IMG/VR virus record: IMGVR_UViG_3300050821_002543
Location: 1-53,716 of that record
Origin: a virus
Strand: one strand, 5' to 3'
Length of the DNA: 53,716 nucleotides
The notes under the pieces were generated by a model. That model had not been told where the DNA came from. It did no database searches and worked only from the letters and a program-made list of their open reading frames with translations. Of this stretch, positions 1-53,716 are shown piece by piece; within the stretch, counting starts at the first letter, position 1, and each line of letters opens with the position of its first letter. The position numbers were made by a program, and so were the translations under genes.

Positions 1-1095
1 GCTCAGGCAGAGCATCTCGCGGGAACTGAAGGTGAGTTCAATCCGAGGGGCTTTGGTGGTTGGCGTTCCTCAGTTCAGGCTGCCCTGGGCTCGGGTTCTC
101 GCATGTTTGACAAGTCAGGTCAGATCAATGCGAACGACAATCGTGATGCTCTTACTCAGATCGCACACCTTCTGCAGAACGTGACGAAGACCGCCGGAGC
201 GCGTGAATTCTTCCGTACTGCAGAATCCACTATGGACAAGCAGGCACGCATGCAGGTTCTTGCTGCGGCGATGCAGGACCCAACCGGCGAAGGCTTTGCT
301 ATCGTTGGACAGGAACTGCTTCTTCCAATCAAGGACATCGTCGACTATGAAGGCTGGGCCCGCAAGGTCTACCGCACTAGGCCACTAGCACAGGGTGAAC
401 TCTTCCGCATTGCGAAAGACGTCCGTGCTTCGGCTTGGGTCGTTGGACAAGATGGTCAGTCCCTCGAGTCGCGCCTCTACGGCAAGTACATCCAACCGAG
501 CGAGTTCAAGGTCACTTCGTTTCCCACCGTGGATATCGAAGAGATCTATCAGATGAACTACGATGTTCTGGATCGCGCCCAGGACACGGCCAGGCAGGAA
601 ATCGAGCTGAACGAGGACAAGCGTGGTCTGGCTCTTCTCGATCGTGCTGCTCAGACTGTGAACAGTGTTACGCTGTTTGCAACTCTTGGAATCGCAGCGT
701 TTGAAGACGTTCGGTTCCAGGTTGAGCAACACCGTCTGATCGTGGAGAAGTTCCTTATCGCCCGTGCTGAACTGTCCGACATCGTTAAGACGATGTCTAC
801 GGCAGTCGACCCGGTCACCGAAAGGGAGCTGATCCTCGCAGGTTACATCGGGAACGTCCTGAATGCGCAGATCATTACGACCGCAGGTACTGGTGTTGAA
901 GAAGTCGTTATTGCTGGATCGTTCTATGCAGTGACGGGTTCTGAGTACTTGGGCGAAATGGGAATCCGTATCGAGCTCTTCTCCGAGCCCTTCAACAAGT
1001 ACGCTCAGGCAGAACTTGTTAAAGGTTGGGCTTTTGGGGAACTCATAGGGTTCGGTATACCAAATGCTAGAAGTGTTGCTAAGGGTCAGAAATAA
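1..1095 (+). CDS. Major capsid protein, HK97-fold type, 5'-truncated by window edge
   Basis: The reading frame is open from base 1, so the gene begins outside the window; the ATG at 103 is internal, with at least 34 more codons in frame before it. The visible 364 residues look like an HK97-fold major capsid protein of a large phage: a hydrophobic segment around IVGQELLLPIKDIVDYEG, an E-loop-like stretch with RIAKDVRASAWVVGQDG, and a C-terminal P/A-domain part (AGYIGNVLNAQI, then GSEYLGEMGIRIELFS). It would build the icosahedral shell. Its place ahead of the neck and tail genes fits standard phage order. A long non-coding stretch follows. The family call rests on motifs and position; the protease-cleaved N-terminal delta domain, if present, is not visible. 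Confidence 0.85.
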   Translation, partial: AQAEHLAGTEGEFNPRGFGGWRSSVQAALGSGSRMFDKSGQINANDNRDALTQIAHLLQNVTKTAGAREFFRTAESTMDKQARMQVLAAAMQDPTGEGFAIVGQELLLPIKDIVDYEGWARKVYRTRPLAQGELFRIAKDVRASAWVVGQDGQSLESRLYGKYIQPSEFKVTSFPTVDIEEIYQMNYDVLDRAQDTARQEIELNEDKRGLALLDRAAQTVNSVTLFATLGIAAFEDVRFQVEQHRLIVEKFLIARAELSDIVKTMSTAVDPVTERELILAGYIGNVLNAQIITTAGTGVEEVVIAGSFYAVTGSEYLGEMGIRIELFSEPFNKYAQAELVKGWAFGELIGFGIPNARSVAKGQK

Positions 1096-1141
1096 CTGAG
1101 TTCTTTCACTTAGTTCACAGTTTCTCGACTCTTTAGATGAA

Positions 1142-1208
1142 GGGTTGAGTGTTTACAACCGAAGCTCTCTGGTATAATTAGAGAGATAGGAAAGTGAACA
1201 CTCAACTC
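1142..1208 (+). repeat. Nested inverted repeat downstream of the capsid gene
   Basis: Outer arms of 15 nt (1142-1156 and 1194-1208, 13 of 15 paired, core TTGAGTGTT/AACACTCAA) enclose an inner perfect 6-bp stem (CTCTCT 1165-1170, AGAGAG 1180-1185) whose loop contains TATAAT. As RNA it would fold into one long hairpin directly after the capsid gene. There is no T-run, so it is not an ordinary intrinsic terminator; mRNA-end stabilisation, RNase processing or a protein-binding site are possible. Confidence 0.6.
1152..1178 (+). promoter_or_regulatory. Possible sigma70-like promoter inside the inverted repeat
   Basis: TTTACA (1152-1157) and a consensus TATAAT (1173-1178) are separated by 15 bp, shorter than the usual 17. 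It would drive the short ORF at 1233 and perhaps the tRNA. Since the box lies in the loop of an inverted repeat it could instead be a chance match. Confidence 0.3.
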
Positions 1209-1232
1209 TCTCATCACGTTTAGGAGTCGAAT

Positions 1233-1304
1233 ATGCCGTGGCCCAAAGGTAAACCGTATCCCGAGTTTGCGAAAGCCAAGATTCGAACTAGTCTCTCAGG
1301 TTAA
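1233..1304 (+). CDS. 23-residue NUMOD3-like mini-protein
   Basis: ATG at 1233 follows a good ribosome binding site (AGGAG, 1222-1226). The peptide begins MPWPKGKPYPEFAKAKI and ends SLSG. The pattern KGKP-x-aromatic-x(4)-AKI-x(2)-SL-x-G resembles a single NUMOD3 unit, the DNA-binding motif repeated in phage GIY-YIG and HNH homing endonucleases, including the one at 53002 in this window. It may be a relict of a decayed homing endonuclease or a real micro-protein. It stands alone between the capsid gene and the first promoter-like element. Confidence 0.45.
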   Translation: MPWPKGKPYPEFAKAKIRTSLSG

Positions 1305-1320
1305 CCATTCCTCCTTTCTA

Positions 1321-1370
1321 AACCAAAGGCTAACCGAGGTACAGAGTGTTTAGCTATCTAGTATGCTGTG
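1321..1370 (+). promoter_or_regulatory. Compound phage promoter-like element, copy 1
   Basis: Two AACC boxes (AACCAAAG 1321-1328, AACCGAGG 1332-1339) are 11 bp apart, followed after 14 bp by CTATCT (1354-1359). The spacing is identical to the copies at 2610 and 20604. It would transcribe the tRNA and the gene at 1643. The boxes overlap where a -35 element would lie, suggesting an activator site. Confidence 0.6.
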
Positions 1371-1441
1371 AAAACAATGCCTTAAGCTAATTTTGGCTGC
1401 TGAAGTGACTACCTTAGAGAAGGAACGAATACGCTCCTATC

Positions 1442-1518
1442 GGAGCCCTAATTCAATTGGTCAGAAACCAGCTCTCATAAAGCTGCACGTCTCGGTTCGA
1501 ATCCGAGGAGCTCCACCA
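1442..1518 (+). tRNA. tRNA with anticodon CAT (elongator Met or Ile2), CCA encoded
   Basis: A full cloverleaf of 77 nt can be drawn: acceptor GGAGCCC/GAGCTCC with one C-A mismatch, D arm with a GG in the loop, anticodon stem CAGCT/AGCTG around loop CTCATAA, variable region CACGT, T arm CTCGG-TTCGAAT-CCGAG, discriminator A and encoded CCA. Anticodon CAT is at 34-36. The anticodon stem lacks the three G-C pairs of an initiator and the acceptor starts G-C, so it is an elongator Met tRNA or an Ile2 tRNA needing lysidine; sequence alone does not decide. Confidence 0.92.
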
Positions 1519-1581
1519 AGTCGACAAAGACTTTCGACTGGACTTCCATCATAATCAGAATTGTGAATTAGTTTCTCCAAC

Positions 1582-1606
1582 CTCTAGAGGAATGGTTCCT
1601 CTAGGG
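1582..1606 (+). promoter_or_regulatory. Strong hairpin in leader of the 1643 gene
   Basis: CTAGAGGAA (1584-1592) pairs perfectly with TTCCTCTAG (1596-1604) around a TGG loop, extendable by T-G and C-G to 11 bp. No T-run follows. It lies between the tRNA and the next gene, so it may be a processing signal or a translational control structure. Confidence 0.55.
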
Positions 1607-1621
1607 AGGTGGGATCAATCC

Positions 1622-1637
1622 TAGACCGTAAGGTCTA
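1622..1637 (+). promoter_or_regulatory. GNRA-loop hairpin covering the ribosome binding site
   Basis: TAGACC (1622-1627) pairs with GGTCTA (1632-1637) around GTAA, a GNRA-type tetraloop. The only Shine-Dalgarno-like bases (AAGG) for the ATG at 1643 lie in this loop and stem, so translation could be tuned by the hairpin. The internal ATG at 1811 has a better site (GGAGAAG). Confidence 0.45.
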
Positions 1638-1642
1638 AACCG

Positions 1643-2548
1643 ATGTCTGGTGAAGTTCAGGTTCAAGACTCAAATGGTAAACTGCTCACACCAAGTAATC
1701 CAGCAAGAGCTAGGATATTGGTTCGTGAGCACGGAGCCATCTGGGTTACGAACGACCCACCAACAATAAGATTGACACGATCAGTCACCACATCGGAACG
1801 GAGAAGTAATATGTCGGTTAAGACGATTGTGAATTGGACTGAGTTCTTCCGTGAAGAGAAGGACATCTTTGTACAGAATGTGGCTAACGCTCAGATCTCG
1901 CTTTCATTCGAGACTTCGCCAGGTCACACCCAAGGGTTTCTAGTTCCTCATACTAGGGATCCATTCAACCTGACTCAACACATTCCGTTTGACGCTATCA
2001 AAAAGAGCGCTGACTTTCGTCGGATGCTTAATAGGCGTCCTCCTGCTCTCTTGATTCTCGAAGAGAACGAGTATCGAGAGTACTACACTCGTAAGGCTGG
2101 TCCTGGTTCGTCTCCTGAGCAGGCTATGGATGCTGCAGAGATGCGCCGACAAGCCATTCAGAACAAGACCGCGATTAGAGATGTTCCAAAGCCAGAGCCT
2201 ATTCATACTGTAACACAGGATGGGAAGCGACTAGGTGAACACAAGGTTGTCACTTCGAATACTCAGGGCTCTGAGGACGAAGTGATTCATCCGAAGGTTC
2301 TGCATCTTTGTCATCAGGTGAATAACAACGCTATCCCTGATGACAACCAGAAGATGAAGGCAATGGATCTTTTGGAAAATCTCCAAACTCTCGAAGCTGA
2401 GTTGAAACTCGATGATTTCGAGTATATCCGTGCTCATGGGTATTGGAAAACTGTGAAAAACTGGGCAAAGCAGAAGACCGCAGCTATCGCCTCTGAGGAT
2501 GGAGAAGGTGCTGACGATCTTACCGAAAGCGCATCCGCTCCCGCGTGA
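1643..2548 (+). CDS. Virion-region protein with N-terminal PLMP/RRXRR-like motif
   Basis: A 301-residue protein. Residues about 5-48 (VQVQDSNGKLLTP, then ARARILVREHGAIWV and PPTIRL) follow the pattern known as the RRXRR or PLMP domain of IscB-like and some HNH proteins: D-x(2)-GK-PLMP, ARAR-x-LL, then PFTI-x-L. Here LLTP replaces PLMP and no HNH or RuvC nuclease region follows. The rest (WTEFFREEKD onward) is an unrecognised phage protein with an acidic tail. An alternative ATG at 1811 (residue 57) has a stronger ribosome site and would omit the motif; a shorter second product is possible. The family match makes 1643 the preferred start. Function unknown; the capsid-proximal position suggests a head role. 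Confidence 0.75.
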   Translation: MSGEVQVQDSNGKLLTPSNPARARILVREHGAIWVTNDPPTIRLTRSVTTSERRSNMSVKTIVNWTEFFREEKDIFVQNVANAQISLSFETSPGHTQGFLVPHTRDPFNLTQHIPFDAIKKSADFRRMLNRRPPALLILEENEYREYYTRKAGPGSSPEQAMDAAEMRRQAIQNKTAIRDVPKPEPIHTVTQDGKRLGEHKVVTSNTQGSEDEVIHPKVLHLCHQVNNNAIPDDNQKMKAMDLLENLQTLEAELKLDDFEYIRAHGYWKTVKNWAKQKTAAIASEDGEGADDLTESASAPA

Positions 2549-2560
2549 TTCGGTTTGATA

Positions 2561-2599
2561 ATGGCGTCTGGGAGCTTTCTTCTCTCAGACGCCATTTTT
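2561..2599 (+). terminator. Intrinsic terminator
   Basis: ATGGCGTCTGGGAG (from 2561) pairs with CTCTCAGACGCCAT with a single wobble, followed by TTTTT. It closes the transcription unit of the 1643 gene, and the next promoter-like element begins 11 bp later. Confidence 0.92.
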
Positions 2600-2609
2600 G
2601 TGTTTGATA

Positions 2610-2660
2610 AACCAAGGGCTAACCAAGGTTCGGGAGTGCTAGTATACTAGATAGCTAGGG
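2610..2660 (+). promoter_or_regulatory. Compound phage promoter-like element, copy 2
   Basis: Boxes AACCAAGG at 2610-2617 and 2621-2628 are exact repeats 11 bp apart; 14 bp later comes TATACT (2643-2648) inside the perfect 12-bp palindrome CTAGTATACTAG (2639-2650), then ATAGCTA. This is the cleanest copy. It lies between a terminator and the gene at 2679, the expected place for a promoter. Confidence 0.7.
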
Positions 2661-2678
2661 ATTACTGGGAGAGAACGT

Positions 2679-3212
2679 ATGTTTATCGTAGAACGCCGGT
2701 ATTTGCTTCAGATGACAGCTACCACAGATGGTGGTGACGTTATCCTAGTTCCCTGGACATCTGAGGAGCCAGTTCAGAACCTCTCCTGCTGGATCTACTC
2801 TCCTGATCAGGGATCTGAATGTCCTCAACAGGGAGGATTAGCTACTGGTACTACTCCAACCAATCTTGGTGGAGGTAATGCCCAGATCTTTAGAGGGGGA
2901 GTAGGACTTGGTACAGCAACCACTTTCCCATCCGCTCCGAGTCTCTGTCTACCTGCTGATATCATTACAGTAGGTTCAGATACGACGTTTGAGACATTGG
3001 AACCTCAGACATCGGAGAGTGGGGGAACTCTAGGTAGACTACAAGGAATCTACTCGTACAATGGTACGAAGTTGGTTTATGACAATAGTAGTCAAGCGTT
3101 CAAGACTACTAGAATTGCTCCATTCAGCACTTACGTCAAAGTGGTGAACTTGGATTCAACACCTAAGAGTGTAATTGTTCACTGGATTGGTCTTGCGTGG
3201 CGGAACACCTAG
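2679..3212 (+). CDS. Probable virion-associated protein, unknown
   Basis: 177 residues, first gene after promoter copy 2, preceded by GGGAGAG. The sequence is Gly/Thr/Ser-rich and mostly beta-like, without a signal peptide, and ends in hydrophobic-aromatic strands (STYVKVVNLD, VIVHWIGLAW). I recognise no family. Position at the head of a long unit of structural genes suggests a head decoration or accessory protein. Confidence 0.7.
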   Translation: MFIVERRYLLQMTATTDGGDVILVPWTSEEPVQNLSCWIYSPDQGSECPQQGGLATGTTPTNLGGGNAQIFRGGVGLGTATTFPSAPSLCLPADIITVGSDTTFETLEPQTSESGGTLGRLQGIYSYNGTKLVYDNSSQAFKTTRIAPFSTYVKVVNLDSTPKSVIVHWIGLAWRNT

Positions 3213-3220
3213 GAGTAGAC

Positions 3221-3664
3221 ATGAAATTCATCAAGCGTTTCGTTTTTAGTTCCATGATGATGTTCTGCATTTTCATGAGTCTTTCGGCTTTTGCTCAGAA
3301 CATTGTTCCGTCTCAGGCTCCTACTAGCCTAAATCCAACTGCAGTTGTAGCAGTTCTAGCTACCCTGGTTGGTGTTATCAATGCTCTGGTTCAAAACGGT
3401 AAGCTTTTCAATACTTGGGCAGTTGGTGCTCAGTATATGCCAGTCATTACTCTTGTGGGGACGTTTCTGGGTGGGGTTGTGTCCTATTTGAAGCAGCAGG
3501 ATACTCTGGTATTCAATTCTTCAACAATTCTCTACGCTTTTCTTCAGGGAATTTTGATGCTCGTGGTACCAATTGTTCCATCGGCTGTTGCTATGAAAAT
3601 GGGCGGGGTTATGAACAAGAAGCATCTTACTACTCTCAACCCAACGGCAGAAACCTCGAAATAA
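3221..3664 (+). CDS. Multi-pass membrane protein with signal peptide; holin-like candidate
   Basis: The start at 3221 is chosen because AGGAG (3211-3215) precedes it; an upstream in-frame codon at 3197 lacks such a site and would hide the signal. The 147-residue product begins MKFIKRFVF, followed by a hydrophobic core ending SLSAFAQ, a typical Sec signal with an A-x-A cleavage site. Three more hydrophobic segments follow (NPTAVVAVLATLVGVINAL, MPVITLVGTFLGGVVSYL, and one near YAFLQGILMLVVPIV), then a short charged tail. Size, topology and the membrane-anchored neighbour at 3685 suggest a lysis role (holin or antiholin), but no known holin family is recognised and no endolysin is adjacent. Confidence 0.7.
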   Translation: MKFIKRFVFSSMMMFCIFMSLSAFAQNIVPSQAPTSLNPTAVVAVLATLVGVINALVQNGKLFNTWAVGAQYMPVITLVGTFLGGVVSYLKQQDTLVFNSSTILYAFLQGILMLVVPIVPSAVAMKMGGVMNKKHLTTLNPTAETSK

Positions 3665-3684
3665 TCCCTAACTAGAGGAGTCTC

Positions 3685-4209
3685 GTGAGCGCTGAACTTG
3701 CAGCCCTTTTGGTATCAATAGCTGGTTTTGTGGCTGTCACAGCAATCGGCATTATCGGTTATTTTCTCAAACGTACAGTTGATTCAAACGACACTAGAAT
3801 CAAAGCCCTAGAGGATAGTCAAACCGAGGATCTCAAGGAATTTCAAAAGAAGATCGATCGGATCAGATCAGATTTCGAAGGAAAGATCGAGAGGTTTCAA
3901 GAGCGAATTGGTGCAAAGTTCGACAAGGCTACCGAGGATTACTCCAGAACCAGATCTGCTTCATATCACGACATCGACTCAGGAGACGAAAAGCTTCGCC
4001 AAGATCTATCCAACTTTAGGGATCGGATAGAATCTAAGATTAGCTCTTTGGAGCGTGAGTTTCTTGAGTTTAAGGGTAATATGAAGGCTTCTTTCGTTTC
4101 TCGTGAGGATTTCATCCGAGAGAGTACCTTACTCGAGACTCGTATTGTAGCAACCCGTAGAACCCTTGAAGGACTTGATGAGGTTCTGAAAGGGTATGTG
4201 GAGAGATAA
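3685..4209 (+). CDS. Membrane-anchored coiled-coil protein
   Basis: 174 residues starting at GTG after GAGGAG. Residues about 5-28 form one hydrophobic helix (LAALLVSIAGFVAVTAIGII); the rest is a highly charged alpha-helical region with coiled-coil heptads (LEDSQTEDLKEFQKKI, ERFQERIGAKFDKA, later LEREFLEFKGNMKASF). This is an N-in anchored rod facing one side of the inner membrane. With the preceding membrane protein it could form a lysis or membrane-remodelling pair; a spanin-like or superinfection-exclusion role is equally possible. Its stop overlaps the next start. Confidence 0.75.
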   Translation: MSAELAALLVSIAGFVAVTAIGIIGYFLKRTVDSNDTRIKALEDSQTEDLKEFQKKIDRIRSDFEGKIERFQERIGAKFDKATEDYSRTRSASYHDIDSGDEKLRQDLSNFRDRIESKISSLEREFLEFKGNMKASFVSREDFIRESTLLETRIVATRRTLEGLDEVLKGYVER

Positions 4210-4499
4210 TGGTTATGGCCGTAATTGTTTCGGGGAAGGAATGCGCAAATTGCGAACATTACATACCAAGCAAGGTGGATCGCCATGTAGGTGTTTGCGA
4301 AAAATCTAGAACAGTTATTTCAGCAAAATCGACTTGTACTTCTTTCACATCCAAGGTCCGACTAAAACTTGTCCCACCACCAGAAGTGAAAGATGATTTT
4401 GATCCTAGTCATCCTTATCAAAGAGAGTTAGATCTTTGGGATGAAGTAGACGAGGTAGTTCAACGTATCTCGAGGAAACTGAAAAACCTTCATGGCTAA
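4209..4499 (+). CDS. Small four-cysteine zinc-ribbon-like protein
   Basis: 96 residues, beginning one base inside the previous stop codon, with GGAGA just upstream; a second ATG lies two codons in. Four cysteines in the N-terminal half (CANC, then GVC and STC, with HY and SF around) make a C-x2-C-x(n)-C-x(n)-C pattern common in small phage zinc-binding proteins. The C-terminal part is charged and helical. Function unknown. It overlaps the start of the next gene by 8 nt, showing translational coupling. Confidence 0.72.
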   Translation: MVMAVIVSGKECANCEHYIPSKVDRHVGVCEKSRTVISAKSTCTSFTSKVRLKLVPPPEVKDDFDPSHPYQRELDLWDEVDEVVQRISRKLKNLHG

Positions 4500-5622
4500 A
4501 TGGAGATCACTACCTGTTGCGAGTACTACCCAGCAAGGGGTAGTACAGGCTGGCCACGGCATCCAAGTGCCTTCTACGGGGACCTTTGCACAAGCTGTAG
4601 CTACTGCCCAACTTTGGGTTGATCCTAATGGTAATGACACTACTGGGGATGGGTCTTTTGGGAATCCCTGGTTAACTTTATCTCACACGTTTACATACAT
4701 TGTAGCCAACCCACTTTCGAATGGTTACATTGTCCATCTACCACCTGGGAGTTGGGAAGAGGCTGTTCCATTACCACCTAGTGGTACAGTACTGAAAGGT
4801 AGTGACGTTGCTCAATCGTCTCTCGCAGGGGTCTCTGATGTACCTCTCGTGTGGACTCAATCCGTAGGTGATGTTCGAGCTTTGACGTTTCGAGACCTTG
4901 TTTTGTCCGCAGATATTACAGGTGGAAATGCAAGTGGCTCGTCTCTTGCTCTAACCTTCCAGAGGTGTTCTCTCAGTACTTCGGAATTAACGAATGTTGG
5001 TTCTGTACTAATTGATGATTGTAACCCACTTCCAACTTTCACCAATTGTGGTTCAGTTACGATCCAGAACTGTGCTGGTTATGCCGCAGGTCTAAATCTC
5101 GCCTATGACCCACTAACTGCTACCAATGGTTCTTTCTCTCCAGGTCTCCTACTCCTCGGTGGTCAGTGGGGTACAGTTAGTTACACTGTAACTGAATCGG
5201 GGGCTAACCTAGAGATCATTGGTGCTAGAGCCCAGAATGTACAGGGTACGGGGCCTGCTACAATTCAGTGTAGGAATACGCGAGTATTGGGTCAGCTGAA
5301 TGCAGGAGTAGGGTGTGTCATCGAATATGATATGCCTTCCGTAAACAACACTCCAACGTTTGCTGGATCTGGTTCTTTCAAGATGGCTGAGTACATCATC
5401 TTGAAGACTATTTCTCCTGGATTTACAGCTGGACCAGTTACAGTTCCGATACCTACCGATGCGTTTGGTGGTAACCTTACAGATGTTATTGGATCGTCTG
5501 ATCTTCCAGGAACGATTGTAACTTATGTGAGTAACACGACCACTACTCTAACCGTATTTGTTGACCCGGGGACGAGTCCTACCTCGTCCGCACTACACCT
5601 CGTTCTATTGGTGAAACCGTGA
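4492..5622 (+). CDS. Right-handed beta-helix (pectate-lyase-like) virion protein
   Basis: 376 residues. A signature WVDPNGNDTTGDGSFGNPW followed by LSHTFTYI matches the start of DUF1565/pectate-lyase-like parallel beta-helix domains seen in phage fibres and decoration proteins. Short strand-turn repeats follow, then a different C-terminal module (SGSFKMAEYIILKTISPGF) probably for trimer capping. Lying between capsid and tail genes, it may be a head fibre. Enzymatic activity cannot be claimed. It overlaps its neighbours at both ends. Confidence 0.72.
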   Translation: MAKWRSLPVASTTQQGVVQAGHGIQVPSTGTFAQAVATAQLWVDPNGNDTTGDGSFGNPWLTLSHTFTYIVANPLSNGYIVHLPPGSWEEAVPLPPSGTVLKGSDVAQSSLAGVSDVPLVWTQSVGDVRALTFRDLVLSADITGGNASGSSLALTFQRCSLSTSELTNVGSVLIDDCNPLPTFTNCGSVTIQNCAGYAAGLNLAYDPLTATNGSFSPGLLLLGGQWGTVSYTVTESGANLEIIGARAQNVQGTGPATIQCRNTRVLGQLNAGVGCVIEYDMPSVNNTPTFAGSGSFKMAEYIILKTISPGFTAGPVTVPIPTDAFGGNLTDVIGSSDLPGTIVTYVSNTTTTLTVFVDPGTSPTSSALHLVLLVKP

Positions 5623-6269
5623 GTTATACACTCGTTCCAGTTGGTTCAAACGTTCTTTTTCGGTTTCTATTGGTCAGTCAGATAGGAACGGGACTAACTG
5701 GACAGACTCCTGTAGTGGCGATTAAGCGTCGTGCAGATAGTATGTACTGGAATGGAACCGAATGGCAATCAGGGTATATCACCTTGTCCATGACCCAGGA
5801 AGATAGCGTTAATCTTCCCGGCTCTTATGTGTATGGGTTCAACCAAGCAACTGCGGATAGTAGTAACCCAAATGAGTACTTGGTCCGTTACATTAACGCA
5901 GCAGCTCTTCCCAATACTGCTCTAGACGAAGAACAGTGGTTGTTTTCAATCTTTGTTCAGTCGATTAGTCCATCGATTGATGTGGGTCATGCCATGAGTG
6001 ATGATGGTGAGACCTTTACAGCCATCACATGGATTGAAGTTGGAGGGCTACGAGTTACTGACTACACCACGATGTCTGCTCAGATCAAAGACGATCAGGG
6101 AAATGTAGTGCAGAATCTTGGTACAACGAGCTCTCAAACTGCCGATGGTGTCTTTACGTTCTCGTGTCCAGTTGCTGCGGTTTCTCGAAATACTCCTTAC
6201 ATTCTAGCGATACAGGCCATTATTGGAATTACGACTCAAAACTTCAATAAAGGGTTTGTTCGAGTTTGA
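5619..6269 (+). CDS. Beta-rich virion protein
   Basis: 216 residues from a GTG start nested in the previous stop (GTGA). Residues 1-115 contain a pattern common in phage structural proteins: GLTGQTPVVAIKR, a short YWNGTEWQSGY stretch, then LPGSYVYGFNQA and EYLVRYIN, an Ig-like fold of the kind found at the start of baseplate/fibre upper parts. A second beta domain follows (ITWIEVGGLRVTDY). Probably a decoration or fibre-attachment protein. Confidence 0.65.
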   Translation: MSYTLVPVGSNVLFRFLLVSQIGTGLTGQTPVVAIKRRADSMYWNGTEWQSGYITLSMTQEDSVNLPGSYVYGFNQATADSSNPNEYLVRYINAAALPNTALDEEQWLFSIFVQSISPSIDVGHAMSDDGETFTAITWIEVGGLRVTDYTTMSAQIKDDQGNVVQNLGTTSSQTADGVFTFSCPVAAVSRNTPYILAIQAIIGITTQNFNKGFVRV

Positions 6270-6294
6270 CGTAAGTCAATAGAAAACTTCGAAG

Positions 6295-6326
6295 CATACT
6301 AGTTAGCTAGAACGATTGGACCAAGG
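6295..6326 (+). promoter_or_regulatory. Rearranged promoter-like element, copy 3
   Basis: CATACTAGTTAGCTAG (6295-6310) closely resembles the TATACT-box half of the copy at 2643, but its single ACCAAGG box (6320-6326) lies downstream instead of upstream. It sits in a 98-bp gap before the gene at 6368. It may be a degenerate promoter or operator. Confidence 0.4.
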
Positions 6327-6367
6327 TTAGGCTCTGATTACATAGGAGTAATCCTAAGGTACAACCA

Positions 6368-6574
6368 ATGATCGTAAGTAGAACCAACTCTTGGACCGTA
6401 CTTCGTACAGTTCCGGCAAATTTCCAAATGATTGGTGACCTTAACGCCAGATACGTTCAGGCTAGGATTACTGCTCCTGATTCTGAGTGTGTTCCTCAGG
6501 TCATCTCTCCGCCTCATAAAGAGTGTGCTACTGCTCCAGACTGTTCTCCCGATAATCCAGTTAGGACGGTCTGA
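6368..6574 (+). CDS. Small unknown protein, coupled to the next gene
   Basis: 68 residues. Its TGA stop overlaps the ATG of the 401-residue gene in the order TGATG, the usual coupling of real genes here. The C-terminal half has four Cys with Pro (ECVPQV, ECATAPDCSP). No family recognised. Confidence 0.55.
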   Translation: MIVSRTNSWTVLRTVPANFQMIGDLNARYVQARITAPDSECVPQVISPPHKECATAPDCSPDNPVRTV

Positions 6575-7779
6575 TGACTCTACAATCCTTACCAGTCATT
6601 CAGCTAGATCCGGTAATCATCCGAAGAAATGCTGTCCAGAGAGTCTCTATCTCCTTAGTTGACTGCGAAGACAACCCTGTAGACGCCTCTGCATTGACTC
6701 TGAGGGTGTTGGATCCTTCGGATTGTCCAATCTATTGCGAAGATTTCTTTGCTCAGATGTATCTACCATTTGTTCATAGAGTGGTAAAGGTATCTGGAGC
6801 AATTGGTCAATTTTTTATTGATTGGGGCAATACTCAGACTCCTCCGATTGTTCTTGGTGTAGGTGGTTCGTATCCTACTGGATTCGCAGGAGGAGAGACC
6901 CTTCTCATCCAGATTGATAACCAAGTCATTTCAACTGTTTTTCAGTCCACTGATCAGACTCTAACACAAGTTGTTGCTAGGATTAATTCTTTTTGGGGTC
7001 CGATTTGGGGTACTGGTATTGCGTCTATCAACGGTAACCAGATTCAGATCCAAGGGCATCGACCAGGACCTGGCGGTCGCCTAGTTCTACCTACTCCAGG
7101 CACTAGTCCTACGGTTGCAACTACTCTAGGTCTTACGGTTCCTACCATTCTTTATGGAACCCAGAGAATTGGGGAGTCAGACTGTACGAACTGTTTGCTC
7201 TTTGAGTGGACTGCTACTGATGCAACTCATCCTTCTGAACTGACACAAGTTCTTCAGACTGTATATGTTCTTCCTGGTGGTCTATGGAGGATGCTACCTC
7301 AATTGAGGTTGGAGATCGACAAGGCTGTAAAGCTAGTGAGCAAACCAGATGGTATGTTCCTAGGTTATACCGATGCGATGCTCTTCCAGTATCTTTTGGG
7401 AGGTCTACAGTCTATTAACGCCTATCAACCATCAATCTTCTTCACACCGGACAATTTTCCATACCAACAGTTCGGAAGTACTTTAGTAGAAGCAGCTCTT
7501 CTATGGGGAGTAACGTCCCAGACTCTCTTTGCAGTTGATTCCGATGTTCCGTCGTACTCTGATCAAGGTCAGTCTTTCGTTATCAATCATCAAGCTCCTT
7601 TGGCTGCGTATTTGAATAATCTGGCTGCTAGGTTGGATAGAAATATTCCCTTGTTCAAGCTCCACTTTGTAAACACCGGAACTGTACTGACGGAGATGGG
7701 ACCAAGCTTTAGACTCAACATGCTTCTAGATGCTGCTCCATCTGGAGCATTGTTCCGCAACGTATACTTCAAATCCTAA
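6574..7779 (+). CDS. Virion protein with a flagellin/hook-IN-like domain
   Basis: 401 residues. The N-terminal part is an Ig-like strand-rich unit (VQRVSISLVD to LTLRVLDPSDCPIYC). Around residues 100-190 is a domain of the pattern GGETLLIQIDNQVI, LTQVVARIN, ASINGNQIQIQG, then TTLGLTV, matching the recurring domain also present in the sheath and other virion proteins here. The C-terminal half is partly helical (MLPQLRLEIDKAVKLV). Likely structural; exact location in the particle unknown. Confidence 0.68.
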   Translation: MTLQSLPVIQLDPVIIRRNAVQRVSISLVDCEDNPVDASALTLRVLDPSDCPIYCEDFFAQMYLPFVHRVVKVSGAIGQFFIDWGNTQTPPIVLGVGGSYPTGFAGGETLLIQIDNQVISTVFQSTDQTLTQVVARINSFWGPIWGTGIASINGNQIQIQGHRPGPGGRLVLPTPGTSPTVATTLGLTVPTILYGTQRIGESDCTNCLLFEWTATDATHPSELTQVLQTVYVLPGGLWRMLPQLRLEIDKAVKLVSKPDGMFLGYTDAMLFQYLLGGLQSINAYQPSIFFTPDNFPYQQFGSTLVEAALLWGVTSQTLFAVDSDVPSYSDQGQSFVINHQAPLAAYLNNLAARLDRNIPLFKLHFVNTGTVLTEMGPSFRLNMLLDAAPSGALFRNVYFKS

Positions 7780-7791
7780 CTCCGAGGTACC

Positions 7792-8088
7792 ATGAGTTAC
7801 CTATTGCCATTGAAATTGAAAGTTCGAGCCGTTCGACAAAGCAAGGAAATCATTGAATTGGAGTGTGAGGTTCGAGACGCTGAAGACCAAAGTGTTCAAT
7901 CTCTTCCAGTCAGTGTGGGTCCTAAAAGTAGTGCAGCAAACATCTGTGCTATTCTTCAGGGGTATGTTGACACTATTGCTAAATCCCTACATGCCCAAGG
8001 GAAAGCAAAAGTCGGAGAAGTCGGAGATCAGGAAACCGCAATTGAGAAACTTGTCGGACAGGAGTTTCTTGGGAGTATGGCACAATGA
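7792..8088 (+). CDS. Small unknown protein
   Basis: 98 residues, ATG after CGAGG. A beta hairpin-like N terminus (LPLKLKVRAV, IIELECEVRD) is followed by a helix (ICAILQGYVDTIAKSL) and an acidic tail. It overlaps the next gene by 4 nt (ATGA). No family recognised. Confidence 0.7.
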   Translation: MSYLLPLKLKVRAVRQSKEIIELECEVRDAEDQSVQSLPVSVGPKSSAANICAILQGYVDTIAKSLHAQGKAKVGEVGDQETAIEKLVGQEFLGSMAQ

Positions 8089-9215
8089 GCTCGCTATTGG
8101 TTGATTCTCATGGTAAGACTCTGGCTCCGATTAAGGTCGAACTTAAGTCCGTACCTCAAATTGTAATTGGGATCCGTCGTAAAGGGAGACAATACGTTTC
8201 TCGAATTGACCTGACGGATACAATGAAGGGATTCGTCTCTGAAAGTCGAAACCGACGCCTCAGTAAGATGAGCAAGAAGAGTCAGAACCCGGAGCTAGCT
8301 AGAATGCTAGGAGTCTGTGGTATGGCTGCTCGTTTATTTGATCATGGACGAGACGCATTTAACACGAAGCTGATTAGTTGGACTGGTGATACCCAGAAGG
8401 CTCTTTTGCTTGATACCACTGCCTCAGGTACCTGGCTAAAGGAGATCACTGCAGCTACCAACGCCTCACCAGTTGTTTACACTAGTGCGTCTCACGGATT
8501 CTCCAATACTGATGTCCTTGTTGTTGGTGGAATTGGTGGAAATCTATCGGCTAACCAAACTGGTCTAGCAGCCTCTGTTGCGACCAACACATTTGATCTC
8601 ACAACCCTCGAAGGTCAGACTGTAGCTGGTAGTGCAGCCTATACTGCTGGAGGGTATGCTGTTGACTTGACGCAGGCAACGTTCGTTGCTGACATTCTAG
8701 GTAATCGTGTTGGAACCGATCCAACAATCTCTGGTACCTCGTCTTCTAAGGGAATTGCTAACGCAACTTCTCCTATTACGTGGTCCACGGTTCCTTCTGG
8801 TAACGCCGCCCAGGCTGTCCTATTCTATGACGCTGCTGGTGGAACCGATGCATCCAATCGACTCATCGGGTGGCAAGACGGTAAGATTCGAGTTGTTACT
8901 GTAGGTGATACCCCGTCTTCTTCAACGACGATGAAGGTTCAACCTATTCGGGCTCAGCTCTGGGATGGGTCTACTGGTTCTGCTCCAGTGCTCTGGTTTA
9001 GCAATGGATATTCTGTTACTCTCAATGCTGCGGCAGTCCAGGGTGCAGATTCTTTAACGGTAACCTCTACAGGTCATGACATTCCAGATCTGTCGACTGC
9101 TGAAGGTACTGACTTCGGTGGTGGTTTGCCGTTTACACCATCAGGAGGAAACTTCTCGTTTAACATCGGGACGATTTACTTCCCGAATACGCCAACCGGA
9201 ATTTACGTACTGTAA
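8085..9215 (+). CDS. Virion protein with E1-FCCH-like module
   Basis: 376 residues. The N terminus (about 90 residues, basic: SESRNRRLSKMSKKSQ) is followed at about residue 122 by a module reading SPVVYTSASHGFSNTDVLVV, then SVATNTFDLT, the pattern of the ubiquitin-activating-enzyme FCCH-like beta domain common in phage tail and decoration proteins (entering with AHG, leaving with TFxL). The rest is beta-rich (SAPVLWFSNGYSVTLNAAAV). Probably a head or neck decoration protein. Followed by the 9227 gene after an AAGGAGAAGG ribosome site. Confidence 0.68.
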   Translation: MSSLLVDSHGKTLAPIKVELKSVPQIVIGIRRKGRQYVSRIDLTDTMKGFVSESRNRRLSKMSKKSQNPELARMLGVCGMAARLFDHGRDAFNTKLISWTGDTQKALLLDTTASGTWLKEITAATNASPVVYTSASHGFSNTDVLVVGGIGGNLSANQTGLAASVATNTFDLTTLEGQTVAGSAAYTAGGYAVDLTQATFVADILGNRVGTDPTISGTSSSKGIANATSPITWSTVPSGNAAQAVLFYDAAGGTDASNRLIGWQDGKIRVVTVGDTPSSSTTMKVQPIRAQLWDGSTGSAPVLWFSNGYSVTLNAAAVQGADSLTVTSTGHDIPDLSTAEGTDFGGGLPFTPSGGNFSFNIGTIYFPNTPTGIYVL

Positions 9216-9226
9216 GGAGAAGGTTC

Positions 9227-9907
9227 ATGCTTGAAGTTCTACAGGGTAGGGCACGCCGATTCATTCAGAAGGCTCTCGGTCCGATTGATTTTCGTCAGAC
9301 AGGACTCGAAAGTGTAGCGATTGCCCAAGTTGAAGGTGAGGGTGACGAGGCTACTCGAGCTGGCATTCGTTTCCACATGAGTGCAACGCTTGCTACAGGT
9401 CAGGCTGTTGTGCAAGCATTTCCAACTACGACTGCTGCGTGGCTTCTTTACAACCCAACCAATAACCCAATCACAGCTTTTATTGATGTGCTTGGTGCCT
9501 TAGCAGTAAGCGGTACACCCGCCGCCACATATGAACCAATTTTACTTGGTTGTATTGTTCCAGCAGGGAATATTCCGACAACCATTCCTACTCTTACCGC
9601 AAACGTACAGATCAATAACGCTAACCCTATAAGTGCAAAGAAGTCGAGCATCGTTGTTGCTTCGGCTCAGACACTTCAGGCTACGGCTGGAGCTAACTCT
9701 TGGTTTCCGATTACTTATGGTACAAATGGTGTCTTAAGTGCTACTGCGTCGGTTCCACAAAATTGTGTCGAGTCTCGAGATATTCGAGGTAAATTTTGTG
9801 TACCACCTGGAGGAGCGTTGGGACTTTCTGTAATTGCTCCAGCAGGAACTACCACCCTCTATGCACCGTATGCTTCGTGGCGTGAATATGCTGCAGATAT
9901 GGAGTAA
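9227..9907 (+). CDS. Virion structural protein, unknown
   Basis: 226 residues with a strong ribosome site (AAGGAGAAGG). Residues 50-95 read like a beta sandwich rim (GQAVVQAFPTTTAAWLLYN, then AFIDVLGALAVSGTPAATY) and the C terminus (GTTTLYAPYASWREYA) is aromatic. Its composition is Ala/Thr/Ile-rich and low in charge, typical of capsid cement or fibre parts. No family recognised. Confidence 0.65.
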   Translation: MLEVLQGRARRFIQKALGPIDFRQTGLESVAIAQVEGEGDEATRAGIRFHMSATLATGQAVVQAFPTTTAAWLLYNPTNNPITAFIDVLGALAVSGTPAATYEPILLGCIVPAGNIPTTIPTLTANVQINNANPISAKKSSIVVASAQTLQATAGANSWFPITYGTNGVLSATASVPQNCVESRDIRGKFCVPPGGALGLSVIAPAGTTTLYAPYASWREYAADME

Positions 9908-9909
9908 TC

Positions 9910-10134
9910 ATGAAAATCACTGTTACTGCCGATCAATTGGATTCTGCCCTTAATGAAGTACCTTCTGAGGTTGGTCTTTACGTATTGGATTCTACTTCTA
10001 CGTACATTACGGATCTCATGGTGTTAGGGAGTGGAGCTGATAACCTATGGTATCACTTGCTTGACAATTACCCTCTAACCACTTACGAGGCTCATGACAT
10101 TACGTCTTTTCAAGTGACTGATATTGGTGACTAA
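9910..10134 (+). CDS. Small acidic protein, unknown
   Basis: 74 residues starting two bases after the previous stop. Very acidic, without Cys, with a beta-like centre (VGLYVLDSTSTYITDLMVLG). Nothing identifies a family. Its tight packing in the operon supports it as a real gene. Confidence 0.6.
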   Translation: MKITVTADQLDSALNEVPSEVGLYVLDSTSTYITDLMVLGSGADNLWYHLLDNYPLTTYEAHDITSFQVTDIGD

Positions 10135-10140
10135 GATCAG

Positions 10141-10782
10141 ATGGCCTCTACACCTGGTGATGGGTCAGCTACATCCGGAGGATCCGGTGACGTAATTGTT
10201 ACCGAAGACACCCAGTTTGATACTGGGTCGGGTCCTCCTAACGCTTTGGTTGGATCTGTTGGTACTGCTGGTGGAGCTGGAACTGCTGGTTCTACTCCTA
10301 AAACAGCCGACGGTAAGATCTTAGTTGGAGATTTTGGTCAATATCGGGGACCAGCAGGACCTGGTAATGAACTTCACATCAGAGCCAATCGACTTACTCT
10401 CGCAATCGAGAGATGGAACTTTCGAATTGTTCAAGGACTTGAAGGGATCATCAAACAACTTCGGAGAGAAGTTTATGTTCGACCTAAACAGGGAGCTTCA
10501 GTCTCGGTACGTTCTGTTGTAGGAGTTAACTCGAGTACAAAACTCCTCGATAGGGTTGTTGGTCGTCTTGGTGTTTCTCTTTACAACGACACAACCTGTA
10601 CAGGGAATCTCTACGTTCGATTTGGAGAGGCAGCTGCTGGTAATACAGCAGGACTTTACTCCGTTCGCCTACCTCCAGGAGCCTACTATGAGGTTCCAGC
10701 ATGGGCCCTAGAACAGCCTGCACAGGGTTTTTGGGATAGTATTGTAACTCCAGGTTTCGTTGAAATAACTGAGAGTGCATAA
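10141..10782 (+). CDS. Virion protein with Gly-rich N terminus and short collagen-like segment
   Basis: 213 residues. The first 75 residues are Gly/Ser/Thr-rich and disordered, with a YRGPAGPGNE stretch resembling a minimal collagen-type segment. A central helix (RLTLAIERWNFRIVQGLEGI) could trimerise the protein, and the C-terminal domain is beta (VGRLGVSLYNDTTCTGNLYV). This head-rod-tip plan fits a short fibre. Its stop and the next ATG overlap by one base. Confidence 0.65.
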   Translation: MASTPGDGSATSGGSGDVIVTEDTQFDTGSGPPNALVGSVGTAGGAGTAGSTPKTADGKILVGDFGQYRGPAGPGNELHIRANRLTLAIERWNFRIVQGLEGIIKQLRREVYVRPKQGASVSVRSVVGVNSSTKLLDRVVGRLGVSLYNDTTCTGNLYVRFGEAAAGNTAGLYSVRLPPGAYYEVPAWALEQPAQGFWDSIVTPGFVEITESA

Positions 10783-11537
10783 TGCCTTTGTTTCCTGCAC
10801 AACCTCAACAGATTCAGTATACGTTCCCTAGTGCTGGAGGTAATTGGCGGTGTCCTCCCGATGTTACTAGTATTGAAGCTACCGGTTTTGGTGGTGGTGG
10901 GGCTGGTGGAGGAGGAGCGACTACTGGAGGTGGAGGAGGAGGTGGAGGTTCAGTTGAGTCTTCAATTGTAATTGCGGTATCTCCAGGCGTTCTCTATGCT
11001 GGAACGCCTGGAGCTGGTGGTGCTAGCGTAGCTGCAGCAACCAATGGTAACGTGGGGGTTGACACTACATTTGGAAGTGGTGTTCTTTCTCCTGTTCCAA
11101 CATGGAGTGGAGCTTCTGGTGGTCAAGCTGGAGGAGCTACGGCAGCTGGTGGTCAATCGTTTAAGACAACCGGTGGAGGAAACGCCTATACAGGTACTTC
11201 TGCAGGGACAGGAGCAGCTGGATCTGGTGGCTATCAGAATGCTCCAGCTGTAGTTGGTAGTCGAAATGAAGTTGGTGGTTTTGATGGTGGAGCTGCTGGA
11301 GCCACTAGCACAGGAACTGGAGGAGGAGGTGGTGGAGCTGGACCTACTGGAGTAGGAGGAGCTGGAGCTTCAGGAAGTGCCACAACTGGTTCTAACGGAA
11401 CTGGAGCAACCACAGGAACTGGAGGGGGAGGTGGAGGGGGAGGAGGGGGTGCTACTGCTGGAGGTACTGGTGGAGCAGGAGGTTCAGGTGCACTGGTAAT
11501 CCAATATGTCAGTGTCTTTCCAGTAGTGACGAGCTAA
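10782..11537 (+). CDS. Glycine-rich adhesin-like protein
   Basis: 251 residues. It begins with the typical entry strand of phage glycine-rich domains (IQYTFPSAGGNWRCPPDVTS then IEATGFGGGGAGGGG) and carries many poly-Gly runs of 4-9 residues separated by short Ser/Thr/Ala-rich stretches. In phage adhesins of the T2/S16 gp38 class, runs like these pack as polyglycine-II helices and present receptor-binding loops. Whether this is a tail or head adhesin is unclear; its position before the neck genes is unusual. The DNA is locally GGA/GGT-biased. Confidence 0.72.
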   Translation: MPLFPAQPQQIQYTFPSAGGNWRCPPDVTSIEATGFGGGGAGGGGATTGGGGGGGGSVESSIVIAVSPGVLYAGTPGAGGASVAAATNGNVGVDTTFGSGVLSPVPTWSGASGGQAGGATAAGGQSFKTTGGGNAYTGTSAGTGAAGSGGYQNAPAVVGSRNEVGGFDGGAAGATSTGTGGGGGGAGPTGVGGAGASGSATTGSNGTGATTGTGGGGGGGGGGATAGGTGGAGGSGALVIQYVSVFPVVTS

Positions 11538-11539
11538 TT

Positions 11540-12199
11540 GTGGCTTATAGTCAACAAAATCTCGCTCATTTTGTACAGATATGCACAACAGAAACAACTT
11601 CGGTTGCTAGTCCTCTAAACACCAACGCCTTCACTAATAGTAACACGAAGGGCAACACTATAGTTGCCCTTTTGATGAACAGAGGAAGTATACTAGCCTT
11701 TAAGACTCCAACTGACCACTTAGGGAACAAGTACAACCCTATTCCTACGGCGACTGGTCTTTCGAGGATAGGTTCTGGTATTCAAATCTCTGCTTTCGTA
11801 GCTTGGAATATAGTTGCTGGAAGCGGAAACTTTCTTTCTGTTAGTTGGACCGGTGCAAGTGGAAGCTTTCTTGGTTTCTATCTGTTTGAAGTATCTGGTG
11901 TTACCGCTGTGGCACCCTCTAATACTAATGCTAATACGAGCTCAACAGCCAATGCTGGCAATATTTGGATGCCAGCTCCTGGGATTATATTAGGGGGAAC
12001 TATCAGTGCTAGCTCTGCTACTTCTCCCGGAACTGGTTACACATCCATACCGATAACGTCTGAGTTTAACACCATCATGGAGTACGGACTTTTTGGTGTA
12101 GGACTCCAACCAGCTACAATCAATCTTGGTTCTTCTGGTGTTTGGGGTATGAGTGCAGTTGGTCTTTACACTCCAATTTCAGTGCCAAAGTACTTCTAA
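11540..12199 (+). CDS. Beta-rich virion protein, unknown
   Basis: 219 residues, GTG start two bases after the previous stop. Composition and spacing suggest a jelly-roll or lectin-like beta sandwich (IVALLMNRGSILAFKTPTD, FLSVSWTGASGSFLGFYLFE, EYGLFGVGLQPATINLG), a fold seen in phage surface proteins; this is inference. It shares its final base with the ATG of the repeat protein at 12199 (TAATG). Confidence 0.62.
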   Translation: MAYSQQNLAHFVQICTTETTSVASPLNTNAFTNSNTKGNTIVALLMNRGSILAFKTPTDHLGNKYNPIPTATGLSRIGSGIQISAFVAWNIVAGSGNFLSVSWTGASGSFLGFYLFEVSGVTAVAPSNTNANTSSTANAGNIWMPAPGIILGGTISASSATSPGTGYTSIPITSEFNTIMEYGLFGVGLQPATINLGSSGVWGMSAVGLYTPISVPKYF

Positions 12200-14133
12200 T
12201 GTTTGGTAGTCATGCCCTACTTCTCTGGTCGGGTAATACAGCTATCAATGTTGTAGCAAACCTACCAGGTATTGGTTCTGACGAAGTGTTTGCTGGAGCT
12301 TTGATGACCTACCAGACTCCTGCTTCTGCTGGCATAGGTAGTGAAGAAGTACTAGTAGAGGCTTCAACAACGTTTCTAACCAGCACTTCAGGCATTGACT
12401 CAAACGAAGTCCTGGGTGTAGATACCTCAGGATACAGTATTACTTTAACAGGAATCGATAGCTCCGAAGTTCTAGCCAAACAGTCTTCGACCTTTGGTTC
12501 TAGTATATCCGGTATCGACAGCACTGAGAGCATTGGAAAAGGGACAAGTACATTTGGTTCAACGATTTTTGGCATAGATAGTGGGGAAGCAATTGGAGCA
12601 GAGACGGGTAATAGAAGTTCGACGATCTCAGGTATAGACAGTTCTGAGGTTATCGGTAAAGGAACGAGTGCTCTTGGTTCCACTATTCCAGGTGTAGATA
12701 GTGCTGAGGCTATTAGCAAATCGACAACATCTTACAGCGGTATTGGAGCTGGAATAGACAGCTCAGAGGTTATCGGTAAAGGTACAACTTCCTACAGTGT
12801 GACTATTTCTGGTATAGACAGTTCTGAGACTATCGGAGCTGAAACTGCTGAACCATCTTTTACTATAACAGGAATTGACAGTTCAGAGGTAGTTGGTAAG
12901 GTTCAAGGCTCCCAATCTGTGAGTCTGTTTGGCATACCTAGCTCCGAAATCGTAGGCTCTGAAACAGGTACTCAATTCTCGCAACCTTCAGGAATTTCTA
13001 GCACAGAGATTATTGGTGAAGAAACAGGTGAGCCTAGTTTCACTCTGACAGGAATTGGTAGCGACGAAATCCTAGGTAAAGAGCAAGGTTCCCAGTCTGG
13101 AACAATATACGGTATTTCCAGTTCTGAGACGATTGGCTCAGAAACAGGTACTCTAGCTTCTAGTTCCGCAGGAATACCTAGTGCAGAGATCCTCGGACAA
13201 GAAACTGGAATTCAGACGAGTTTGGGATCTCCAGCAGGCATCGACAGCTCCGAAGTTCTAGCTAAAGTATCGACTACAATTGTCATTCAACCTTATGGTG
13301 TGGCTAGCGAAGAGGTTCTTGCACAGGCTTTAACATCCAGAGGTTCGTCACTCAAGGGTATTGACAGTTCTGAAGGGTTTAGTAAGTTTACATCAGGTAG
13401 TGCAACAGCAGCCACACCAGCTGGCATTGATAGTCCAGAAACGTTAGGTAAGGTAACCTCGTCTACCACAGTATCAGTATCAGGTATTTCTAGTGCAGAA
13501 GTTGTTGCAGAGGCTTCTTCCGTCATCGTAGCTAGTCAGTCTGGTATCTCGAGTTCTGAGTCTGTTGGTAAAGAGACCGCCTCTCAGAGCGGTAGGCTCT
13601 CAGGTATCTCCAGTGCTGAATCTGTCGGAGAAGAAACAAGTACGCAATTTGGAAACCTTTCTGGAATTTCTAGTTCTGAGGTAGTTGGACAAGAAACGAT
13701 TGCCACGATTGGATCTCTGTCTGGTATCTCCAGCACAGAGATTATCAGTCCAACTCAAACCTATCAGAGTGGTCACCTTGCTGGAATTTCTAGTTCTGAG
13801 GTTGTCGGTTCAGTAACCTCTCTAGTAACTGTGACAGTTTCTGGTATTGATAGCGACGAAGTTCTATCTCGGTCTCTCACTACCTTTGGAGCTTCGTTCT
13901 ACGGAATCGTTACTACAGAAGTTCTAGGAGAGTTCACTACTTCGTTTACGATTCCGATCATACCAGCACCGACTATACCGATTGAGAAAAGGTTTGTCCA
14001 GGGTAGATTTTACAAAGGAACGTCTGAAGACAAACCTTTTGCTTTTAGTCGATTTACCAAATCTAACTCGAGTGATAGTCCGGTAGTAACGATAAAGTTT
14101 GTGAAACCCAAGGGTCCGACTCAAAAGAAATAA
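12199..14133 (+). CDS. Repeat protein of 28 x 20-residue units
   Basis: Start taken at ATG 12199, overlapping the previous stop; an in-frame ATG at 12142 lies inside the preceding gene and lacks a ribosome site. After 23 residues come 28 tandem units of mostly exactly 20 residues with consensus GI-(D/S)-S-x-E-(V/I)-(V/L/I)-G-K/E-x-T, ending near residue 588. A basic C-terminal domain follows (RFVQGRFYKG, PVVTIKFVKPKG). The pattern is like the G-I-x-S-A-E-A-F-G repeats of actinophage tail proteins. A uniform 20-residue period suggests a solenoid or stacked fibre; role unknown. Confidence 0.8.
   Translation: MFGSHALLLWSGNTAINVVANLPGIGSDEVFAGALMTYQTPASAGIGSEEVLVEASTTFLTSTSGIDSNEVLGVDTSGYSITLTGIDSSEVLAKQSSTFGSSISGIDSTESIGKGTSTFGSTIFGIDSGEAIGAETGNRSSTISGIDSSEVIGKGTSALGSTIPGVDSAEAISKSTTSYSGIGAGIDSSEVIGKGTTSYSVTISGIDSSETIGAETAEPSFTITGIDSSEVVGKVQGSQSVSLFGIPSSEIVGSETGTQFSQPSGISSTEIIGEETGEPSFTLTGIGSDEILGKEQGSQSGTIYGISSSETIGSETGTLASSSAGIPSAEILGQETGIQTSLGSPAGIDSSEVLAKVSTTIVIQPYGVASEEVLAQALTSRGSSLKGIDSSEGFSKFTSGSATAATPAGIDSPETLGKVTSSTTVSVSGISSAEVVAEASSVIVASQSGISSSESVGKETASQSGRLSGISSAESVGEETSTQFGNLSGISSSEVVGQETIATIGSLSGISSTEIISPTQTYQSGHLAGISSSEVVGSVTSLVTVTVSGIDSDEVLSRSLTTFGASFYGIVTTEVLGEFTTSFTIPIIPAPTIPIEKRFVQGRFYKGTSEDKPFAFSRFTKSNSSDSPVVTIKFVKPKGPTQKK
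12268..13962 (+). repeat. Tandem 60-bp coding repeat array (28 units)
   Basis: The array encodes the 20-residue units. Units at the DNA level are diverged in the variable half but keep blocks such as GGTAT-(A/T)-GACAG(T/C)TCTGAGG. 25 units are 60 bp; unit 1 is 63 bp and two units (16 and 19) are 66 bp because of two extra residues. Such an array can expand or contract by recombination. Confidence 0.85.
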
Positions 14134-14135
14134 CC

Positions 14136-15179
14136 ATGGCTAGTCAGAGAAGAGTGATACCAGCCTTTTGGGGTCGAGACCTTAGAACTCGCGTTAAAGA
14201 AGAATTCACACTAGAGAAAACTAGAGCCCTTCTCCAAGACCAACTCGGAGGAGGGGGACTTCGAGCTTATCTCTGGAAGAGTGTTTTTGATCCTAGGAAC
14301 GCTGTTGAACCTTTAGTAGCTCCAGCAGGAACCATTAGATGCTCATGTGTTAAAGCAACAGGTCAATCTTCTGATCGGCGTTGCTTGAGTTGTCATGGTA
14401 TTACGTTCATACCAGGCTATCAAAAGTTTGGCTATGAAACCATCTGGTTCGCAAGCATCTCGTCGAGTTTGACTTTGACGAATCTTGCTCTCAACCTAAT
14501 CGTAAAGCCAAATCGTTTAGAGCTTGTTGGATCAGCCTTAACTGGAACAGCTGAAACACCTGATATCCAATATATTCGAGTTGATCCTCTAGGAATCTGG
14601 GAAGCCATTTCGAATTACATTACGCGAGACGCAGTTAATTCATCTGTAACAACTCAGTTTAGTACTAATGGTGGAGTTACGTGGGCTCCTCTATCATCGT
14701 TACCTCAAGCCAATCCTCAGACTGGCAGGATTAGGTTTATGGTAACGATTACGAGGACGTCCTCTTCCATACCATCGCCATCGTGGGAAATTCTTCGGGC
14801 TAGGTTCTCTACTATACCATTCCAGGGTAGATTTGGACCATGGATTCTAGTGCTAAAGACAGTTCCGGCGAATCGTAACCTCCAAGAGTTACGAGGGATC
14901 ACTTTAGACGCTTCTCCAAATAACTTCTGGACAGCTCCATTGTCGTTCTTTGATACCTGCCTACCTGATCAGGGAGGAGTGGGAGGTCCTCTGGACAAGA
15001 GTCTTCTGATTATTGATCCAGCCTTTGTCCAATTCCTCGATGGTATACCTGAGTTGTTAGCTGCAGAACGTTGGTCGTGTACTAACCTTAGTTATTCCGA
15101 TCCGTTTGGTTATCTAACACGCCAATTTTTTCAAGCACGTTTGCAGCAACAGGAGGAGTTTACTGGACTCGTCTTCTGA
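14136..15179 (+). CDS. Virion protein with zinc-ribbon-like CxC...CxxC motif
   Basis: 347 residues. Around residue 70 is a motif IRCSCVKATGQSSDRRCLSC followed by HGITFIPGYQKFGY. Phage proteins of neck or baseplate type often carry a similar C-x-C, C-x2-C then GTGF-x-GGY block. A beta-rich region follows (LTLTNLALNLIVKPNRLELV) and a C-terminal domain with CLPDQGGVGGPLDKSLLIID. Adjacent to the tail-completion gene, it is probably a neck or tail-adaptor protein. Confidence 0.65.
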   Translation: MASQRRVIPAFWGRDLRTRVKEEFTLEKTRALLQDQLGGGGLRAYLWKSVFDPRNAVEPLVAPAGTIRCSCVKATGQSSDRRCLSCHGITFIPGYQKFGYETIWFASISSSLTLTNLALNLIVKPNRLELVGSALTGTAETPDIQYIRVDPLGIWEAISNYITRDAVNSSVTTQFSTNGGVTWAPLSSLPQANPQTGRIRFMVTITRTSSSIPSPSWEILRARFSTIPFQGRFGPWILVLKTVPANRNLQELRGITLDASPNNFWTAPLSFFDTCLPDQGGVGGPLDKSLLIIDPAFVQFLDGIPELLAAERWSCTNLSYSDPFGYLTRQFFQARLQQQEEFTGLVF

Positions 15180-15222
15180 TGCTTTCGAGACGTAACACGT
15201 TATCATTCATATCGTCGAAGCT

Positions 15223-15714
15223 ATGGTCATGGTATCGATTAAGTTGGAGGCCAACTCCAAACTAAAGGGTGCTCCGAAGCCCGTTAGAGATCGCTACGTG
15301 CAGAATTGGCGAAATGTTTTCGCTATGAAGGCTCCACAGTTTATTTCGGAGCACATAGCAGCAACTCATCCTTTTCAAAGTAGAACTGGATGGGCTGCCA
15401 CTAAGTGGAAAGGTGAAGTCGTAGGGGATAAGGTACGAATCACTAGTTTGGTTGCGTACACTTATTGGCTTAACAATGGTGTGCGTCCTCATCAGATGAC
15501 ATACCTTCTGAATGCTAAGGGTGCCATACCTATTGGAACCTCAGGTGGTACCATCTTCCGTAGACCCAGTGTAGCGTCTATGTTGAAAGGTGGTTGGAGA
15601 CATCCGGGGAGACCAGCAACACACTTCTTCGAACAGTCTATCGAGAAACTGGCTAAGTTCATGGAAAAGAGTCATCCTGAGCTTATCATTCAGAATATGC
15701 ATTACGGTACATAG
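15223..15714 (+). CDS. HK97-gp10-like head-tail joining / tail-completion protein
   Basis: 163 residues. Features of the HK97 gp10-like family: an N-terminal helix, FQSRTGWAATKWKGEVVGDK (the TG-x-L-x-x-S strand), then VAYTYWLNNGVRPHQMTYLL, equivalent to the Y-A-x-Y-x-E-x-G-T-R-P-H signature. In the family this protein sits at the head-tail interface and helps complete the tail. ATGs at 15223 and 15229 are both possible; neither has a strong ribosome site. The ATG of the next gene directly follows its stop. Confidence 0.75.
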   Translation: MVMVSIKLEANSKLKGAPKPVRDRYVQNWRNVFAMKAPQFISEHIAATHPFQSRTGWAATKWKGEVVGDKVRITSLVAYTYWLNNGVRPHQMTYLLNAKGAIPIGTSGGTIFRRPSVASMLKGGWRHPGRPATHFFEQSIEKLAKFMEKSHPELIIQNMHYGT

Positions 15715-16929
15715 ATGCCGCTAGAAGACCTAACTCAGCGAATCAATGTACCTACAATACCACTTGACCCTAATGATCCTGCGCGCTTTAGTCAGCTGAC
15801 GGAGACCGCAAAGGACGCATTTCAGGAGGAGCTCACCACATTTTTCAATCTTCAGGGTACCTACTTTCAGAATCGAAAACTTGAGATACCAACTATCCAG
15901 AAGTTTGAGCTAGGGTTCAATCCCGGAGCATCAGCAACTGAAACGGTTGCTCGAATCCTACTTCAGCATCCCGACATTCTGGAGAAACTTCCTCTAGTAG
16001 CGATTACCACTGCCGCTGCTCAGAATCTGAATCTTAGCATCGGTACCCAGTATGTTGATGCTACCCAGTTACCAGCTCGAGTCAAAAGCACTGTTACTAC
16101 AGGTGGTCCGTTCTCCCTAGTAGACGGAGATCGAATTGCGTTTCAAACAACGCCAAATGGTAAACCACAGATCAGTACAGTTCTATTCAAGTCGCAGCTG
16201 TTCCAAGACATCACAAACGCTCAGCTAATCGAGGTAATTGCTGCTGCAAATGTCCAGATGCTGTATGCTACGGCTAAGTCTACCTCGTATAGTACTCCGA
16301 CTCCTCTACTTAGATTCGATGCTATTGGTGTCTTAGCAAAGACGTACCCTAATAGCATCACTGTTCTTGGTCCACCATACAGTACAGTGAACGCTTTAAC
16401 AGTGTTAGGTTTCACTCCAGGTCAGACTAGCAACAGTGCTAGTCTAGGTCCTTCGAATCGTTATCAGATCGCGGCTAATATGACGATTGGTATTGATCTA
16501 GGGACCGAGTCTGAAAATGAGCGTCGAGAGTTGACAGACCTGGTGAACTACTTTTTCACTCTAGAAGTTGATAAAAGACGAAAGACGTTCCTAGGTCGTT
16601 CGATTTTTGACGACGAGTTTCAGCAGATTCCATATCCTGGTTTGCCACCTCCAGCAGGTCTTCAAGAGAACTATCAAATCACTCTGCTTGACAAGCACAG
16701 CTGGTCAGGTGAAGCTGAACTTCCCCGACAGTCAGGTAGTGGTGAACAGCAAGACCTGATTTATATAAACAGGTTGAACGTTCCGATTACGATCATCGAC
16801 TACGTCGATCGTCTTCTCCAGGCTCCGTATGGGTATGGAGATCAGAATAAGTATACTCAAGCAACCCAAGACTCTGATGGATTGCCTGCAGGCGATCATG
16901 CAGGGTTTGGAGAAACGTCGAGACAATGA
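15715..16929 (+). CDS. Neck or tail-terminator region virion protein with IN-like domain
   Basis: 404 residues. The central part contains GGPFSLVDGDRIAFQTTPNG, then AQLIEVIAAAN and TVNALTVLGFTPGQ, the same outline as the recurring domain in the sheath and the 6574 and 44406 proteins. Towards the C terminus are NMTIGIDLGTESENERRELT and a helix (LVNYFFTLEVDKRRKTFLG), suggesting a tail-terminator or sheath-terminator-like core, which is inference from position before the sheath gene. A 196-bp non-coding gap follows. Confidence 0.6.
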   Translation: MPLEDLTQRINVPTIPLDPNDPARFSQLTETAKDAFQEELTTFFNLQGTYFQNRKLEIPTIQKFELGFNPGASATETVARILLQHPDILEKLPLVAITTAAAQNLNLSIGTQYVDATQLPARVKSTVTTGGPFSLVDGDRIAFQTTPNGKPQISTVLFKSQLFQDITNAQLIEVIAAANVQMLYATAKSTSYSTPTPLLRFDAIGVLAKTYPNSITVLGPPYSTVNALTVLGFTPGQTSNSASLGPSNRYQIAANMTIGIDLGTESENERRELTDLVNYFFTLEVDKRRKTFLGRSIFDDEFQQIPYPGLPPPAGLQENYQITLLDKHSWSGEAELPRQSGSGEQQDLIYINRLNVPITIIDYVDRLLQAPYGYGDQNKYTQATQDSDGLPAGDHAGFGETSRQ

Positions 16930-16937
16930 TCCCTAGT

Positions 16938-16964
16938 TCTCAGAAGCGTAAATCTTATCTGAGA
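16938..16964 (+). promoter_or_regulatory. Hairpin in the pre-sheath gap
   Basis: TCTCAGA (16938-16944) and TCTGAGA (16958-16964) are perfect 7-bp arms around a 13-nt loop. Without a T-run it is not an intrinsic terminator. It lies just after the stop of the 15715 gene in a 196-bp untranslated gap. Confidence 0.45.
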
Positions 16965-17050
16965 TCCGAGTGGTCTTAGACGAACGTAAACGCCAGTATT
17001 TTGGACCCTTGAATCTGAAGTTTGGGAACACGATGTTTCTCCTCACATGA

Positions 17051-17078
17051 AGCTTATTTGTAAGCCTGCAAATAAGTT
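17051..17078 (+). promoter_or_regulatory. Second hairpin in the sheath-gene leader
   Basis: CTTATTTG (17053-17060) pairs with CAAATAAG (17069-17076), extended by G-T and A-T pairs to 10 bp, with an 8-nt loop. It lies about 48 nt ahead of the sheath ATG. No compound promoter element is seen in this gap, so the sheath is likely expressed by read-through or from a leader with post-transcriptional control. Confidence 0.5.
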
Positions 17079-17125
17079 CGATGAGAAGAATCAAATTTCT
17101 ACCGAAGGCAATAGTGGAGCATTAG

Positions 17126-19573
17126 ATGTCGTTTGACATATCAATTTACGTCGACCCCGGAGTGTACAGCCAAGAGGTTATCAACCCTAGCTCTTTAGCG
17201 CTGGGGCAACTTCCAACCCTACTGGCAGTTGTTGGTATCGCTCCTCGAGTAGCTGTAGTCTCTAATGAGGCTGTCATTCGAGGACAGGTGAACAACGAGG
17301 CTGTCACCTGGGCAGGTAGCAGTCCTCATACCTATACTACAACCAATGTCGCAACTCGGCGCCAAGCAGATACGACTCTGATTAAGACTACTGGCGGTCA
17401 GAATCAGACGATGCCGAACAATGCCTATCAATGGTTACCAGCCTCTATCACAGGGTTGACTGGACCATTTGACATTGTCTCAGGTTCATTCATCACTCTC
17501 GAACTTGACGGTAACGAGTTTATCTCGATTGCGTTGACTGCTGGTTCTACTCGAACAGCAACTCAAGTTGCAGCAGACATCAATACTGCATTAGCTGCTT
17601 CTCCAGCGTACGGAGTCGCCTATAATGCAGTAGCTACGGCAGTAGCTGGTGCAATCGTCATCACCTCTCCACAGACGATACCAGCAAATTCTGATCTTCG
17701 ATTCATTGCTACTCCACCAGACACTGTTGGATACGTTGGTGATGATTTCACGTTAGTCTTCGGTCACACCAATCCCTACATTGCACAGTCAACACTCCAA
17801 CTGTTCGATTCGTTCTACCTAGGAACGGATACGTACATCATTGACTATGTTGCAGTGAACACCCTCTTGGATGCTCTCCAGAACACTCCAGTGGTGTCTC
17901 TCACTAAGGTTGGTCTTTACGCCAACGTAACGAGTTTTCAACCTACCATCGATTATCAGTTGACGAGTAACAACGTTGACTGGACTCCGAATGTAGAGGG
18001 AGTTGTTACTGGACTTGTTGGTCCATATAACACTTCGGTCAATAATGTCCTCCAGATGGCTCTAAACGGATTGGCAGTTATTACTGTTACTCTGACAAGT
18101 AGTGCTACTCTTGCAGCTTCGGCAGTTGCTGCATCTATCAATGCCGCACTTCTTGCTCAACCAGTCTATGGACCACTCTATGGTAATGTGGCCACTGTTG
18201 TCGGAGGAGCTGTAGTTATTACTCTACCATCTCCGTTTGACGACTTGCCAGTTGCTCAGGGTGTCAATAGCACAATTGAGTTCTACTCGGTTCCAGCCAA
18301 TGCTGTTACGACTGTCTTTGGAATTGCTCTAACGGCTCTTCCATTCCAACAGACTGGTTCTGCTAATCAGCCAGTGGTCGGAGCAACGTACTTTGCTTCG
18401 TACACCTATACTCGTCCAACATCGGCCTACAACAATGTCAGTGAAGTGACGAACCTGTTCTTTAATCCACAGGACTGTTTGGCATATACTGGTCCGATCA
18501 CGGAAGTGAACTTTGCGGATAACACGCTAGGAATTGCTTCGTCTATTGCGTTCCAAAACAATGCACCTAGACTTTTGCTAGTCCAGGTAAATGATTCAAC
18601 GACTCCAGGGTTCCCAACCATCAACGAAGTCAAAGCTGCGATTGATGCTTGTGTGAACAACTCGGACATCACTGATCTTGTTGTCCTTGATACTCGATTG
18701 GCTGTTCAAACCTATTTGCTAACTCACGTTACGAATGAATCTAGCATTACGGAGAAGAACTATCGTCGAGGTTGGTACGGTATGGCTCAAAATACTGCTG
18801 TTGGTGATATCGATAGTCCAGGAACTTTCGTCTATGCTGCTCAGGTTACTCTTCAGGTTCCTCCTGATTCTCCAGGACGAGGACGTTCGATTATTTCCGC
18901 TCCATCTAACGTTTCGTCTGACATTACTTTCGCAGATGGTACCGATCAGATCATCCCTCTTGATTCGACCTACCTGGGAGTTGCTTGCGCAGCTTTGATG
19001 ACCAGTTTCATCAATCTTGCAACTTCTCTGTTGCGAAAGACAATCGTAGGGTTTGACATTCCGAGCTTCCAGACCTATCAGAAGGCAGAGCGAAGGATGC
19101 TGGCCTCGAATGGAGTTAACGTGGTTACGGTTGAAGGAGGACAGTTCGTTCTCACTGACCCGGTGACTACTGAGCAGGGTGCTGGGAACCTTCGAGAGTT
19201 TACTGAAATCAATGCTATGGTTCAGAAGGACAATACTACCAGGACTGTTGACCAGACGCTCAACACGAACGTGGTTGGCATTGTTCCAAGCGATCTTGCA
19301 GATTTCATCAACGACATCAAGGGGTTCATCAGTCTGGCTCTAACCTCTCTGATTGCAGCTGGTGACATTGGTCCGTATGTCGATGCGAATGGTAATACTC
19401 GAGACATCAATCTGCAGACAGATATGCAGGTGTTCCAGTCACCAACGGATCCGACGCAGTTCATATTCAGGTATTTCTACAACTTGCGGTACGTTGCGAA
19501 GCGGTTGTTTGGAGACTATTCGGTCGACAATCCCTTCTTCCAAACGTCACCTAATCAGACTGCTACAGCTTGA
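17126..19573 (+). CDS. Contractile tail sheath protein
   Basis: 815 residues. The N terminus SFDISIYVDPGVYSQEVINP matches the sheath-family opening (PGVY-x-x-E), and the C-terminal half has the conserved sheath core (RGWYGMAQNT, later NVVTVEGGQFVLTDPVTTEQ, NLREFTEINAMVQKDN, and a final helix-strand part with DFINDIKGFISLAL). It polymerises around the tail tube and contracts during infection. Two related inserted domains, about residues 108-205 and 293-400 (both starting TGL-x-GP(F/Y) and including AA-x-(D/S)INXAL-x-x-xPxYG), enlarge it beyond a minimal sheath; they probably decorate the tail surface. Tail tube follows after a short gap. Confidence 0.92.
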   Translation: MSFDISIYVDPGVYSQEVINPSSLALGQLPTLLAVVGIAPRVAVVSNEAVIRGQVNNEAVTWAGSSPHTYTTTNVATRRQADTTLIKTTGGQNQTMPNNAYQWLPASITGLTGPFDIVSGSFITLELDGNEFISIALTAGSTRTATQVAADINTALAASPAYGVAYNAVATAVAGAIVITSPQTIPANSDLRFIATPPDTVGYVGDDFTLVFGHTNPYIAQSTLQLFDSFYLGTDTYIIDYVAVNTLLDALQNTPVVSLTKVGLYANVTSFQPTIDYQLTSNNVDWTPNVEGVVTGLVGPYNTSVNNVLQMALNGLAVITVTLTSSATLAASAVAASINAALLAQPVYGPLYGNVATVVGGAVVITLPSPFDDLPVAQGVNSTIEFYSVPANAVTTVFGIALTALPFQQTGSANQPVVGATYFASYTYTRPTSAYNNVSEVTNLFFNPQDCLAYTGPITEVNFADNTLGIASSIAFQNNAPRLLLVQVNDSTTPGFPTINEVKAAIDACVNNSDITDLVVLDTRLAVQTYLLTHVTNESSITEKNYRRGWYGMAQNTAVGDIDSPGTFVYAAQVTLQVPPDSPGRGRSIISAPSNVSSDITFADGTDQIIPLDSTYLGVACAALMTSFINLATSLLRKTIVGFDIPSFQTYQKAERRMLASNGVNVVTVEGGQFVLTDPVTTEQGAGNLREFTEINAMVQKDNTTRTVDQTLNTNVVGIVPSDLADFINDIKGFISLALTSLIAAGDIGPYVDANGNTRDINLQTDMQVFQSPTDPTQFIFRYFYNLRYVAKRLFGDYSVDNPFFQTSPNQTATA

Positions 19574-19632
19574 TTAGTGGCTCAAAACCATAGCTAAAAC
19601 ATCTTGCTTTACTTGTCGGGAATTGCAATCAT

Positions 19633-19648
19633 AACTCAATTCTGAGTT
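19633..19648 (+). promoter_or_regulatory. Small hairpin between sheath and tube genes
   Basis: AACTCA (19633-19638) pairs with TGAGTT (19643-19648) around ATTC. It lies in the 114-bp gap between sheath and tube. No terminator T-run and no compound promoter are present; it could be an mRNA processing or stability site that sets the sheath:tube ratio. Confidence 0.35.
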
Positions 19649-19687
19649 CTGATGGAGAACCGAAAACTAGTCACATAGAGACGTCAA

Positions 19688-20140
19688 ATGCCAACTAATC
19701 CTCCGAATACCTTGGTTCGCACTAGCCACGCACTCACAATTCGAGCCAGTGGTATCACAGTTGGAGTAATTCAGAGCTGGGGTCCTGGCCAGAACCGTGG
19801 AGTTACGGGCATCTATGAAATCAACGTAGATACTTCCGGTGAACCTATCGAGAAGGTTCCTGGAAACGTAGGTGGCCTTACTATCCAGGTCTCTCGTTAT
19901 GACCTCTATTCTAGGCGAATGGAGGCTGCATTCGGAACTCCGGATGTTGAGATGCTTGGGAGTCAGGCTAATCCATTCCAAGTTCTTGAGCTCTGGAGGT
20001 TCCCAGACAATACTCAGGAAGGTCGAGTATATACGGGTTGTTGGTTTAGCAACATCGGTCGTACCTACAGTGCTACCGATGCCAGACTAGTACTTGTAAA
20101 TGCAACCATCGAGTACACTCGTCGTCTACGCACAATCTAG
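19688..20140 (+). CDS. Tail tube protein
   Basis: 150 residues directly after the sheath, the usual place and size for the tube subunit. The sequence (ALTIRASGITVGVIQSW, RGVTGIYEINVDTSGEPIEK, then LTIQVSRYDLYSRRME and VLELWRFPDNTQEGRVYTGC) is typical of the T4 gp19-like tube fold of large myoviruses, where the subunits form stacked hexameric rings. The predicted lipoprotein gene begins 8 nt after its stop, with a GGAGA ribosome site. Confidence 0.85.
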   Translation: MPTNPPNTLVRTSHALTIRASGITVGVIQSWGPGQNRGVTGIYEINVDTSGEPIEKVPGNVGGLTIQVSRYDLYSRRMEAAFGTPDVEMLGSQANPFQVLELWRFPDNTQEGRVYTGCWFSNIGRTYSATDARLVLVNATIEYTRRLRTI

Positions 20141-20148
20141 GAGATGTC

Positions 20149-20604
20149 ATGAAATTGTTGACTGTTTTGGTTTTGGTGATTGGAGCTCTGACGTGCTCGG
20201 GTTGCTCCCTACTTTCGCAGGCACAGCAGAATCCTATTGCTTTTGAACAGCAAGTTATTCAAGACACTGAGTTGGCTATTGACGCTGCTCAGGTAGTCTT
20301 CGCTACATTCTTGCCTTCTCTGGGAGCTGCTGGACCTGCAGATCAGACGAAGTTTAATGCCTTGCTTACTGATGTTCAGAACGCAGAGCAGGTATTGGCT
20401 GATGCTGCAACTACAGTTCTTCAGTCGGGATCTAGCGTCGACTTGACCCAGTTGATGGCCAACTTGACAACGACGGTTGATGCCCTCGAAACCTTTATCA
20501 ATGGGTTGAAGAGTTCGGCTGCTAATACGGTTGTACCTAATGCTCTAGACAATGTGGTTATCACACTTCACAAAGTGGTAGCAACCTATCGTAAGCCTAG
20601 TTGA
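20149..20604 (+). CDS. Predicted phage-encoded lipoprotein
   Basis: 151 residues with start MKLLTVLVLVIGALTCSGCS: a lysine, a hydrophobic core and a lipobox-like C-S-G-C, so signal peptidase II processing at Cys19 is likely, though Cys rather than Leu at -3 is atypical. The mature part is helical with Ala/Gln-rich heptads (FEQQVIQDTELAIDAAQVVF, TDVQNAEQVLADAATTVL), suggesting a helical bundle. A lipoprotein inside the tail operon is unusual; a superinfection-exclusion or membrane role is possible. ATG is preceded by AGGAGAT. The compound promoter starts at its stop codon. Confidence 0.75.
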   Translation: MKLLTVLVLVIGALTCSGCSLLSQAQQNPIAFEQQVIQDTELAIDAAQVVFATFLPSLGAAGPADQTKFNALLTDVQNAEQVLADAATTVLQSGSSVDLTQLMANLTTTVDALETFINGLKSSAANTVVPNALDNVVITLHKVVATYRKPS

Positions 20605-20642
20605 ACCAGAGGCTAACCAAGGTTCATAGAGCTTAGTATACT
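20604..20642 (+). promoter_or_regulatory. Compound phage promoter-like element, copy 4
   Basis: AACCAGAG (20604-20611) and AACCAAGG (20615-20622) are 11 bp apart, then 14 bp, then TATACT (20637-20642), with TATAGCT next. The predicted start would be near 20649. It begins at the last base of the lipoprotein gene and precedes the structured RNA and the tail-chaperone operon. Confidence 0.68.
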
Positions 20643-20648
20643 ATATAG

Positions 20649-20760
20649 CTTTGCACCAGATAGTGAAATTACGTCTGGTACAATAAGTAGAGAATCTCCG
20701 AGTAGCAACCTGCTACGATGACGGATTCTAGGGAGCGACGTAAAGTCAGCTCCCTTTTTT
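20649..20760 (+). ncRNA. Structured short RNA or attenuated leader with three hairpins
   Basis: From the predicted start after TATACT to a terminator T-run, about 112 nt contain no ORF and three stacked hairpins. Hairpin 1: ACCAGA (20655-20660) with TCTGGT (20674-20679). Hairpin 2: an outer AGAATC (20691-20696)/GATTCT (20724-20729) pair enclosing GTAGCA (20702-20707)/TGCTAC (20711-20716). Hairpin 3 is the terminator. This layout fits either a small phage RNA or a leader that controls read-through into the tail chaperone and tape-measure genes. No known riboswitch class is recognised. Ends are inferred. Confidence 0.6.
20731..20760 (+). terminator. Intrinsic terminator upstream of the tail chaperone gene
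   Basis: GGGAGC (20731-20736) pairs with GCTCCC (20749-20754), followed by six T. It lies between promoter copy 4 and the chaperone gene, so it either ends a small RNA or acts as an attenuator. Confidence 0.88.
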
Positions 20761-20785
20761 GTGTTCATCCGTTAGGAGATTGGAT

Positions 20786-21358
20786 ATGGCGAAAGAAACT
20801 GATAAGGCTAAGAAGCAGGGAGCTCTATCCCTGCTTGATGATTTGGCTAAAGAGTTGGACGAAGGACGTCTTGAAGGGACGTTCGAGGTTCGAGGTATAT
20901 TCTGGAAGATGCAGTTGCTCCAGGATCATGAAGTCAACTGGGCAAACGGTTTTCAGAGAACCAACTCTACTTTGTCTATGCTGACCTCTCGTAGGGCTCC
21001 TACGTTAGCCATTGGCATTAGAGCAATCGGTAAGAGTGAAGATACCATGAAGTCTGTTCGTCAGTATTTCATGGACGAGTGGGAAGCCGAACGTGGTGAA
21101 CTTGATGCTACGGTTAAAGCTATTCTGGATAATGCCAACGAGTATATTCAGCAGTACTGGTTTGCGGAGCAACTCTTCAAGTGGCTTTCGGTTAGACCAC
21201 CAGAATTTGTCTCCGCCCTCTGGGTGAAGTGGCAATCTCTTGAGGAGAGGAGGACCGAAGCCGAGAAGGCCATGGGAAAATCCTCAGTGGAGGATGGGAC
21301 CTTGTCGAAGACTCCTCCGACCCCTTCCTCAGTACCATCCGCTCAGACAGCGACCTGA
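20786..21358 (+). CDS. Tail assembly chaperone, G-type (short frame)
   Basis: 190 residues; the start at 20786 is chosen for its AGGAG (20774-20778), although the frame is open upstream. Located between tail tube and tape-measure genes, the fixed position of tail chaperones. The product is soluble, alpha-helical and charged (ALSLLDDLAKELDEGR, VKAILDNANEYIQQYWFAEQLF), with no phage capsid signature. Near its 3' end the slippery sequence GGGAAAA (21274-21280) allows a -1 shift into the overlapping open frame, as in lambda G/GT. The non-shifted tail is short and Pro/Ser/Thr-rich. The terminator just upstream may limit its transcription. Confidence 0.8.
   Translation: MAKETDKAKKQGALSLLDDLAKELDEGRLEGTFEVRGIFWKMQLLQDHEVNWANGFQRTNSTLSMLTSRRAPTLAIGIRAIGKSEDTMKSVRQYFMDEWEAERGELDATVKAILDNANEYIQQYWFAEQLFKWLSVRPPEFVSALWVKWQSLEERRTEAEKAMGKSSVEDGTLSKTPPTPSSVPSAQTAT
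21274..21280 (+). other. Programmed -1 frameshift slippery heptamer
   Basis: Zero-frame codons are ATG GGA AAA TCC, so the site is G GGA AAA, an X-XXY-YYZ heptamer differing from the lambda G/GT site (GGGAAAG) only in the last base. The -1 frame is open from 21244, past the heptamer, to 22044. Downstream, TCCTC (21281-21285) can pair with GAGGA (21290-21294); further on, GGAGGA and TCCTCC could also pair. A purine-rich AGGAGG lies upstream. Confidence 0.82.
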
Positions 21359-21417
21359 ATTGGCGCTGGCAACAACTCAAGATCAAGGCTAGAGTATGTT
21401 CTGAGAAGCATCTCCTA

Positions 21418-22044
21418 ATGTCGGACCCTCGTTTAAAACACATGACGAGAGTTCGATGGCTTTGGGAAGCTTGGCAATTGAAGTTGAAGGAAGACGCTGA
21501 AGTTACTCGCATTAACAAAACTGGTGAGCAATCCTTCAAGGCTTTTCGAGATATTCTATGCTCTATTCTTGGTACGAATTTGGAACCGATTACACAGTCT
21601 GATGGTACGGTTCGATGGCCAACAGAGGGTGAGTTTACACCGTTGATTTATGCTATTGCACGACCTGACTATCTGAAGTCTGCAATGGAGAAGATCAATA
21701 ACCTAGTAGCAGGTCAGTCGGGTCCTGATCCAGTTGATCCTGAGGCAGAGGGTGGTTACACCGAAGACGATCTTCAATTCTTCGATGAATTGCCTGTTGA
21801 CACTAAGAAAGCTTTCTGGGATAGTCCAGAAATGAAGTCGCAATTGCGACAACTCGTTATCCAGAAAGATCCGAGAACTGTCAATCCGTACGATAAGAAG
21901 CAACCTAAACCTCTAGGTCTTGACGCAGAGTTCGTTAAGCAAATGCAAGAGGAAGACGAGAACTTCGGTCGAAAGAAGAAAGCCAGAATGGAACTTCTGG
22001 AAGAAGACGATATTGACTTTCCACCTGGGTTTGGTATGAAATGA
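21418..22044 (+). CDS. Tail assembly chaperone, T part of a G-T fusion
   Basis: The open frame runs from 21244 to 22044; the ATG at 21418 has only a weak ribosome site. The frame is -1 relative to the upstream gene, and after the slip at 21280 it would add 254 residues to the first 165, a 419-residue fusion. Such G-T fusions bind the tape-measure protein and recruit tube subunits. The T part is helical and acidic (PRLKHMTRVRWLWEAWQL, then a C-terminal lysine/arginine cluster FGRKKKARMELLEEDDID). It overlaps the first tape-measure ATG by 4 nt. Independent initiation at 21418 cannot be excluded. Confidence 0.72.
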   Translation: MSDPRLKHMTRVRWLWEAWQLKLKEDAEVTRINKTGEQSFKAFRDILCSILGTNLEPITQSDGTVRWPTEGEFTPLIYAIARPDYLKSAMEKINNLVAGQSGPDPVDPEAEGGYTEDDLQFFDELPVDTKKAFWDSPEMKSQLRQLVIQKDPRTVNPYDKKQPKPLGLDAEFVKQMQEEDENFGRKKKARMELLEEDDIDFPPGFGMK

Positions 22045-24374
22045 CACTTGGCGCTGATATAACGATCGAGGGTATTGAGGAAGCCTCTTCATCCGTTACG
22101 GAACTGGGAAAGGCAGTAGAGAATCTCGATCCTATAGCTGAGCGTATGAGTAAGATCTTGCAAAACATGGAAGGTTCGCTTTCCATGTTGACACAAGAGA
22201 TTGAGAAACACCAAACCCAGGTAGAGCAACTCGCCAACAAAAGTCAACAACAAGACAAAACAAATCGTTCGGAAGAAGCTGAACGACGCCAAGAAGCTGA
22301 AGAACGTAGACTTCGTGCCAAGATGGCACAACTTGTTGGTGGTGGTGTTAACTCTGCGCAGTACCAAATCCAACTGGAAAAAGTACAAGCTCAGATGGAC
22401 GCCATTCGTGAGGCAGAGGCTAAAGGGCTTATTACTAGTAGAGAGTCTCTACTAGCTGTCGCAGGTCTTGGTAAGGAGTATCTGAAGCTGAAGACGGAGG
22501 CAATTGCTTACAGTGCTGCTGGAGGTGGAGCTGTAGGTAGGATTGCAGCTGCTGGAGCTCAGAAGATTACAAGTCTTCCAGGTCAAGCTGTAGGTGCAGT
22601 AGGTTCTCAGGTCTCAGGTATCGGATCTGGTGTTATGGGTCTGATGTCTTCCTTACCCATCGCTGGAGGACTCTTTGGTTTGATGATGTACGGTGTTATG
22701 AACACCGATCGTATCAAAGCAGAGACTGGCGAGATAATGAACATCGTTGCTTCCGCTACTGGAGGTATGTCTGATACTGCTGTGAAATTTCTAGGAGATT
22801 TTCAACAGCAGGCCTCTCATCTTTGGGGCATTCAGAAAGGTGAAATTCAGTCTGTTCTTAAGACCTTTACTGATGCTGGTCTAACAGCCAACACCATTAT
22901 GACGCAGCAAAAGGCAAATCTAGGTATTGTGGGTCATGATATCATGACCCTAACGTTAGCCTTAGACAAGAATTTCGAACTAGCCACTGGTTCAAGTGCC
23001 CGATCCGTAGTAGCGTTAACGAACGACTTTGGTATGGGTATCAAGGAGGCTGGTGATCTGTATGAGAGAATGGCATTTGCAGGTTCTAGATCTGGAATGG
23101 GAGTACAGAATTTCCTAAACTACGTAATGCAAGGTTCTAGTGCTTTGCGTCAATACGGAGTTTCGGTTGAACAGGTTGAAACCACCTTACTCACGATTCA
23201 AGAACGATATGAATCGTTGGGGATGACCAAACAACTGGCTGGAAATCAGGCTGGACTTGCTCTTGGTCAGATCTCACAAGGTATTGGTGGTATGAGTCAA
23301 TCTATGCAAGCCTACTTTGGCGAGCGTATGGGATTAGGAACTGGTCTAGAAGCTAGAATGAATTTCCGTGATGGGATGTCAAGGTTGAGTAAAGGGACGG
23401 CCTCTGATACCTTTATGACCTCCTTCATTGAACAGGCATATAGAACTGCTATGGAATCAGGTGGTGGTGACAAACCACAAGCTCGATTCCTACTCGAAAA
23501 TCAGGGGTTTGGAGCCGAAGGAGCTAAAGCTATTATTGAGATTGGTGATAAAGTCGCCCATGGTGTGAAATTCCACGAATTGTCCGCTGCTGAACAGAAG
23601 GCTATCAAAGAGTCTTTGACAACTGAAGGTCAGAAGACTAGTGATATACAGAAGGACATTTGGAAGATCATGCAGGGGATGGCTCAAGTTGGTGAAGGTA
23701 TCCTACAAGTTATCACCAATATGGTGGCTTGGGGTGTTATGGGTCTGAAGAGTATCATAACTCTCATTGCAGGAACTCCAGAAGAGAAAAAGCACATCAT
23801 GGAAGTGCTTGGTGAGTTTTCTAAGGGAATGGGAGAGGGCTTCAATAAGATTACAGATGGGGGTAAGAACAGTTTATATGGAGTTGGAGGACTCCTAGAA
23901 CCGATCTTTAAGCCACTTCAAAGAGCAATGGAATTCGATCCATTGAAGACAGAATCAGAACAGCAATTTGCTACTGGAGCCAAAGGTGCTGAGCATGCTA
24001 AGCATGCTTTAGAAAGTACTTGGAGCAAGGTTGATAAAAACTTCAAGAACCTCCCTCCAGAAGAAAAGAAGAAGCGAATTCAACTCATGATTCAGCATAT
24101 GCATGAGAAGAAGGAGATGGAGGATATCACCTCCAAGTTGGGGAATGAAGGGATTGACTTTAAACCTGATCTAGGTTCTCCTCAAGGTCCTCCACCACTA
24201 CCTCAGGTCACTCCAGCAGCTTCTCAAGTCTCTCAACAGCAAGCCATTACAGCTGGAGTTTCAAATCCGTTTGGTGGAAGTCCTACTCCAGCAGGTACAG
24301 TTACGAAGGTAATCGTGAAGGTCAAACCTGACCAAACGGGTCCAACAACTCCTCGCCCTATGACTGGTCACTAA
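22041..24374 (+). CDS. Tape-measure-like protein 1 of 3
   Basis: 777 residues, starting in the chaperone stop (ATGA). The first 150 residues are a charged coiled coil (EKHQTQVEQLANKSQQQDK). A hydrophobic segment (GVMGLMSSLPIAGGLFGLMM) follows, then a region conserved in all three paralogues: DRIKAETGEIMNIV, a FTDAGLTANTIMTQQ stretch, GHDIMTLTLALDKNFEL. A second hydrophobic helix (ILQVITNMVAWGVMGLKSII) and a Pro-rich tail end the protein. In myoviruses the tape measure sets tail length and carries membrane-active segments. Position after the G/GT chaperone makes the call. Having three is unusual. Confidence 0.78.
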   Translation: MTLGADITIEGIEEASSSVTELGKAVENLDPIAERMSKILQNMEGSLSMLTQEIEKHQTQVEQLANKSQQQDKTNRSEEAERRQEAEERRLRAKMAQLVGGGVNSAQYQIQLEKVQAQMDAIREAEAKGLITSRESLLAVAGLGKEYLKLKTEAIAYSAAGGGAVGRIAAAGAQKITSLPGQAVGAVGSQVSGIGSGVMGLMSSLPIAGGLFGLMMYGVMNTDRIKAETGEIMNIVASATGGMSDTAVKFLGDFQQQASHLWGIQKGEIQSVLKTFTDAGLTANTIMTQQKANLGIVGHDIMTLTLALDKNFELATGSSARSVVALTNDFGMGIKEAGDLYERMAFAGSRSGMGVQNFLNYVMQGSSALRQYGVSVEQVETTLLTIQERYESLGMTKQLAGNQAGLALGQISQGIGGMSQSMQAYFGERMGLGTGLEARMNFRDGMSRLSKGTASDTFMTSFIEQAYRTAMESGGGDKPQARFLLENQGFGAEGAKAIIEIGDKVAHGVKFHELSAAEQKAIKESLTTEGQKTSDIQKDIWKIMQGMAQVGEGILQVITNMVAWGVMGLKSIITLIAGTPEEKKHIMEVLGEFSKGMGEGFNKITDGGKNSLYGVGGLLEPIFKPLQRAMEFDPLKTESEQQFATGAKGAEHAKHALESTWSKVDKNFKNLPPEEKKKRIQLMIQHMHEKKEMEDITSKLGNEGIDFKPDLGSPQGPPPLPQVTPAASQVSQQQAITAGVSNPFGGSPTPAGTVTKVIVKVKPDQTGPTTPRPMTGH

Positions 24375-24375
24375 T

Positions 24376-25161
24376 ATGGTAGCTCCTGATTTAGCAACTG
24401 CATTCGGTGTTTCCAATCTACTAAAGAGGGGCAATGGAACCGCTATTCGAACAGCGATGGAGATGTCTTGTCTCCTATGGAGAGCTCAGAACCTACCCTC
24501 TCTGAAAATGATGGTTAACCCTCACTCTGTTACTTTCAACCAACCAAAGCGCATTACAAAGAAAAATACACAGGGTGGAACTGTTTACACCCATTGGACT
24601 GATCTAAATGGTCAGAACAATGACATTTTGGAGCTTCAGTTTAAGGGACGCTCTGGAAACATTCGACAACAACCAGATCCAGCCAAAACTGGAATTCTTC
24701 AAAGTGTTGCTAACGGTTTGCAATTAGGAGCTAATGCTCTTACTGGCACTACTGGGGACATGAATACGCCAACTCCCAATCAGGGATTAGCAAAACACAT
24801 AGCTTGGTCTCAGTTGTATCAGTTGACTAGGTTACCAGTTGTAGATCCAGCGACTCGACTAAGGAATGTCTTCGATATCACTTACATCAGTCCGATACTT
24901 CCTAGGCCAGTAGTGTTTCTGGGGTTTTACAATAACGTGCTGAATTTTACGGAAGACGCTGATCGGCCATGGCTGATTGAGTACAGTTACAGTTTCATTG
25001 TACAATCAACTCAACCGTCTCTTGATACTCTCACTCAGATGCTAACCCAACTTCTAAACAGTTCGGCTACAGGATTGGCTGCGTCTGAGATTACAACTTC
25101 TCAAGCCCAACAGTCTTCAACTACTGGAGCTGTTACTGGTGCGAACTTTAAGCAGGGATGA
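24376..25161 (+). CDS. Baseplate-hub or tail-interior structural protein
   Basis: 261 residues between tape-measure paralogues 1 and 2. Residues 45-95 contain NPHSVTFNQPKRITKKNTQG then TVYTHWTDLNGQNNDILELQ and FKGRSGNI, similar to phage hub or tail-adaptor proteins in which a N-P-x-S-x-x-x-x-x-x-K-R-I-T-K segment starts a beta domain. The C-terminal half continues in the same style (GFYNNVLNFTEDADRPWLIE) and ends in a Ser/Thr/Gln-rich tail. It probably belongs to the hub rather than the tape measure. Its stop overlaps the next ATG (ATGA). Confidence 0.62.
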   Translation: MVAPDLATAFGVSNLLKRGNGTAIRTAMEMSCLLWRAQNLPSLKMMVNPHSVTFNQPKRITKKNTQGGTVYTHWTDLNGQNNDILELQFKGRSGNIRQQPDPAKTGILQSVANGLQLGANALTGTTGDMNTPTPNQGLAKHIAWSQLYQLTRLPVVDPATRLRNVFDITYISPILPRPVVFLGFYNNVLNFTEDADRPWLIEYSYSFIVQSTQPSLDTLTQMLTQLLNSSATGLAASEITTSQAQQSSTTGAVTGANFKQG

Positions 25162-27338
25162 AGTCAGTCAATCTACCTACTGAACGATTTCATAGAGCCG
25201 TCACTTGGCTTGGTGAGGCCATCACTAAGTTCAATTCTTCTGAAGAAGGATTGAAAGAGTCGTTAGACGGTCTTAAAGAATCCATTCAATTACAGGATGA
25301 GGTCTCTAAACCGAGCAAGGATGAAGAAGCTCTGATATTCGTAATGGAGCAGAAGAGCGCCTTAGTTAAGGCATCCTCGAGTGTTGGTAAGTTGGCTCCA
25401 CTCCTTGAGGGAACTGAACTAATACCTGGTTTTACGAAGAACAGTGCTTCGGCCTACATTGAACTTCAGAAAGCTCATAAAGATCTTCTTGAGATGCAAG
25501 AAGCTGTTGCTTTAGGCATCATTGACGAAAGGGAGGCTTCAACTGACCTAAAGAAGCTACGTAAATCTCTCGGTATTGCTCAAAGGAAAGCTGAAGGTCT
25601 TCCTGAGGGTGTAGATATGGGAGACGACCTACAAAAGGGTTCTGGCTCTTCTTCTTTGTCAGGTGTAAGCTCTCTCGTTAAAAGTGGTCTTCAAGCCCTT
25701 GGAGGTCAAGTTGGTGGAATAGCCACTGGTTCAATTGGTCTCCTTGGATCCTTACCAGTTGTTGGAGGCCTCTTTGGGTTAATGCTATACGGATTCAAAG
25801 AACGCGATAGAATGAAAGCCCAACTTGGTGAGTTAACCAATATCGCAATTGGAGCAGGAGCAAAGGGTACAGAAGAAGGTGTATCGTGGTTAGCTGGTTT
25901 TCAAGAGCGATCTCAAAACTTCTACGGTATTAGTCGCCAGTCTATTCAAGGCATCTTCAAGACTTTCACGGATGCAGGTATGGCTGTTAATGATATTTTC
26001 AAGCAGCAATCTGCCTCATTAGGTGAAGTTGGTCATGATGCTGTAACTATGACCCTAGGTATGGATCGTGTATTTGAGTTGGGTAATGGAACCACAGCTC
26101 GAAATGCAGCAAAGATCATGAGTTCATACGGTGTTAGTCTAAGTTCGGCTATTGACAGTCTTGTCAATATTGAGTTTGCCGCCAGTAAAGCTGGGTTTGG
26201 AGTAAACACGTTTCTCAATTGGTTGATGCAATCAACCATGCAAGTTCGTAACCTAGGTATTACTACTGATCAGATGGCTGATGCTGCTCTTGAAATGCAG
26301 AGAAAGATGTCTGAGGAGGGTTTTAGTCATTCTCAGACATGGGCAATGCAATCAGTTGGAGAAGCTGCTCAAGGCTTAGCCAATATGGGTACAGGTCGCC
26401 AAATCTGGATGGCAGAAGAGTTAGGTCTTGGAAAGGGTTTGGCTGGTCGACAAAATCTGATGCAAGGGTTTCAAGAAGACCGACCTGAACTCTTTGCAAA
26501 AGCAGCTGGTCTTTATCGAAAAGAAGCCATGCAAGCCACAGGTGGAGATCAGGATGCTTCTTTATTCTATTTGGAACGCTTAGGATTTGGGTTTCAGGGT
26601 GCTAAGGCTATTCTCCACTTAGGTGAGATGGAAGAGAAGGGACTTAAGATCGAGATAGCTAGCTCAGCAGATAAGAAGGCTCTTCGTGAGGCTTTTCAAG
26701 TTGAAGGTAAGAAGAAGAGTAGTATCGGAGAGATGATAAGGGATGCTACTTTAGGTATGGCTAAGATAGGTCAAGGTATCCTTGTTATGCTTTCCAATTT
26801 TTTGGGTTGGATTATTACCTCAGTCAAAGCTATTCCCGTTTTGATGAGTGTAGGTACTCCTGAGCAGAAGCAGATCGTTTACAAGGAACTTGGGGAACGG
26901 TTTGATGGTATGGCTATGGGTTGGAACGATATCCGTATGGGAGGGAAACAAGCTTATGCTGGTATGGCAGGAATAATCAAACCGCTCCTCGCTCCGATTG
27001 ATAAGGCATTCAATTACAAGATGGGTAGCTCTCATCTCGAGAGCAGGGATCCGATTGAGGTTGATATTGAGTCTTTACCAATGGTTGACTCTCCCCCAGG
27101 TCATCAATCTACTCAGGTAGGATTTACTCCTAAGGGTAAACCTCTAAACCCTCATACTAGTTCGGCTTCTGGACCTTCACCTCAAAGTCCAACTTCTACT
27201 GGCGCACCAAATCACTCTTCAACTCCACCACACGGTACGAAAACGTCGTTCTTTGATCCGAAACATGTTCAGGTTATCTGGGCTCCTGGAGCTGATCGAG
27301 CAGATCACCTAACGGTTGAAATTTCTGTAACTACATGA
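25158..27338 (+). CDS. Tape-measure-like protein 2 of 3
   Basis: 726 residues, paralogous to the 22041 product. Shared landmarks in the same order: coiled-coil N terminus, hydrophobic GSIGLLGSLPVVGGLFGLML, DRMKAQLGELTNIA, then KTFTDAGMAVNDIFKQQSA, GHDAVTMTLGMDRVFEL, and LGLGKGLAGRQNLMQGF, a second membrane-type helix (ILVMLSNFLGWIITSVKAI) and a Pro/Ser-rich C terminus. Divergence between copies is large, so the duplication is old. No lytic domain is seen. It overlaps both neighbours by 4 nt, making a translationally coupled block. Confidence 0.76.
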   Translation: MKSVNLPTERFHRAVTWLGEAITKFNSSEEGLKESLDGLKESIQLQDEVSKPSKDEEALIFVMEQKSALVKASSSVGKLAPLLEGTELIPGFTKNSASAYIELQKAHKDLLEMQEAVALGIIDEREASTDLKKLRKSLGIAQRKAEGLPEGVDMGDDLQKGSGSSSLSGVSSLVKSGLQALGGQVGGIATGSIGLLGSLPVVGGLFGLMLYGFKERDRMKAQLGELTNIAIGAGAKGTEEGVSWLAGFQERSQNFYGISRQSIQGIFKTFTDAGMAVNDIFKQQSASLGEVGHDAVTMTLGMDRVFELGNGTTARNAAKIMSSYGVSLSSAIDSLVNIEFAASKAGFGVNTFLNWLMQSTMQVRNLGITTDQMADAALEMQRKMSEEGFSHSQTWAMQSVGEAAQGLANMGTGRQIWMAEELGLGKGLAGRQNLMQGFQEDRPELFAKAAGLYRKEAMQATGGDQDASLFYLERLGFGFQGAKAILHLGEMEEKGLKIEIASSADKKALREAFQVEGKKKSSIGEMIRDATLGMAKIGQGILVMLSNFLGWIITSVKAIPVLMSVGTPEQKQIVYKELGERFDGMAMGWNDIRMGGKQAYAGMAGIIKPLLAPIDKAFNYKMGSSHLESRDPIEVDIESLPMVDSPPGHQSTQVGFTPKGKPLNPHTSSASGPSPQSPTSTGAPNHSSTPPHGTKTSFFDPKHVQVIWAPGADRADHLTVEISVTT

Positions 27339-30064
27339 AAGCGATTACTCAAACAAATAACTTGGGAGAAGCGATTAGCTTCTTCAACCTCAAGGCAGAT
27401 AGGCTTGAGAAGGTGTTTGAGGAAGCTAAGAAGTATTCTAAGACTCTCACAGAGATGAGGGTTCAAATTCGTGATTTGAAGAAACGTCCTCTTCCTCCTG
27501 ATGGGCCTGAGGAAGGTATGGGTGGTTATTCTGCTGAAGAAATTCGCTTTCTAGAAGAGATAGAAGCAAAATCAAGAGGGTTGTCTATCTCAGCAGGAGT
27601 AGAGACCTTATCAACCGATTTGGCTAGAGTGTCTCTCCAATTGGCGGAGATAGACGAGTCATTTTCTCGAGGAATCATCACAGAAAAAGAACATAAACAT
27701 GCTCTCGAAAAAGTAAAGGTTGAGTGGGAGCATATCCATGAGACTACCACAAGCCTTTTGGGAGTAGATTTACGACCATCCCATTTGGCTAAGGAAGGGG
27801 CGTCGAAAATTGGTTCTGGAGCTTTGGGTCAACTAACAGGAGTTGCTTCAGGTGTAATGGGATTGATGTCCTCTTTACCAATTGCTGGAGGACTCTTTGG
27901 TCTTCTCATGTATGGGTATTCTCAAGCCGATAGACTAAAAGCAGAATCAGGAGAGATGTTGAACGTTCTCGTTTCAGGAGGCCAAGCAACGTCCCAACCA
28001 TTCCTAAATCATCTTTCGGGACTCGGAGAGAAATTTCAACAGTTCTATGGCATCAGTCGTCGAGAGGTTCAAGGAATTGTCAAGGAGTTCATCTCTGGAG
28101 GGGCTACGATTGAAGATTTGATGCAAACAACACACCGAAATCTTGGTGAAGTAGGACAAGATGTTGTTACAATGACAATTGGTCTTGACAAGATGTTCGA
28201 ACTTGCGTCAGGAAGTTCAGCGAAGTTAGCCCAAGCCTTAGTAGAAGATCATGGAGTGAAACTAGGAACAGCAGTTGATCAGTTGATTCGAATAGAGTTT
28301 GCTGGCAGTCGTGCTGGAGCAGGTGTTGGAACCTTCACTGAATTCGTGGTTAAGACAGCTGGAGAGCTACAGAATTTTGGAATCGGAGGAGAATCTGTAG
28401 CAGCAAGTCTCGTTTCTCTTCAAGAACGCTATCATACCGTAGCTGGTTTGAATGTCCAAACATCGATAGCCTATGCCCAACTGGGTATGAGTCAAGTAAG
28501 TCAAGGAGTTCAAGGTCTGAATTTTGGATTAAAATCAACTGTTGGTGAGTTGATGGGTTACGGTACTGGATTTGGAGCTGCTACTGGTTTACAGGATGCT
28601 ATTGCTTCCAATGATCCGAATCAGTTAGTTAAGCTAATAAAAGCTTTGAACACTCTGGCTGCTAGAGAAACAGAAGGTACCGGAGGAAGTTCCAATGATA
28701 CCATTAGACAAAGGGCTTATTTAGAGTCAATTGGAATGGGTGCAGAAGGTGCTCGAGCTTTGACTGAGTTAGCCAAATTACACGGAGGAAGGTCCAATCT
28801 ACAAAATCTCACTGCGAAAGAGCTAGCTGAGTTTAGGGAGACCCTAAAGACAGAAGCTCAGAAGCAGAGTGAGATGACCCAAAACATTCATGAGGTACTT
28901 AAGGGAATGGCTGGAATGGGTCAATCCATTCTCAAACTTGCTGCTGACTTTGCCGGACTTTTGATTGTAACCATCAAAGGTATGATGGCGACCGAAGCTC
29001 TGGATTGGATGGGGCATCTTGGTAAGGCAGCTGCAGATGGAATTGTTAGTACGTTCAAAGATTTGACAGGGTGGGATCTATCAGATAAAACAGCACCATT
29101 CAAAGCTAAGACCGATGTGGATAAGGCTGTTCAAGGACAATTCGATTTCTATCTCAAATCAATTAGCGGAGATTTCTCGGACTTACTAAAGGGTACATCT
29201 CAAGTTGGAACTGGAATCAGCAAAGTAGCTCTCCCATTGATAACACCGATTGTACATGCCTTCAAAGAAATGGGAGTACCCTCCGATTGGGCAGATCCGC
29301 AAGCTTCGACTCCAGAATCGAGAACTCGTTCTGAGAAGGGACCACATTACGCAGCCCCAGAAGGACCTAAGCAAACTCAAAGCGGAGACTTCTGGACACA
29401 ATTTGTTGTTATGAGCAATCGACTAGGAGTTAAGCCAGAAGAATTACTGAAGGTGTTTAACTCGGAAAGCGGATTCAATTCTCATACTGTTGCATATCGA
29501 GATTCCCACGGCAGGGCAACTAAGAAGGATGATCCAGACGCTCATGCTGTAGCCAAAGGTATTCAGCAGCTTACGTGGGAAACTGCTAGAGGATTAGGCA
29601 TGCCCAAGGAAGTATGGGACAACTTCGAGAACGTTAGTCCGCAAGAGCAACTAAAGTATGTTGAGCGATATTACTCGGGTAGAGCTGCTGGAAAGAATGC
29701 GGCTGAAATATATGCGATGAACTTCGGTGGATACAACAATCCGAATGGTTCTCTATATGACCGAGACGCTCGATCGAAAGGTTATCACAATCCAGGGTTT
29801 CAAGAGATCGCCTATCGATCTAATCAAGGATTGGATCGTGATCATAAAGGGTATATCACAGCAGAGGACCTTGCTCGAAATCTCTCAAAGGTTAGTGCCT
29901 CTCAGCAGGCAGCTTTAACCAAAGTTCGCCACACTTTGGGAATGTCAGAAACAGGTAAAGCTATTCCTGATCCATTAGATCCAGTTTTAGTAGCTGAGGT
30001 TAAGGCTACCAAAACTTCGGCAGGAGTCAACCAAGTGACACTATCTTTGGAGGTTCACCAGTGA
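27335..30064 (+). CDS. Tape-measure-like protein 3 of 3 with lytic-transglycosylase-like domain
   Basis: 909 residues. The first ~640 match the other two copies (GVMGLMSSLPIAGGLFGLLM, DRLKAESGEMLNVL, GQDVVTMTIGLDKMFEL). Residues about 684-820 are an added domain of soluble lytic transglycosylase type: VFNSESGFNSHT with a probable catalytic Glu711, AKGIQQLTWETARGLG, and MNFGGYNNPNGSLYDRDA. Then comes a Ca-binding EF-hand-like loop, DRDHKGYITAED at 834-845. The domain would cleave peptidoglycan during tail penetration. A promoter-like element follows the stop. Confidence 0.82.
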   Translation: MKAITQTNNLGEAISFFNLKADRLEKVFEEAKKYSKTLTEMRVQIRDLKKRPLPPDGPEEGMGGYSAEEIRFLEEIEAKSRGLSISAGVETLSTDLARVSLQLAEIDESFSRGIITEKEHKHALEKVKVEWEHIHETTTSLLGVDLRPSHLAKEGASKIGSGALGQLTGVASGVMGLMSSLPIAGGLFGLLMYGYSQADRLKAESGEMLNVLVSGGQATSQPFLNHLSGLGEKFQQFYGISRREVQGIVKEFISGGATIEDLMQTTHRNLGEVGQDVVTMTIGLDKMFELASGSSAKLAQALVEDHGVKLGTAVDQLIRIEFAGSRAGAGVGTFTEFVVKTAGELQNFGIGGESVAASLVSLQERYHTVAGLNVQTSIAYAQLGMSQVSQGVQGLNFGLKSTVGELMGYGTGFGAATGLQDAIASNDPNQLVKLIKALNTLAARETEGTGGSSNDTIRQRAYLESIGMGAEGARALTELAKLHGGRSNLQNLTAKELAEFRETLKTEAQKQSEMTQNIHEVLKGMAGMGQSILKLAADFAGLLIVTIKGMMATEALDWMGHLGKAAADGIVSTFKDLTGWDLSDKTAPFKAKTDVDKAVQGQFDFYLKSISGDFSDLLKGTSQVGTGISKVALPLITPIVHAFKEMGVPSDWADPQASTPESRTRSEKGPHYAAPEGPKQTQSGDFWTQFVVMSNRLGVKPEELLKVFNSESGFNSHTVAYRDSHGRATKKDDPDAHAVAKGIQQLTWETARGLGMPKEVWDNFENVSPQEQLKYVERYYSGRAAGKNAAEIYAMNFGGYNNPNGSLYDRDARSKGYHNPGFQEIAYRSNQGLDRDHKGYITAEDLARNLSKVSASQQAALTKVRHTLGMSETGKAIPDPLDPVLVAEVKATKTSAGVNQVTLSLEVHQ

Positions 30065-30077
30065 AACCTTCTGATAA

Positions 30078-30116
30078 AACCGAGGCTAACCAAGTTCTAG
30101 CAACGACAAGCTATCT
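30078..30116 (+). promoter_or_regulatory. Compound phage promoter-like element, copy 5
   Basis: AACCGAGG (30078-30085) and AACCAAG (30088-30094) are 10 bp apart, followed 15-16 bp later by CTATCT (30111-30116) and TATAGCTAGG. It lies in the 71-bp gap between the third tape-measure gene and the hub gene, and would begin the baseplate operon. Confidence 0.6.
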
Positions 30117-30135
30117 ATATAGCTAGGAATTTCAA

Positions 30136-32805
30136 ATGGCACGACAGACAGGTGCAGAGCAGGCTTCGTCCGGAGTAAGTGGAGTTGGGTACAGTACAGT
30201 TCGAAACTTCTTTCCTTCGTATCGTGTCTTCGTAGCAGGCTTCGAAGTTACCGCAATATGCTCTGCTGTTCGAATCAATTGGGCTGATAGAAATCCTCAA
30301 CAAGTGCAGATCGAGCTTAATAACCCTGATCAGTTGATGACCATAACTGAGGCCGATATGCTGACCATTTCAGCCTATCGACAAGGACTAACAACTCAGT
30401 TTCCTACTCAGGCTGGATTAACTGCAGCAAGTCAACAGGTAGGTCAAATCTACGAAGCTGCCGGTCAAACTCTTGACCCCAGTACTCAGGGTTTAGCAAC
30501 CCCTCCTGATCAGGTAAACATAGGTGTGGAGGTTGATGGATCCGCTCCAGTAACCCCTGAGAATCTCACTCAGGCTATTATAGCAGCAGCCACAGGTCAG
30601 GTGTTCTTTCAACCTTATGGGGTTACTGCTTTACCACCATTTACTTTGGACATACTAAACCTGAAGAATTATGTCATCCCTCCTAAACTTCAGGTTTTGT
30701 ATCGACAAAACACGATGGGGGTTGATGGTGCTTTGCTCCCTCTGGAGACATTCTTTAAGTATCCATTCGTTCAGGGACAATGGATTTGGCACCATAACGA
30801 TCCGGTTAGGGTAGCTTTTCGTGACCCTGTTGATCCAACAACTTGGTACTGGATGCATGCTGGTACTGTTACGGATATCAACGAAAAGGAGAACGAAGAC
30901 AGTCAGTCTAGCTTAACGCTTACCTCAGAATGCGTTCTAAAAGATCTTCGAAATAGTCGTCTCGCAAATACAACAGCATCGTTTCTTTCTCCGAGTCAGC
31001 TATCGTCCGTAACTGGTCAACAGGTCGCGGTATCACCTGAGCAATTATCAGCATTTACTGATGCTGAATACACTGATCTTTTGACCAATCTCACTTTAGC
31101 TCAGATTTTGGAGTTGATGATATTTGGTTCACAGGCTCTGTTGGACAACCTAGGTCAGTTGGTGTATAGTTCCACTCCTCCATCTGTAATAGCCGAAGTA
31201 CTAGGAGTAACTCCAGTTCAGGCACAGGAACAAGGCGAGAGTTTGACCCAGTTGACTGATCAGACTATTACAAGTTTGCAACAGCAACTAAGAGCAAATG
31301 TTGTTGCTGGTCTCGCCGACTTCAAGAAATGGAAGGCTACTCAAGGCGTCCAGATTATGATCTTGACGGGATCTACAGGTCTGGCGATTGGAACTTCTAG
31401 TCCGGTTGGATCTTCTAATCCTAACCCAGCTTTAACCCCAGCAGACCAAGCTATTGGAGTAGCTCTTGCTAATGGTCTGCCTGATTGGCAGGGATTGCTA
31501 GATCATCGAGTAACGATTGATGATCTAACGGATTTCTACATTGTGGATAAGGTATCTATGGGCTCAACCTCTGATACTGCTGGTCGTCCTCCAGGAGCAA
31601 ATAGGTTCAGTCAGCAACCGTCGATTAGGAATACACAGACTCAGAACGCTCAGCAGATGGTTAATGATTACATCCAGAGTGCTTCTGACCCAAACCTCGC
31701 TACTTCAGCACAGGCTCAACACGCTAATCTGATCGATACTATTATTACTACGATCGGTTCGAACCCAGACGATTATCCTATTAGACAGAGAGTGTATTGC
31801 TTACTTCCTGCTAATCTAGGAGCTCGATTAGGTCGACAAATCCTTGATCTGGAGATGGCTGGTAATCCATCGTCTACTGCGGAGTATTATGATCGTCTCT
31901 CCTTACTTGTAAACGTGATGAATCGAATCGAATTCTCACTATACGGTACTGGTAGAGGAGATATTGTCGTAGAGATGCCGTTGTATGATTTCGAACCTCG
32001 ACACTTTGCTTCTGCTGGCGAATTGAATAATCCGTTTACTGAACCTAATAACCCTCCTCAGAATGATAGTAGCACATACGGTTCGAATCTCCAGGAAGGT
32101 TTTGATGAACTAGCCAATATTCAAGGGGCTGAAGACGAGATCAATTTCATTGGTTTGGAAGCTACAAACTACGATCTCAATTATCGAATTTTCCCATGGG
32201 AGCAATGTGGTTGTGATATTACAGCTACTGATCAAGACATAAAGACAGTGTGGGTTGCCAAAGGTAGGTTAGTAGCTCAAAACAAGTCTGGATCTAACGA
32301 CAAGAAGAGGGTAGCTGTTGCTCTACCGAATCTTGTTCCTCTTTACGGTTTTAGAGTTGAGCAAGGAGACCCGCAGGGTTATCTTCGATCTGATGATGCT
32401 GTTCGACTATTTTGTTTTGCTCAATTGAACAAGACAAATGCGGATATAGTTTCTCTCCATGTACCCTGTACCCCAAATTGGACTGCTTGGCTAAATCGAC
32501 CTGTTCAAGTGGATCGTAGAAGCATTATTGGGGCTACGAAGTCTATCAATCATTCCATTGTTTGGCAATCCGACATCTCTACCGAGTATGGTTTCTGGCA
32601 TTGTAAGTTTTGGGATGGTCGAATCGTAAATGATACTGTTACAGGGAAACCTCGAAAGCTTTATGCTACATTTGGAGGAGTCAATGCCCAACCATTCAAC
32701 TATGCTTACTTGCTGAAACGAGATAGTATTAATCAAGCTCTTGGAACTTCAGTTGGTTCCTCCCAAGCCGATTCAAATGCACAGACTCCAGGAACGAATC
32801 CGTAA
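30136..32805 (+). CDS. Baseplate hub protein (gp27 / late-control-D-like)
   Basis: 889 residues, first in the baseplate block. The start has YRVFVAGFEVTAICSAVRIN, the pattern of hub proteins binding the spike (a V-x-G-x-x-V-x strand pair), then PQQVQIELNNPDQLMTITEA and further jelly-roll-like strands. The C-terminal half (VHWx-like NWTAWLNRPVQVDRRSIIGA, HCKFWDGRIVNDTVTGK) resembles the beta-barrel part that pairs with the OB-fold of the spike. It is larger than T4 gp27 (391 residues), with Gln/Pro-rich insertions. Adjacent to the OB-fold gene, as in other myoviruses. Probable function: trimeric hub connecting tube and spike. Confidence 0.7.
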   Translation: MARQTGAEQASSGVSGVGYSTVRNFFPSYRVFVAGFEVTAICSAVRINWADRNPQQVQIELNNPDQLMTITEADMLTISAYRQGLTTQFPTQAGLTAASQQVGQIYEAAGQTLDPSTQGLATPPDQVNIGVEVDGSAPVTPENLTQAIIAAATGQVFFQPYGVTALPPFTLDILNLKNYVIPPKLQVLYRQNTMGVDGALLPLETFFKYPFVQGQWIWHHNDPVRVAFRDPVDPTTWYWMHAGTVTDINEKENEDSQSSLTLTSECVLKDLRNSRLANTTASFLSPSQLSSVTGQQVAVSPEQLSAFTDAEYTDLLTNLTLAQILELMIFGSQALLDNLGQLVYSSTPPSVIAEVLGVTPVQAQEQGESLTQLTDQTITSLQQQLRANVVAGLADFKKWKATQGVQIMILTGSTGLAIGTSSPVGSSNPNPALTPADQAIGVALANGLPDWQGLLDHRVTIDDLTDFYIVDKVSMGSTSDTAGRPPGANRFSQQPSIRNTQTQNAQQMVNDYIQSASDPNLATSAQAQHANLIDTIITTIGSNPDDYPIRQRVYCLLPANLGARLGRQILDLEMAGNPSSTAEYYDRLSLLVNVMNRIEFSLYGTGRGDIVVEMPLYDFEPRHFASAGELNNPFTEPNNPPQNDSSTYGSNLQEGFDELANIQGAEDEINFIGLEATNYDLNYRIFPWEQCGCDITATDQDIKTVWVAKGRLVAQNKSGSNDKKRVAVALPNLVPLYGFRVEQGDPQGYLRSDDAVRLFCFAQLNKTNADIVSLHVPCTPNWTAWLNRPVQVDRRSIIGATKSINHSIVWQSDISTEYGFWHCKFWDGRIVNDTVTGKPRKLYATFGGVNAQPFNYAYLLKRDSINQALGTSVGSSQADSNAQTPGTNP

Positions 32806-34238
32806 TGGCTCGACAACCTACACCTGATGAAATTCGTCCTACCACAAAACGTAAGTCGGATCAGTATCGACCTGAAGATTGGATGGGAAGAATTCAGAGG
32901 GGTACCATAACCTCTGTTGACCCAGACAACGGAGTTGTTACTGTAGAAATGGAGTCAACACCAGGAACAAGAACTGGTGTTACAATTCCTTTACACTTCT
33001 TTAGTTTCGATCCAGCTAATCCACTTAGTGCAGCTTGGATGCGATACATGCCTCAACTTAATGATGTGGTAAAGATTGGGTTCGACTCCAATGGTACGAC
33101 TCGTATTGTAGGTTACGATACTCCGTCTTACTCAGACGTAAACACCATGTCGGCTAACACCAACTTTGGTTGGACTACGTTACAACCTGGAGAGTGGGAC
33201 CTTAAGAGTGTAGGAAATGCCTTCGTCAAGGGTGATCGAACAGGACTTTTGTATCTGGCTGGTGGAACTCAGTCTATTGGTATCAGCAAACAAAATCGAG
33301 AGATCGATATCAAGACCAATACGCTAAAAACGTCCTCAGGGGCTTCGAACTTTAGAAGTGGTGTTGTTAAACGTTCTCCTGTACAGTTTCAACAAGAGGT
33401 TGAGGCTAAGGCTGGAGTAGGAGTGCCTCCTGTTCAGACTGCAGCTAATGCGGTTCTTCAGAACTTAGTTGAGAGCACTATTGATCTTCAATCTTCTACT
33501 GCTTTGATACCATTCGGACTTCCTGTTGCGTTTGGATCTATCGGTAACGTGATGGATCCAGATGTAGACGAAGTAGCTTTGAGTGCTTGGGGAGCGGCTG
33601 GTCCTGCAGGAATCAAGAAGTTCAAGGTATTTCCAGCAGTTAATGCCAGAGTTTTATTTCGCGTTTATGACTCCGTACCTTTGACAGATGTACCAATCGG
33701 TACTCCCGGTCCGGTTGGAGGTACTTCTTTTCGACCATTTGAAATAGGGATTGATCAGAACGGAAATCTGTTCATCAATCAAAGCCCACTGACGAACCCA
33801 TTCGGTACTCCAGGAGGAGTTGAATGGTGGAGTCCTCAACAGTTTAACATCTGGTCGAACAGCATCAATTTCAATTCGGTTTTAACTAGGATTGGTAATC
33901 CTGTAACAGCTACCGAGCCAGCGGTTTGTGGGGCTATTTTTGCTGCAGCCACTACGACTTTTTGTTCAGCTTGGGAAACCTACCAAACGTCTTTAACCGC
34001 CTATTTGGCCTCGGTTGCAGCTTGCTTTGCAGCCTCTGCAGGAGCAATAGTTGATCCTGTAACCGCAGCGGATGTTGCTACTCAAGCAGGAATTCTTGCT
34101 GGAGCCTCAGTAACATTTGCTGCAGCCATCACAACCTATGTAGCAGCAGTCGGAGGTTCTCTAAGTGCGGCCCTTCTAATTTCGAAGTTGCCTTTGGTTC
34201 CTCCTCCAGCAACTGTTCCAAGTCCTTTCCAATTGTGA
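32805..34238 (+). CDS. Baseplate spike / tail lysin-region protein with OB fold (gpV or gp5-like)
   Basis: 477 residues, starting at the last base of the previous stop (TAATG). Residues about 25-105 form the OB-fold pattern DWMGRIQRGTITSVDPDNGV, TRTGVTIPLHFFSF, then MPQLNDVVKIGFDSNGTTRI, as in the gpV/gp5 spike family. The middle contains a Gly-rich beta part (IDIKTNTLKTSSGASNF) and the C-terminal 110 residues are a low-complexity Ala/Thr-rich helix region. No lysozyme domain is evident; peptidoglycan cleavage may instead come from the third tape-measure protein. It would form the tip of the tail. Confidence 0.78.
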   Translation: MARQPTPDEIRPTTKRKSDQYRPEDWMGRIQRGTITSVDPDNGVVTVEMESTPGTRTGVTIPLHFFSFDPANPLSAAWMRYMPQLNDVVKIGFDSNGTTRIVGYDTPSYSDVNTMSANTNFGWTTLQPGEWDLKSVGNAFVKGDRTGLLYLAGGTQSIGISKQNREIDIKTNTLKTSSGASNFRSGVVKRSPVQFQQEVEAKAGVGVPPVQTAANAVLQNLVESTIDLQSSTALIPFGLPVAFGSIGNVMDPDVDEVALSAWGAAGPAGIKKFKVFPAVNARVLFRVYDSVPLTDVPIGTPGPVGGTSFRPFEIGIDQNGNLFINQSPLTNPFGTPGGVEWWSPQQFNIWSNSINFNSVLTRIGNPVTATEPAVCGAIFAAATTTFCSAWETYQTSLTAYLASVAACFAASAGAIVDPVTAADVATQAGILAGASVTFAAAITTYVAAVGGSLSAALLISKLPLVPPPATVPSPFQL

Positions 34239-34244
34239 GAAGCA

Positions 34245-34778
34245 ATGGCTCAACCAGCATCTCAGTATCTCTGTATAAAGACAAGCAACCCTGTCTTACA
34301 GTTGGTTGCGCAGTGTCTGATCAACACCCTCTTAAACCTCTCGTCAGCTGCTCTCCAACTCTTCAAGCAGTTTTTGGAAGCAGAGCTTACGTTCATCGAT
34401 GTAGCGGTTTATGGTCTGATAGTTCAACTTGAAGCTGCAGATATCCTTGCTCAGGAAGTTCAGGCTGCAAAGGATTTCGCTGAAGCTGAACTCCAACAAC
34501 TTGAACAACTCCTAAATGGTCTCCCTCTGGGACTCTTAGATACGTCTTGTACTGATTGGGCTGGTCTGAATGGTGGTATCAATGGCTTTCTTCAGAACGA
34601 GATTGTTCCTCCTGTAGAACAGATTTTATTCGAACTGAATCGTGTACTTAGCCTCCAAACCGAACTAGGTCTCCTTAAGGCAGAGTATGAGGCTCTGAAG
34701 CAGTTTCTTCTCAATGTGATTGACGTATTGGATCTTCTCATACTTGAGAAGAAGTGTCGTGAAGCTGCAGGAGTTTGA
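34245..34778 (+). CDS. Helical baseplate-region protein
   Basis: 177 residues starting 6 nt after the spike stop. It is almost wholly alpha-helical, rich in Leu, Gln and Glu (VQLEAADILAQEVQAAKDFA, EAELQQLEQLLNGLPLGLLD), with four Cys. Such long coiled coils occur in tail-associated chaperones or wedge proteins, but I recognise no family. Its place between spike and the gp25-like gene supports a baseplate-assembly role. Confidence 0.65.
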   Translation: MAQPASQYLCIKTSNPVLQLVAQCLINTLLNLSSAALQLFKQFLEAELTFIDVAVYGLIVQLEAADILAQEVQAAKDFAEAELQQLEQLLNGLPLGLLDTSCTDWAGLNGGINGFLQNEIVPPVEQILFELNRVLSLQTELGLLKAEYEALKQFLLNVIDVLDLLILEKKCREAAGV

Positions 34779-34823
34779 TCGAGAGTTTCGTAGAACGCTA
34801 CCTTAGTATCATAGAGGCTCCAA

Positions 34824-35243
34824 ATGTCAAAGACGTTTTTGATGACAAATGGAGACGTTAGTTATGGTGGTGGTCAGGTTAAAACTATCTCTGACGGACC
34901 AAAACTCTCGCAAGATCTTTTGGAGATGTTGAGTATCAACACTCAACCAGATGGTTTTGGAGCAGGTATTGTTACACTTTTGGGGCAAAGTGCTCAGATT
35001 AGTGATGGCAAATACCAGAACATAGAATTCTCCGTTCGAGATCGACTCACTTCAGGTTGTAATAGATTTGTTAGTCTCCAAAGACAGAATTTGACAAATC
35101 GACCCACAAACGAGTTGATCTCCTCAATTCTCAATCTCCAGGTAGCGCAGAGCACTGACGATCCAACTACCTATTTTTGGCGAATCGACTTTCAGACATA
35201 CGCTGGACAGCAGCAATCACTACAGGGTAGGGCAACCTCTTGA
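34824..35243 (+). CDS. Baseplate wedge protein (gp25-like candidate)
   Basis: 139 residues immediately before the J-like gene, as gp25/W is in many myoviruses. The sequence starts KTFLMTNGDVSYGGGQVKTI followed by DLLEMLSINTQPDGFGAG and later RPTNELISSILNLQV and FWRIDFQTYAG. This is a short beta-alpha domain in the size range of gp25 (about 130 residues), although the canonical E-P-R-x motif is not obvious, so the family call leans on order. Its stop overlaps a TTG start of the next gene. Confidence 0.65.
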   Translation: MSKTFLMTNGDVSYGGGQVKTISDGPKLSQDLLEMLSINTQPDGFGAGIVTLLGQSAQISDGKYQNIEFSVRDRLTSGCNRFVSLQRQNLTNRPTNELISSILNLQVAQSTDDPTTYFWRIDFQTYAGQQQSLQGRATS

Positions 35244-36673
35244 GCGTTCCGAGGATAACTGCAGCTCAATTTGCTCAGAATCTCGCTACGGATATTAACC
35301 AGCGAGATGCAACAGTTGATACTACCCTTGGTCCTGTTGTAGACATCGTTATCAGACCAGTTTCTCGTGTATTGGAAGCACAGAATGAGCGCATACGAGC
35401 TCTATTCCAACTGATTACCCTTCAGAATGTCAATCTTCTCGATCCGAATGATCTAGCTGCTTATGTTTACACCGAAGAGGTTATTCCTTCTGGAGGAACA
35501 GCTTCCTTTGTCAGTCTAACATTCTCTCGGGCCGCTCTTCCTACAGTTGATATTACTGTTCCAGCCAACTTTCCTGTAGCTACTGTAGTAGATCCTAGTA
35601 CTGGTGTTCAAACAACGTTCGTTACGTTGCAATCTGCTACTTTGGTAGCAGCTAATGCTCCAGCTTATTTCAACGGGTCAACTAGTAGATATGAGCTGAA
35701 CATTACAGCCTCATCGATCAACTCTGGTCAAGCTACAGCAGTAGGTCAAAATCAGGTAACAGTACCACTACGACCTTTGGTTGGGTTTGATTCTGTAACC
35801 AACCCTGCTATATCATCTGGTGGTTTACCAGCTGAGACGAATCAGCAGATTGCTACTAGATATTCTTTGAGGACCAAAGGAACTGAGATTGGTACTCCTC
35901 AGGGTTTGTCGAGATATATCTTCCAAACTTTCGGAAATGTGGAGGATGTGTTTGTAGTATATGGAAACAATCCATTCCTAACGAGAGCTGCCACTGACGC
36001 TGGTGCTGTTGATATTTGGGTGCAAGGATCTTCTCCTGTTCAGTTGACTATGACAGTCAACTTTCCAGGACAATTGGTGTTGATACCATTCAGTATTCAA
36101 CCTGGCATTTCTGTTCAGACGGTTCAGTCCGGTCCAACATTTACTCAGAACGTAGATTTTGTCTATGTTTCTGATCCTGGTATCTACTCCGGATCAACTC
36201 TAGGACAGGATGGTATCAGGTTCCTTGGTACTGGAGCTTCTCCAAATGTAGGTGATCCCCTTACCATCACTTACACGTACGACAACCTAATCGTAGCTCT
36301 ACAGTCGTTCTTCCAGCAACCAGAGTATCTTGAAACTGGGTCTAATCGCCTATTTCGAAGAGGTATTGCTGTTCAAGTTGCAATTACTGGAATTCTAACG
36401 GTGAATGCAGGTAATCCTACTTTGGTGTTGCAGCAAGTGATAACAGCTTTGCTAAACTACATCAATGGAAGTACAACCCAAGCTGCTTTGGGGATGGGAG
36501 TGGCTGTGGAAGAGTTTGAACTTGATGCTGTTCTCAGTCTAATACCTGGTGTAGGAAACTTTGTGTACCAACTTCTCGCACCTGTTGGACAACTCGGAGT
36601 AGCAGATATTCCGATTGGTCCAAATCAATACGCTAGTCTCAGCTCCGCGAATCTAGCCATAACGTTGGCGTAA
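35240..36673 (+). CDS. Baseplate J-like wedge protein
   Basis: 477 residues from a TTG that overlaps the previous stop as TTGA. The N terminus (INQRDATVDTTLGPVVDIVI) matches the opening of J-like wedge proteins, followed by the family's characteristic beta region (ATAVGQNQVTVPLRPLVGFD, VTNPAISSGGLPAETNQQIA) and the signature RYSLRTKGTEIGTPQGLSRY, close to the R-x-R-I-x-x-x-x-x-x-G-T pattern. In the baseplate it forms the wedge that links hub and fibres. The TTG is accepted because no alternative start keeps the conserved N terminus and coupling is common here. Confidence 0.85.
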   Translation: MSVPRITAAQFAQNLATDINQRDATVDTTLGPVVDIVIRPVSRVLEAQNERIRALFQLITLQNVNLLDPNDLAAYVYTEEVIPSGGTASFVSLTFSRAALPTVDITVPANFPVATVVDPSTGVQTTFVTLQSATLVAANAPAYFNGSTSRYELNITASSINSGQATAVGQNQVTVPLRPLVGFDSVTNPAISSGGLPAETNQQIATRYSLRTKGTEIGTPQGLSRYIFQTFGNVEDVFVVYGNNPFLTRAATDAGAVDIWVQGSSPVQLTMTVNFPGQLVLIPFSIQPGISVQTVQSGPTFTQNVDFVYVSDPGIYSGSTLGQDGIRFLGTGASPNVGDPLTITYTYDNLIVALQSFFQQPEYLETGSNRLFRRGIAVQVAITGILTVNAGNPTLVLQQVITALLNYINGSTTQAALGMGVAVEEFELDAVLSLIPGVGNFVYQLLAPVGQLGVADIPIGPNQYASLSSANLAITLA

Positions 36674-36684
36674 AGGGTCGATCA

Positions 36685-39600
36685 ATGCCTAGCACTGTAC
36701 TTCCGGTTATTAATCAGGCAGGAAAGCCTGCAGGAGTCGCTGGTAACTCCAGAGATGATCTTGCACTTTTTACTGGATCTGGTTCCGAGATTCAACTCTC
36801 AGATACAGTTGGTACAGCGTCCACTTTTGCATGGACTCTCTTGGACCAACCGGAAGGAGGTACAGCTAGTTTAACGACTCCAGGGTTGGCTAGTACTCTT
36901 TTGACTGGAGCAACCGTAGCTGGAAGTTATTTGATTCAGTTGGTAGGAGATGGAGGAGGTTCTCCAGGTCAGATCTATCGGATCATAGCTGCAGTTCAGA
37001 TTGGGGTTCCAGCATGGGTGGAACCAACAGGCATTCTTCGTATACCAGCGAAAGGAGAAACCATTGAGTTCAACGTAAAGGATTCTCCAGGAACTGGTCC
37101 TGATACCCGAGGATGGGCTCAGGAGATGGACTATTGGTTTCGAGCCATCGCCAATTATGGCTTTGGATTCGTAGCTAAACTAAACGGTGTTCAGGTTGGA
37201 TCCGCTCCATTCTATTACCTTAATCTCAGTACTGCCTTAACTGCAACAGATGCAGGTGGAGGTGTACTTGATGTAGGAATTGCTGGAGGAAGTTCTGGTA
37301 TTACAGCTCTCCAGAACGCCACAACTCCTTTGTCCGGGGGACCTTTTAGCACTCTGGATGCAGAAGGTCCAGATCTTATTACGACTGATACTTACGTTCC
37401 TGGACTAAACGCTCAATTCTCTAGTATCAGTGCTCCTAGTGGTGTCGGAAGACTGAAGGTTACAGCAGGTGCACACCTTGCTTCAGGTCACACCAATTAC
37501 ATTCAGAGTCCTCTGAATCCAGCAAGTGGAGCCACACCTCTAGTACCATCAATCAATACAGGTCCGAACCCAAACACAGTGGGTATTACGAAGCTTGCTA
37601 ATGCTCTCGCCGTTTCGAATGGTAGGACAATTACTGCAACAGAGACGCCTTCGAATTTCACTATTTCGTTATCAGCTCCAGCTTCGAATGTTAGAACCCT
37701 CTACGACATCTTTTTGAGGGATGTCGATTGTACGGTTGAAACTCAGATCGTAGCCCAAACAAGCAGTGCTAATGTGCCTGCTGTGTTAATTGAGGTGTCT
37801 CCAGGTGTTCCTACAGGTTCACCCCTAGCCTTAGCTGTTGATGCCAGTGGTAATTGGTCTTGGGCAGGTGGAGATACTGTAGCTCAGACTAGTAACACTC
37901 CAGAAGTTCTACGACTGTTCGATCCTACTGGATTGAACTACGTTGATATTTATCGTTATGCTAATCCTGGAGGAGCCGCGTCTGACAATTGGACTCCTCA
38001 GCTCCAAAACCCAAACAATCGTCTTTCAATCATTAGAGCACCTTACTGGGTGAATCCTGGATCAGGGGTAGCTACATGGGGTTATGCTCTGAGTGGAGTG
38101 CAGTACTTTACTGATCTTCGATCGTTTGGTTCTGTCTCTCTAGAGGATGCTTCTCCTGACTTGATCGCAAAGATGGATCGAGTTGGTACTGATTCTGGTT
38201 GGGATGTTGGAGTTGTTTTTGATCATAGGAAAACAACTCAAGCCTCAGCTGATCAGGATTACAGTTCATTCGCTCTAGTAGTTTCTGGAGGGAATGTAAC
38301 AGGATGCGAAGCTGGTGTGGTTTGGTGTAAGGGTAGAAGGTACAAGGTTCCAACATCCCTAGTTTTTGGTACTTTGGGAGTTGCTAGTCAATATGCTCTG
38401 ATCGGACTACAGATTGCTCCTGACGAAAGTGTAAGTTATGTAGCAATTACTCAGAGCAATCCTTCGGTGGTAGCAGTAATTCAGACCGCTCTAGCGAATC
38501 TTGGACAGAATCCGTATGGTCAAGAATTGACCTCTCCTGTTACTGTACCTCTGTACTTTGGTAAGTTCGATAGTTCGAGTCATCTTCTTCAGGACGAGAG
38601 ACTTGATCTTCGTCGAAACGTAGCTTACATTGGTAATTGGACTGCTGGTAACCGAGGGAGATGGCAAGTAGGTTCCCATACTAGTACAAATCCTCAACCT
38701 GCTCCAGCCTATACAGCGGATCTCAGTAGCAACCAAGCTCGAGCTGAATTTGAGAACGTTGGCGCTGCTCTCGCATGGCATGGTGCTATTACGGGAGGAA
38801 ACAATCTAGAACGATTCGGTGGTACGGTTGACAATCCTGCTTGTAAGATCCGTGTAATTCGAGATACGTTCGAAACCTTCCCAATTACTCTCTGGAACAA
38901 CGTTACTATCGAAGGCGAGGGTATGCCTACGGTAGCTATCACACCACGAGGAAATTCAACATACCAAGGACTCGGGTTCCTCTTCATTGGAACGTTGAAT
39001 TCGCTTTCGGGACTTTCGAGTTATAACGCTCTAGCCTACAACGTAAGGTTGAAAGGTTTCAACCTTGTGGCAACTCAGATTACTGGTCCAGTAACTGCTT
39101 CTCAGATTCTGACCTTCAATTGTCCGCAATGGAATCCAACGTCGTTTGCGAGTAATAACCAACCGTTTGCCTCTCTACTGAATGTAACCGTAGAGGATGT
39201 CCAATTCGGAGTAATCAATCCTTCGGGGTATACTATCGGTAGTGATTTCTCTGCTATGGCTATGTTTTGTGAAAGTCCTAGTGGTAGTAATCAGTACGGT
39301 CAGTTCAGTAATCTTCAAATTAGGCGTTGTAATACTGGACTTCTGTACACGAATACTGGAGCGTCTTTCCCACAAGCTCCTTTCGATCAGGCATTTGCAC
39401 TTCAACCAGTTGGTACTGGAGCAGTAATTGGAACTGGTCTAGTTTTCGATCAGAACAATTTTACTGTTCAAGGTCAAGCAATTTATCTCGGTGGTGGTAT
39501 TGCACAACTACGTTTCACAAAGAATGTTGTTTACGCCTATGGTGAAGCTTCTGTAATTGAAGGTGGAGGCTTGTACTTCGGTACAAGTTGTACCTATGAG

Positions 39601-41493
39601 GATCTTTGGATCGATGATAACTTGATCCAAATTGGAGGAGAGCCTGGTACTCCAATTCTCTTTGATATCGAAGTGCTAGTACGTGGTGCTTTCATCCGAG
39701 ATAATCGACTAGAGTATGTAGTAGGGTCACTGTATGATGCAGGAGCCATTACTCAGGCTTTGCAACTCTGCGGAACCATGACAGATGTCGAAATCAGCGG
39801 AAACAGCTTCTACTATTTCGAAATTGGCATTGGTGTAGGATCTACGGCATCTGCTCTGAATAGGATAGATATTGGAAACAACAACTTCGCTATGCCTCAA
39901 CGTGAGAGCGGTTTTATGGATGGTCTTTCCATAGGAATCTCTATGGTAGGAACTTTGGAAGATCTAAGCATCCATGACAATCAGATTACCCTCTTCCGAA
40001 TGGGTATTGACATTAAGTGCTATGCAACTCCACTCAATCACGCGATTGTGAATAATCGTATTCGAGGGCAGGTTGATACTTCCATCGAAGGTTCTTACCA
40101 CGGAAGAGGTATTCGATGGGCTACAGTGTTTGAGGGTGGACCTCCTGCTACCAACATAGGGTTGGTGATTTCGAATAACACAATTTTGGACGTTGTTGCA
40201 GACGCCGGTGGAGTCGACACTTCAGGTGATCCAGGCGGGGGAATCATAGTTGATGTGGGAAGTTCTAACCATCTGTATGGAATGGTTATCGAAGGGAACA
40301 CAGTCCAAATAAACACAGGTGTCTCTGACTCGTTCTATTTTACTGCTTGGCTGGTTGGCATTTACTGCTCGGGTTCTTTCCCCGAAGGTCGAATCGCCAA
40401 CAATACTCTGATTCAGAACGATACTTTGATCTCTAACGTTGGTACTAGTGGAGCCAATGGAACTTGTGGTATTTCCCTAGTGACTACTGCAGTTCAGAAT
40501 TCTTCGATCGATACCCAAATCTTTGGTAATAAGATTTCCTGGATTGCGTCTGGTAATGTACCCAATGGTTCTTCACCAACTTGGGACTCTCAAGCTGGTA
40601 TCCATGTTCTTGGAAACCATAATGGGATCAATATTCAACAAAATGATATCCATGTCCAAGCCCTTGTGCAGAGTGGATCCTATGGGTACATCCACGGTAT
40701 CCAACTAGGAAATCTAGCATCTACTGGTAATGGTCCAGCAAATGCTGTAGTTAGAGGAAACATTGTATCAGCAGGTAATGTGAATCCTGGCACCCCTGGT
40801 GGGGGTACTATCGGTTGTGCAATTTGGGCAGTAGGTAACACTAATGCCAAGATTGATAACAATCAAATCTTTGGAACGTACTACTACCATAACACTCTTT
40901 CGAGTCCCTCTTACTGGGGTTTGATAACTGCTGCTGCAGATGGGGCTTCTATCTACAGTGAGCTTAGTGTTTCCAACAATCGTCTCGAAGGATTTGGAAG
41001 CTCTTCTCCAATCTCCTCAACTCACCTAGGATCTGGTATCAAAGTTGGTAACCTAATTCTGGGAAGTAGCGTTAATTATGTTGCGGTTAACAACAACTGG
41101 ATTTACATTCAGCTAGACTCAACCAACTCTGGAATCGAGAGTGGTGGGATCGTTCTAGATGCCTGTGGGAGTAGTGGTTCAACAGCTGAAGGTACTAATC
41201 TGCAGTGCAATGGCAACTTCGTTAACAGAGCTGATCTGGCTGGATCTCCAGTTAGTAGAGGTATTCGGGCTCGAGGTTGGTATGATAGCGACTTTGCTCA
41301 CAATAAGGTTGTACCTCAACCAACGTTCAGTTATGATATTGAAGACGTACATGCAACTGGAGCTACAGCATCTAATAGGTGGAGTGGTAACACGTTTGGT
41401 AATGCAACCACGGTTGGTACCTCTTCTCTTGGAGCATCCTATCTAGTAGATCCAGGGTCGGGGACTAACTGGTCTGGATCTGCATTCGTTTAG
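36685..41493 (+). CDS. Large beta-helix tail fibre / tailspike candidate
   Basis: 1602 residues, ATG after AAAGGG. The N-terminal part has a PKD/Ig-like module (LSDTVGTASTFAWTLLDQPE) and a GWAQEMDYWFRAIANYGFGF helix often found in fibre attachment domains. From about residue 730 come right-handed beta-helix turns with stacked asparagines (LEDLSIHDNQITLFRMGIDI, VISNNTILDVVADAGG, NHNGINIQQNDIHV) through about residue 1560, ending in a small cap. Such helices are the body of phage tailspikes and depolymerases; activity cannot be predicted from sequence alone. It ends the baseplate block. Confidence 0.78.
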   Translation: MPSTVLPVINQAGKPAGVAGNSRDDLALFTGSGSEIQLSDTVGTASTFAWTLLDQPEGGTASLTTPGLASTLLTGATVAGSYLIQLVGDGGGSPGQIYRIIAAVQIGVPAWVEPTGILRIPAKGETIEFNVKDSPGTGPDTRGWAQEMDYWFRAIANYGFGFVAKLNGVQVGSAPFYYLNLSTALTATDAGGGVLDVGIAGGSSGITALQNATTPLSGGPFSTLDAEGPDLITTDTYVPGLNAQFSSISAPSGVGRLKVTAGAHLASGHTNYIQSPLNPASGATPLVPSINTGPNPNTVGITKLANALAVSNGRTITATETPSNFTISLSAPASNVRTLYDIFLRDVDCTVETQIVAQTSSANVPAVLIEVSPGVPTGSPLALAVDASGNWSWAGGDTVAQTSNTPEVLRLFDPTGLNYVDIYRYANPGGAASDNWTPQLQNPNNRLSIIRAPYWVNPGSGVATWGYALSGVQYFTDLRSFGSVSLEDASPDLIAKMDRVGTDSGWDVGVVFDHRKTTQASADQDYSSFALVVSGGNVTGCEAGVVWCKGRRYKVPTSLVFGTLGVASQYALIGLQIAPDESVSYVAITQSNPSVVAVIQTALANLGQNPYGQELTSPVTVPLYFGKFDSSSHLLQDERLDLRRNVAYIGNWTAGNRGRWQVGSHTSTNPQPAPAYTADLSSNQARAEFENVGAALAWHGAITGGNNLERFGGTVDNPACKIRVIRDTFETFPITLWNNVTIEGEGMPTVAITPRGNSTYQGLGFLFIGTLNSLSGLSSYNALAYNVRLKGFNLVATQITGPVTASQILTFNCPQWNPTSFASNNQPFASLLNVTVEDVQFGVINPSGYTIGSDFSAMAMFCESPSGSNQYGQFSNLQIRRCNTGLLYTNTGASFPQAPFDQAFALQPVGTGAVIGTGLVFDQNNFTVQGQAIYLGGGIAQLRFTKNVVYAYGEASVIEGGGLYFGTSCTYEDLWIDDNLIQIGGEPGTPILFDIEVLVRGAFIRDNRLEYVVGSLYDAGAITQALQLCGTMTDVEISGNSFYYFEIGIGVGSTASALNRIDIGNNNFAMPQRESGFMDGLSIGISMVGTLEDLSIHDNQITLFRMGIDIKCYATPLNHAIVNNRIRGQVDTSIEGSYHGRGIRWATVFEGGPPATNIGLVISNNTILDVVADAGGVDTSGDPGGGIIVDVGSSNHLYGMVIEGNTVQINTGVSDSFYFTAWLVGIYCSGSFPEGRIANNTLIQNDTLISNVGTSGANGTCGISLVTTAVQNSSIDTQIFGNKISWIASGNVPNGSSPTWDSQAGIHVLGNHNGINIQQNDIHVQALVQSGSYGYIHGIQLGNLASTGNGPANAVVRGNIVSAGNVNPGTPGGGTIGCAIWAVGNTNAKIDNNQIFGTYYYHNTLSSPSYWGLITAAADGASIYSELSVSNNRLEGFGSSSPISSTHLGSGIKVGNLILGSSVNYVAVNNNWIYIQLDSTNSGIESGGIVLDACGSSGSTAEGTNLQCNGNFVNRADLAGSPVSRGIRARGWYDSDFAHNKVVPQPTFSYDIEDVHATGATASNRWSGNTFGNATTVGTSSLGASYLVDPGSGTNWSGSAFV

Positions 41494-41526
41494 CATATTA
41501 GATAACTGAACCAAAGCAAACCAAGG
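41494..41526 (+). promoter_or_regulatory. Rearranged promoter-like element, copy 6, with ribosome-site hairpin
   Basis: AACCAAAG (41509-41516) and AACCAAGG (41519-41526) are 10 bp apart, but the AT-rich CATATTAGATAAC (41494-41506) lies upstream instead of downstream and no TATACT follows. CTTCT (41530-41534) can pair with AGAAG (41541-41545), which overlaps the ribosome site AGAAGGG of the 41552 gene. Confidence 0.4.
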
Positions 41527-41551
41527 TAGCTTCTGGTTAAAGAAGGGTAAA

Positions 41552-41899
41552 ATGAAGAATTTCGAGAATTCTACACCGGAAGAGAAGAAAAAACTAGCGA
41601 GTCTCCGAGACAACGTTAGAGCCGCTGTTAGAGTGAATGTTGAAGCTCAACTCAATCTCGGAGTGTTTATGATAGAACTTCGAAAGAAGTATAGTCTAAC
41701 CGAGTTGGAGTACATCATCGATTCTTCTGAAGTGGAAGACGTAGCTAAAGCTAAGAAGTTTCTTGACGAACAGCAAGATCGTGCAACGAAACTGAAAGTT
41801 CCAATTCGACAAAGTGCTCCCGCAGCTCCAAATCTAAAAACAACGACGAAACCAAAGCCATCTCCAGTTACGCCATCTCCAACTGAAGTCAAGAAGTAA
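41552..41899 (+). CDS. Small basic protein with Pro/Lys/Thr tail
   Basis: 115 residues, first gene after element copy 6. A helical N-terminal region (PEEKKKLASLRDNVRAAVRV, FMIELRKKYSLTELEYI) is followed by a disordered PAAPNLKTTTKPKPSPVTPS tail. The tail makes it a plausible linker or attachment protein for the adjacent fibre-like genes, but no family is recognised. Its stop overlaps the next ATG (TAATG). Confidence 0.65.
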   Translation: MKNFENSTPEEKKKLASLRDNVRAAVRVNVEAQLNLGVFMIELRKKYSLTELEYIIDSSEVEDVAKAKKFLDEQQDRATKLKVPIRQSAPAAPNLKTTTKPKPSPVTPSPTEVKK

Positions 41900-42339
41900 T
41901 GTCTTGGGGTCTTTGGTATGGGAGTGGACCCTGGGGAGCCTGTACCAAAGGAGGTCCCGATCTACTTCCTCCCACCATAAGTCTAGAAAGTCCAGCCCCA
42001 GGTTCCTCCTACGTTCCGTTTGATGTACCAATTAGCCTTCGTCTAAACGATGATCTTAGTGGCGTTGATCTTGGCTCTGTTCGAATAACTGTTCAGCAAG
42101 GGAGTATGCCTGTTCAGGTGATGTTCCAGAATGGGTTAATTTCTCCAGCTTTTAGAGGACCAGGATGCTTGGTACAAGGGAATTTGACCAACGGTTTTGA
42201 TTTCATTTTGGTTCCGGTTAGTCCATGGATCTCTGGTGCTACTGTAACTGTAACTGTAACAGCATCCGACGCCCAATGTAACTCAGCTACTTTCTCCTGG
42301 TCCTTCCAAATGACCTCCTGTTACGGGTGTGTAACGTGA
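41899..42339 (+). CDS. Ig-like virion protein with W-G-P-W N-terminal motif
   Basis: 146 residues. It starts MSWGLWYGSGPWGACTKGG, a Trp/Gly/Pro motif shared with the next gene, then a bacterial Ig-like (BIg-type) beta sandwich: PPTISLESPAPGSSYVPFDV, IRLNDDLSGVD-type strands and VTVTVTASDAQCNSATFSWS. Six Cys suggest possible disulfides or metal. Ig-like domains of this kind decorate phage tails and bind host surface sugars. The Trp-rich entry may be the docking sequence to a common partner. Confidence 0.7.
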   Translation: MSWGLWYGSGPWGACTKGGPDLLPPTISLESPAPGSSYVPFDVPISLRLNDDLSGVDLGSVRITVQQGSMPVQVMFQNGLISPAFRGPGCLVQGNLTNGFDFILVPVSPWISGATVTVTVTASDAQCNSATFSWSFQMTSCYGCVT

Positions 42340-42349
42340 AAGGATCGAA

Positions 42350-44404
42350 ATGAGTTTCGATTCTGGATGGGGTTTTGGTCCTTGGTGTTCTTACCCATGG
42401 GCTGAAGAATCGTTCTCACCTCCAATAGTTCCACCTACACCTCCGAGCGGTGTAAGTTGTATGGTACCTGGTTGGGGTCTTAGCCCATGGGGGGTTGGTC
42501 CATGGGCTGGGGAAGCTTTTACTCATGGAGGAACTCTTCCAAACCTACCACCATTCGATATTTATTGCATTGGGCCATGTGCTCCGATGGCAAATATCTT
42601 GGGATTCGCAAGTGTTGGATCCTTCGGTGGATCTAATCTTACGATAGACCCAATCACAGAGGATCTGATTATTGTTTCAGGAGGTGGTCCTGATTCCCCT
42701 GGATGGGGTATGGGTCCCTATGGTATGTACCCTTGGGCTGGTGGAACTTACCCTTTTGCCAATGATTCAGGTATTACAATTAGCTCGACAGTCCCTTCAA
42801 TGTGGACTCTGGACTTCACGGTAGACTTTCTTTCTCTACCTGTTGATTTTAGTACCATAGCTACTAATCATGTCTTTATCGGTCAACAAGCTCCAAGTGG
42901 AGGAAGTGTTGCTGGACTCCTGTTCTCACAGGCAGGGATTATGTATACACCTTGTGCTCATATTAGCGCAGGGAGTCTCATTGTAGAAAGCGGCTCTCAG
43001 CAATTTCTTCCGAGTAGCAATTTCCTCGTTTCAGAAGGTGAGTATTGGACAATTCAAATTGCAGTCTCACCTGTTTCGAATAATTGCTACATTTACGTTA
43101 CGAAAACTGTGGATCTGGAAACTTTAGGGCCACAACTTCGTTACATAGTGGCTCGAACTTCGGCTGGTTCTTGTGCAACTCCTCCTGGAAGTGAGACACT
43201 TATAGCAGTTCGTGGTACTACTGGATCTTTCTCTGCGATCTCTTTGAACTCTATCTGTTTGGGAACAGGATTGATTGTTCCCAATACATGTCAACCGCTA
43301 GAAACTATCACTACTCAAGTCCTAGGAAGTTGGGGATCTGAGATGTGGGGTGGTGACGTCTGGGGTGGAGCCGGAACTTATACGTTTGCAGTAGATGGTG
43401 GGGGATTCCCAACCATTGAAGAGATCATACCCAATGTAGGTACAACGTTAGGTGGCACTTCGTTTGTCATAACGGGAGAGAACCTAGCAACGTTTTTCTT
43501 TAACGACAACTTCAATGAGGGGTTACTAAACACTGTCCTATGGTCTCCTCTAGGTCCTCTTCCACCAGTAGTAGGTCCCCTAGGTCCTTTAGGAACTCTC
43601 CAGGTTCAAACGACTTCAACTCCTGGTTCTTATGGAGGAGTTCAAGCTGTAGCTCTTGAACCTCAAGGAGATTTTCATGTTCAGGTTGATTTTACTGTCC
43701 TTAACCAATTCCTCCTAACTCAACCTCCTAGTGAAGTCACTCTGGCAGCTATTGATGCTGCAACAGATGCAGGAAACTATGCGAGGATTAGTTTTATCGT
43801 TAAGGGTCCAAGTGCTACAAACGGTATAATTCGATGTGAGGTTTGGAAGTTTGGAACCCAAGTCCATCTGTTCGAAACACCGTTTTCGAACAATTTCGGT
43901 ACTCTGGGACTCATGCGTTACTTTGACCCTATTGTAGGAAGTAACCATGCTGCATTTTGGTTGAATGGTGCCAAGATCTTTGACGTATATGATATGACGT
44001 CATGTCAAGTAACGTTGCGTCTTATGACTTGGAATGAACACGCTCCATACAACATTCAAACTCAGTTCGACAACTTTATCTCCCACTCCGTAGTAGTTTT
44101 TGTAGGAAACGCTGGTTGCGACGTAGCTACTAACGTGATTGAAGTAACCAATAATCGAATTAGAGGTACTTCTCCAGCTACTGTTGGACAATGGGCTGGA
44201 CCTACTGATATTAGAGTTACCTCAGGAGTAGGTACGTGCTGTACAGCCGATTGCATAGGTTGTTGGACTTATGAATTCCCAGCAGCGTTTGTTGTGGGTA
44301 GATCTCAACCATTCCGACCTACTAATCGAGAGGCTAGCTTTACCAATGACCCTCAACTCCGTAATCCTGGTCTGAACATAGGGCTTGGATTAAGGAGGCA
44401 ATAG
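42350..44404 (+). CDS. W-G-P-W repeat protein with TIG domain interrupted by a lectin-like insert
   Basis: 684 residues. Four Trp-Gly units punctuate the N-terminal half (GWGFGPWCSYPW, GWGLSPWGVGPWAGEAF, GWGMGPYGMYPWAGGTY, SWGSEMWGGDVWGGAGTY). Residues 352-380 are an IPT/TIG start (PTIEEIIPNVGTTLGGTSFV, ITGENLA). About 190 residues of a concanavalin/LamG-like fold follow (FNEGLLNTVLWSPL to LMTWNEHAPYNIQTQFDNFI), then the remainder of a TIG unit returns (VVVFVGNAGCDVATNVIEVT, GQWAGPTDIRVTSGV). This nested layout suggests a carbohydrate-binding fibre. AGGAGG precedes the next gene. Confidence 0.72.
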   Translation: MSFDSGWGFGPWCSYPWAEESFSPPIVPPTPPSGVSCMVPGWGLSPWGVGPWAGEAFTHGGTLPNLPPFDIYCIGPCAPMANILGFASVGSFGGSNLTIDPITEDLIIVSGGGPDSPGWGMGPYGMYPWAGGTYPFANDSGITISSTVPSMWTLDFTVDFLSLPVDFSTIATNHVFIGQQAPSGGSVAGLLFSQAGIMYTPCAHISAGSLIVESGSQQFLPSSNFLVSEGEYWTIQIAVSPVSNNCYIYVTKTVDLETLGPQLRYIVARTSAGSCATPPGSETLIAVRGTTGSFSAISLNSICLGTGLIVPNTCQPLETITTQVLGSWGSEMWGGDVWGGAGTYTFAVDGGGFPTIEEIIPNVGTTLGGTSFVITGENLATFFFNDNFNEGLLNTVLWSPLGPLPPVVGPLGPLGTLQVQTTSTPGSYGGVQAVALEPQGDFHVQVDFTVLNQFLLTQPPSEVTLAAIDAATDAGNYARISFIVKGPSATNGIIRCEVWKFGTQVHLFETPFSNNFGTLGLMRYFDPIVGSNHAAFWLNGAKIFDVYDMTSCQVTLRLMTWNEHAPYNIQTQFDNFISHSVVVFVGNAGCDVATNVIEVTNNRIRGTSPATVGQWAGPTDIRVTSGVGTCCTADCIGCWTYEFPAAFVVGRSQPFRPTNREASFTNDPQLRNPGLNIGLGLRRQ

Positions 44405-44405
44405 A

Positions 44406-47279
44406 ATGGTCCAACCCATAAACCCACTAATTAATCGTTTTCGCGATTTATCGGTTCTTATCCCTCAAGGGACATTCTTTGATCGAGATGGGATTCTTAT
44501 TCCCTATCGAAGCAATCCCTATGAGCTACAGTTTACGACTGAGGTACCTAATCGACAGTTCGGAATCTTTCTAAACACCATCTTCCAGGGAGTCGTGCAG
44601 AGCGATCCCATGGGAAATTTGGCAGTTTCGGTTCAACTCCAATTAGGCGAAAACGTTGTTGAGATCGTTGATGGAGAGACACAAGAACGAACAAAGAACT
44701 TCCTTACAACCCGTAATTGGGCTACTTGGCATGCTGCTTATGCTCAAGAGTTGGAGGGTATTGACAATAACATTGATACAGTCCAGCTAGATGCTAATCT
44801 ACCACAGTGTCTTGAAGCAGATTTGGAAGCAGCTTGGGGTCCAATCAAGACAGACCAAGCGAACAATGTCAACTACGATCTAGAAGCTTACAGAAATCTC
44901 CTCGCTGAGATTTATCAAGCTCGAAGACTGTTTGGTGCCAAGGTTAAAGGACATGATGTAGGTCTTGGAGCCTTCTGTACTGTTCCACCATTGGAGTACT
45001 ATCGAAACTTCGATGGTAAGCGATGGATTTTAGCTCAGACTTTCATTGATAATAGCTTCTTCCAAACTCGTTCTCATTCACAATCTCCAACTCCAAACAT
45101 CTCTGGCATTTCTATTGAGTCGGTCAGCCAAATGGTTGGAGCTGGTGCTGCTTCTCTGTCATATGATCCTACAACAAGAGCCATCACTTACACTGATCCT
45201 CTTTGGGGTTCCTTCTCAGTTACTGTATATTTCCTGAGATCAGGTACTTATGATCTTTTGGGTCCAGAGCAACCTGCAGCGGTAGTTGGTCTCAACGGTC
45301 CATTTACGTTTTTTGCACTCTTCAATACTCTCCAACTCAATATCGATCACAATGGTCTGATCAGTATCAACCTACCAATTGGTACCTATTCTGCAGCTAC
45401 TATTGCAGGATTCATCAATTCAGCATTAGTTGCGGACCCTCGATATGGAGTCTCCTATGGTTCTGTCGCAAGTGTATTTGCTGGAGGAACTAGAATTAGG
45501 TTAACCTCAATTCAGCAAGGACCTACTGGTTCGATCATTCTTTATGCTGGAACTGTTACCACTCTTCTCTTTGGACCTGTTGTCCAACCGGTGGAGAATA
45601 CGGGTTATCAAGACACCCTTTTAGTGTTGAATGTGGTAGTTGCGTCACTTCCTCTAGTGACAACCACCTCAAGTTTTACGATGTTACGAGCTCCACTTCC
45701 TGATAATTGGTTCATCTTCGGAGGTACTTCGAGTCTTCAGTATAGGGTGCCCAAAGCGTTCTCAAACTCTTTATCGAATCTCCAAGTAGTTAGCTCTGGA
45801 ACTGATATCACAATCTATCGAGAGGCTCTACCTCAAGCTGATACTTACAAAGGGTTTGAGTTCGTTTGGGGTGCTTGGTTGTGGACTCTCAATAGTGGAG
45901 TTTCTATATTCTTGGGTTGGAGTTTTGATGGAGGTGTCACATGGAACGAGAGTTCCAGTATGTCTCTACCTGTCTCTAATGACCCATACCTTCGTGGAAC
46001 TTTTCTCAGTACTCAATTCATCTATGATCCTAACGCAACTAGTCTCAAGGTTAGGATTCGAGCTACAACTAGTGGTTCCGCTTTCACTCTGAATGTTGAT
46101 GAAACTCAACTGGTTCAACCAGAAGTGACAGCAGCTTTTTTAGGTCAAAACACGATTAGTCGTTCTCGTCATCGCGACTTTTTTGGGTATCTAATTTGGG
46201 CGTGGTGTGTTGATCGACTAACTCCAGCAGAGGTAACCTCGACCGGACTAGGAACTCCTCCAGATACTCCAGTTGGCCAGCTGGAGTATATTAGTGCAGC
46301 TCATACTCAATTGGATCGATTTGATGTAACGGAGTTTGATCTCATAACGGGAGAACCACTCAACCTCAAAGGGGTGTTACAAGAGGCGGATTGGGCAAGT
46401 TGCACTCTAACCAATCTACAAATCATTCCTCACACTCCATCTAGATTTACCAACGTTACACCTACTATTGCTGGGTTGGTAACGGATACTCTCACAAGTT
46501 TTCCAACTATTGCTCCTTACAATGCCACGCTCAGTACAGTATCAGATCAAAACCAAGCAAACGCTATTCTGTTCGAGAACGGTATTCCTGTAACACAGAA
46601 CAATTGGTCGTTCGTCAATTCTGATACTATCAATGTAGTGTCAGGAGCTTTCGTATCTGGAGTAACTTACACCATCCAGTACATGGCTCTCTACCAAGCA
46701 GAGTCCGCTCCGATTGACCTAGGTTCAACTTGGACTAATTACGTTTGGTTTGCTGATTACTATCTCTATTCGAGGTTTACAGCTGATCAAGTTGAAACGT
46801 CTCAACTAATACCACTGTTCATCGACTTCAATTCATATACGGCTACTTTGGATCGACCAGCTAATCCTGACCTAGATCTTTCTACCATTACACGAAACAA
46901 TGGTATTGAGGTCTATGAGTTACCTAGGGGTTCGTGGAATTTCCTAAGCCCTCTAGTGATCAGTATTGATAGCCAATATGTTGTACCTGGAGCTCTGTAC
47001 ACCCTAGATTACTTCGAAGTGGGTATGAATAAGGCTTCGGTAATAACACCAACGTTAGAGATTCGTTCAGCTCTAACTGAGGCTGGTTTGACTGGAGCGA
47101 GTTACAAGACAGTTAGTCGAAATCAGGCTATCAAGACTGATCAAGGTTATCGTTATCATCAAATGCGTGTGACTCTCACAGGGTGTGAGGATCTTCGTGA
47201 TTTTCGATTGTATAGTTTCGAGCTGAAGGGTTTAAATCTCTTTGGTGTAGGCGGAACAATACCAGGCTTGAGACCATGA
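44406..47279 (+). CDS. Large tail or baseplate structural protein
   Basis: 957 residues after a strong AGGAGG (44393-44398). N-terminal part: an Ig-like strand set (IPYRSNPYELQFTTEVPNRQ) and helices (NIDTVQLDANLPQCLEADLE, NLLAEIYQARRLFGAKV) resembling the gpI-type helical base of baseplate outer proteins. Residues about 290-390 contain the recurring IN-like domain (VVGLNGPFTFFALFNTLQLN, TIAGFINSALVADPRYGVSY). Further modules are beta-rich (FEFVWGAWLWTLNSGVSIFL). Its last base pair region contains the ATG of the next, split endonuclease gene. Confidence 0.68.
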   Translation: MVQPINPLINRFRDLSVLIPQGTFFDRDGILIPYRSNPYELQFTTEVPNRQFGIFLNTIFQGVVQSDPMGNLAVSVQLQLGENVVEIVDGETQERTKNFLTTRNWATWHAAYAQELEGIDNNIDTVQLDANLPQCLEADLEAAWGPIKTDQANNVNYDLEAYRNLLAEIYQARRLFGAKVKGHDVGLGAFCTVPPLEYYRNFDGKRWILAQTFIDNSFFQTRSHSQSPTPNISGISIESVSQMVGAGAASLSYDPTTRAITYTDPLWGSFSVTVYFLRSGTYDLLGPEQPAAVVGLNGPFTFFALFNTLQLNIDHNGLISINLPIGTYSAATIAGFINSALVADPRYGVSYGSVASVFAGGTRIRLTSIQQGPTGSIILYAGTVTTLLFGPVVQPVENTGYQDTLLVLNVVVASLPLVTTTSSFTMLRAPLPDNWFIFGGTSSLQYRVPKAFSNSLSNLQVVSSGTDITIYREALPQADTYKGFEFVWGAWLWTLNSGVSIFLGWSFDGGVTWNESSSMSLPVSNDPYLRGTFLSTQFIYDPNATSLKVRIRATTSGSAFTLNVDETQLVQPEVTAAFLGQNTISRSRHRDFFGYLIWAWCVDRLTPAEVTSTGLGTPPDTPVGQLEYISAAHTQLDRFDVTEFDLITGEPLNLKGVLQEADWASCTLTNLQIIPHTPSRFTNVTPTIAGLVTDTLTSFPTIAPYNATLSTVSDQNQANAILFENGIPVTQNNWSFVNSDTINVVSGAFVSGVTYTIQYMALYQAESAPIDLGSTWTNYVWFADYYLYSRFTADQVETSQLIPLFIDFNSYTATLDRPANPDLDLSTITRNNGIEVYELPRGSWNFLSPLVISIDSQYVVPGALYTLDYFEVGMNKASVITPTLEIRSALTEAGLTGASYKTVSRNQAIKTDQGYRYHQMRVTLTGCEDLRDFRLYSFELKGLNLFGVGGTIPGLRP

Positions 47280-47395
47280 GTCATTCAGAGCGGATGCGAA
47301 CTAATAACCCGATGTCTTGCCCCAAGGTGAAGGCCAATTGGGTTATTGTCAGAGCTAAGAGACAAGCTCAGGGATTCGATTGTGTTTGTAATTGA
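47276..47395 (+). pseudogene. Vsr-like endonuclease, N-terminal fragment
   Basis: The ATG at 47276 overlaps the stop of the previous gene as ATGA. The 39-residue product (SERMRTNNPMSCPKVKA, then QAQGFDC) resembles the N-terminal NNPM-type motif that precedes the catalytic part in phage Vsr-like and EDxHD homing endonucleases. The frame ends at TGA 47393-47395, and the catalytic part continues in another frame from 47392, overlapping as TTGA. The pair is either a frameshifted gene or two coupled polypeptides. Confidence 0.6.
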
Positions 47396-47649
47396 TTGTT
47401 GCTGCGAGAGAGTATTCACTCGGGTGGTACTTATACGATTTTGCTTTTGCAGATGTTAAAGTACTCCTTGAGGTCCAAGGGTGTTATTGGCATGGGTGTT
47501 CAAAACACTTTCCAAACCCAACAAAGGCTCAGATGAATCAACAAAGGTTGGATAAGTCGAAACAAACTTACGCAGAAAATCGAGGATGGTCTGTGGTTTA
47601 TGTATGGGAGCACGACCTGAATCTTCTGTTGGAAGAGAAGGGGGTGTAA
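47392..47649 (+). pseudogene. Vsr-like endonuclease, catalytic C-terminal fragment
   Basis: 85 residues from a TTG just after an in-frame TAA. The sequence REYSLGWYLYDFAFADVKVL then LEVQGCYWHGC and SVVYVWEHDL matches the Vsr/EDxHD fold: a beta strand with Asp, the E-V-x-G-C-Y-W-H-G core and the V-W-E end strand. Together with the 47276 fragment the total of about 124 residues equals a normal Vsr-like enzyme, so a single frameshift near 47385-47392 would restore it. Possibly a free-standing homing endonuclease in the tail cluster. If the TTGA overlap is used, the product could be a separate chain. A GTG start for the next gene follows. Confidence 0.68.
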
Positions 47650-47650
47650 G

Positions 47651-50600
47651 GTGGATCGCAGTTTATTTCCAAATGGTACCCTCGTTGATTCTCCGGAGTT
47701 GGAAAATACGGAGGATACCAAGATTTTTCACATCCTAAGAGACCGACTCGATAATTGGGAACTTGGTATCGAGTCAGGTTTGGAGTTGACAGTCAATGTC
47801 GTCAACCAGGGGAATGTGGATTTAGCTCCTGGTTATGCTTACGCTCCTAATGGAGAGTATGTTGAAATTGACACTAACCAACTGAATAATCCACTATCAG
47901 ATAGTACGCTCGGAGCTATCAATTACGTCTACGCGTTTTACACAGAAACTCTTCAATCTCCTGAGCCTCACGAAACAAACGGCACCGCTCCATTCACTGA
48001 ATCTGTCCGGTCTTTCGTTATCCAGACTCTTACTGCAGCTGAATTTGCTCTGCTTCCTTTGACGGATCCAACTTATGCTCAGTTGGCTCAAGATCGAGGA
48101 ATGCTTGTTGGTATTGTTACTGGTACGGGTGGAAACCTAACTCAGAGCAATATTCAGCAACCAGTACCGTGGAGAACTCTTCAGTTTGCTACGGTAGCCA
48201 GTCCTGGTCTTCCAGGAGTGGAGATCATCGCAGTTTCGGATTTGACAGCTGATGGGTCTAATGGCCAACTCCTGTTTTTGACAGGACCTAATCGTCTTCA
48301 ATGGCAAGCTCCAGGGAGTGTAGGGCCAGGAGCAGCAGTTCCAATTCCGAATAGTGGAACTTATGTTCTAACAGCTCTTAGCGGAGAGACTATAACTGTT
48401 TCGGTTCTTGTTGCAGCTCTACCTACTACAAGTACTACGGTAACGGTGGTAATCTCTGGTGTGTACCAGCAGCAGGTACCACGTATGTCGAGTACTGATC
48501 GACATCATCGAAGTTTGGTTGGTACTGGCATACCCACTCCACAGAATCCCCATGGTTTGTCAATCAACGATATCACACCAGGATTCGTTGACGAAATCAC
48601 AAATCACCAACTTTTGATGCATACTGCTGGTATTTGGAGAGGTTCCAATACTGCAGTTCTAGCCGCTTCGATTGTAGAAGTCCCTGGGCCTGATTTTCTC
48701 AATGTTATAGCTCCTTCTGGAGTAGACGTATATTTCAGTGAAGGTGTAACATTGACCTCAATCGTCAATTCGACGGTTTTGTTCAATGATGCTCTTCCTG
48801 GACCTACAAGAGAGTTGTATGAGATCTGGATTGATGATGCCGGAGATGTTCTGAGGAATAAGCGATCCTTGTTCCCTAGTCCATCTGTAGTGACTGGAGC
48901 CGAAAACCAGATCGTCTACATGTCTCCAAATATTCCAGCAGGAACCTACCCTCTTAGTTGGGAGTCTTTCGGTTCAGGTGCTGGAGGGGTTCTTCAATGG
49001 GGAGGTGGAGAACCTGTCTATGTAGCAAATACAGTGGCTTCTGGTTTGTTCAATTTGAGGGATGGTGATACGAACGTTCAGTTTTATATCAGCAATATTC
49101 TGCAACTACCAATTGCTGCGGGAGTTTACACTGATCAGATTACAGTGAATGCTCCCATTGATAGACAGACCTTCTTGGTTATTTGTCAAGTGGGATGGAC
49201 TGGCAGTCTGACTGAAAAATTGGGCTACACTCCAAATCGAGGGTTTATCGCTCCCAAGCTCTTCGATGAACGTCTATTCGGTACCCTCAATGAGTTTGAC
49301 CTTCGTGATGACTTTCTGGAGAACGATCTTTGGCTTCCAATCTTTGAGAAGACTCCTGATGGTGTAGCCATTGGAGTAATAGATCCAGCTAACTTTACGG
49401 GAAGTCTTACCGTTAGTTCTGGAGCTGGACTTTCAGTTGTTGTAGCTGGAACTTCTCCAGTTTATGTTGCAGGACGTAGGTTTGTAGTTGGCGCTCTAGG
49501 AGGAACTTTTACTGTACCTCCTAATAGTGCGACTGTAGTGTATGTGAATACGACGGGTAATATCGTTACTACTCCGTTCTTGCTCGCAGCCTTTCTAACT
49601 CAAGGGAACAATACTGATACACTACCTCAAGATCTATTTGTAACTAGAGGAGCGGCCCTAGCCCTCGTTTTGACTGGAGCTTCGAGTGTAACCTCTGTTA
49701 CAGATCTTAGGAGAAATGTAGCGGAAGGTAATGTTCGGATCCAACCTTGGTCTGTGGGATTTGCAGAAGTCAACCCTACTCCTATCTCTCTCCCACAGAC
49801 CGGTCAAACTCAGGCTGCAGAGTTTTACTCCTTGGCTGGTGCTCTCTTCTACGCTTCTTTCGCTGGTGTTACATCTCTTCAGATGCTTCAGGTTTATCTG
49901 ACGGTTCCTATTGTCATAGTTGGAGACATGACTTTGGAGGGTGGTGATCTTAACACCTCTGTAGCACTTGCAACTCCATACCCATCAGCCCTAATTTCTA
50001 CAACTTCTGGTCTCTTCCCTCAATCCACTAAAGTGCGTTTAGTTGGTATGAGGATTAACTCAAGTCTGTTGGAAGCCTCTGGAGGGGGTGGAGTTGCAAT
50101 TATTGAAGCGGCTCCCAATGTGTCGATTGACGTAATCGATTGTCAATATGTAGTTGGAGCCTCCAATCTTGCTATTGGGGCATTGGTTAAAGCAACAGGT
50201 TTTTCTCAAGATATCAATGTTCGAGGTTTGGGCTGTCTCTTTGGCGGACCAGCTGGAGCTATTGTTGACTGTGTTAGCGGTTCTGTAGCTGGTGTCAAAG
50301 TTACAGATGTGGACTTTACAGGAACCACTACGTACTCAGCCTCTCGTGGTATTGTCAATGTGGCTAGCGGTGTAACAGTTACTGGGGTTCAGATAACAAA
50401 CGTCACTGACCTACCTTCTGGTTCCACCGGACAACTTCTGGTGTCAGGTACAGGTACACTTGTTAGTGCATCTTTCACTAATGTCATTGGTCTCTTTATG
50501 GGATCGTTCTTGGGTGTAGCAGAGGATGTATCCTTCTCTCGATGCATATTTTTTGATGGTTCCGGAACCAATACTTGGTCCTCAAGTTCCAACCATGATT

Positions 50601-51976
50601 TTCGAATGGTTGACACTTTCATAGGGAATGTCAACCTCCAACTGACGGGATCTAGGATTTGGATCACAGCATGTAATATGCTAGGGAATCTGATTTTTAC
50701 TGGTACTTGTTGGAACGTATTTGTGCACGGTCTCCTAGCAGGGGGAGTTACGCAAACCAGTAATTCAGATATTCTATCTGATGCTTCGTTCCAAGATTGT
50801 CAATTGAGTGCTGACTTTGTATTGCAAGGGTTGACGAATTCTTGGGTAAGTCTTAATGGGTGTCTCTTCAGAAACTATCAAGGTGGAGGAACCAATCTAA
50901 CCATTGACGATTGTGCCTTAGCAAGCTTTACCGCAGATACTGATCACCCTTTGGTGAATGTGATACTTAACAACAACGACATCATGAACTCGATTCATCT
51001 GTCGTGGGACAGCTCGCAGTCAAATAATGAACGTTCTGGTATTTGGATCACTAATAACACCATAGATCTTTCGTCTGGACAAATTCAGTGCTGGGATGTG
51101 CATGCGACTGGAACATCACTCACCCAGCTTTGGATCAATTTGCACATTGAAAGTAACGATATTAACGCTGGTAATACTGCTGAGCTTCTTTACGTAGATA
51201 ATTGCACCAATGTCTTCGTTTGTGGGAATACGTTCCAAGAGATTAGTCTTACTGGTTCGATGGTACCAGCTTTACAATTTGGACCTTCTGCTGGTACTGT
51301 AAATGGAGGATTCTCTTTTGGAGAAATCCATGTAGACGACAATCGCTTTAGCATAACCAATGTGGACCCTTCGCCTGCGGGCTTCGGTAACTTCTTCCAG
51401 GTTTTAACGTCTTGGAACCTCCAAGACGTTGGAGGTGGTAACTGGTTGGGGATGGGAAGCTTCAGTAGGAATACAGTAACCAATATTCAGAACAGTACCA
51501 CTAACCGAATGGTTTGCTGTTTGGTAGTAGGGTGCGGATTAGCCTTTGATGCTAGCAACAATACTCTAAGCTCTATTGGAACTCCTGGTAATCTAACTTG
51601 GGATCTGGTTTCAGGGGTGGGTGATCAAGGGAATAGTTCAGGATGGCCTGAGTCGGGTCTTAACACGACTCCAACTACTTCTATAAGTGCTTTCTGTATG
51701 GCTTTGATAGTGAATGTTGGTAATCCTCCAGCAGCTCCAACTCCTTTGACATCGAATTTTCCCGCAGTGAATCAAGTTGTTTGGACAGTCAATCATAATA
51801 AAGCCATTTTGACAAGTGCTTCACAGTGGATTTTGATGATGGGGTCATACTCTTCTGTAGCATCTGATCCATCCCTATCTCGATCTCACTTCATCGGTAA
51901 TATGGGTAAAGCGTTTATGGAATATTCACTAACCGGTTCGACCGTTCTGGACTGGTTACGTGTCGCCAATAGTTGA
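47651..51976 (+). CDS. Large tail fibre protein with beta-helix region
   Basis: 1441 residues from GTG 47651. N-terminal part: DRSLFPNGTLVDSPELENTE and helix LRDRLDNWELGIESGLELTV, a typical baseplate-attachment segment, followed by a YVYAFYTETL beta part. Strand-rich domains continue to about residue 700; from about residue 850 the sequence becomes right-handed beta-helix turns (VRGLGCLFGGPAGAIVDCVS, VSLNGCLFRNYQ, LLYVDNCTNVFVCGNTFQEI). The C-terminal tip is short. It is the second large fibre here and probably binds or degrades a host surface polymer. A small gene follows. Confidence 0.75.
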   Translation: MDRSLFPNGTLVDSPELENTEDTKIFHILRDRLDNWELGIESGLELTVNVVNQGNVDLAPGYAYAPNGEYVEIDTNQLNNPLSDSTLGAINYVYAFYTETLQSPEPHETNGTAPFTESVRSFVIQTLTAAEFALLPLTDPTYAQLAQDRGMLVGIVTGTGGNLTQSNIQQPVPWRTLQFATVASPGLPGVEIIAVSDLTADGSNGQLLFLTGPNRLQWQAPGSVGPGAAVPIPNSGTYVLTALSGETITVSVLVAALPTTSTTVTVVISGVYQQQVPRMSSTDRHHRSLVGTGIPTPQNPHGLSINDITPGFVDEITNHQLLMHTAGIWRGSNTAVLAASIVEVPGPDFLNVIAPSGVDVYFSEGVTLTSIVNSTVLFNDALPGPTRELYEIWIDDAGDVLRNKRSLFPSPSVVTGAENQIVYMSPNIPAGTYPLSWESFGSGAGGVLQWGGGEPVYVANTVASGLFNLRDGDTNVQFYISNILQLPIAAGVYTDQITVNAPIDRQTFLVICQVGWTGSLTEKLGYTPNRGFIAPKLFDERLFGTLNEFDLRDDFLENDLWLPIFEKTPDGVAIGVIDPANFTGSLTVSSGAGLSVVVAGTSPVYVAGRRFVVGALGGTFTVPPNSATVVYVNTTGNIVTTPFLLAAFLTQGNNTDTLPQDLFVTRGAALALVLTGASSVTSVTDLRRNVAEGNVRIQPWSVGFAEVNPTPISLPQTGQTQAAEFYSLAGALFYASFAGVTSLQMLQVYLTVPIVIVGDMTLEGGDLNTSVALATPYPSALISTTSGLFPQSTKVRLVGMRINSSLLEASGGGGVAIIEAAPNVSIDVIDCQYVVGASNLAIGALVKATGFSQDINVRGLGCLFGGPAGAIVDCVSGSVAGVKVTDVDFTGTTTYSASRGIVNVASGVTVTGVQITNVTDLPSGSTGQLLVSGTGTLVSASFTNVIGLFMGSFLGVAEDVSFSRCIFFDGSGTNTWSSSSNHDFRMVDTFIGNVNLQLTGSRIWITACNMLGNLIFTGTCWNVFVHGLLAGGVTQTSNSDILSDASFQDCQLSADFVLQGLTNSWVSLNGCLFRNYQGGGTNLTIDDCALASFTADTDHPLVNVILNNNDIMNSIHLSWDSSQSNNERSGIWITNNTIDLSSGQIQCWDVHATGTSLTQLWINLHIESNDINAGNTAELLYVDNCTNVFVCGNTFQEISLTGSMVPALQFGPSAGTVNGGFSFGEIHVDDNRFSITNVDPSPAGFGNFFQVLTSWNLQDVGGGNWLGMGSFSRNTVTNIQNSTTNRMVCCLVVGCGLAFDASNNTLSSIGTPGNLTWDLVSGVGDQGNSSGWPESGLNTTPTTSISAFCMALIVNVGNPPAAPTPLTSNFPAVNQVVWTVNHNKAILTSASQWILMMGSYSSVASDPSLSRSHFIGNMGKAFMEYSLTGSTVLDWLRVANS

Positions 51977-51982
51977 GAGGAA

Positions 51983-52402
51983 ATGATGGACATCAAAGCT
52001 GAAGAGATTCCTCCGGGAATCGGTTGGAATGAGCTCAGTGAAGAGCAAAAGCAAGTCATCGATGCCGCGATGATTCGTTTTCTTCCTATATTCCACGAAC
52101 GAAACACAATTCAACACTGGTTCGTAGCGCGTCGATTAGTTGCATTCTATCAGGGTCATCCAGGTACTCGAACTCCTTGGAGGTTGGCTTACCAATTGGA
52201 TAAGACTAAGATGTATCGAGTTGTCTGTGATGTTGATCCTCAGAATCAGCAAGTGTCGTGGCATGTTGCACGTTTGCAATTCCGACCAATTACAACTCCA
52301 GAGCTCACAAAGTATCAGATCCCTAGTGTGGTAACAAAAGAGGAAAACACTAAGGCTATACGGTCTACGCAAAGTAGACCAGGGTCTGCTCGGGGCAACT
52401 GA
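51983..52402 (+). CDS. Small unknown protein after the fibre
   Basis: 139 residues, start at one of two adjacent ATGs (51983, 51986) after GAGGAAAT. A single compact domain is suggested (EEQKQVIDAAMIRFLPIFHE, HWFVARRLVAFYQGHP, YQLDKTKMYRVVCDVDPQNQ), ending in a basic tail (IRSTQSRPGSARGN). No family is recognised. Being the last gene of the fibre unit, it may be a fibre-assembly chaperone, which is only inference. Confidence 0.65.
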   Translation: MMDIKAEEIPPGIGWNELSEEQKQVIDAAMIRFLPIFHERNTIQHWFVARRLVAFYQGHPGTRTPWRLAYQLDKTKMYRVVCDVDPQNQQVSWHVARLQFRPITTPELTKYQIPSVVTKEENTKAIRSTQSRPGSARGN

Positions 52403-52408
52403 CCTCTA

Positions 52409-52440
52409 GTAATATAGATAGCTACGTCAACCAACCAAAG
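52409..52440 (+). promoter_or_regulatory. Rearranged promoter-like element, copy 7
   Basis: An AT-rich AATATAGATAGCTAC (52411-52425) matches the downstream half of the compound element; AACCAACCAAAGG (52429-52441) follows rather than precedes it, as in copies 3 and 6. Confidence 0.38.
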
Positions 52441-52449
52441 GTTTAGTCA

Positions 52450-52477
52450 GGTGGTAGGTTAGAAATGATCTACCACC
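52450..52477 (+). promoter_or_regulatory. Hairpin in the 52.4-kb intergenic region
   Basis: GGTGGTAG (52450-52457) pairs with CTACCACC (52470-52477), an 8-bp perfect stem with a 12-nt loop, followed by a second small hairpin TTTCAC (52480-52485)/GTGAAA (52492-52497). A short TTT between them gives weak terminator potential. Confidence 0.5.
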
Positions 52478-52569
52478 ACTTTCACGTTTGTGTGAAACGA
52501 TCTCGGTAACATATAGTAAGGGTGGAACACAATTCTTTTGGTAGCCACCAACTTTATTGTTTAGAGTAC

Positions 52570-52597
52570 TTGATTTCGCTCCTCCCATCATTATGAT
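52570..52597 (+). promoter_or_regulatory. Sigma70-like promoter candidate for the zinc-finger/GIY-YIG pair
   Basis: TTGATT (52570-52575) and TATGAT (52592-52597) are 16 bp apart, with the ATG of the next gene 19 bp downstream. A dyad CATCAT-T-ATGATG (52586-52598) covers the -10 box, where a repressor could bind. The homing-endonuclease unit may thus be controlled independently of the virion genes. Confidence 0.45.
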
Positions 52598-52615
52598 GTA
52601 AATATGGAGGAGAAG

Positions 52616-53005
52616 ATGATCTCAACTCAGGGGTATATGAAGATGGCGGATGAGTCAAGTGGAAACAGTTGTGTTAGTTGCGGAGGTGATAAATTCATCC
52701 GAAACGCAGGAAACAAGGCAACGTGTCCTTTCTGCAGAGGAACTGGAGTTCGGGGTCAGGAAGTAGGACTCGGTTTGAAGGACGTGACAAAGACAAAAAC
52801 TCGAGGACTTAACTCAGTGTTGAAAGCTCCTAGACCAGAACACGCAGTCTCTGGTCTAGGAGCCAAACTCGAGCTGATGATTCTGGCCTCCAATAAGTCA
52901 GCAGAGGCAAAGAAGAAACTGCTAACCTCTGTCCTTGATTTCGAAGAATCCAAAGGACGAGTGACTGAGACCTTCATGAAGAAAACAGTAAAACTTATCA
53001 AGTGA
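52616..53005 (+). CDS. Zinc-finger protein upstream of the homing endonuclease
   Basis: 129 residues; the start at 52616 is preferred over ATG 52604 because GGAGG lies at 52606-52610 at ideal distance. The N terminus has CVSCGG and CPFCRGTG, a DnaJ-type Cys-rich zinc finger with two C-x2-C pairs. The rest is helical and basic (KAEAKKKLLTSVLDFEES-like, MKKTVKLIK). It overlaps the GIY-YIG gene as GTGA, so they are translated together. Function unknown; a regulator or partner of the nuclease is possible. Confidence 0.75.
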   Translation: MISTQGYMKMADESSGNSCVSCGGDKFIRNAGNKATCPFCRGTGVRGQEVGLGLKDVTKTKTRGLNSVLKAPRPEHAVSGLGAKLELMILASNKSAEAKKKLLTSVLDFEESKGRVTETFMKKTVKLIK

Positions 53006-53616
53006 AACAACCTTTTGGATACGTCTACCTCATCATAAATCGGTTGAACGGAAGGTGTTACGTGGGACAGACTACTCAGTTACGTGAAAGACTCAAAGCT
53101 CACGTTGAAGAAGTCCTCGGAGGTACTACTCCCCATCCGTTGTATGATGACATGCGCCAGTTAGGGTTGAGGTGGTTCAGTTTTTCAATTCTTGATGCTG
53201 TTTTTTCGAAGTCCGAGCTAAGTTTGGCTGAAGTCAGGTGGGGAAGAATACTTCGAGCTTCGATTGATCACGGAGGATATAGTCGAAGAGTAGGTGGAAG
53301 AACGGGGTTTCATTCCGTGGAAACCAAACTCAAAATCAGTCTAGCCCAGAAAGGAATACCAAAACCAATAGGTTTTGGTGAGCGTATTCGTCAAGAGCTA
53401 GTTGGTATCCCTCACTCTAAAGAACGGGCGCAAAAAACTGCAGTCGCTAGGGTCGGGGTGAAAAAACCAAACACGAGCTTGGCTCTAAAGGGTAGAAAGA
53501 CAGGACCTACAACTCAGAGTACTAAGGAGAAACTTTCGAAAGCTCTCACTGGTGCTCCTAGGCATTGTGGTAGATGTGGAGAGCCAGGGCATAATGTAAG
53601 AGGGTGTTCTCGTTAG
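53002..53616 (+). CDS. GIY-YIG homing endonuclease with NUMOD3 repeats and CCHC zinc knuckle
   Basis: 204 residues from GTG 53002. Residues 5-95 are the GIY-YIG nuclease: FGYVYLIINRLNGRCYVGQT, a helix LRERLKAHVEEV with the family arginine, and AEVRWGRILRA, where the catalytic Glu is expected. Three NUMOD3 DNA-binding units follow (HSVETKLKISLAQKG, HSKERAQKTAVARVG and STKEKLSKALTG). The end is CGRCGEPGHNVRGC, a C-x2-C-x4-H-x4-C zinc knuckle. Free-standing homing endonucleases of this build spread into phage genomes by cutting related ones. It sits next to a virion cluster and shows no intron. Confidence 0.88.
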   Translation: MKQPFGYVYLIINRLNGRCYVGQTTQLRERLKAHVEEVLGGTTPHPLYDDMRQLGLRWFSFSILDAVFSKSELSLAEVRWGRILRASIDHGGYSRRVGGRTGFHSVETKLKISLAQKGIPKPIGFGERIRQELVGIPHSKERAQKTAVARVGVKKPNTSLALKGRKTGPTTQSTKEKLSKALTGAPRHCGRCGEPGHNVRGCSR

Positions 53617-53629
53617 GCGAGACGGTAGT

Positions 53630-53713
53630 ATGAAGAGTCGCTGGTTTGAAACTGCTTCCAGAGGTGGAGCAGTCTCAAGCTCTCAACTCAACAAAGGTGA
53701 AGGCCATGAATAG
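53630..53713 (+). CDS. Short ORF at window end, low confidence
   Basis: 27 codons (MKSRWFETASRGGAV...) with a weak ribosome site. It overlaps the probable start of the next gene, suggesting that it is either a leader peptide or a chance ORF. Confidence 0.3.
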   Translation: MKSRWFETASRGGAVSSSQLNKGEGHE

Positions 53714-53716
53714 CAC
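53706..53716 (+). CDS. Start of a gene cut by the window edge
   Basis: ATG at 53706 follows AAGGTGAAGG; only three codons are inside the window, so nothing can be said about the product. Confidence 0.4.

Follow-up and report, generated by a model that had tools for sequence, protein, structure and literature searches.

A DNA element of about 55 bp recurs between genes, in both orientations, in the window analyzed here (a 53.7-kb IMG/VR virus record taken over its full length) and in its best long relative, the 183-kb contig G001. The element consists of two ACC-type boxes whose spacing is one helical turn (10–11 bp at the copies termed S1–S4), a gap of 12–13 bp after box 2, and a 16-bp imperfect dyad with the consensus AGCTANCTAGNTAGCT, and it is the dyad that keeps a fixed phase across all copies. 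The mixed orientation of the copies is the main new result. We tentatively favor, with slightly less than even confidence, the reading that the sites form a distributed operator-like control element for a phage regulator, with promoters embedded in some copies.

The window carries the structural module of a large phage with a contractile tail and is probably a fragment of the phage genome, and all 44 of the 44 genes selected in it run rightward. An 8-kb stretch of the window had no DNA match among 50,697 phage records. Among named relatives by capsid, Virus Rctr197k is the nearest (73%), and the capsid of G001 is 80% identical, with gene order conserved. A capsid gene with 75% identity also occurs in a contig that binning assigned to an Actinomycetes MAG (L094), a weak hint that the host group may be Actinomycetes. 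We know of almost no transcription biology for large phages of this capsid lineage, and no earlier report of the element was found within the sequence collections and literature that we searched. The element offers a handle on the gene program of a large uncultured phage and bait for its master regulator. The copies in the window and the features around them are as follows.

103–1095: major head protein gene, phrog_2522
1318–1371, plus strand: copy S1; boxes 1321–1328 and 1332–1339, dyad 1352–1367; model E 3e-12, training member
1442–1518, plus strand: tRNA-Met (CAT), 3′ of copy S1
2560–2596, plus strand: intrinsic terminator just upstream of copy S2
2605–2660, plus strand: copy S2; boxes 2610–2617 and 2621–2628, dyad 2641–2656; start codon at 2679
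6289–6340, minus strand: inverted copy; dyad 6293–6308, minus-strand box TAACCTTGG 12 bp from the dyad
20604–20653, plus strand: copy S3; boxes 20604–20611 and 20615–20622, dyad 20635–20650
20649–20766, plus strand: putative structured RNA directly 3′ of S3, with a GC stem and T-run at its end
30072–30128, plus strand: copy S4; boxes 30078–30085 and 30088–30095, dyad 30109–30124; start codon at 30136
35240–36673: baseplate wedge gene
41491–41541, minus strand: inverted copy; dyad 41492–41507 overlaps the stop codon of gene 36685–41493; start codon at 41552
52408–52452, listed on the minus strand: weak copy; dyad 52408–52423, orientation uncertain
52570–52597, plus strand: sigma70-like promoter TTGATT-16-TATGAT, of a class also repeated 18 times in G001

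S1–S4 had been put forward in the original prediction as a promoter class, and its account of their layout held in part. Paired AACC-type boxes 10–11 bp apart lie at 1321/1332, 2610/2621, 20604/20615, and 30078/30088, all four sites are intergenic, and two of them adjoin terminators as had been claimed: S2 follows the terminator at 2560–2596, and S3 precedes the folded RNA with its stem and T-run, which a simple terminator scan did not list. The set of four was incomplete, since the inverted copies at 6289–6340 and 41491–41541 and the weak copy at 52408 had been missed. The copy at 6289–6340 is detected with p 0.0001 by a module trained on S1–S4 and with E 0.003 by R2, a model whose training copies were all forward. 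The copy at 41491–41541 scores p 0.00025 with the S1–S4 module and is missed by R2; plus-strand "tandem boxes" at 41509 were reassigned as part of this inverted copy. The weak copy at 52408 matches on the minus strand at E 0.016 with R1, a sequence-only model built from 12 copies of the element, whereas a window-trained module prefers the plus strand (p 0.002). Dyads at 8293 in the window and at 79436 in G001 (the latter one PWM match) lie within genes and were set aside.

Several other features lie around S1. A homing-endonuclease-like frame starts at 1232–1302 and is broken off just before S1; the frame continues in the contig L007. PF14239, the RRXRR (IscB-type PLMP) domain, was matched at E 6e-6 in one of the window proteins scanned together; its sequence (SNPARARILVREHGA) would put it at the start of a 301-aa gene (1643–2548) between S1 and S2. 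Just upstream of this gene is a folded GGTGGGATCAATCC stretch (region 1519–1760, z −2.8), and G001, L013, and L042 have similar stretches 3′ of their capsid genes. Eight short IMG/VR contigs (L005–L011 and L019; 2.1–2.7 kb) hold the gene before the capsid, the capsid gene, and little else. L005 is 100% identical to window positions 1–1164, and none of the eight crosses an element site; their form is suggestive, though only that, of assembled transcripts.

The recurrence of the element is real and far from chance. Box 2 with its downstream motif at fixed spacing was observed four times, compared with a mean of 0.027 and a maximum of one in 300 dinucleotide shuffles, and box pairs numbered 8 (overlapping alignments counted) versus 0.98 expected in shuffles. 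Dyads with at most two mismatches numbered four in the window versus 0.17 expected. Intergenic DNA makes up only about 5–7% of the window and of G001, and all model-supported copies lie between genes. A blind pairwise comparison of intergenic DNA recovered the element in both phages, inverted pairs included. These figures are to be read with the relatedness of sequence within each genome, which inflates the likeness among copies, and with the carriers being two genomes only.

In G001, the dyad recurs between genes at 51712, 91715, 117043, and 141774; none was found in 18 other records. When oriented, the window and G001 copies align as one element of 55–57 bp with a mean column identity of 65%. 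G001 has its own dialect, with a box 1 beginning GGTAAACCTG, a box 2 containing AGTTCTAG, and the dyad ACGTAGCTATATAGTTAGCTGTG, and its copy at 37.75 kb retains TAAACCTGTCTCTAACCAAGG, near-identical to the tandem box of the window. Because each phage shows a joint drift of its boxes and dyad, the phage-specific dialect suggests a co-evolving DNA-binding regulator. In leave-one-out trials, a module trained on G001 failed on most window copies and on the G001 copy at 85706. Corresponding intergenic positions are occupied in both phages at window dyads 1352, 6293, 30109, and, weakly, 52408.

Searches over a wider range of sequence bear on how far the element extends. R1 finds 16 modules in the 237 kb of the window and G001, with no other match up to E 5. 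Over 0.75 Mb from other capsid relatives it gave nothing better than E 0.07, and over nine further records, in a search run without a positive control, it gave no match. Enrichment beyond the window, on which the original prediction depended, was seen in G001, in a diverged form; the exact motif was absent from IMG/VR. Related-locus scans with the genes adjacent to the sites either were empty or gave G001 alone or a single weak match that looked unrelated.

Of the 16 modules, 9 are forward and 7 are inverted, with window 52411 a weak member of the inverted set (E 0.016), and the genes that flank the modules all run rightward. The S1–S4-trained module scores the minus-strand flank and not the plus-strand flank at 6293 and 41492 in the window and at 21922 (p 0.0002) and 37753 (p below 0.00005) in G001. 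R2, whose training copies all point forward, picks up inverted ones at E 7e-7, 2e-4, 6e-4, 0.003, and 0.008, and its output up to E 10 consists exclusively of element copies. The G001 copy at 91.7 kb matches on both strands with boxes on either side, neither match having been in training, and the counterparts window 30109 and G001 117043 face opposite ways. A contrast in orientation is provided by the sigma70-like promoter family CTTGATTTC-N-ATCATTATGATCATTGTATG, which is highly uniform across G001 (L052–L060, e.g., L053:13093) and window 52570. Its members all point forward (18/18 in G001 and 1/1 in the window, 19/19 together), compared with 9:7 for the element (Fisher's exact p about 0.002, hand-computed).

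Is the element a promoter? The downstream hexamers TATACT and CTATCT are its presumed −10 sequence. TATACT is present at S2 and S3, but the CTATCT of S1 and S4 matches TATAAT at one position in six, and S4 has no −10-like hexamer. Rather than standing at a fixed place, as had been supposed, −10-like hexamers slide relative to the dyad, with offsets of 2, 3, 4–5, or 10; the offset is 2 for S2 and S3, 3 for the G001 copy at 85706, 5 for several G001 copies, and 10 for S1 as well as for the inverted copies of the window. That box 2 takes the place of a −35 fits S2 and S3, where no sigma70 −35 stands upstream of TATACT at the spacing one would expect, but not a presumed −10 that is unfixed. TTGAC near the dyad was considered as a −35 at 85706, 91715, and 141774 in G001 and at 6293 in the window, where no −10 stands at normal spacing, and was assigned to the G001 box dialect. 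Of the predicted promoter class, what survives is that it is compound, phage-specific, and non-chance; its single direction does not, given 7 of 16 modules inverted relative to rightward genes. We consider promoter activity likely in some forward copies, S2 and S3 among them, but it does not define the element, given that copies are inverted and that no −10 is fixed. S1, also forward, stands ahead of a tRNA gene, which speaks for a promoter there. Between S3 and the gene at 20759 lies the 118-nt RNA 20649–20766 (z −4.5; a fold this good in 0 of 200 shuffles), which belongs to no Rfam family, and S3 with this RNA makes a compact unit that suits a promoter of its own.

A unidirectional compound promoter would explain these forward copies: a phage activator, or a factor resembling sigma, would bind the boxes and bring the host RNA polymerase to a −10 in the dyad, and inverted copies would be antisense or decayed. 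S2 follows a terminator with a gene starting 22 nt past its dyad, S3 begins a structured RNA unit, and this is the placement of ordinary promoters, which counts against the operator reading. The G001 copies at 51.7, 85.7, and 141.8 kb stand 53–75 bp upstream of sigma70-like promoters, and among the G001 proteins is a small one that matches sigma region 4 weakly. The near-even split of orientations, set beside the uniformly forward sigma70-like promoters, and the sliding or missing −10 argue the other way, and we regard this explanation as possible but doubtful. A variant would accommodate the inverted copies as promoters whose direction can be selected: the near-symmetric 16-bp core would admit the host RNA polymerase from either side, the side bearing the boxes would set the direction, and one phage factor would control both sense and antisense late transcription, the double-sided copy at 91.7 kb being included. 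We give this variant only a slim chance; should the inverted copies act as promoters, the late program would include regulated antisense transcription as an inherent part.

The remaining explanations do without a promoter. The element could be a mobile intergenic cassette that spreads in either orientation in the manner of T4-type promoter/stem-loop cassettes, which would account for copies facing both ways and filling short gaps, for an occupied site at window 41492 where G001 has a start/stop overlap, and for the extra downstream sequence that three G001 copies have in common. The copies are, however, strongly diverged (65% identity) while the positions of boxes, spacing, and dyad are kept, which points to selection on function, and no hairpin is conserved; we think a cassette improbable. 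About as improbable, or slightly more so, is a non-transcriptional DNA site serving, for example, replication initiation, segregation, or packaging. The orientation tolerance and genome-wide spread of the element suit such a site, and G001 has DnaA-domain and HU-like proteins, but the ties to gene starts and unit borders, with S2 and S3 beside terminators, speak against it. A site acting in RNA, for antitermination or processing, with the phage NusG paralogue as partner, would recall nut-type sites in its linear box and palindrome. Pairing between the palindrome arms, at 68.1%, is less conserved than the shuffled mean of 75.3%, there is no compensatory pairing, and inverted copies would give a different RNA, so the RNA hairpin was rejected and we hold this reading to be very unlikely. 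Because the hairpin is not conserved, we read the dyad as DNA, and each half-site decays on its own, as expected of a DNA-binding dimer.

For the operator-like element that we favor, a phage-encoded DNA-binding regulator would occupy the sites, its subunits sitting on the direct boxes and a dimer on the dyad, and would act at several transcription units via the host RNA polymerase. Since the copies face both ways and one G001 copy is double-sided, the element would not be a one-way promoter but an operator or activator platform that tolerates either orientation, and some forward copies, for example S2 and S3, would overlap or embed a promoter. The predicted activator gene is not recognizable among the proteins of the window, which is part of a genome. 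In G001, weak candidates for the regulator may be a 145-aa protein whose C-terminus is weakly like sigma region 4 (its Pfam match, E 1e-4, falls short of the curated cut-off), a NusG paralogue (L054:18966–19601; another is found in G006, L072), and the DnaA-domain protein. For a T7-type RNA polymerase, no PF00940 match was seen in 12 relatives, where the controls were also silent, and none is among the listed Pfam families of G001; no match to MotA or AsiA was seen. G001 also has a tmRNA gene (L060:10542–10901, tag ANDNVELSEAAEAA), five tRNAs in L054, and, across L055, L056, L059, and L060, queuosine-type genes for QueC, QueD, and QueE and a gene for a protein with a Tad2-like (Thoeris anti-defence) domain.

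Among known systems, the element in part resembles the T4 middle promoters, which use a phage factor with the host polymerase, sigma being appropriated by MotA and AsiA. There a MotA box stands in for the −35 and lies 12 ± 1 bp away from the −10 (PMC2988021), a spacing similar to the 12–13 bp between element box and dyad. Those promoters carry a single box and a good −10 in a fixed place, unlike the two boxes, dyad, sliding or absent −10, and both orientations seen here. More generally, sites of the MotA, Mor, or Ogr type would match the direction of their genes and hold a −10 at a fixed distance from the activator box; some forward copies fit the former, but the copies overall do not, and no such fixed distance was found. 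The T4-type PeSL cassettes are small intergenic regulatory cassettes thought to be mobile (Arbiol et al. 2010, cited in PMC3950731), and they differ from the element, which has neither a conserved stem-loop nor an internal sigma70 early promoter. Mycobacteriophage stoperators (20–30 sites per genome of 13–14 bp, without dyad symmetry, predominantly following transcription; PMC6550527) are likewise scattered and lineage-specific in sequence, but the element has a dyad core and mixed orientation. In its working, the element is most like SPBRE of SP-beta, a 15-bp motif in a prophage whose regulator MrpR is a repressor with a tyrosine-recombinase fold and the master regulator (PMC10516654). The architecture is different, and G001 shows no integrase-family (PF00589) protein where controls match in 14/14. 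The placement is the same, however, since both are repeated, intergenic, and spread over the genome, and SPBRE was itself predicted in silico long before MrpR was found (PMC10516654).

Follow-up and report, generated by a model that had tools for sequence, protein, structure and literature searches.

The stretch at 20649-20785 of a 53.7-kb virus record (the window), recovered as environmental DNA only from an uncultivated phage lineage, is a structured region that would form the 5' leader of a tail assembly chaperone/tape-measure transcription unit. We put at about one half the probability that a leaky intrinsic terminator in this leader lowers chaperone and tape-measure transcription below that of the tube and sheath genes, leaving an RNA of about 110 nt as a by-product. 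The leader is real and narrowly conserved, and it is probably a device of a known kind.

Gene order around the leader

The sheath has a relative, at 44% identity, in Virus Rctr197k (KX853510), and this together with 27 IMG/VR loci places the phage in a contractile-tailed lineage. A search for DNA relatives among 50,697 phage records found none. In the window the sheath gene (17126-19573) is followed by the tail tube gene (19688-20140; phrog_985, virion structural; 75% identical to that of the relative L005) and by a small lipoprotein-like gene with a lipobox (20149-20604, plus strand). The leader comes next, and then a G-like tail assembly chaperone gene (20786-21358), its GT-like extension in the -1 frame (21418-22044), both on the plus strand, and the tape-measure gene (22041-24374; phrog_1272). 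This order, including the lipoprotein gene, is common to the window, L005 and L004, the nearest relative. The lipoprotein-like gene keeps its place (13647-14114 in L005 and 12957-13427 in L004) at an identity of only about 30%.

The chaperone had zero matches in PHROG; it is named from its position between tube and tape measure and from its frameshift. A slippery GGGAAAA (G GGA AAA) lies near the end of the gene in all three phages (window 21274, L005 14792, L004 14091), and the -1 frame protein right after it is strongly conserved among them. The site is a predicted programmed frameshift like that of lambda G/GT, by which the extension would be entered. On the plus strand, a Shine-Dalgarno AGGAG (20774-20778) stands seven bases 5' of the chaperone ATG (20786-20788).

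Elsewhere in the window, three paralogous tape-measure-like genes (22041-24374, 25158-27338 and 27335-30064) have in common a stretch that is hydrophobic and rich in glycine (repeat D7), and several relatives likewise give three tape-measure-like matches. Gene 12142-14133 carries sixty-base periodic repeats at 12449-13932 and resembles a fibre- or adhesin-like repeat protein.

A promoter-like repeat and three hairpins

Just 5' of the leader lies a promoter-like repeat (20604-20649, plus strand), recognised from repeat families D15/D18, from PWM matches here and in G001, a 183-kb contig of L004, and from ortholog positions. It consists of a flank, AACCAGAGGCTAACCAAGGTTC (20604-20625), and a partly palindromic core, AGCTTAGTATACTATATAGC (20630-20649), within which a -10-like TATACT is found at 20637-20642. 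The family, AACC...GGCTAACCnAGGT with a TAGTATACTATATAGC-like core, occurs in the window at 1316, 2605, about 20599-20604 and 30072, and core-only copies are present at 6298 and 52415. G001 likewise contains the core, at about 21929, 51720, 85713, 91722, 117050, 141782 and 177545, where it twice adjoins orthologues of genes that neighbour the repeat in the window, those of 6368 and 30136. What a preliminary description had called promoter copy 4 is thus a member of a real repeat family, as the repeat search and the recurrence in G001 indicate, and we infer that transcription starts near 20649.

Overall the repeat is a dispersed intergenic element in which a palindromic core, AGCTA...TATAGCT, is accompanied by an asymmetric flank, AACC...GGTT. 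The window phage and G001 differ, for the orthologues of gene 30136, in which side of the core carries this flank. Within G001 the flank is found on either core side, though nearly all genes share one direction, so that the repeat may serve in part as an activator site or a bidirectional promoter. When IMG/VR was searched with the promoter pattern, the single match lay inside a coding sequence of an unrelated phage and was rejected. A conserved flank after the G001 cores, CAGGTTTACC, considered as a transcribed antitermination element, turned out to be the promoter flank in reverse complement, and the idea was dropped. Behind another copy of the repeat, a tRNA-Met gene (1442-1518) occupies the gap 3' of the major head protein gene.

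The interval 20649-20760 contains no ORF of its own. On the plus strand the leader is predicted to form hairpin H1 (ACCAGAUAGUGAAAUUACGUCUGGU, 20655-20679; -9.5 kcal/mol, z -3.3), hairpin H2 with a kink-turn-like internal loop (20691-20729; z -2.5) and hairpin H3 (GGGAGCGAC-GUAAA-GUCAGCUCCC, stem-loop 20730-20754; -16.4 kcal/mol). Six T at 20755-20760 stand directly 3' of H3, and together they make an intrinsic-terminator-like feature at 20730-20760. The predicted fold of 20649-20765 (117 nt) has an energy of -41.7 kcal/mol compared with -25.5 +/- 3.25 for shuffles (z -4.98; 0 of 200 as good), and H3 alone reaches z -5.4, equalled by none of 200 shuffles. Direct reading thus bears out the preliminary description, coordinates included, in its account of three hairpins, no ORF, a six-T end and a strong ribosome site after the promoter copy. 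H1 was also considered as an inverted copy of the promoter flank; a good match was obtained in just 1 of 12 flanks tested, which was not convincing.

H3 has the features of an intrinsic terminator, a G+C-rich stem of at least five pairs (GGGAGC/GCUCCC plus GAC/GUC) and a U-tract abutting it. Within the window the run TTTTTGTGTT is confined to two places (2595 and 20756), each right after a strong intergenic hairpin. The other of these hairpins (2560-2596) is terminator-like as well, lying 3' of gene 1643-2548 and 5' of a promoter copy. This suggests that H3 would stop transcription.

A strong hairpin directly followed by (CAT)CACGTTTA was seen in three phages (window 1141-1225, L005 14256-14301 and G001 107789-107830), and the 13 bases TCATCACGTTTAG at window 1211 recur unchanged at L005 14289. 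As a lineage-wide terminator signal, a hairpin plus ACGTTT showed no overall enrichment; it remains a lead.

A homologous leader in one relative

In the matching place L005 has a leader made of GUAUGGUAACAUAAGU, an H2-like hairpin with an identical CGAUGACGG and an abutting, perfect 13-bp H3. Local alignment of the two leaders scored 22, against 11.6 +/- 2.3 for dinucleotide shuffles, and 5 of 2,000 shuffles scored as high (2 of 2,000 with the ribosome site left out). Judged from sequence, the L005 leader is homologous to that of the window. The stretch they share is limited to nine bases of H2 (CGATGACGG) plus AUAAGU and short flanks. The H1 stem sequence is not conserved. For the apical stem of H2, GUAGC/GCUAC in the window corresponds to GCGU/ACGC in L005, so that three of the four shared pairs are doubly substituted and still paired, and H3 is likewise re-paired. 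The covariance check suggested in the preliminary description therefore did reveal compensatory changes, in one homologue. When alignments of the tape measure, the tube and the chaperone were used as queries, no further close relative appeared, and the covariation is therefore judged on two sequences, the window and L005.

The internal loop of H2 is built from GA (20700-20701), the apical stem (20702-20706/20712-20716), GAU (20717-20719) and GA (20720-20721). The resulting motif, GA...GAUGACGG, is identical in the window and L005, where it lies with CGATGACGG at the corresponding place (14229-14252). Known kink-turns include box C/D, Kt-7 and U4. H2 resembles a kink-turn in its three-base loop GAU, its G.A and A.G partners and a helix on either side; it differs at position 3b.3n, which is C.C in the window and U.C in L005, and the motif is predicted from its sequence pattern alone. 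That pattern (C stem, 3-nt loop, tandem G.A/A.G, NC stem) was found in both leaders, and its other matches in the scanned loci were isolated. Searching IMG/VR with the H2-motif pattern returned L005 and two unrelated G+C-rich contigs, one match lying inside a 706-aa ORF; those two fold differently and were discarded as chance.

L004 has no H2. Its 131-nt leader is unstructured (z +1.6), and the strong hairpin of L004/G001 lies upstream of the leader, right after the lipoprotein stop codon. The other, wider relatives have short gaps, most with a small hairpin, lacking a U-tract, just 5' of the chaperone ribosome site. On these comparisons the leader device is restricted to a lineage, in which two leaders have one motif in common.

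In the wider relatives an element of two hairpins, ACCCCGC-n-GCGGGAG followed by GGAGCGAAAGCYC (or by GGGUAAnACCC), was observed both 3' of the gene for the major head protein and at the ribosome site of the chaperone (L021 at 2284 and 13608, L008 at 2214 and 13604, and L007, L010, L013, L019, L024, L028, L029 and L030). It had zero matches in Rfam, and its hairpin I shows little countable covariation.

Possible roles of the leader

The position of H3 between high-copy (sheath, tube) and low-copy genes argues for a leaky terminator that steps transcription down. A strong hairpin is present in the tube/lipoprotein-to-chaperone junction of the three phages compared (the window; L005 14256-14290; G001 107789), and the junction 3' of the major head protein gene (high-copy; phrog_2522, E 1.5e-55) also has strong hairpins, at 1141-1210 in the window and at 85625 in G001, the latter with T5. 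RNA polymerase that started at the promoter-like late site (20604-20649), or came in from the upstream sheath-tube-lipoprotein genes, would transcribe H1 and H2 and then reach H3 and its U6, which would stop most but not all of it and release the RNA of about 110 nt. Translation of the read-through RNA, from AGGAG/ATG 20786, would give the chaperone, its frameshifted form and the tape measure, so that these low-copy proteins stay well below sheath and tube. We infer that termination is incomplete; the next promoter-like repeat is at 30072, and genes 20786-30064 therefore need read-through, unless a promoter that escaped detection is present in that interval. Against this reading, the H3 stem of L005 is followed by CATCACGTTTAG and not by a U-tract, and termination is therefore not conserved even where the leader is. 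In addition, the G001 hairpin precedes the leader and most wider relatives have no U-tract. Nor is the conservation of H2 explained by a plain terminator.

In lambda pR'-tR' (6S RNA) a terminator lies in the leader between promoter and gene, and the order promoter, terminator, late gene is found here too, with the promoter assigned by repeat and ortholog position only. Terminators of AlpA-controlled promoters begin 26-54 nt after the start (PMC7969949). Both resemble the present leader in having a terminator-like hairpin between promoter and gene; they differ in that no antiterminator or loading site was identified in the 53.7-kb window fragment. In listeriaphage CKA15, also contractile-tailed, an intrinsic termination site has been mapped between the tail tube and chaperone genes, and the chaperone operon has its own start site; the accessible part of that report mentions no promoter-then-terminator leader or H2-like motif, and the likeness is one of layout (PMC12282133). 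The preliminary description had found a terminator between a promoter and its gene odd, and these cases indicate that for phages it is not.

The same arrangement could instead be a regulated attenuator, in which a phage antiterminator (Q/AlpA-like, promoter-loaded) or a protein bound to H1/H2 permits passage of H3 only late in infection, as with lambda pR'-6S RNA-tR'. The promoter-terminator-gene order within about 110 nt, as in AlpA-controlled promoters (PMC7969949), is consistent with this, as are the retention of H2 with its GA/GAUGA loop in L005 despite changed stems and the promoter-like core at 52415, which is likewise followed by a strong hairpin 5' of the next gene. However, no antiterminator gene was identified in the window, a fragment with most of the genome outside it, the promoter copies at 2605 and 30072 have short leaders and no terminators, and the L005 leader has no U-tract, so we regard regulation of this kind as unlikely. 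Very unlikely, in our judgement, is that H2 acts as a kink-turn receptor, occupied by a ligand or by a protein (the chaperone, the tape measure or some other late protein of phage or host), and that its occupancy decides read-through of H3. If so, the state of tail assembly would feed back on chaperone and tape-measure synthesis. The preliminary description had raised such sensing of a ligand, protein or tail state; its structured leader with a terminator-like hairpin before the chaperone genes holds, but for sensing we found no riboswitch family match, no convincing state switch and no positive evidence beyond the conserved H2. Rfam 15 gave no match in the window at gathering score, and at E up to 5 the leader had chance-level matches only.

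The hairpins might also act on translation or mRNA stability, protecting the mRNA or tuning initiation next to the ribosome site, with U6 incidental. The absence of a U-tract in L005 fits this, and so does the wider family, which has hairpins rather than terminators here, mostly just 5' of the chaperone ribosome site and in many cases with GGAGCGAAAGCYC around. Within the window the ribosome site GGAGAUU (20775-20781) has a possible pairing partner in AAUCUCC (20693-20699), and the best fold of 20649-20785 hides that site with near certainty; for 20649-20840 the two states come to -69.0 and -68.0 kcal/mol. However, 15 more bases restore H2 and H3, and the probability of the site-hiding pairing drops to 0.2-0.4 with more 3' sequence. 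Ribosome-site accessibility (0.41) is not low among window genes, riboswitch-like sequestration of the site was rejected as no better than for other window genes, and the matching L005 alternative is 3 kcal/mol worse than the best L005 fold. We therefore doubt this explanation. A free small RNA acting in trans is highly improbable. A terminated RNA of about 110 nt would arise, and the layout equals that of IsrK of Gifsy-1, where a terminated short RNA and a read-through mRNA from one promoter coexist (PMC4825925). For the window leader, though, trans action is not evidenced: no target or seed was identified, and outside the nine H2 bases and short flanks L005 shows no conservation of the sequence, which is absent from L004 and the other relatives. 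The small RNA of the preliminary description is thus possible as a by-product, and nothing shows a trans function.

The principle of such a step-down is already known; for this particular leader, with its kink-turn-like hairpin, no description was found in the literature and databases searchable here. The GA...GAUGACGG hairpin is a small RNA motif absent from Rfam and a candidate for protein binding. The leader itself marks a specific site at which transcription in an uncultivated phage lineage appears to be stepped down from abundant tail-tube to scarce tape-measure genes.

Follow-up and report, generated by a model that had tools for sequence, protein, structure and literature searches.

Three diverged tape measure paralogs in one viral tail operon and a possible heteromeric tape measure

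Introduction

The length of a phage tail is normally set by a tape measure protein (TMP) that is the product of a single gene, and the usual view of a tape measure is that of one gene whose product is repeated within the tail as identical chains. In the structures resolved to date, the TMP usually consists of three identical helical chains, which run in parallel through the tail tube and reach from the hub to the neck. Trimers have been described for the TMP of diffocin (CD1366), at full length (PMC11329794), and for those of phage 812 (PMC12886913) and JBD30 (PMC11445458); for Pam3, sixfold features that perhaps reflect a hexamer have been suggested, as cited in PMC11329794. The proteins described here resemble the diffocin, phage 812 and JBD30 TMPs, which are likewise long helical tail-operon proteins that combine hydrophobic helices with a globular, short-helix core, and they probably assemble into the same kind of unit. 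However, those three systems use one gene and three identical chains, whereas two or three diverged genes are present in the viruses analysed in this work.

We analysed a stretch of 53,716 nucleotides from a virus of an uncultured group (IMG/VR record IMGVR_UViG_3300050821_002543, positions 1 to 53,716; hereafter the window), in which the rule of one TMP gene per genome fails: the window has three predicted TMP genes, and each of 18 further records has two or three. A literature search, with most subscription journals outside its reach, did not turn up any earlier account of a tail with paralogous tape measures. Three leads from this search were discarded, given that the 'two tape measure' lead in phage Shady refers to two chaperone genes, that the SuMu lead refers to two database matches and that the paralogs of 0305phi8-36 are, as far as the available part of the source goes, not TMPs.

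Results

Three colinear paralogs in one operon

The genes of interest are located on the plus strand of one operon and encode copy 1 (777 aa; 22041..24374), copy 2 (726 aa; 25158..27338) and copy 3 (909 aa; 27335..30064), as the initial annotation of this DNA had claimed for a tail operon. Junctions are 4-base overlaps or 1-base gaps; copy 1 overlaps the preceding gene (21418..22044) by four bases, as does copy 2 the gene ahead of it, and the overlap between copies 2 and 3 is the four bases ATGA. BLASTP comparison of copies 1 and 2 gave an E value of 1e-100 (32% identity over 650 columns), with 3e-78 for copies 1 and 3 (33%, 572 columns) and 1e-73 for copies 2 and 3 (28%, 715 columns), and all pairwise alignments are colinear without rearrangement. 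The three proteins are therefore paralogous and colinear; the initial annotation had proposed a pairwise comparison, and by BLASTP every pair was significantly similar. The ordered landmarks noticed earlier were recovered as well: the SLP, GGLFGL, DR.KA and G.D..T.T..D elements are invariant columns or conserved positions in the alignment of the three copies, and hydropathy analysis revealed two hydrophobic helices in each of them, including the second helix that had been claimed. Searching the whole record located exactly three TMP places, which correspond to these three genes. At the DNA level, only short stretches are still alike among the copies, the longest being the GGLFGL region (67-77%), indicating an old duplication rather than an assembly artefact.

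Identification as putative tape measure proteins

AlphaFold modelling of copy 1 with 22 aligned sequences yielded an all-helical model, which runs from a long N-terminal helix through a core built of short helices (residues 210-505, most of it with a pLDDT of about 80) to further long helices. The diffocin TMP shows the same plan of a short-helix core and long helices (PMC11329794). The named entries among the leading Foldseek matches of this model to viral models (best E 1.6e-8) were tape measure proteins, TP901-core proteins or minor tail proteins; a fold search against the PDB returned nothing at E<=0.001. A match to PF10145 (TP901/PhageMin_Tail) was observed in copy 1 at 22944-23345 (E 1.1e-4, under the curated cut-off), within a core that spans about 22668-23693. 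In the 15 records tested, sub-threshold matches (E<=0.1) to PF10145 or PF20155 (TMP_3) landed on TMP copies. Their targets comprised the core of window copy 1 and all three copies of both L005 and L065, and in several copies the matched part of the core was the same. The curated family cut-off was reached by no copy, the best scores being 22.7 of 33.2 bits for PF10145 and 21.1 of 41 bits for PF20155.

The position of the genes in the operon, after tube and chaperones and before hub and baseplate, fits a TMP in the window and in its relatives, with chaperone, tube and hub named partly by position. In the window, a tail sheath homolog (17126..19573, plus strand, as are all genes in this paragraph) served as synteny anchor and is followed by a tail tube homolog (19688..20140), assigned by position and conserved synteny and matching phrog_985 (E 1.4e-7), a family named only 'virion structural protein'. 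A putative tail-assembly chaperone (20759..21358), likewise assigned by position and conserved synteny, and a second putative chaperone, which is the gene overlapping copy 1, come next. Between copies 1 and 2 lies hubL (24376..25161), a conserved 261-aa tail gene of unproven identity with a weak match to phrog_1011 ('virion structural protein'). The initial annotation had placed a hub-like gene at this point; a conserved tail gene is indeed found there, but, judged by position, the gene at 30136..32805 is a better candidate for the hub; in single-copy, double-copy and other triple-copy relatives, it directly follows hubL. A baseplate wedge homolog is encoded further downstream (35240..36673; phrog_6, E 4.1e-18).

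Taken together, the fold search and the weak domain matches lead us to identify the three proteins as putative TMPs, and the tape-measure-like nature suggested earlier is supported by the copy 1 model, its Foldseek matches and the placement of PF10145 and PF20155. It is very improbable that they are helical minor tail or internal proteins sitting in the operon by chance, a reading favoured by the absence of any match above a curated cut-off but opposed by the Foldseek and domain placements, by the position after the chaperones and before hubL, by protein length and by the two hydrophobic helices.

Copy number and gene order in related viruses

Relatives (labelled L0xx) were collected from IMG/VR scans for the 261-aa gene, for the tube and for the sheath, from one species-genome scan and from tblastn in 50,697 phage records. 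IMG/VR searches with copy 1 alone or copy 3 alone returned no relatives, and alignments were required as queries. Those TMPs that were searched against isolate phage records gave no match except the single-copy Virus Rctr197k (KX853510), which itself comes from an enrichment culture. The records are mostly fragments in which the tail operon itself is covered; apparent duplicates of one virus were merged, copies were counted record-wide (by locus only for L014), and L030 was left out, given that its one TMP-length ORF in the right place had no model match. This provided 31 distinct related records with a syntenic tail operon, of which 12 have one TMP (Rctr197k, L009-L014, L024-L026, L029 and L063), 10 have two (L019, L021, L033, L038, L041, L047, L059, L062, L064 and L066) and nine have three (the window, L005, L006, L035, L037, L049, L051, L056 and L065). 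Four or more copies were found in none of the 31.

Gene order separates these viruses further. Single-copy viruses are arranged as chaperones-TMP-hubL-hub; Rctr197k shares the tail gene order of the window but has a single TMP (669 aa) directly before hubL and the hub candidate. Most two-copy viruses display the order TMP-TMP(enzyme)-hubL-hub, with the enzyme copy first in L019 and L021. The two kinds of triple arrangement differ in the place of hubL: TMP1-hubL-TMP2-TMP3-hub in the window, L005 and L006, and TMP1-TMP2-TMP3-hubL-hub in the other triple clade, so that hubL comes after the TMP array in single-copy, double-copy and other triple-copy relatives. Gordonia phage Stormageddon, a distant sheath relative, encodes a single TMP with no detectable homology to those of the window and was not used. 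Tail-operon relatives are also carried by contigs of an Archaeoglobales MAG (L015, apparently the same contig as viral record L061, which is equally long) and an Actinomycetes MAG (L014), for which host assignment is uncertain.

One hydrolase-bearing copy per genome

The tape measure of phage phiCbK carries a CHAP domain. As in phiCbK and mycobacteriophage TM4, a hydrolase is fused to a TMP in the multi-copy viruses; there it resides on the sole TMP, while here it resides on one of two or three paralogs. In the window, the C-terminus of copy 3 contains a lytic-transglycosylase-like domain (aa 695-851; 29417..29887, plus strand) with ESGFN and GIQQL motifs. This domain matched phrog_196 (E 1.6e-5) and, in tblastn (E 5e-4), a phage Geezett product annotated as 'putative baseplate lysozyme-like protein', whereas its match to Pfam SLT PF01464 (E 0.0097) stayed under the cut-off with 15.9 of 21.3 bits. 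A PDB sequence search with the domain gave no match, and its single-sequence fold model has a pLDDT of 41, too low to be informative. The lytic domain that the initial annotation had assigned to the third copy can be kept as SLT-like on the strength of the two matches and the motifs.

Exactly one copy ending in a peptidoglycan hydrolase was found in 19 of 19 multi-copy viruses, and five unrelated hydrolase families are represented: SLT-like (the window), PF01832 (two viruses), M23 (two), M15 (two) and SleB-like PF07486 (12). The copy 3 orthologs in L005 and L006 carry a Glucosaminidase domain, over the cut-off, in place of the SLT-like one. M23 is located on L021 (over the cut-off) and its ortholog in L019 (under it), and M15 on the enzyme copies of L038 and L041. 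In L033 and L062, the SleB-like domain exceeds the PF07486 cut-off, whereas in the other ten of its 12 enzyme copies it was assigned by alignment; as the model used was built from the enzyme copies concerned, its informative part is that other copies were unmatched, with weak matches in L038 and L041. No hydrolase was detected in the 28 other copies of the multi-copy viruses or on the single TMPs scanned. One enzyme per genome, drawn from five unrelated families, is not the pattern of redundant copies. A conserved CxxC-type element (mostly GNCPRCG) was also observed just ahead of the SleB-like domain in all 12 such copies (L033, L035, L037, L047, L049, L051, L056, L059, L062 and L064-L066).

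Duplication history and selection

Phylogenetic analysis of 59 TMPs, along with smaller trees, united all nine TMPs of the window, L005 and L006 in one clade (the window clade; support 100/99), distinct from the three classes of copies that make up the second triple clade. Within it, the copy 1, copy 2 and copy 3 classes each form one clade (100/100, 100/99 and 100/99, respectively), and the copy 2 and copy 3 classes are sisters (97/89). In the second triple clade, copies 1 and 2 are sisters (98/96) inside a 100/100 clade of plain copies, indicating a step from two to three copies by duplication of a plain copy; the enzyme copies of the double and triple viruses in this group form one clade (100/100). 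The separate clade of the window triplet and its different place relative to hubL indicate that three copies arose separately, and thus, judged from these trees and gene orders, the three-copy state has at least two independent origins. The L019/L021 pair may represent a further independent duplication; a single duplication for this pair was neither demonstrated nor rejected in an AU test (p 0.40).

Values of dN/dS ranged from about 0.1 to 0.33 for every copy tested, with synonymous sites near saturation in the more distant pairs; the window lacked a close relative and stood outside this test. These ratios point to purifying selection on every tested copy. In the window lineage, copy 1 is the slowest-evolving, and copies 2 and 3 are faster.

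Core lengths

The core between the two hydrophobic helices has 341, 334 and 343 residues in copies 1, 2 and 3, respectively. The copies differ in length mainly at their ends, and the surplus of copy 3 is its C-terminal lytic domain. Across the 19 multi-copy genomes, the cores of the first and last copies of the same genome differ by 1.9 +/- 2.4 residues, an agreement that partly reflects shared ancestry (r = 0.73 overall and 0.52, p 0.04, inside one clade, with no phylogeny correction). Core length is 346 +/- 4 residues in multi-copy and 350 +/- 13 in single-copy viruses, the single-copy TMPs used for this contrast being more divergent. In 17 of the 19 multi-copy viruses, the N-terminal segment ahead of the core is shorter in the enzyme copy than in the first, plain copy (185 vs 209 residues in the window).

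Discussion

Given that resolved TMPs are usually homotrimers, we propose, with a probability of roughly 0.5 (our estimate being 0.52), that the three gene products are strands of a single tape measure of heteromeric, and most likely heterotrimeric, make-up. The three positions of the trimer would be filled by three different paralogs, or by two of each if the bundle were hexameric. Copies 1 and 2 would act as plain strands, and copy 3 would bring a single peptidoglycan-cutting enzyme at its hub-proximal C-terminus, which may open the wall during injection, while two-gene relatives would assemble 2:1 bundles and one-gene relatives homotrimers. A ceiling of three genes, a plain-copy step from two to three, equal cores and one enzyme strand are all expected if trimer positions went to separate genes. 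Regarding the options raised in the initial annotation, strands sharing one tail together with different jobs for the copies fits best, with comparative support from the maximum of three copies, the at least two routes to three and the one hydrolase copy; the idea of coiled strands of different length fits badly, the cores being equal to within a few residues and the same set being kept through deep divergence. Sharing of one tail is what we infer, as are co-assembly, stoichiometry, strand order and the role in injection. It is also conceivable, at slightly below even chances, that a heterotrimeric ruler evolved at least twice from a homotrimer by duplication, in one clade via a 2:1 intermediate, with one chain becoming the wall-cutter and the others keeping the ruler role. 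Some points weigh against a heterotrimer. An asymmetric 2:1 bundle would be needed in two-copy viruses, the faster-evolving copies 2 and 3 might resemble copies freed from the ruler role, and, as some TMPs may be hexameric, three genes need not equal three chains. No consistent pattern of charge complementarity between the copies was found from the net charges of their helical parts.

The chief rival is a homotrimeric ruler of copy 1 accompanied by pilot proteins, in which the other copies, though derived from a TMP, would not be strands of the ruler bundle but would travel in the tail or head until ejected to digest the wall or to pass the membrane. The slow evolution of copy 1 and its ancestral place directly before hubL, with copies 2 and 3 after it, agree with this, as does the enzyme on copy 3; nevertheless, copies 2 and 3 retain the full TMP architecture of a helical N-terminus, an equal-length core and a second hydrophobic helix, and all copies lie upstream of hubL in the other triple clade, so we regard this reading as unlikely, though a serious contender. 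Alternative rulers, with each copy forming its own homotrimer and one genome producing tails that differ in length or lytic equipment, had also been suggested in the initial annotation. The unequal total lengths (777, 726 and 909 residues) and the specialised particle that the enzyme copy could give would suit such a scheme. Equal cores, on the other hand, suit side-by-side strands and speak against it: the length differences reside in the termini, all copies share a single putative chaperone pair, a single hubL and a single hub candidate, and the same copy set, never exceeding three, has been retained together through deep divergence. Alternative rulers therefore fit badly and are improbable. 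Equally improbable, in our estimate, is a mixed hexameric bundle without fixed composition, in which the copies would be interchangeable and extra genes would add dosage; the suggestion of hexameric TMPs (cited in PMC11329794) lends it some ground, but the copies are not evolutionarily interchangeable, as each clade shows well-supported copy classes and the enzyme is invariably confined to one of them.

The stoichiometry of TMPs is otherwise known from few structures, and genetic evidence on it comes from a family with one, two or three diverged TMP genes, in which separate lineages arrived at three and none went beyond. If the heterotrimer proposal is true, these viruses would illustrate how a homo-oligomer within a viral machine turned into a hetero-oligomer whose chains divide the labour. 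Genomes with one, two or three genes provide a natural comparison for how one enzyme per tail gets delivered.

Further observations on the tail operon

Several neighbouring genes showed features of their own. Two or three tandem tail-tube paralogs occur in many relatives (L004, L009-L012, L024 and L029), and the window has one tube gene, after which a small lipoprotein-like ORF (20149-20604) with a lipobox-like LTCSGC element is located. A 957-aa protein (44406-47279) contains a stretch of about 110 residues that resembles the insertion region in the sheath of L005 and L006 (34-44% identity), which suggests a shared domain. Finally, seven stretches of a 663-aa protein (12142-14133) match phrog_13352 (minor tail protein), and it is probably a repeat protein.
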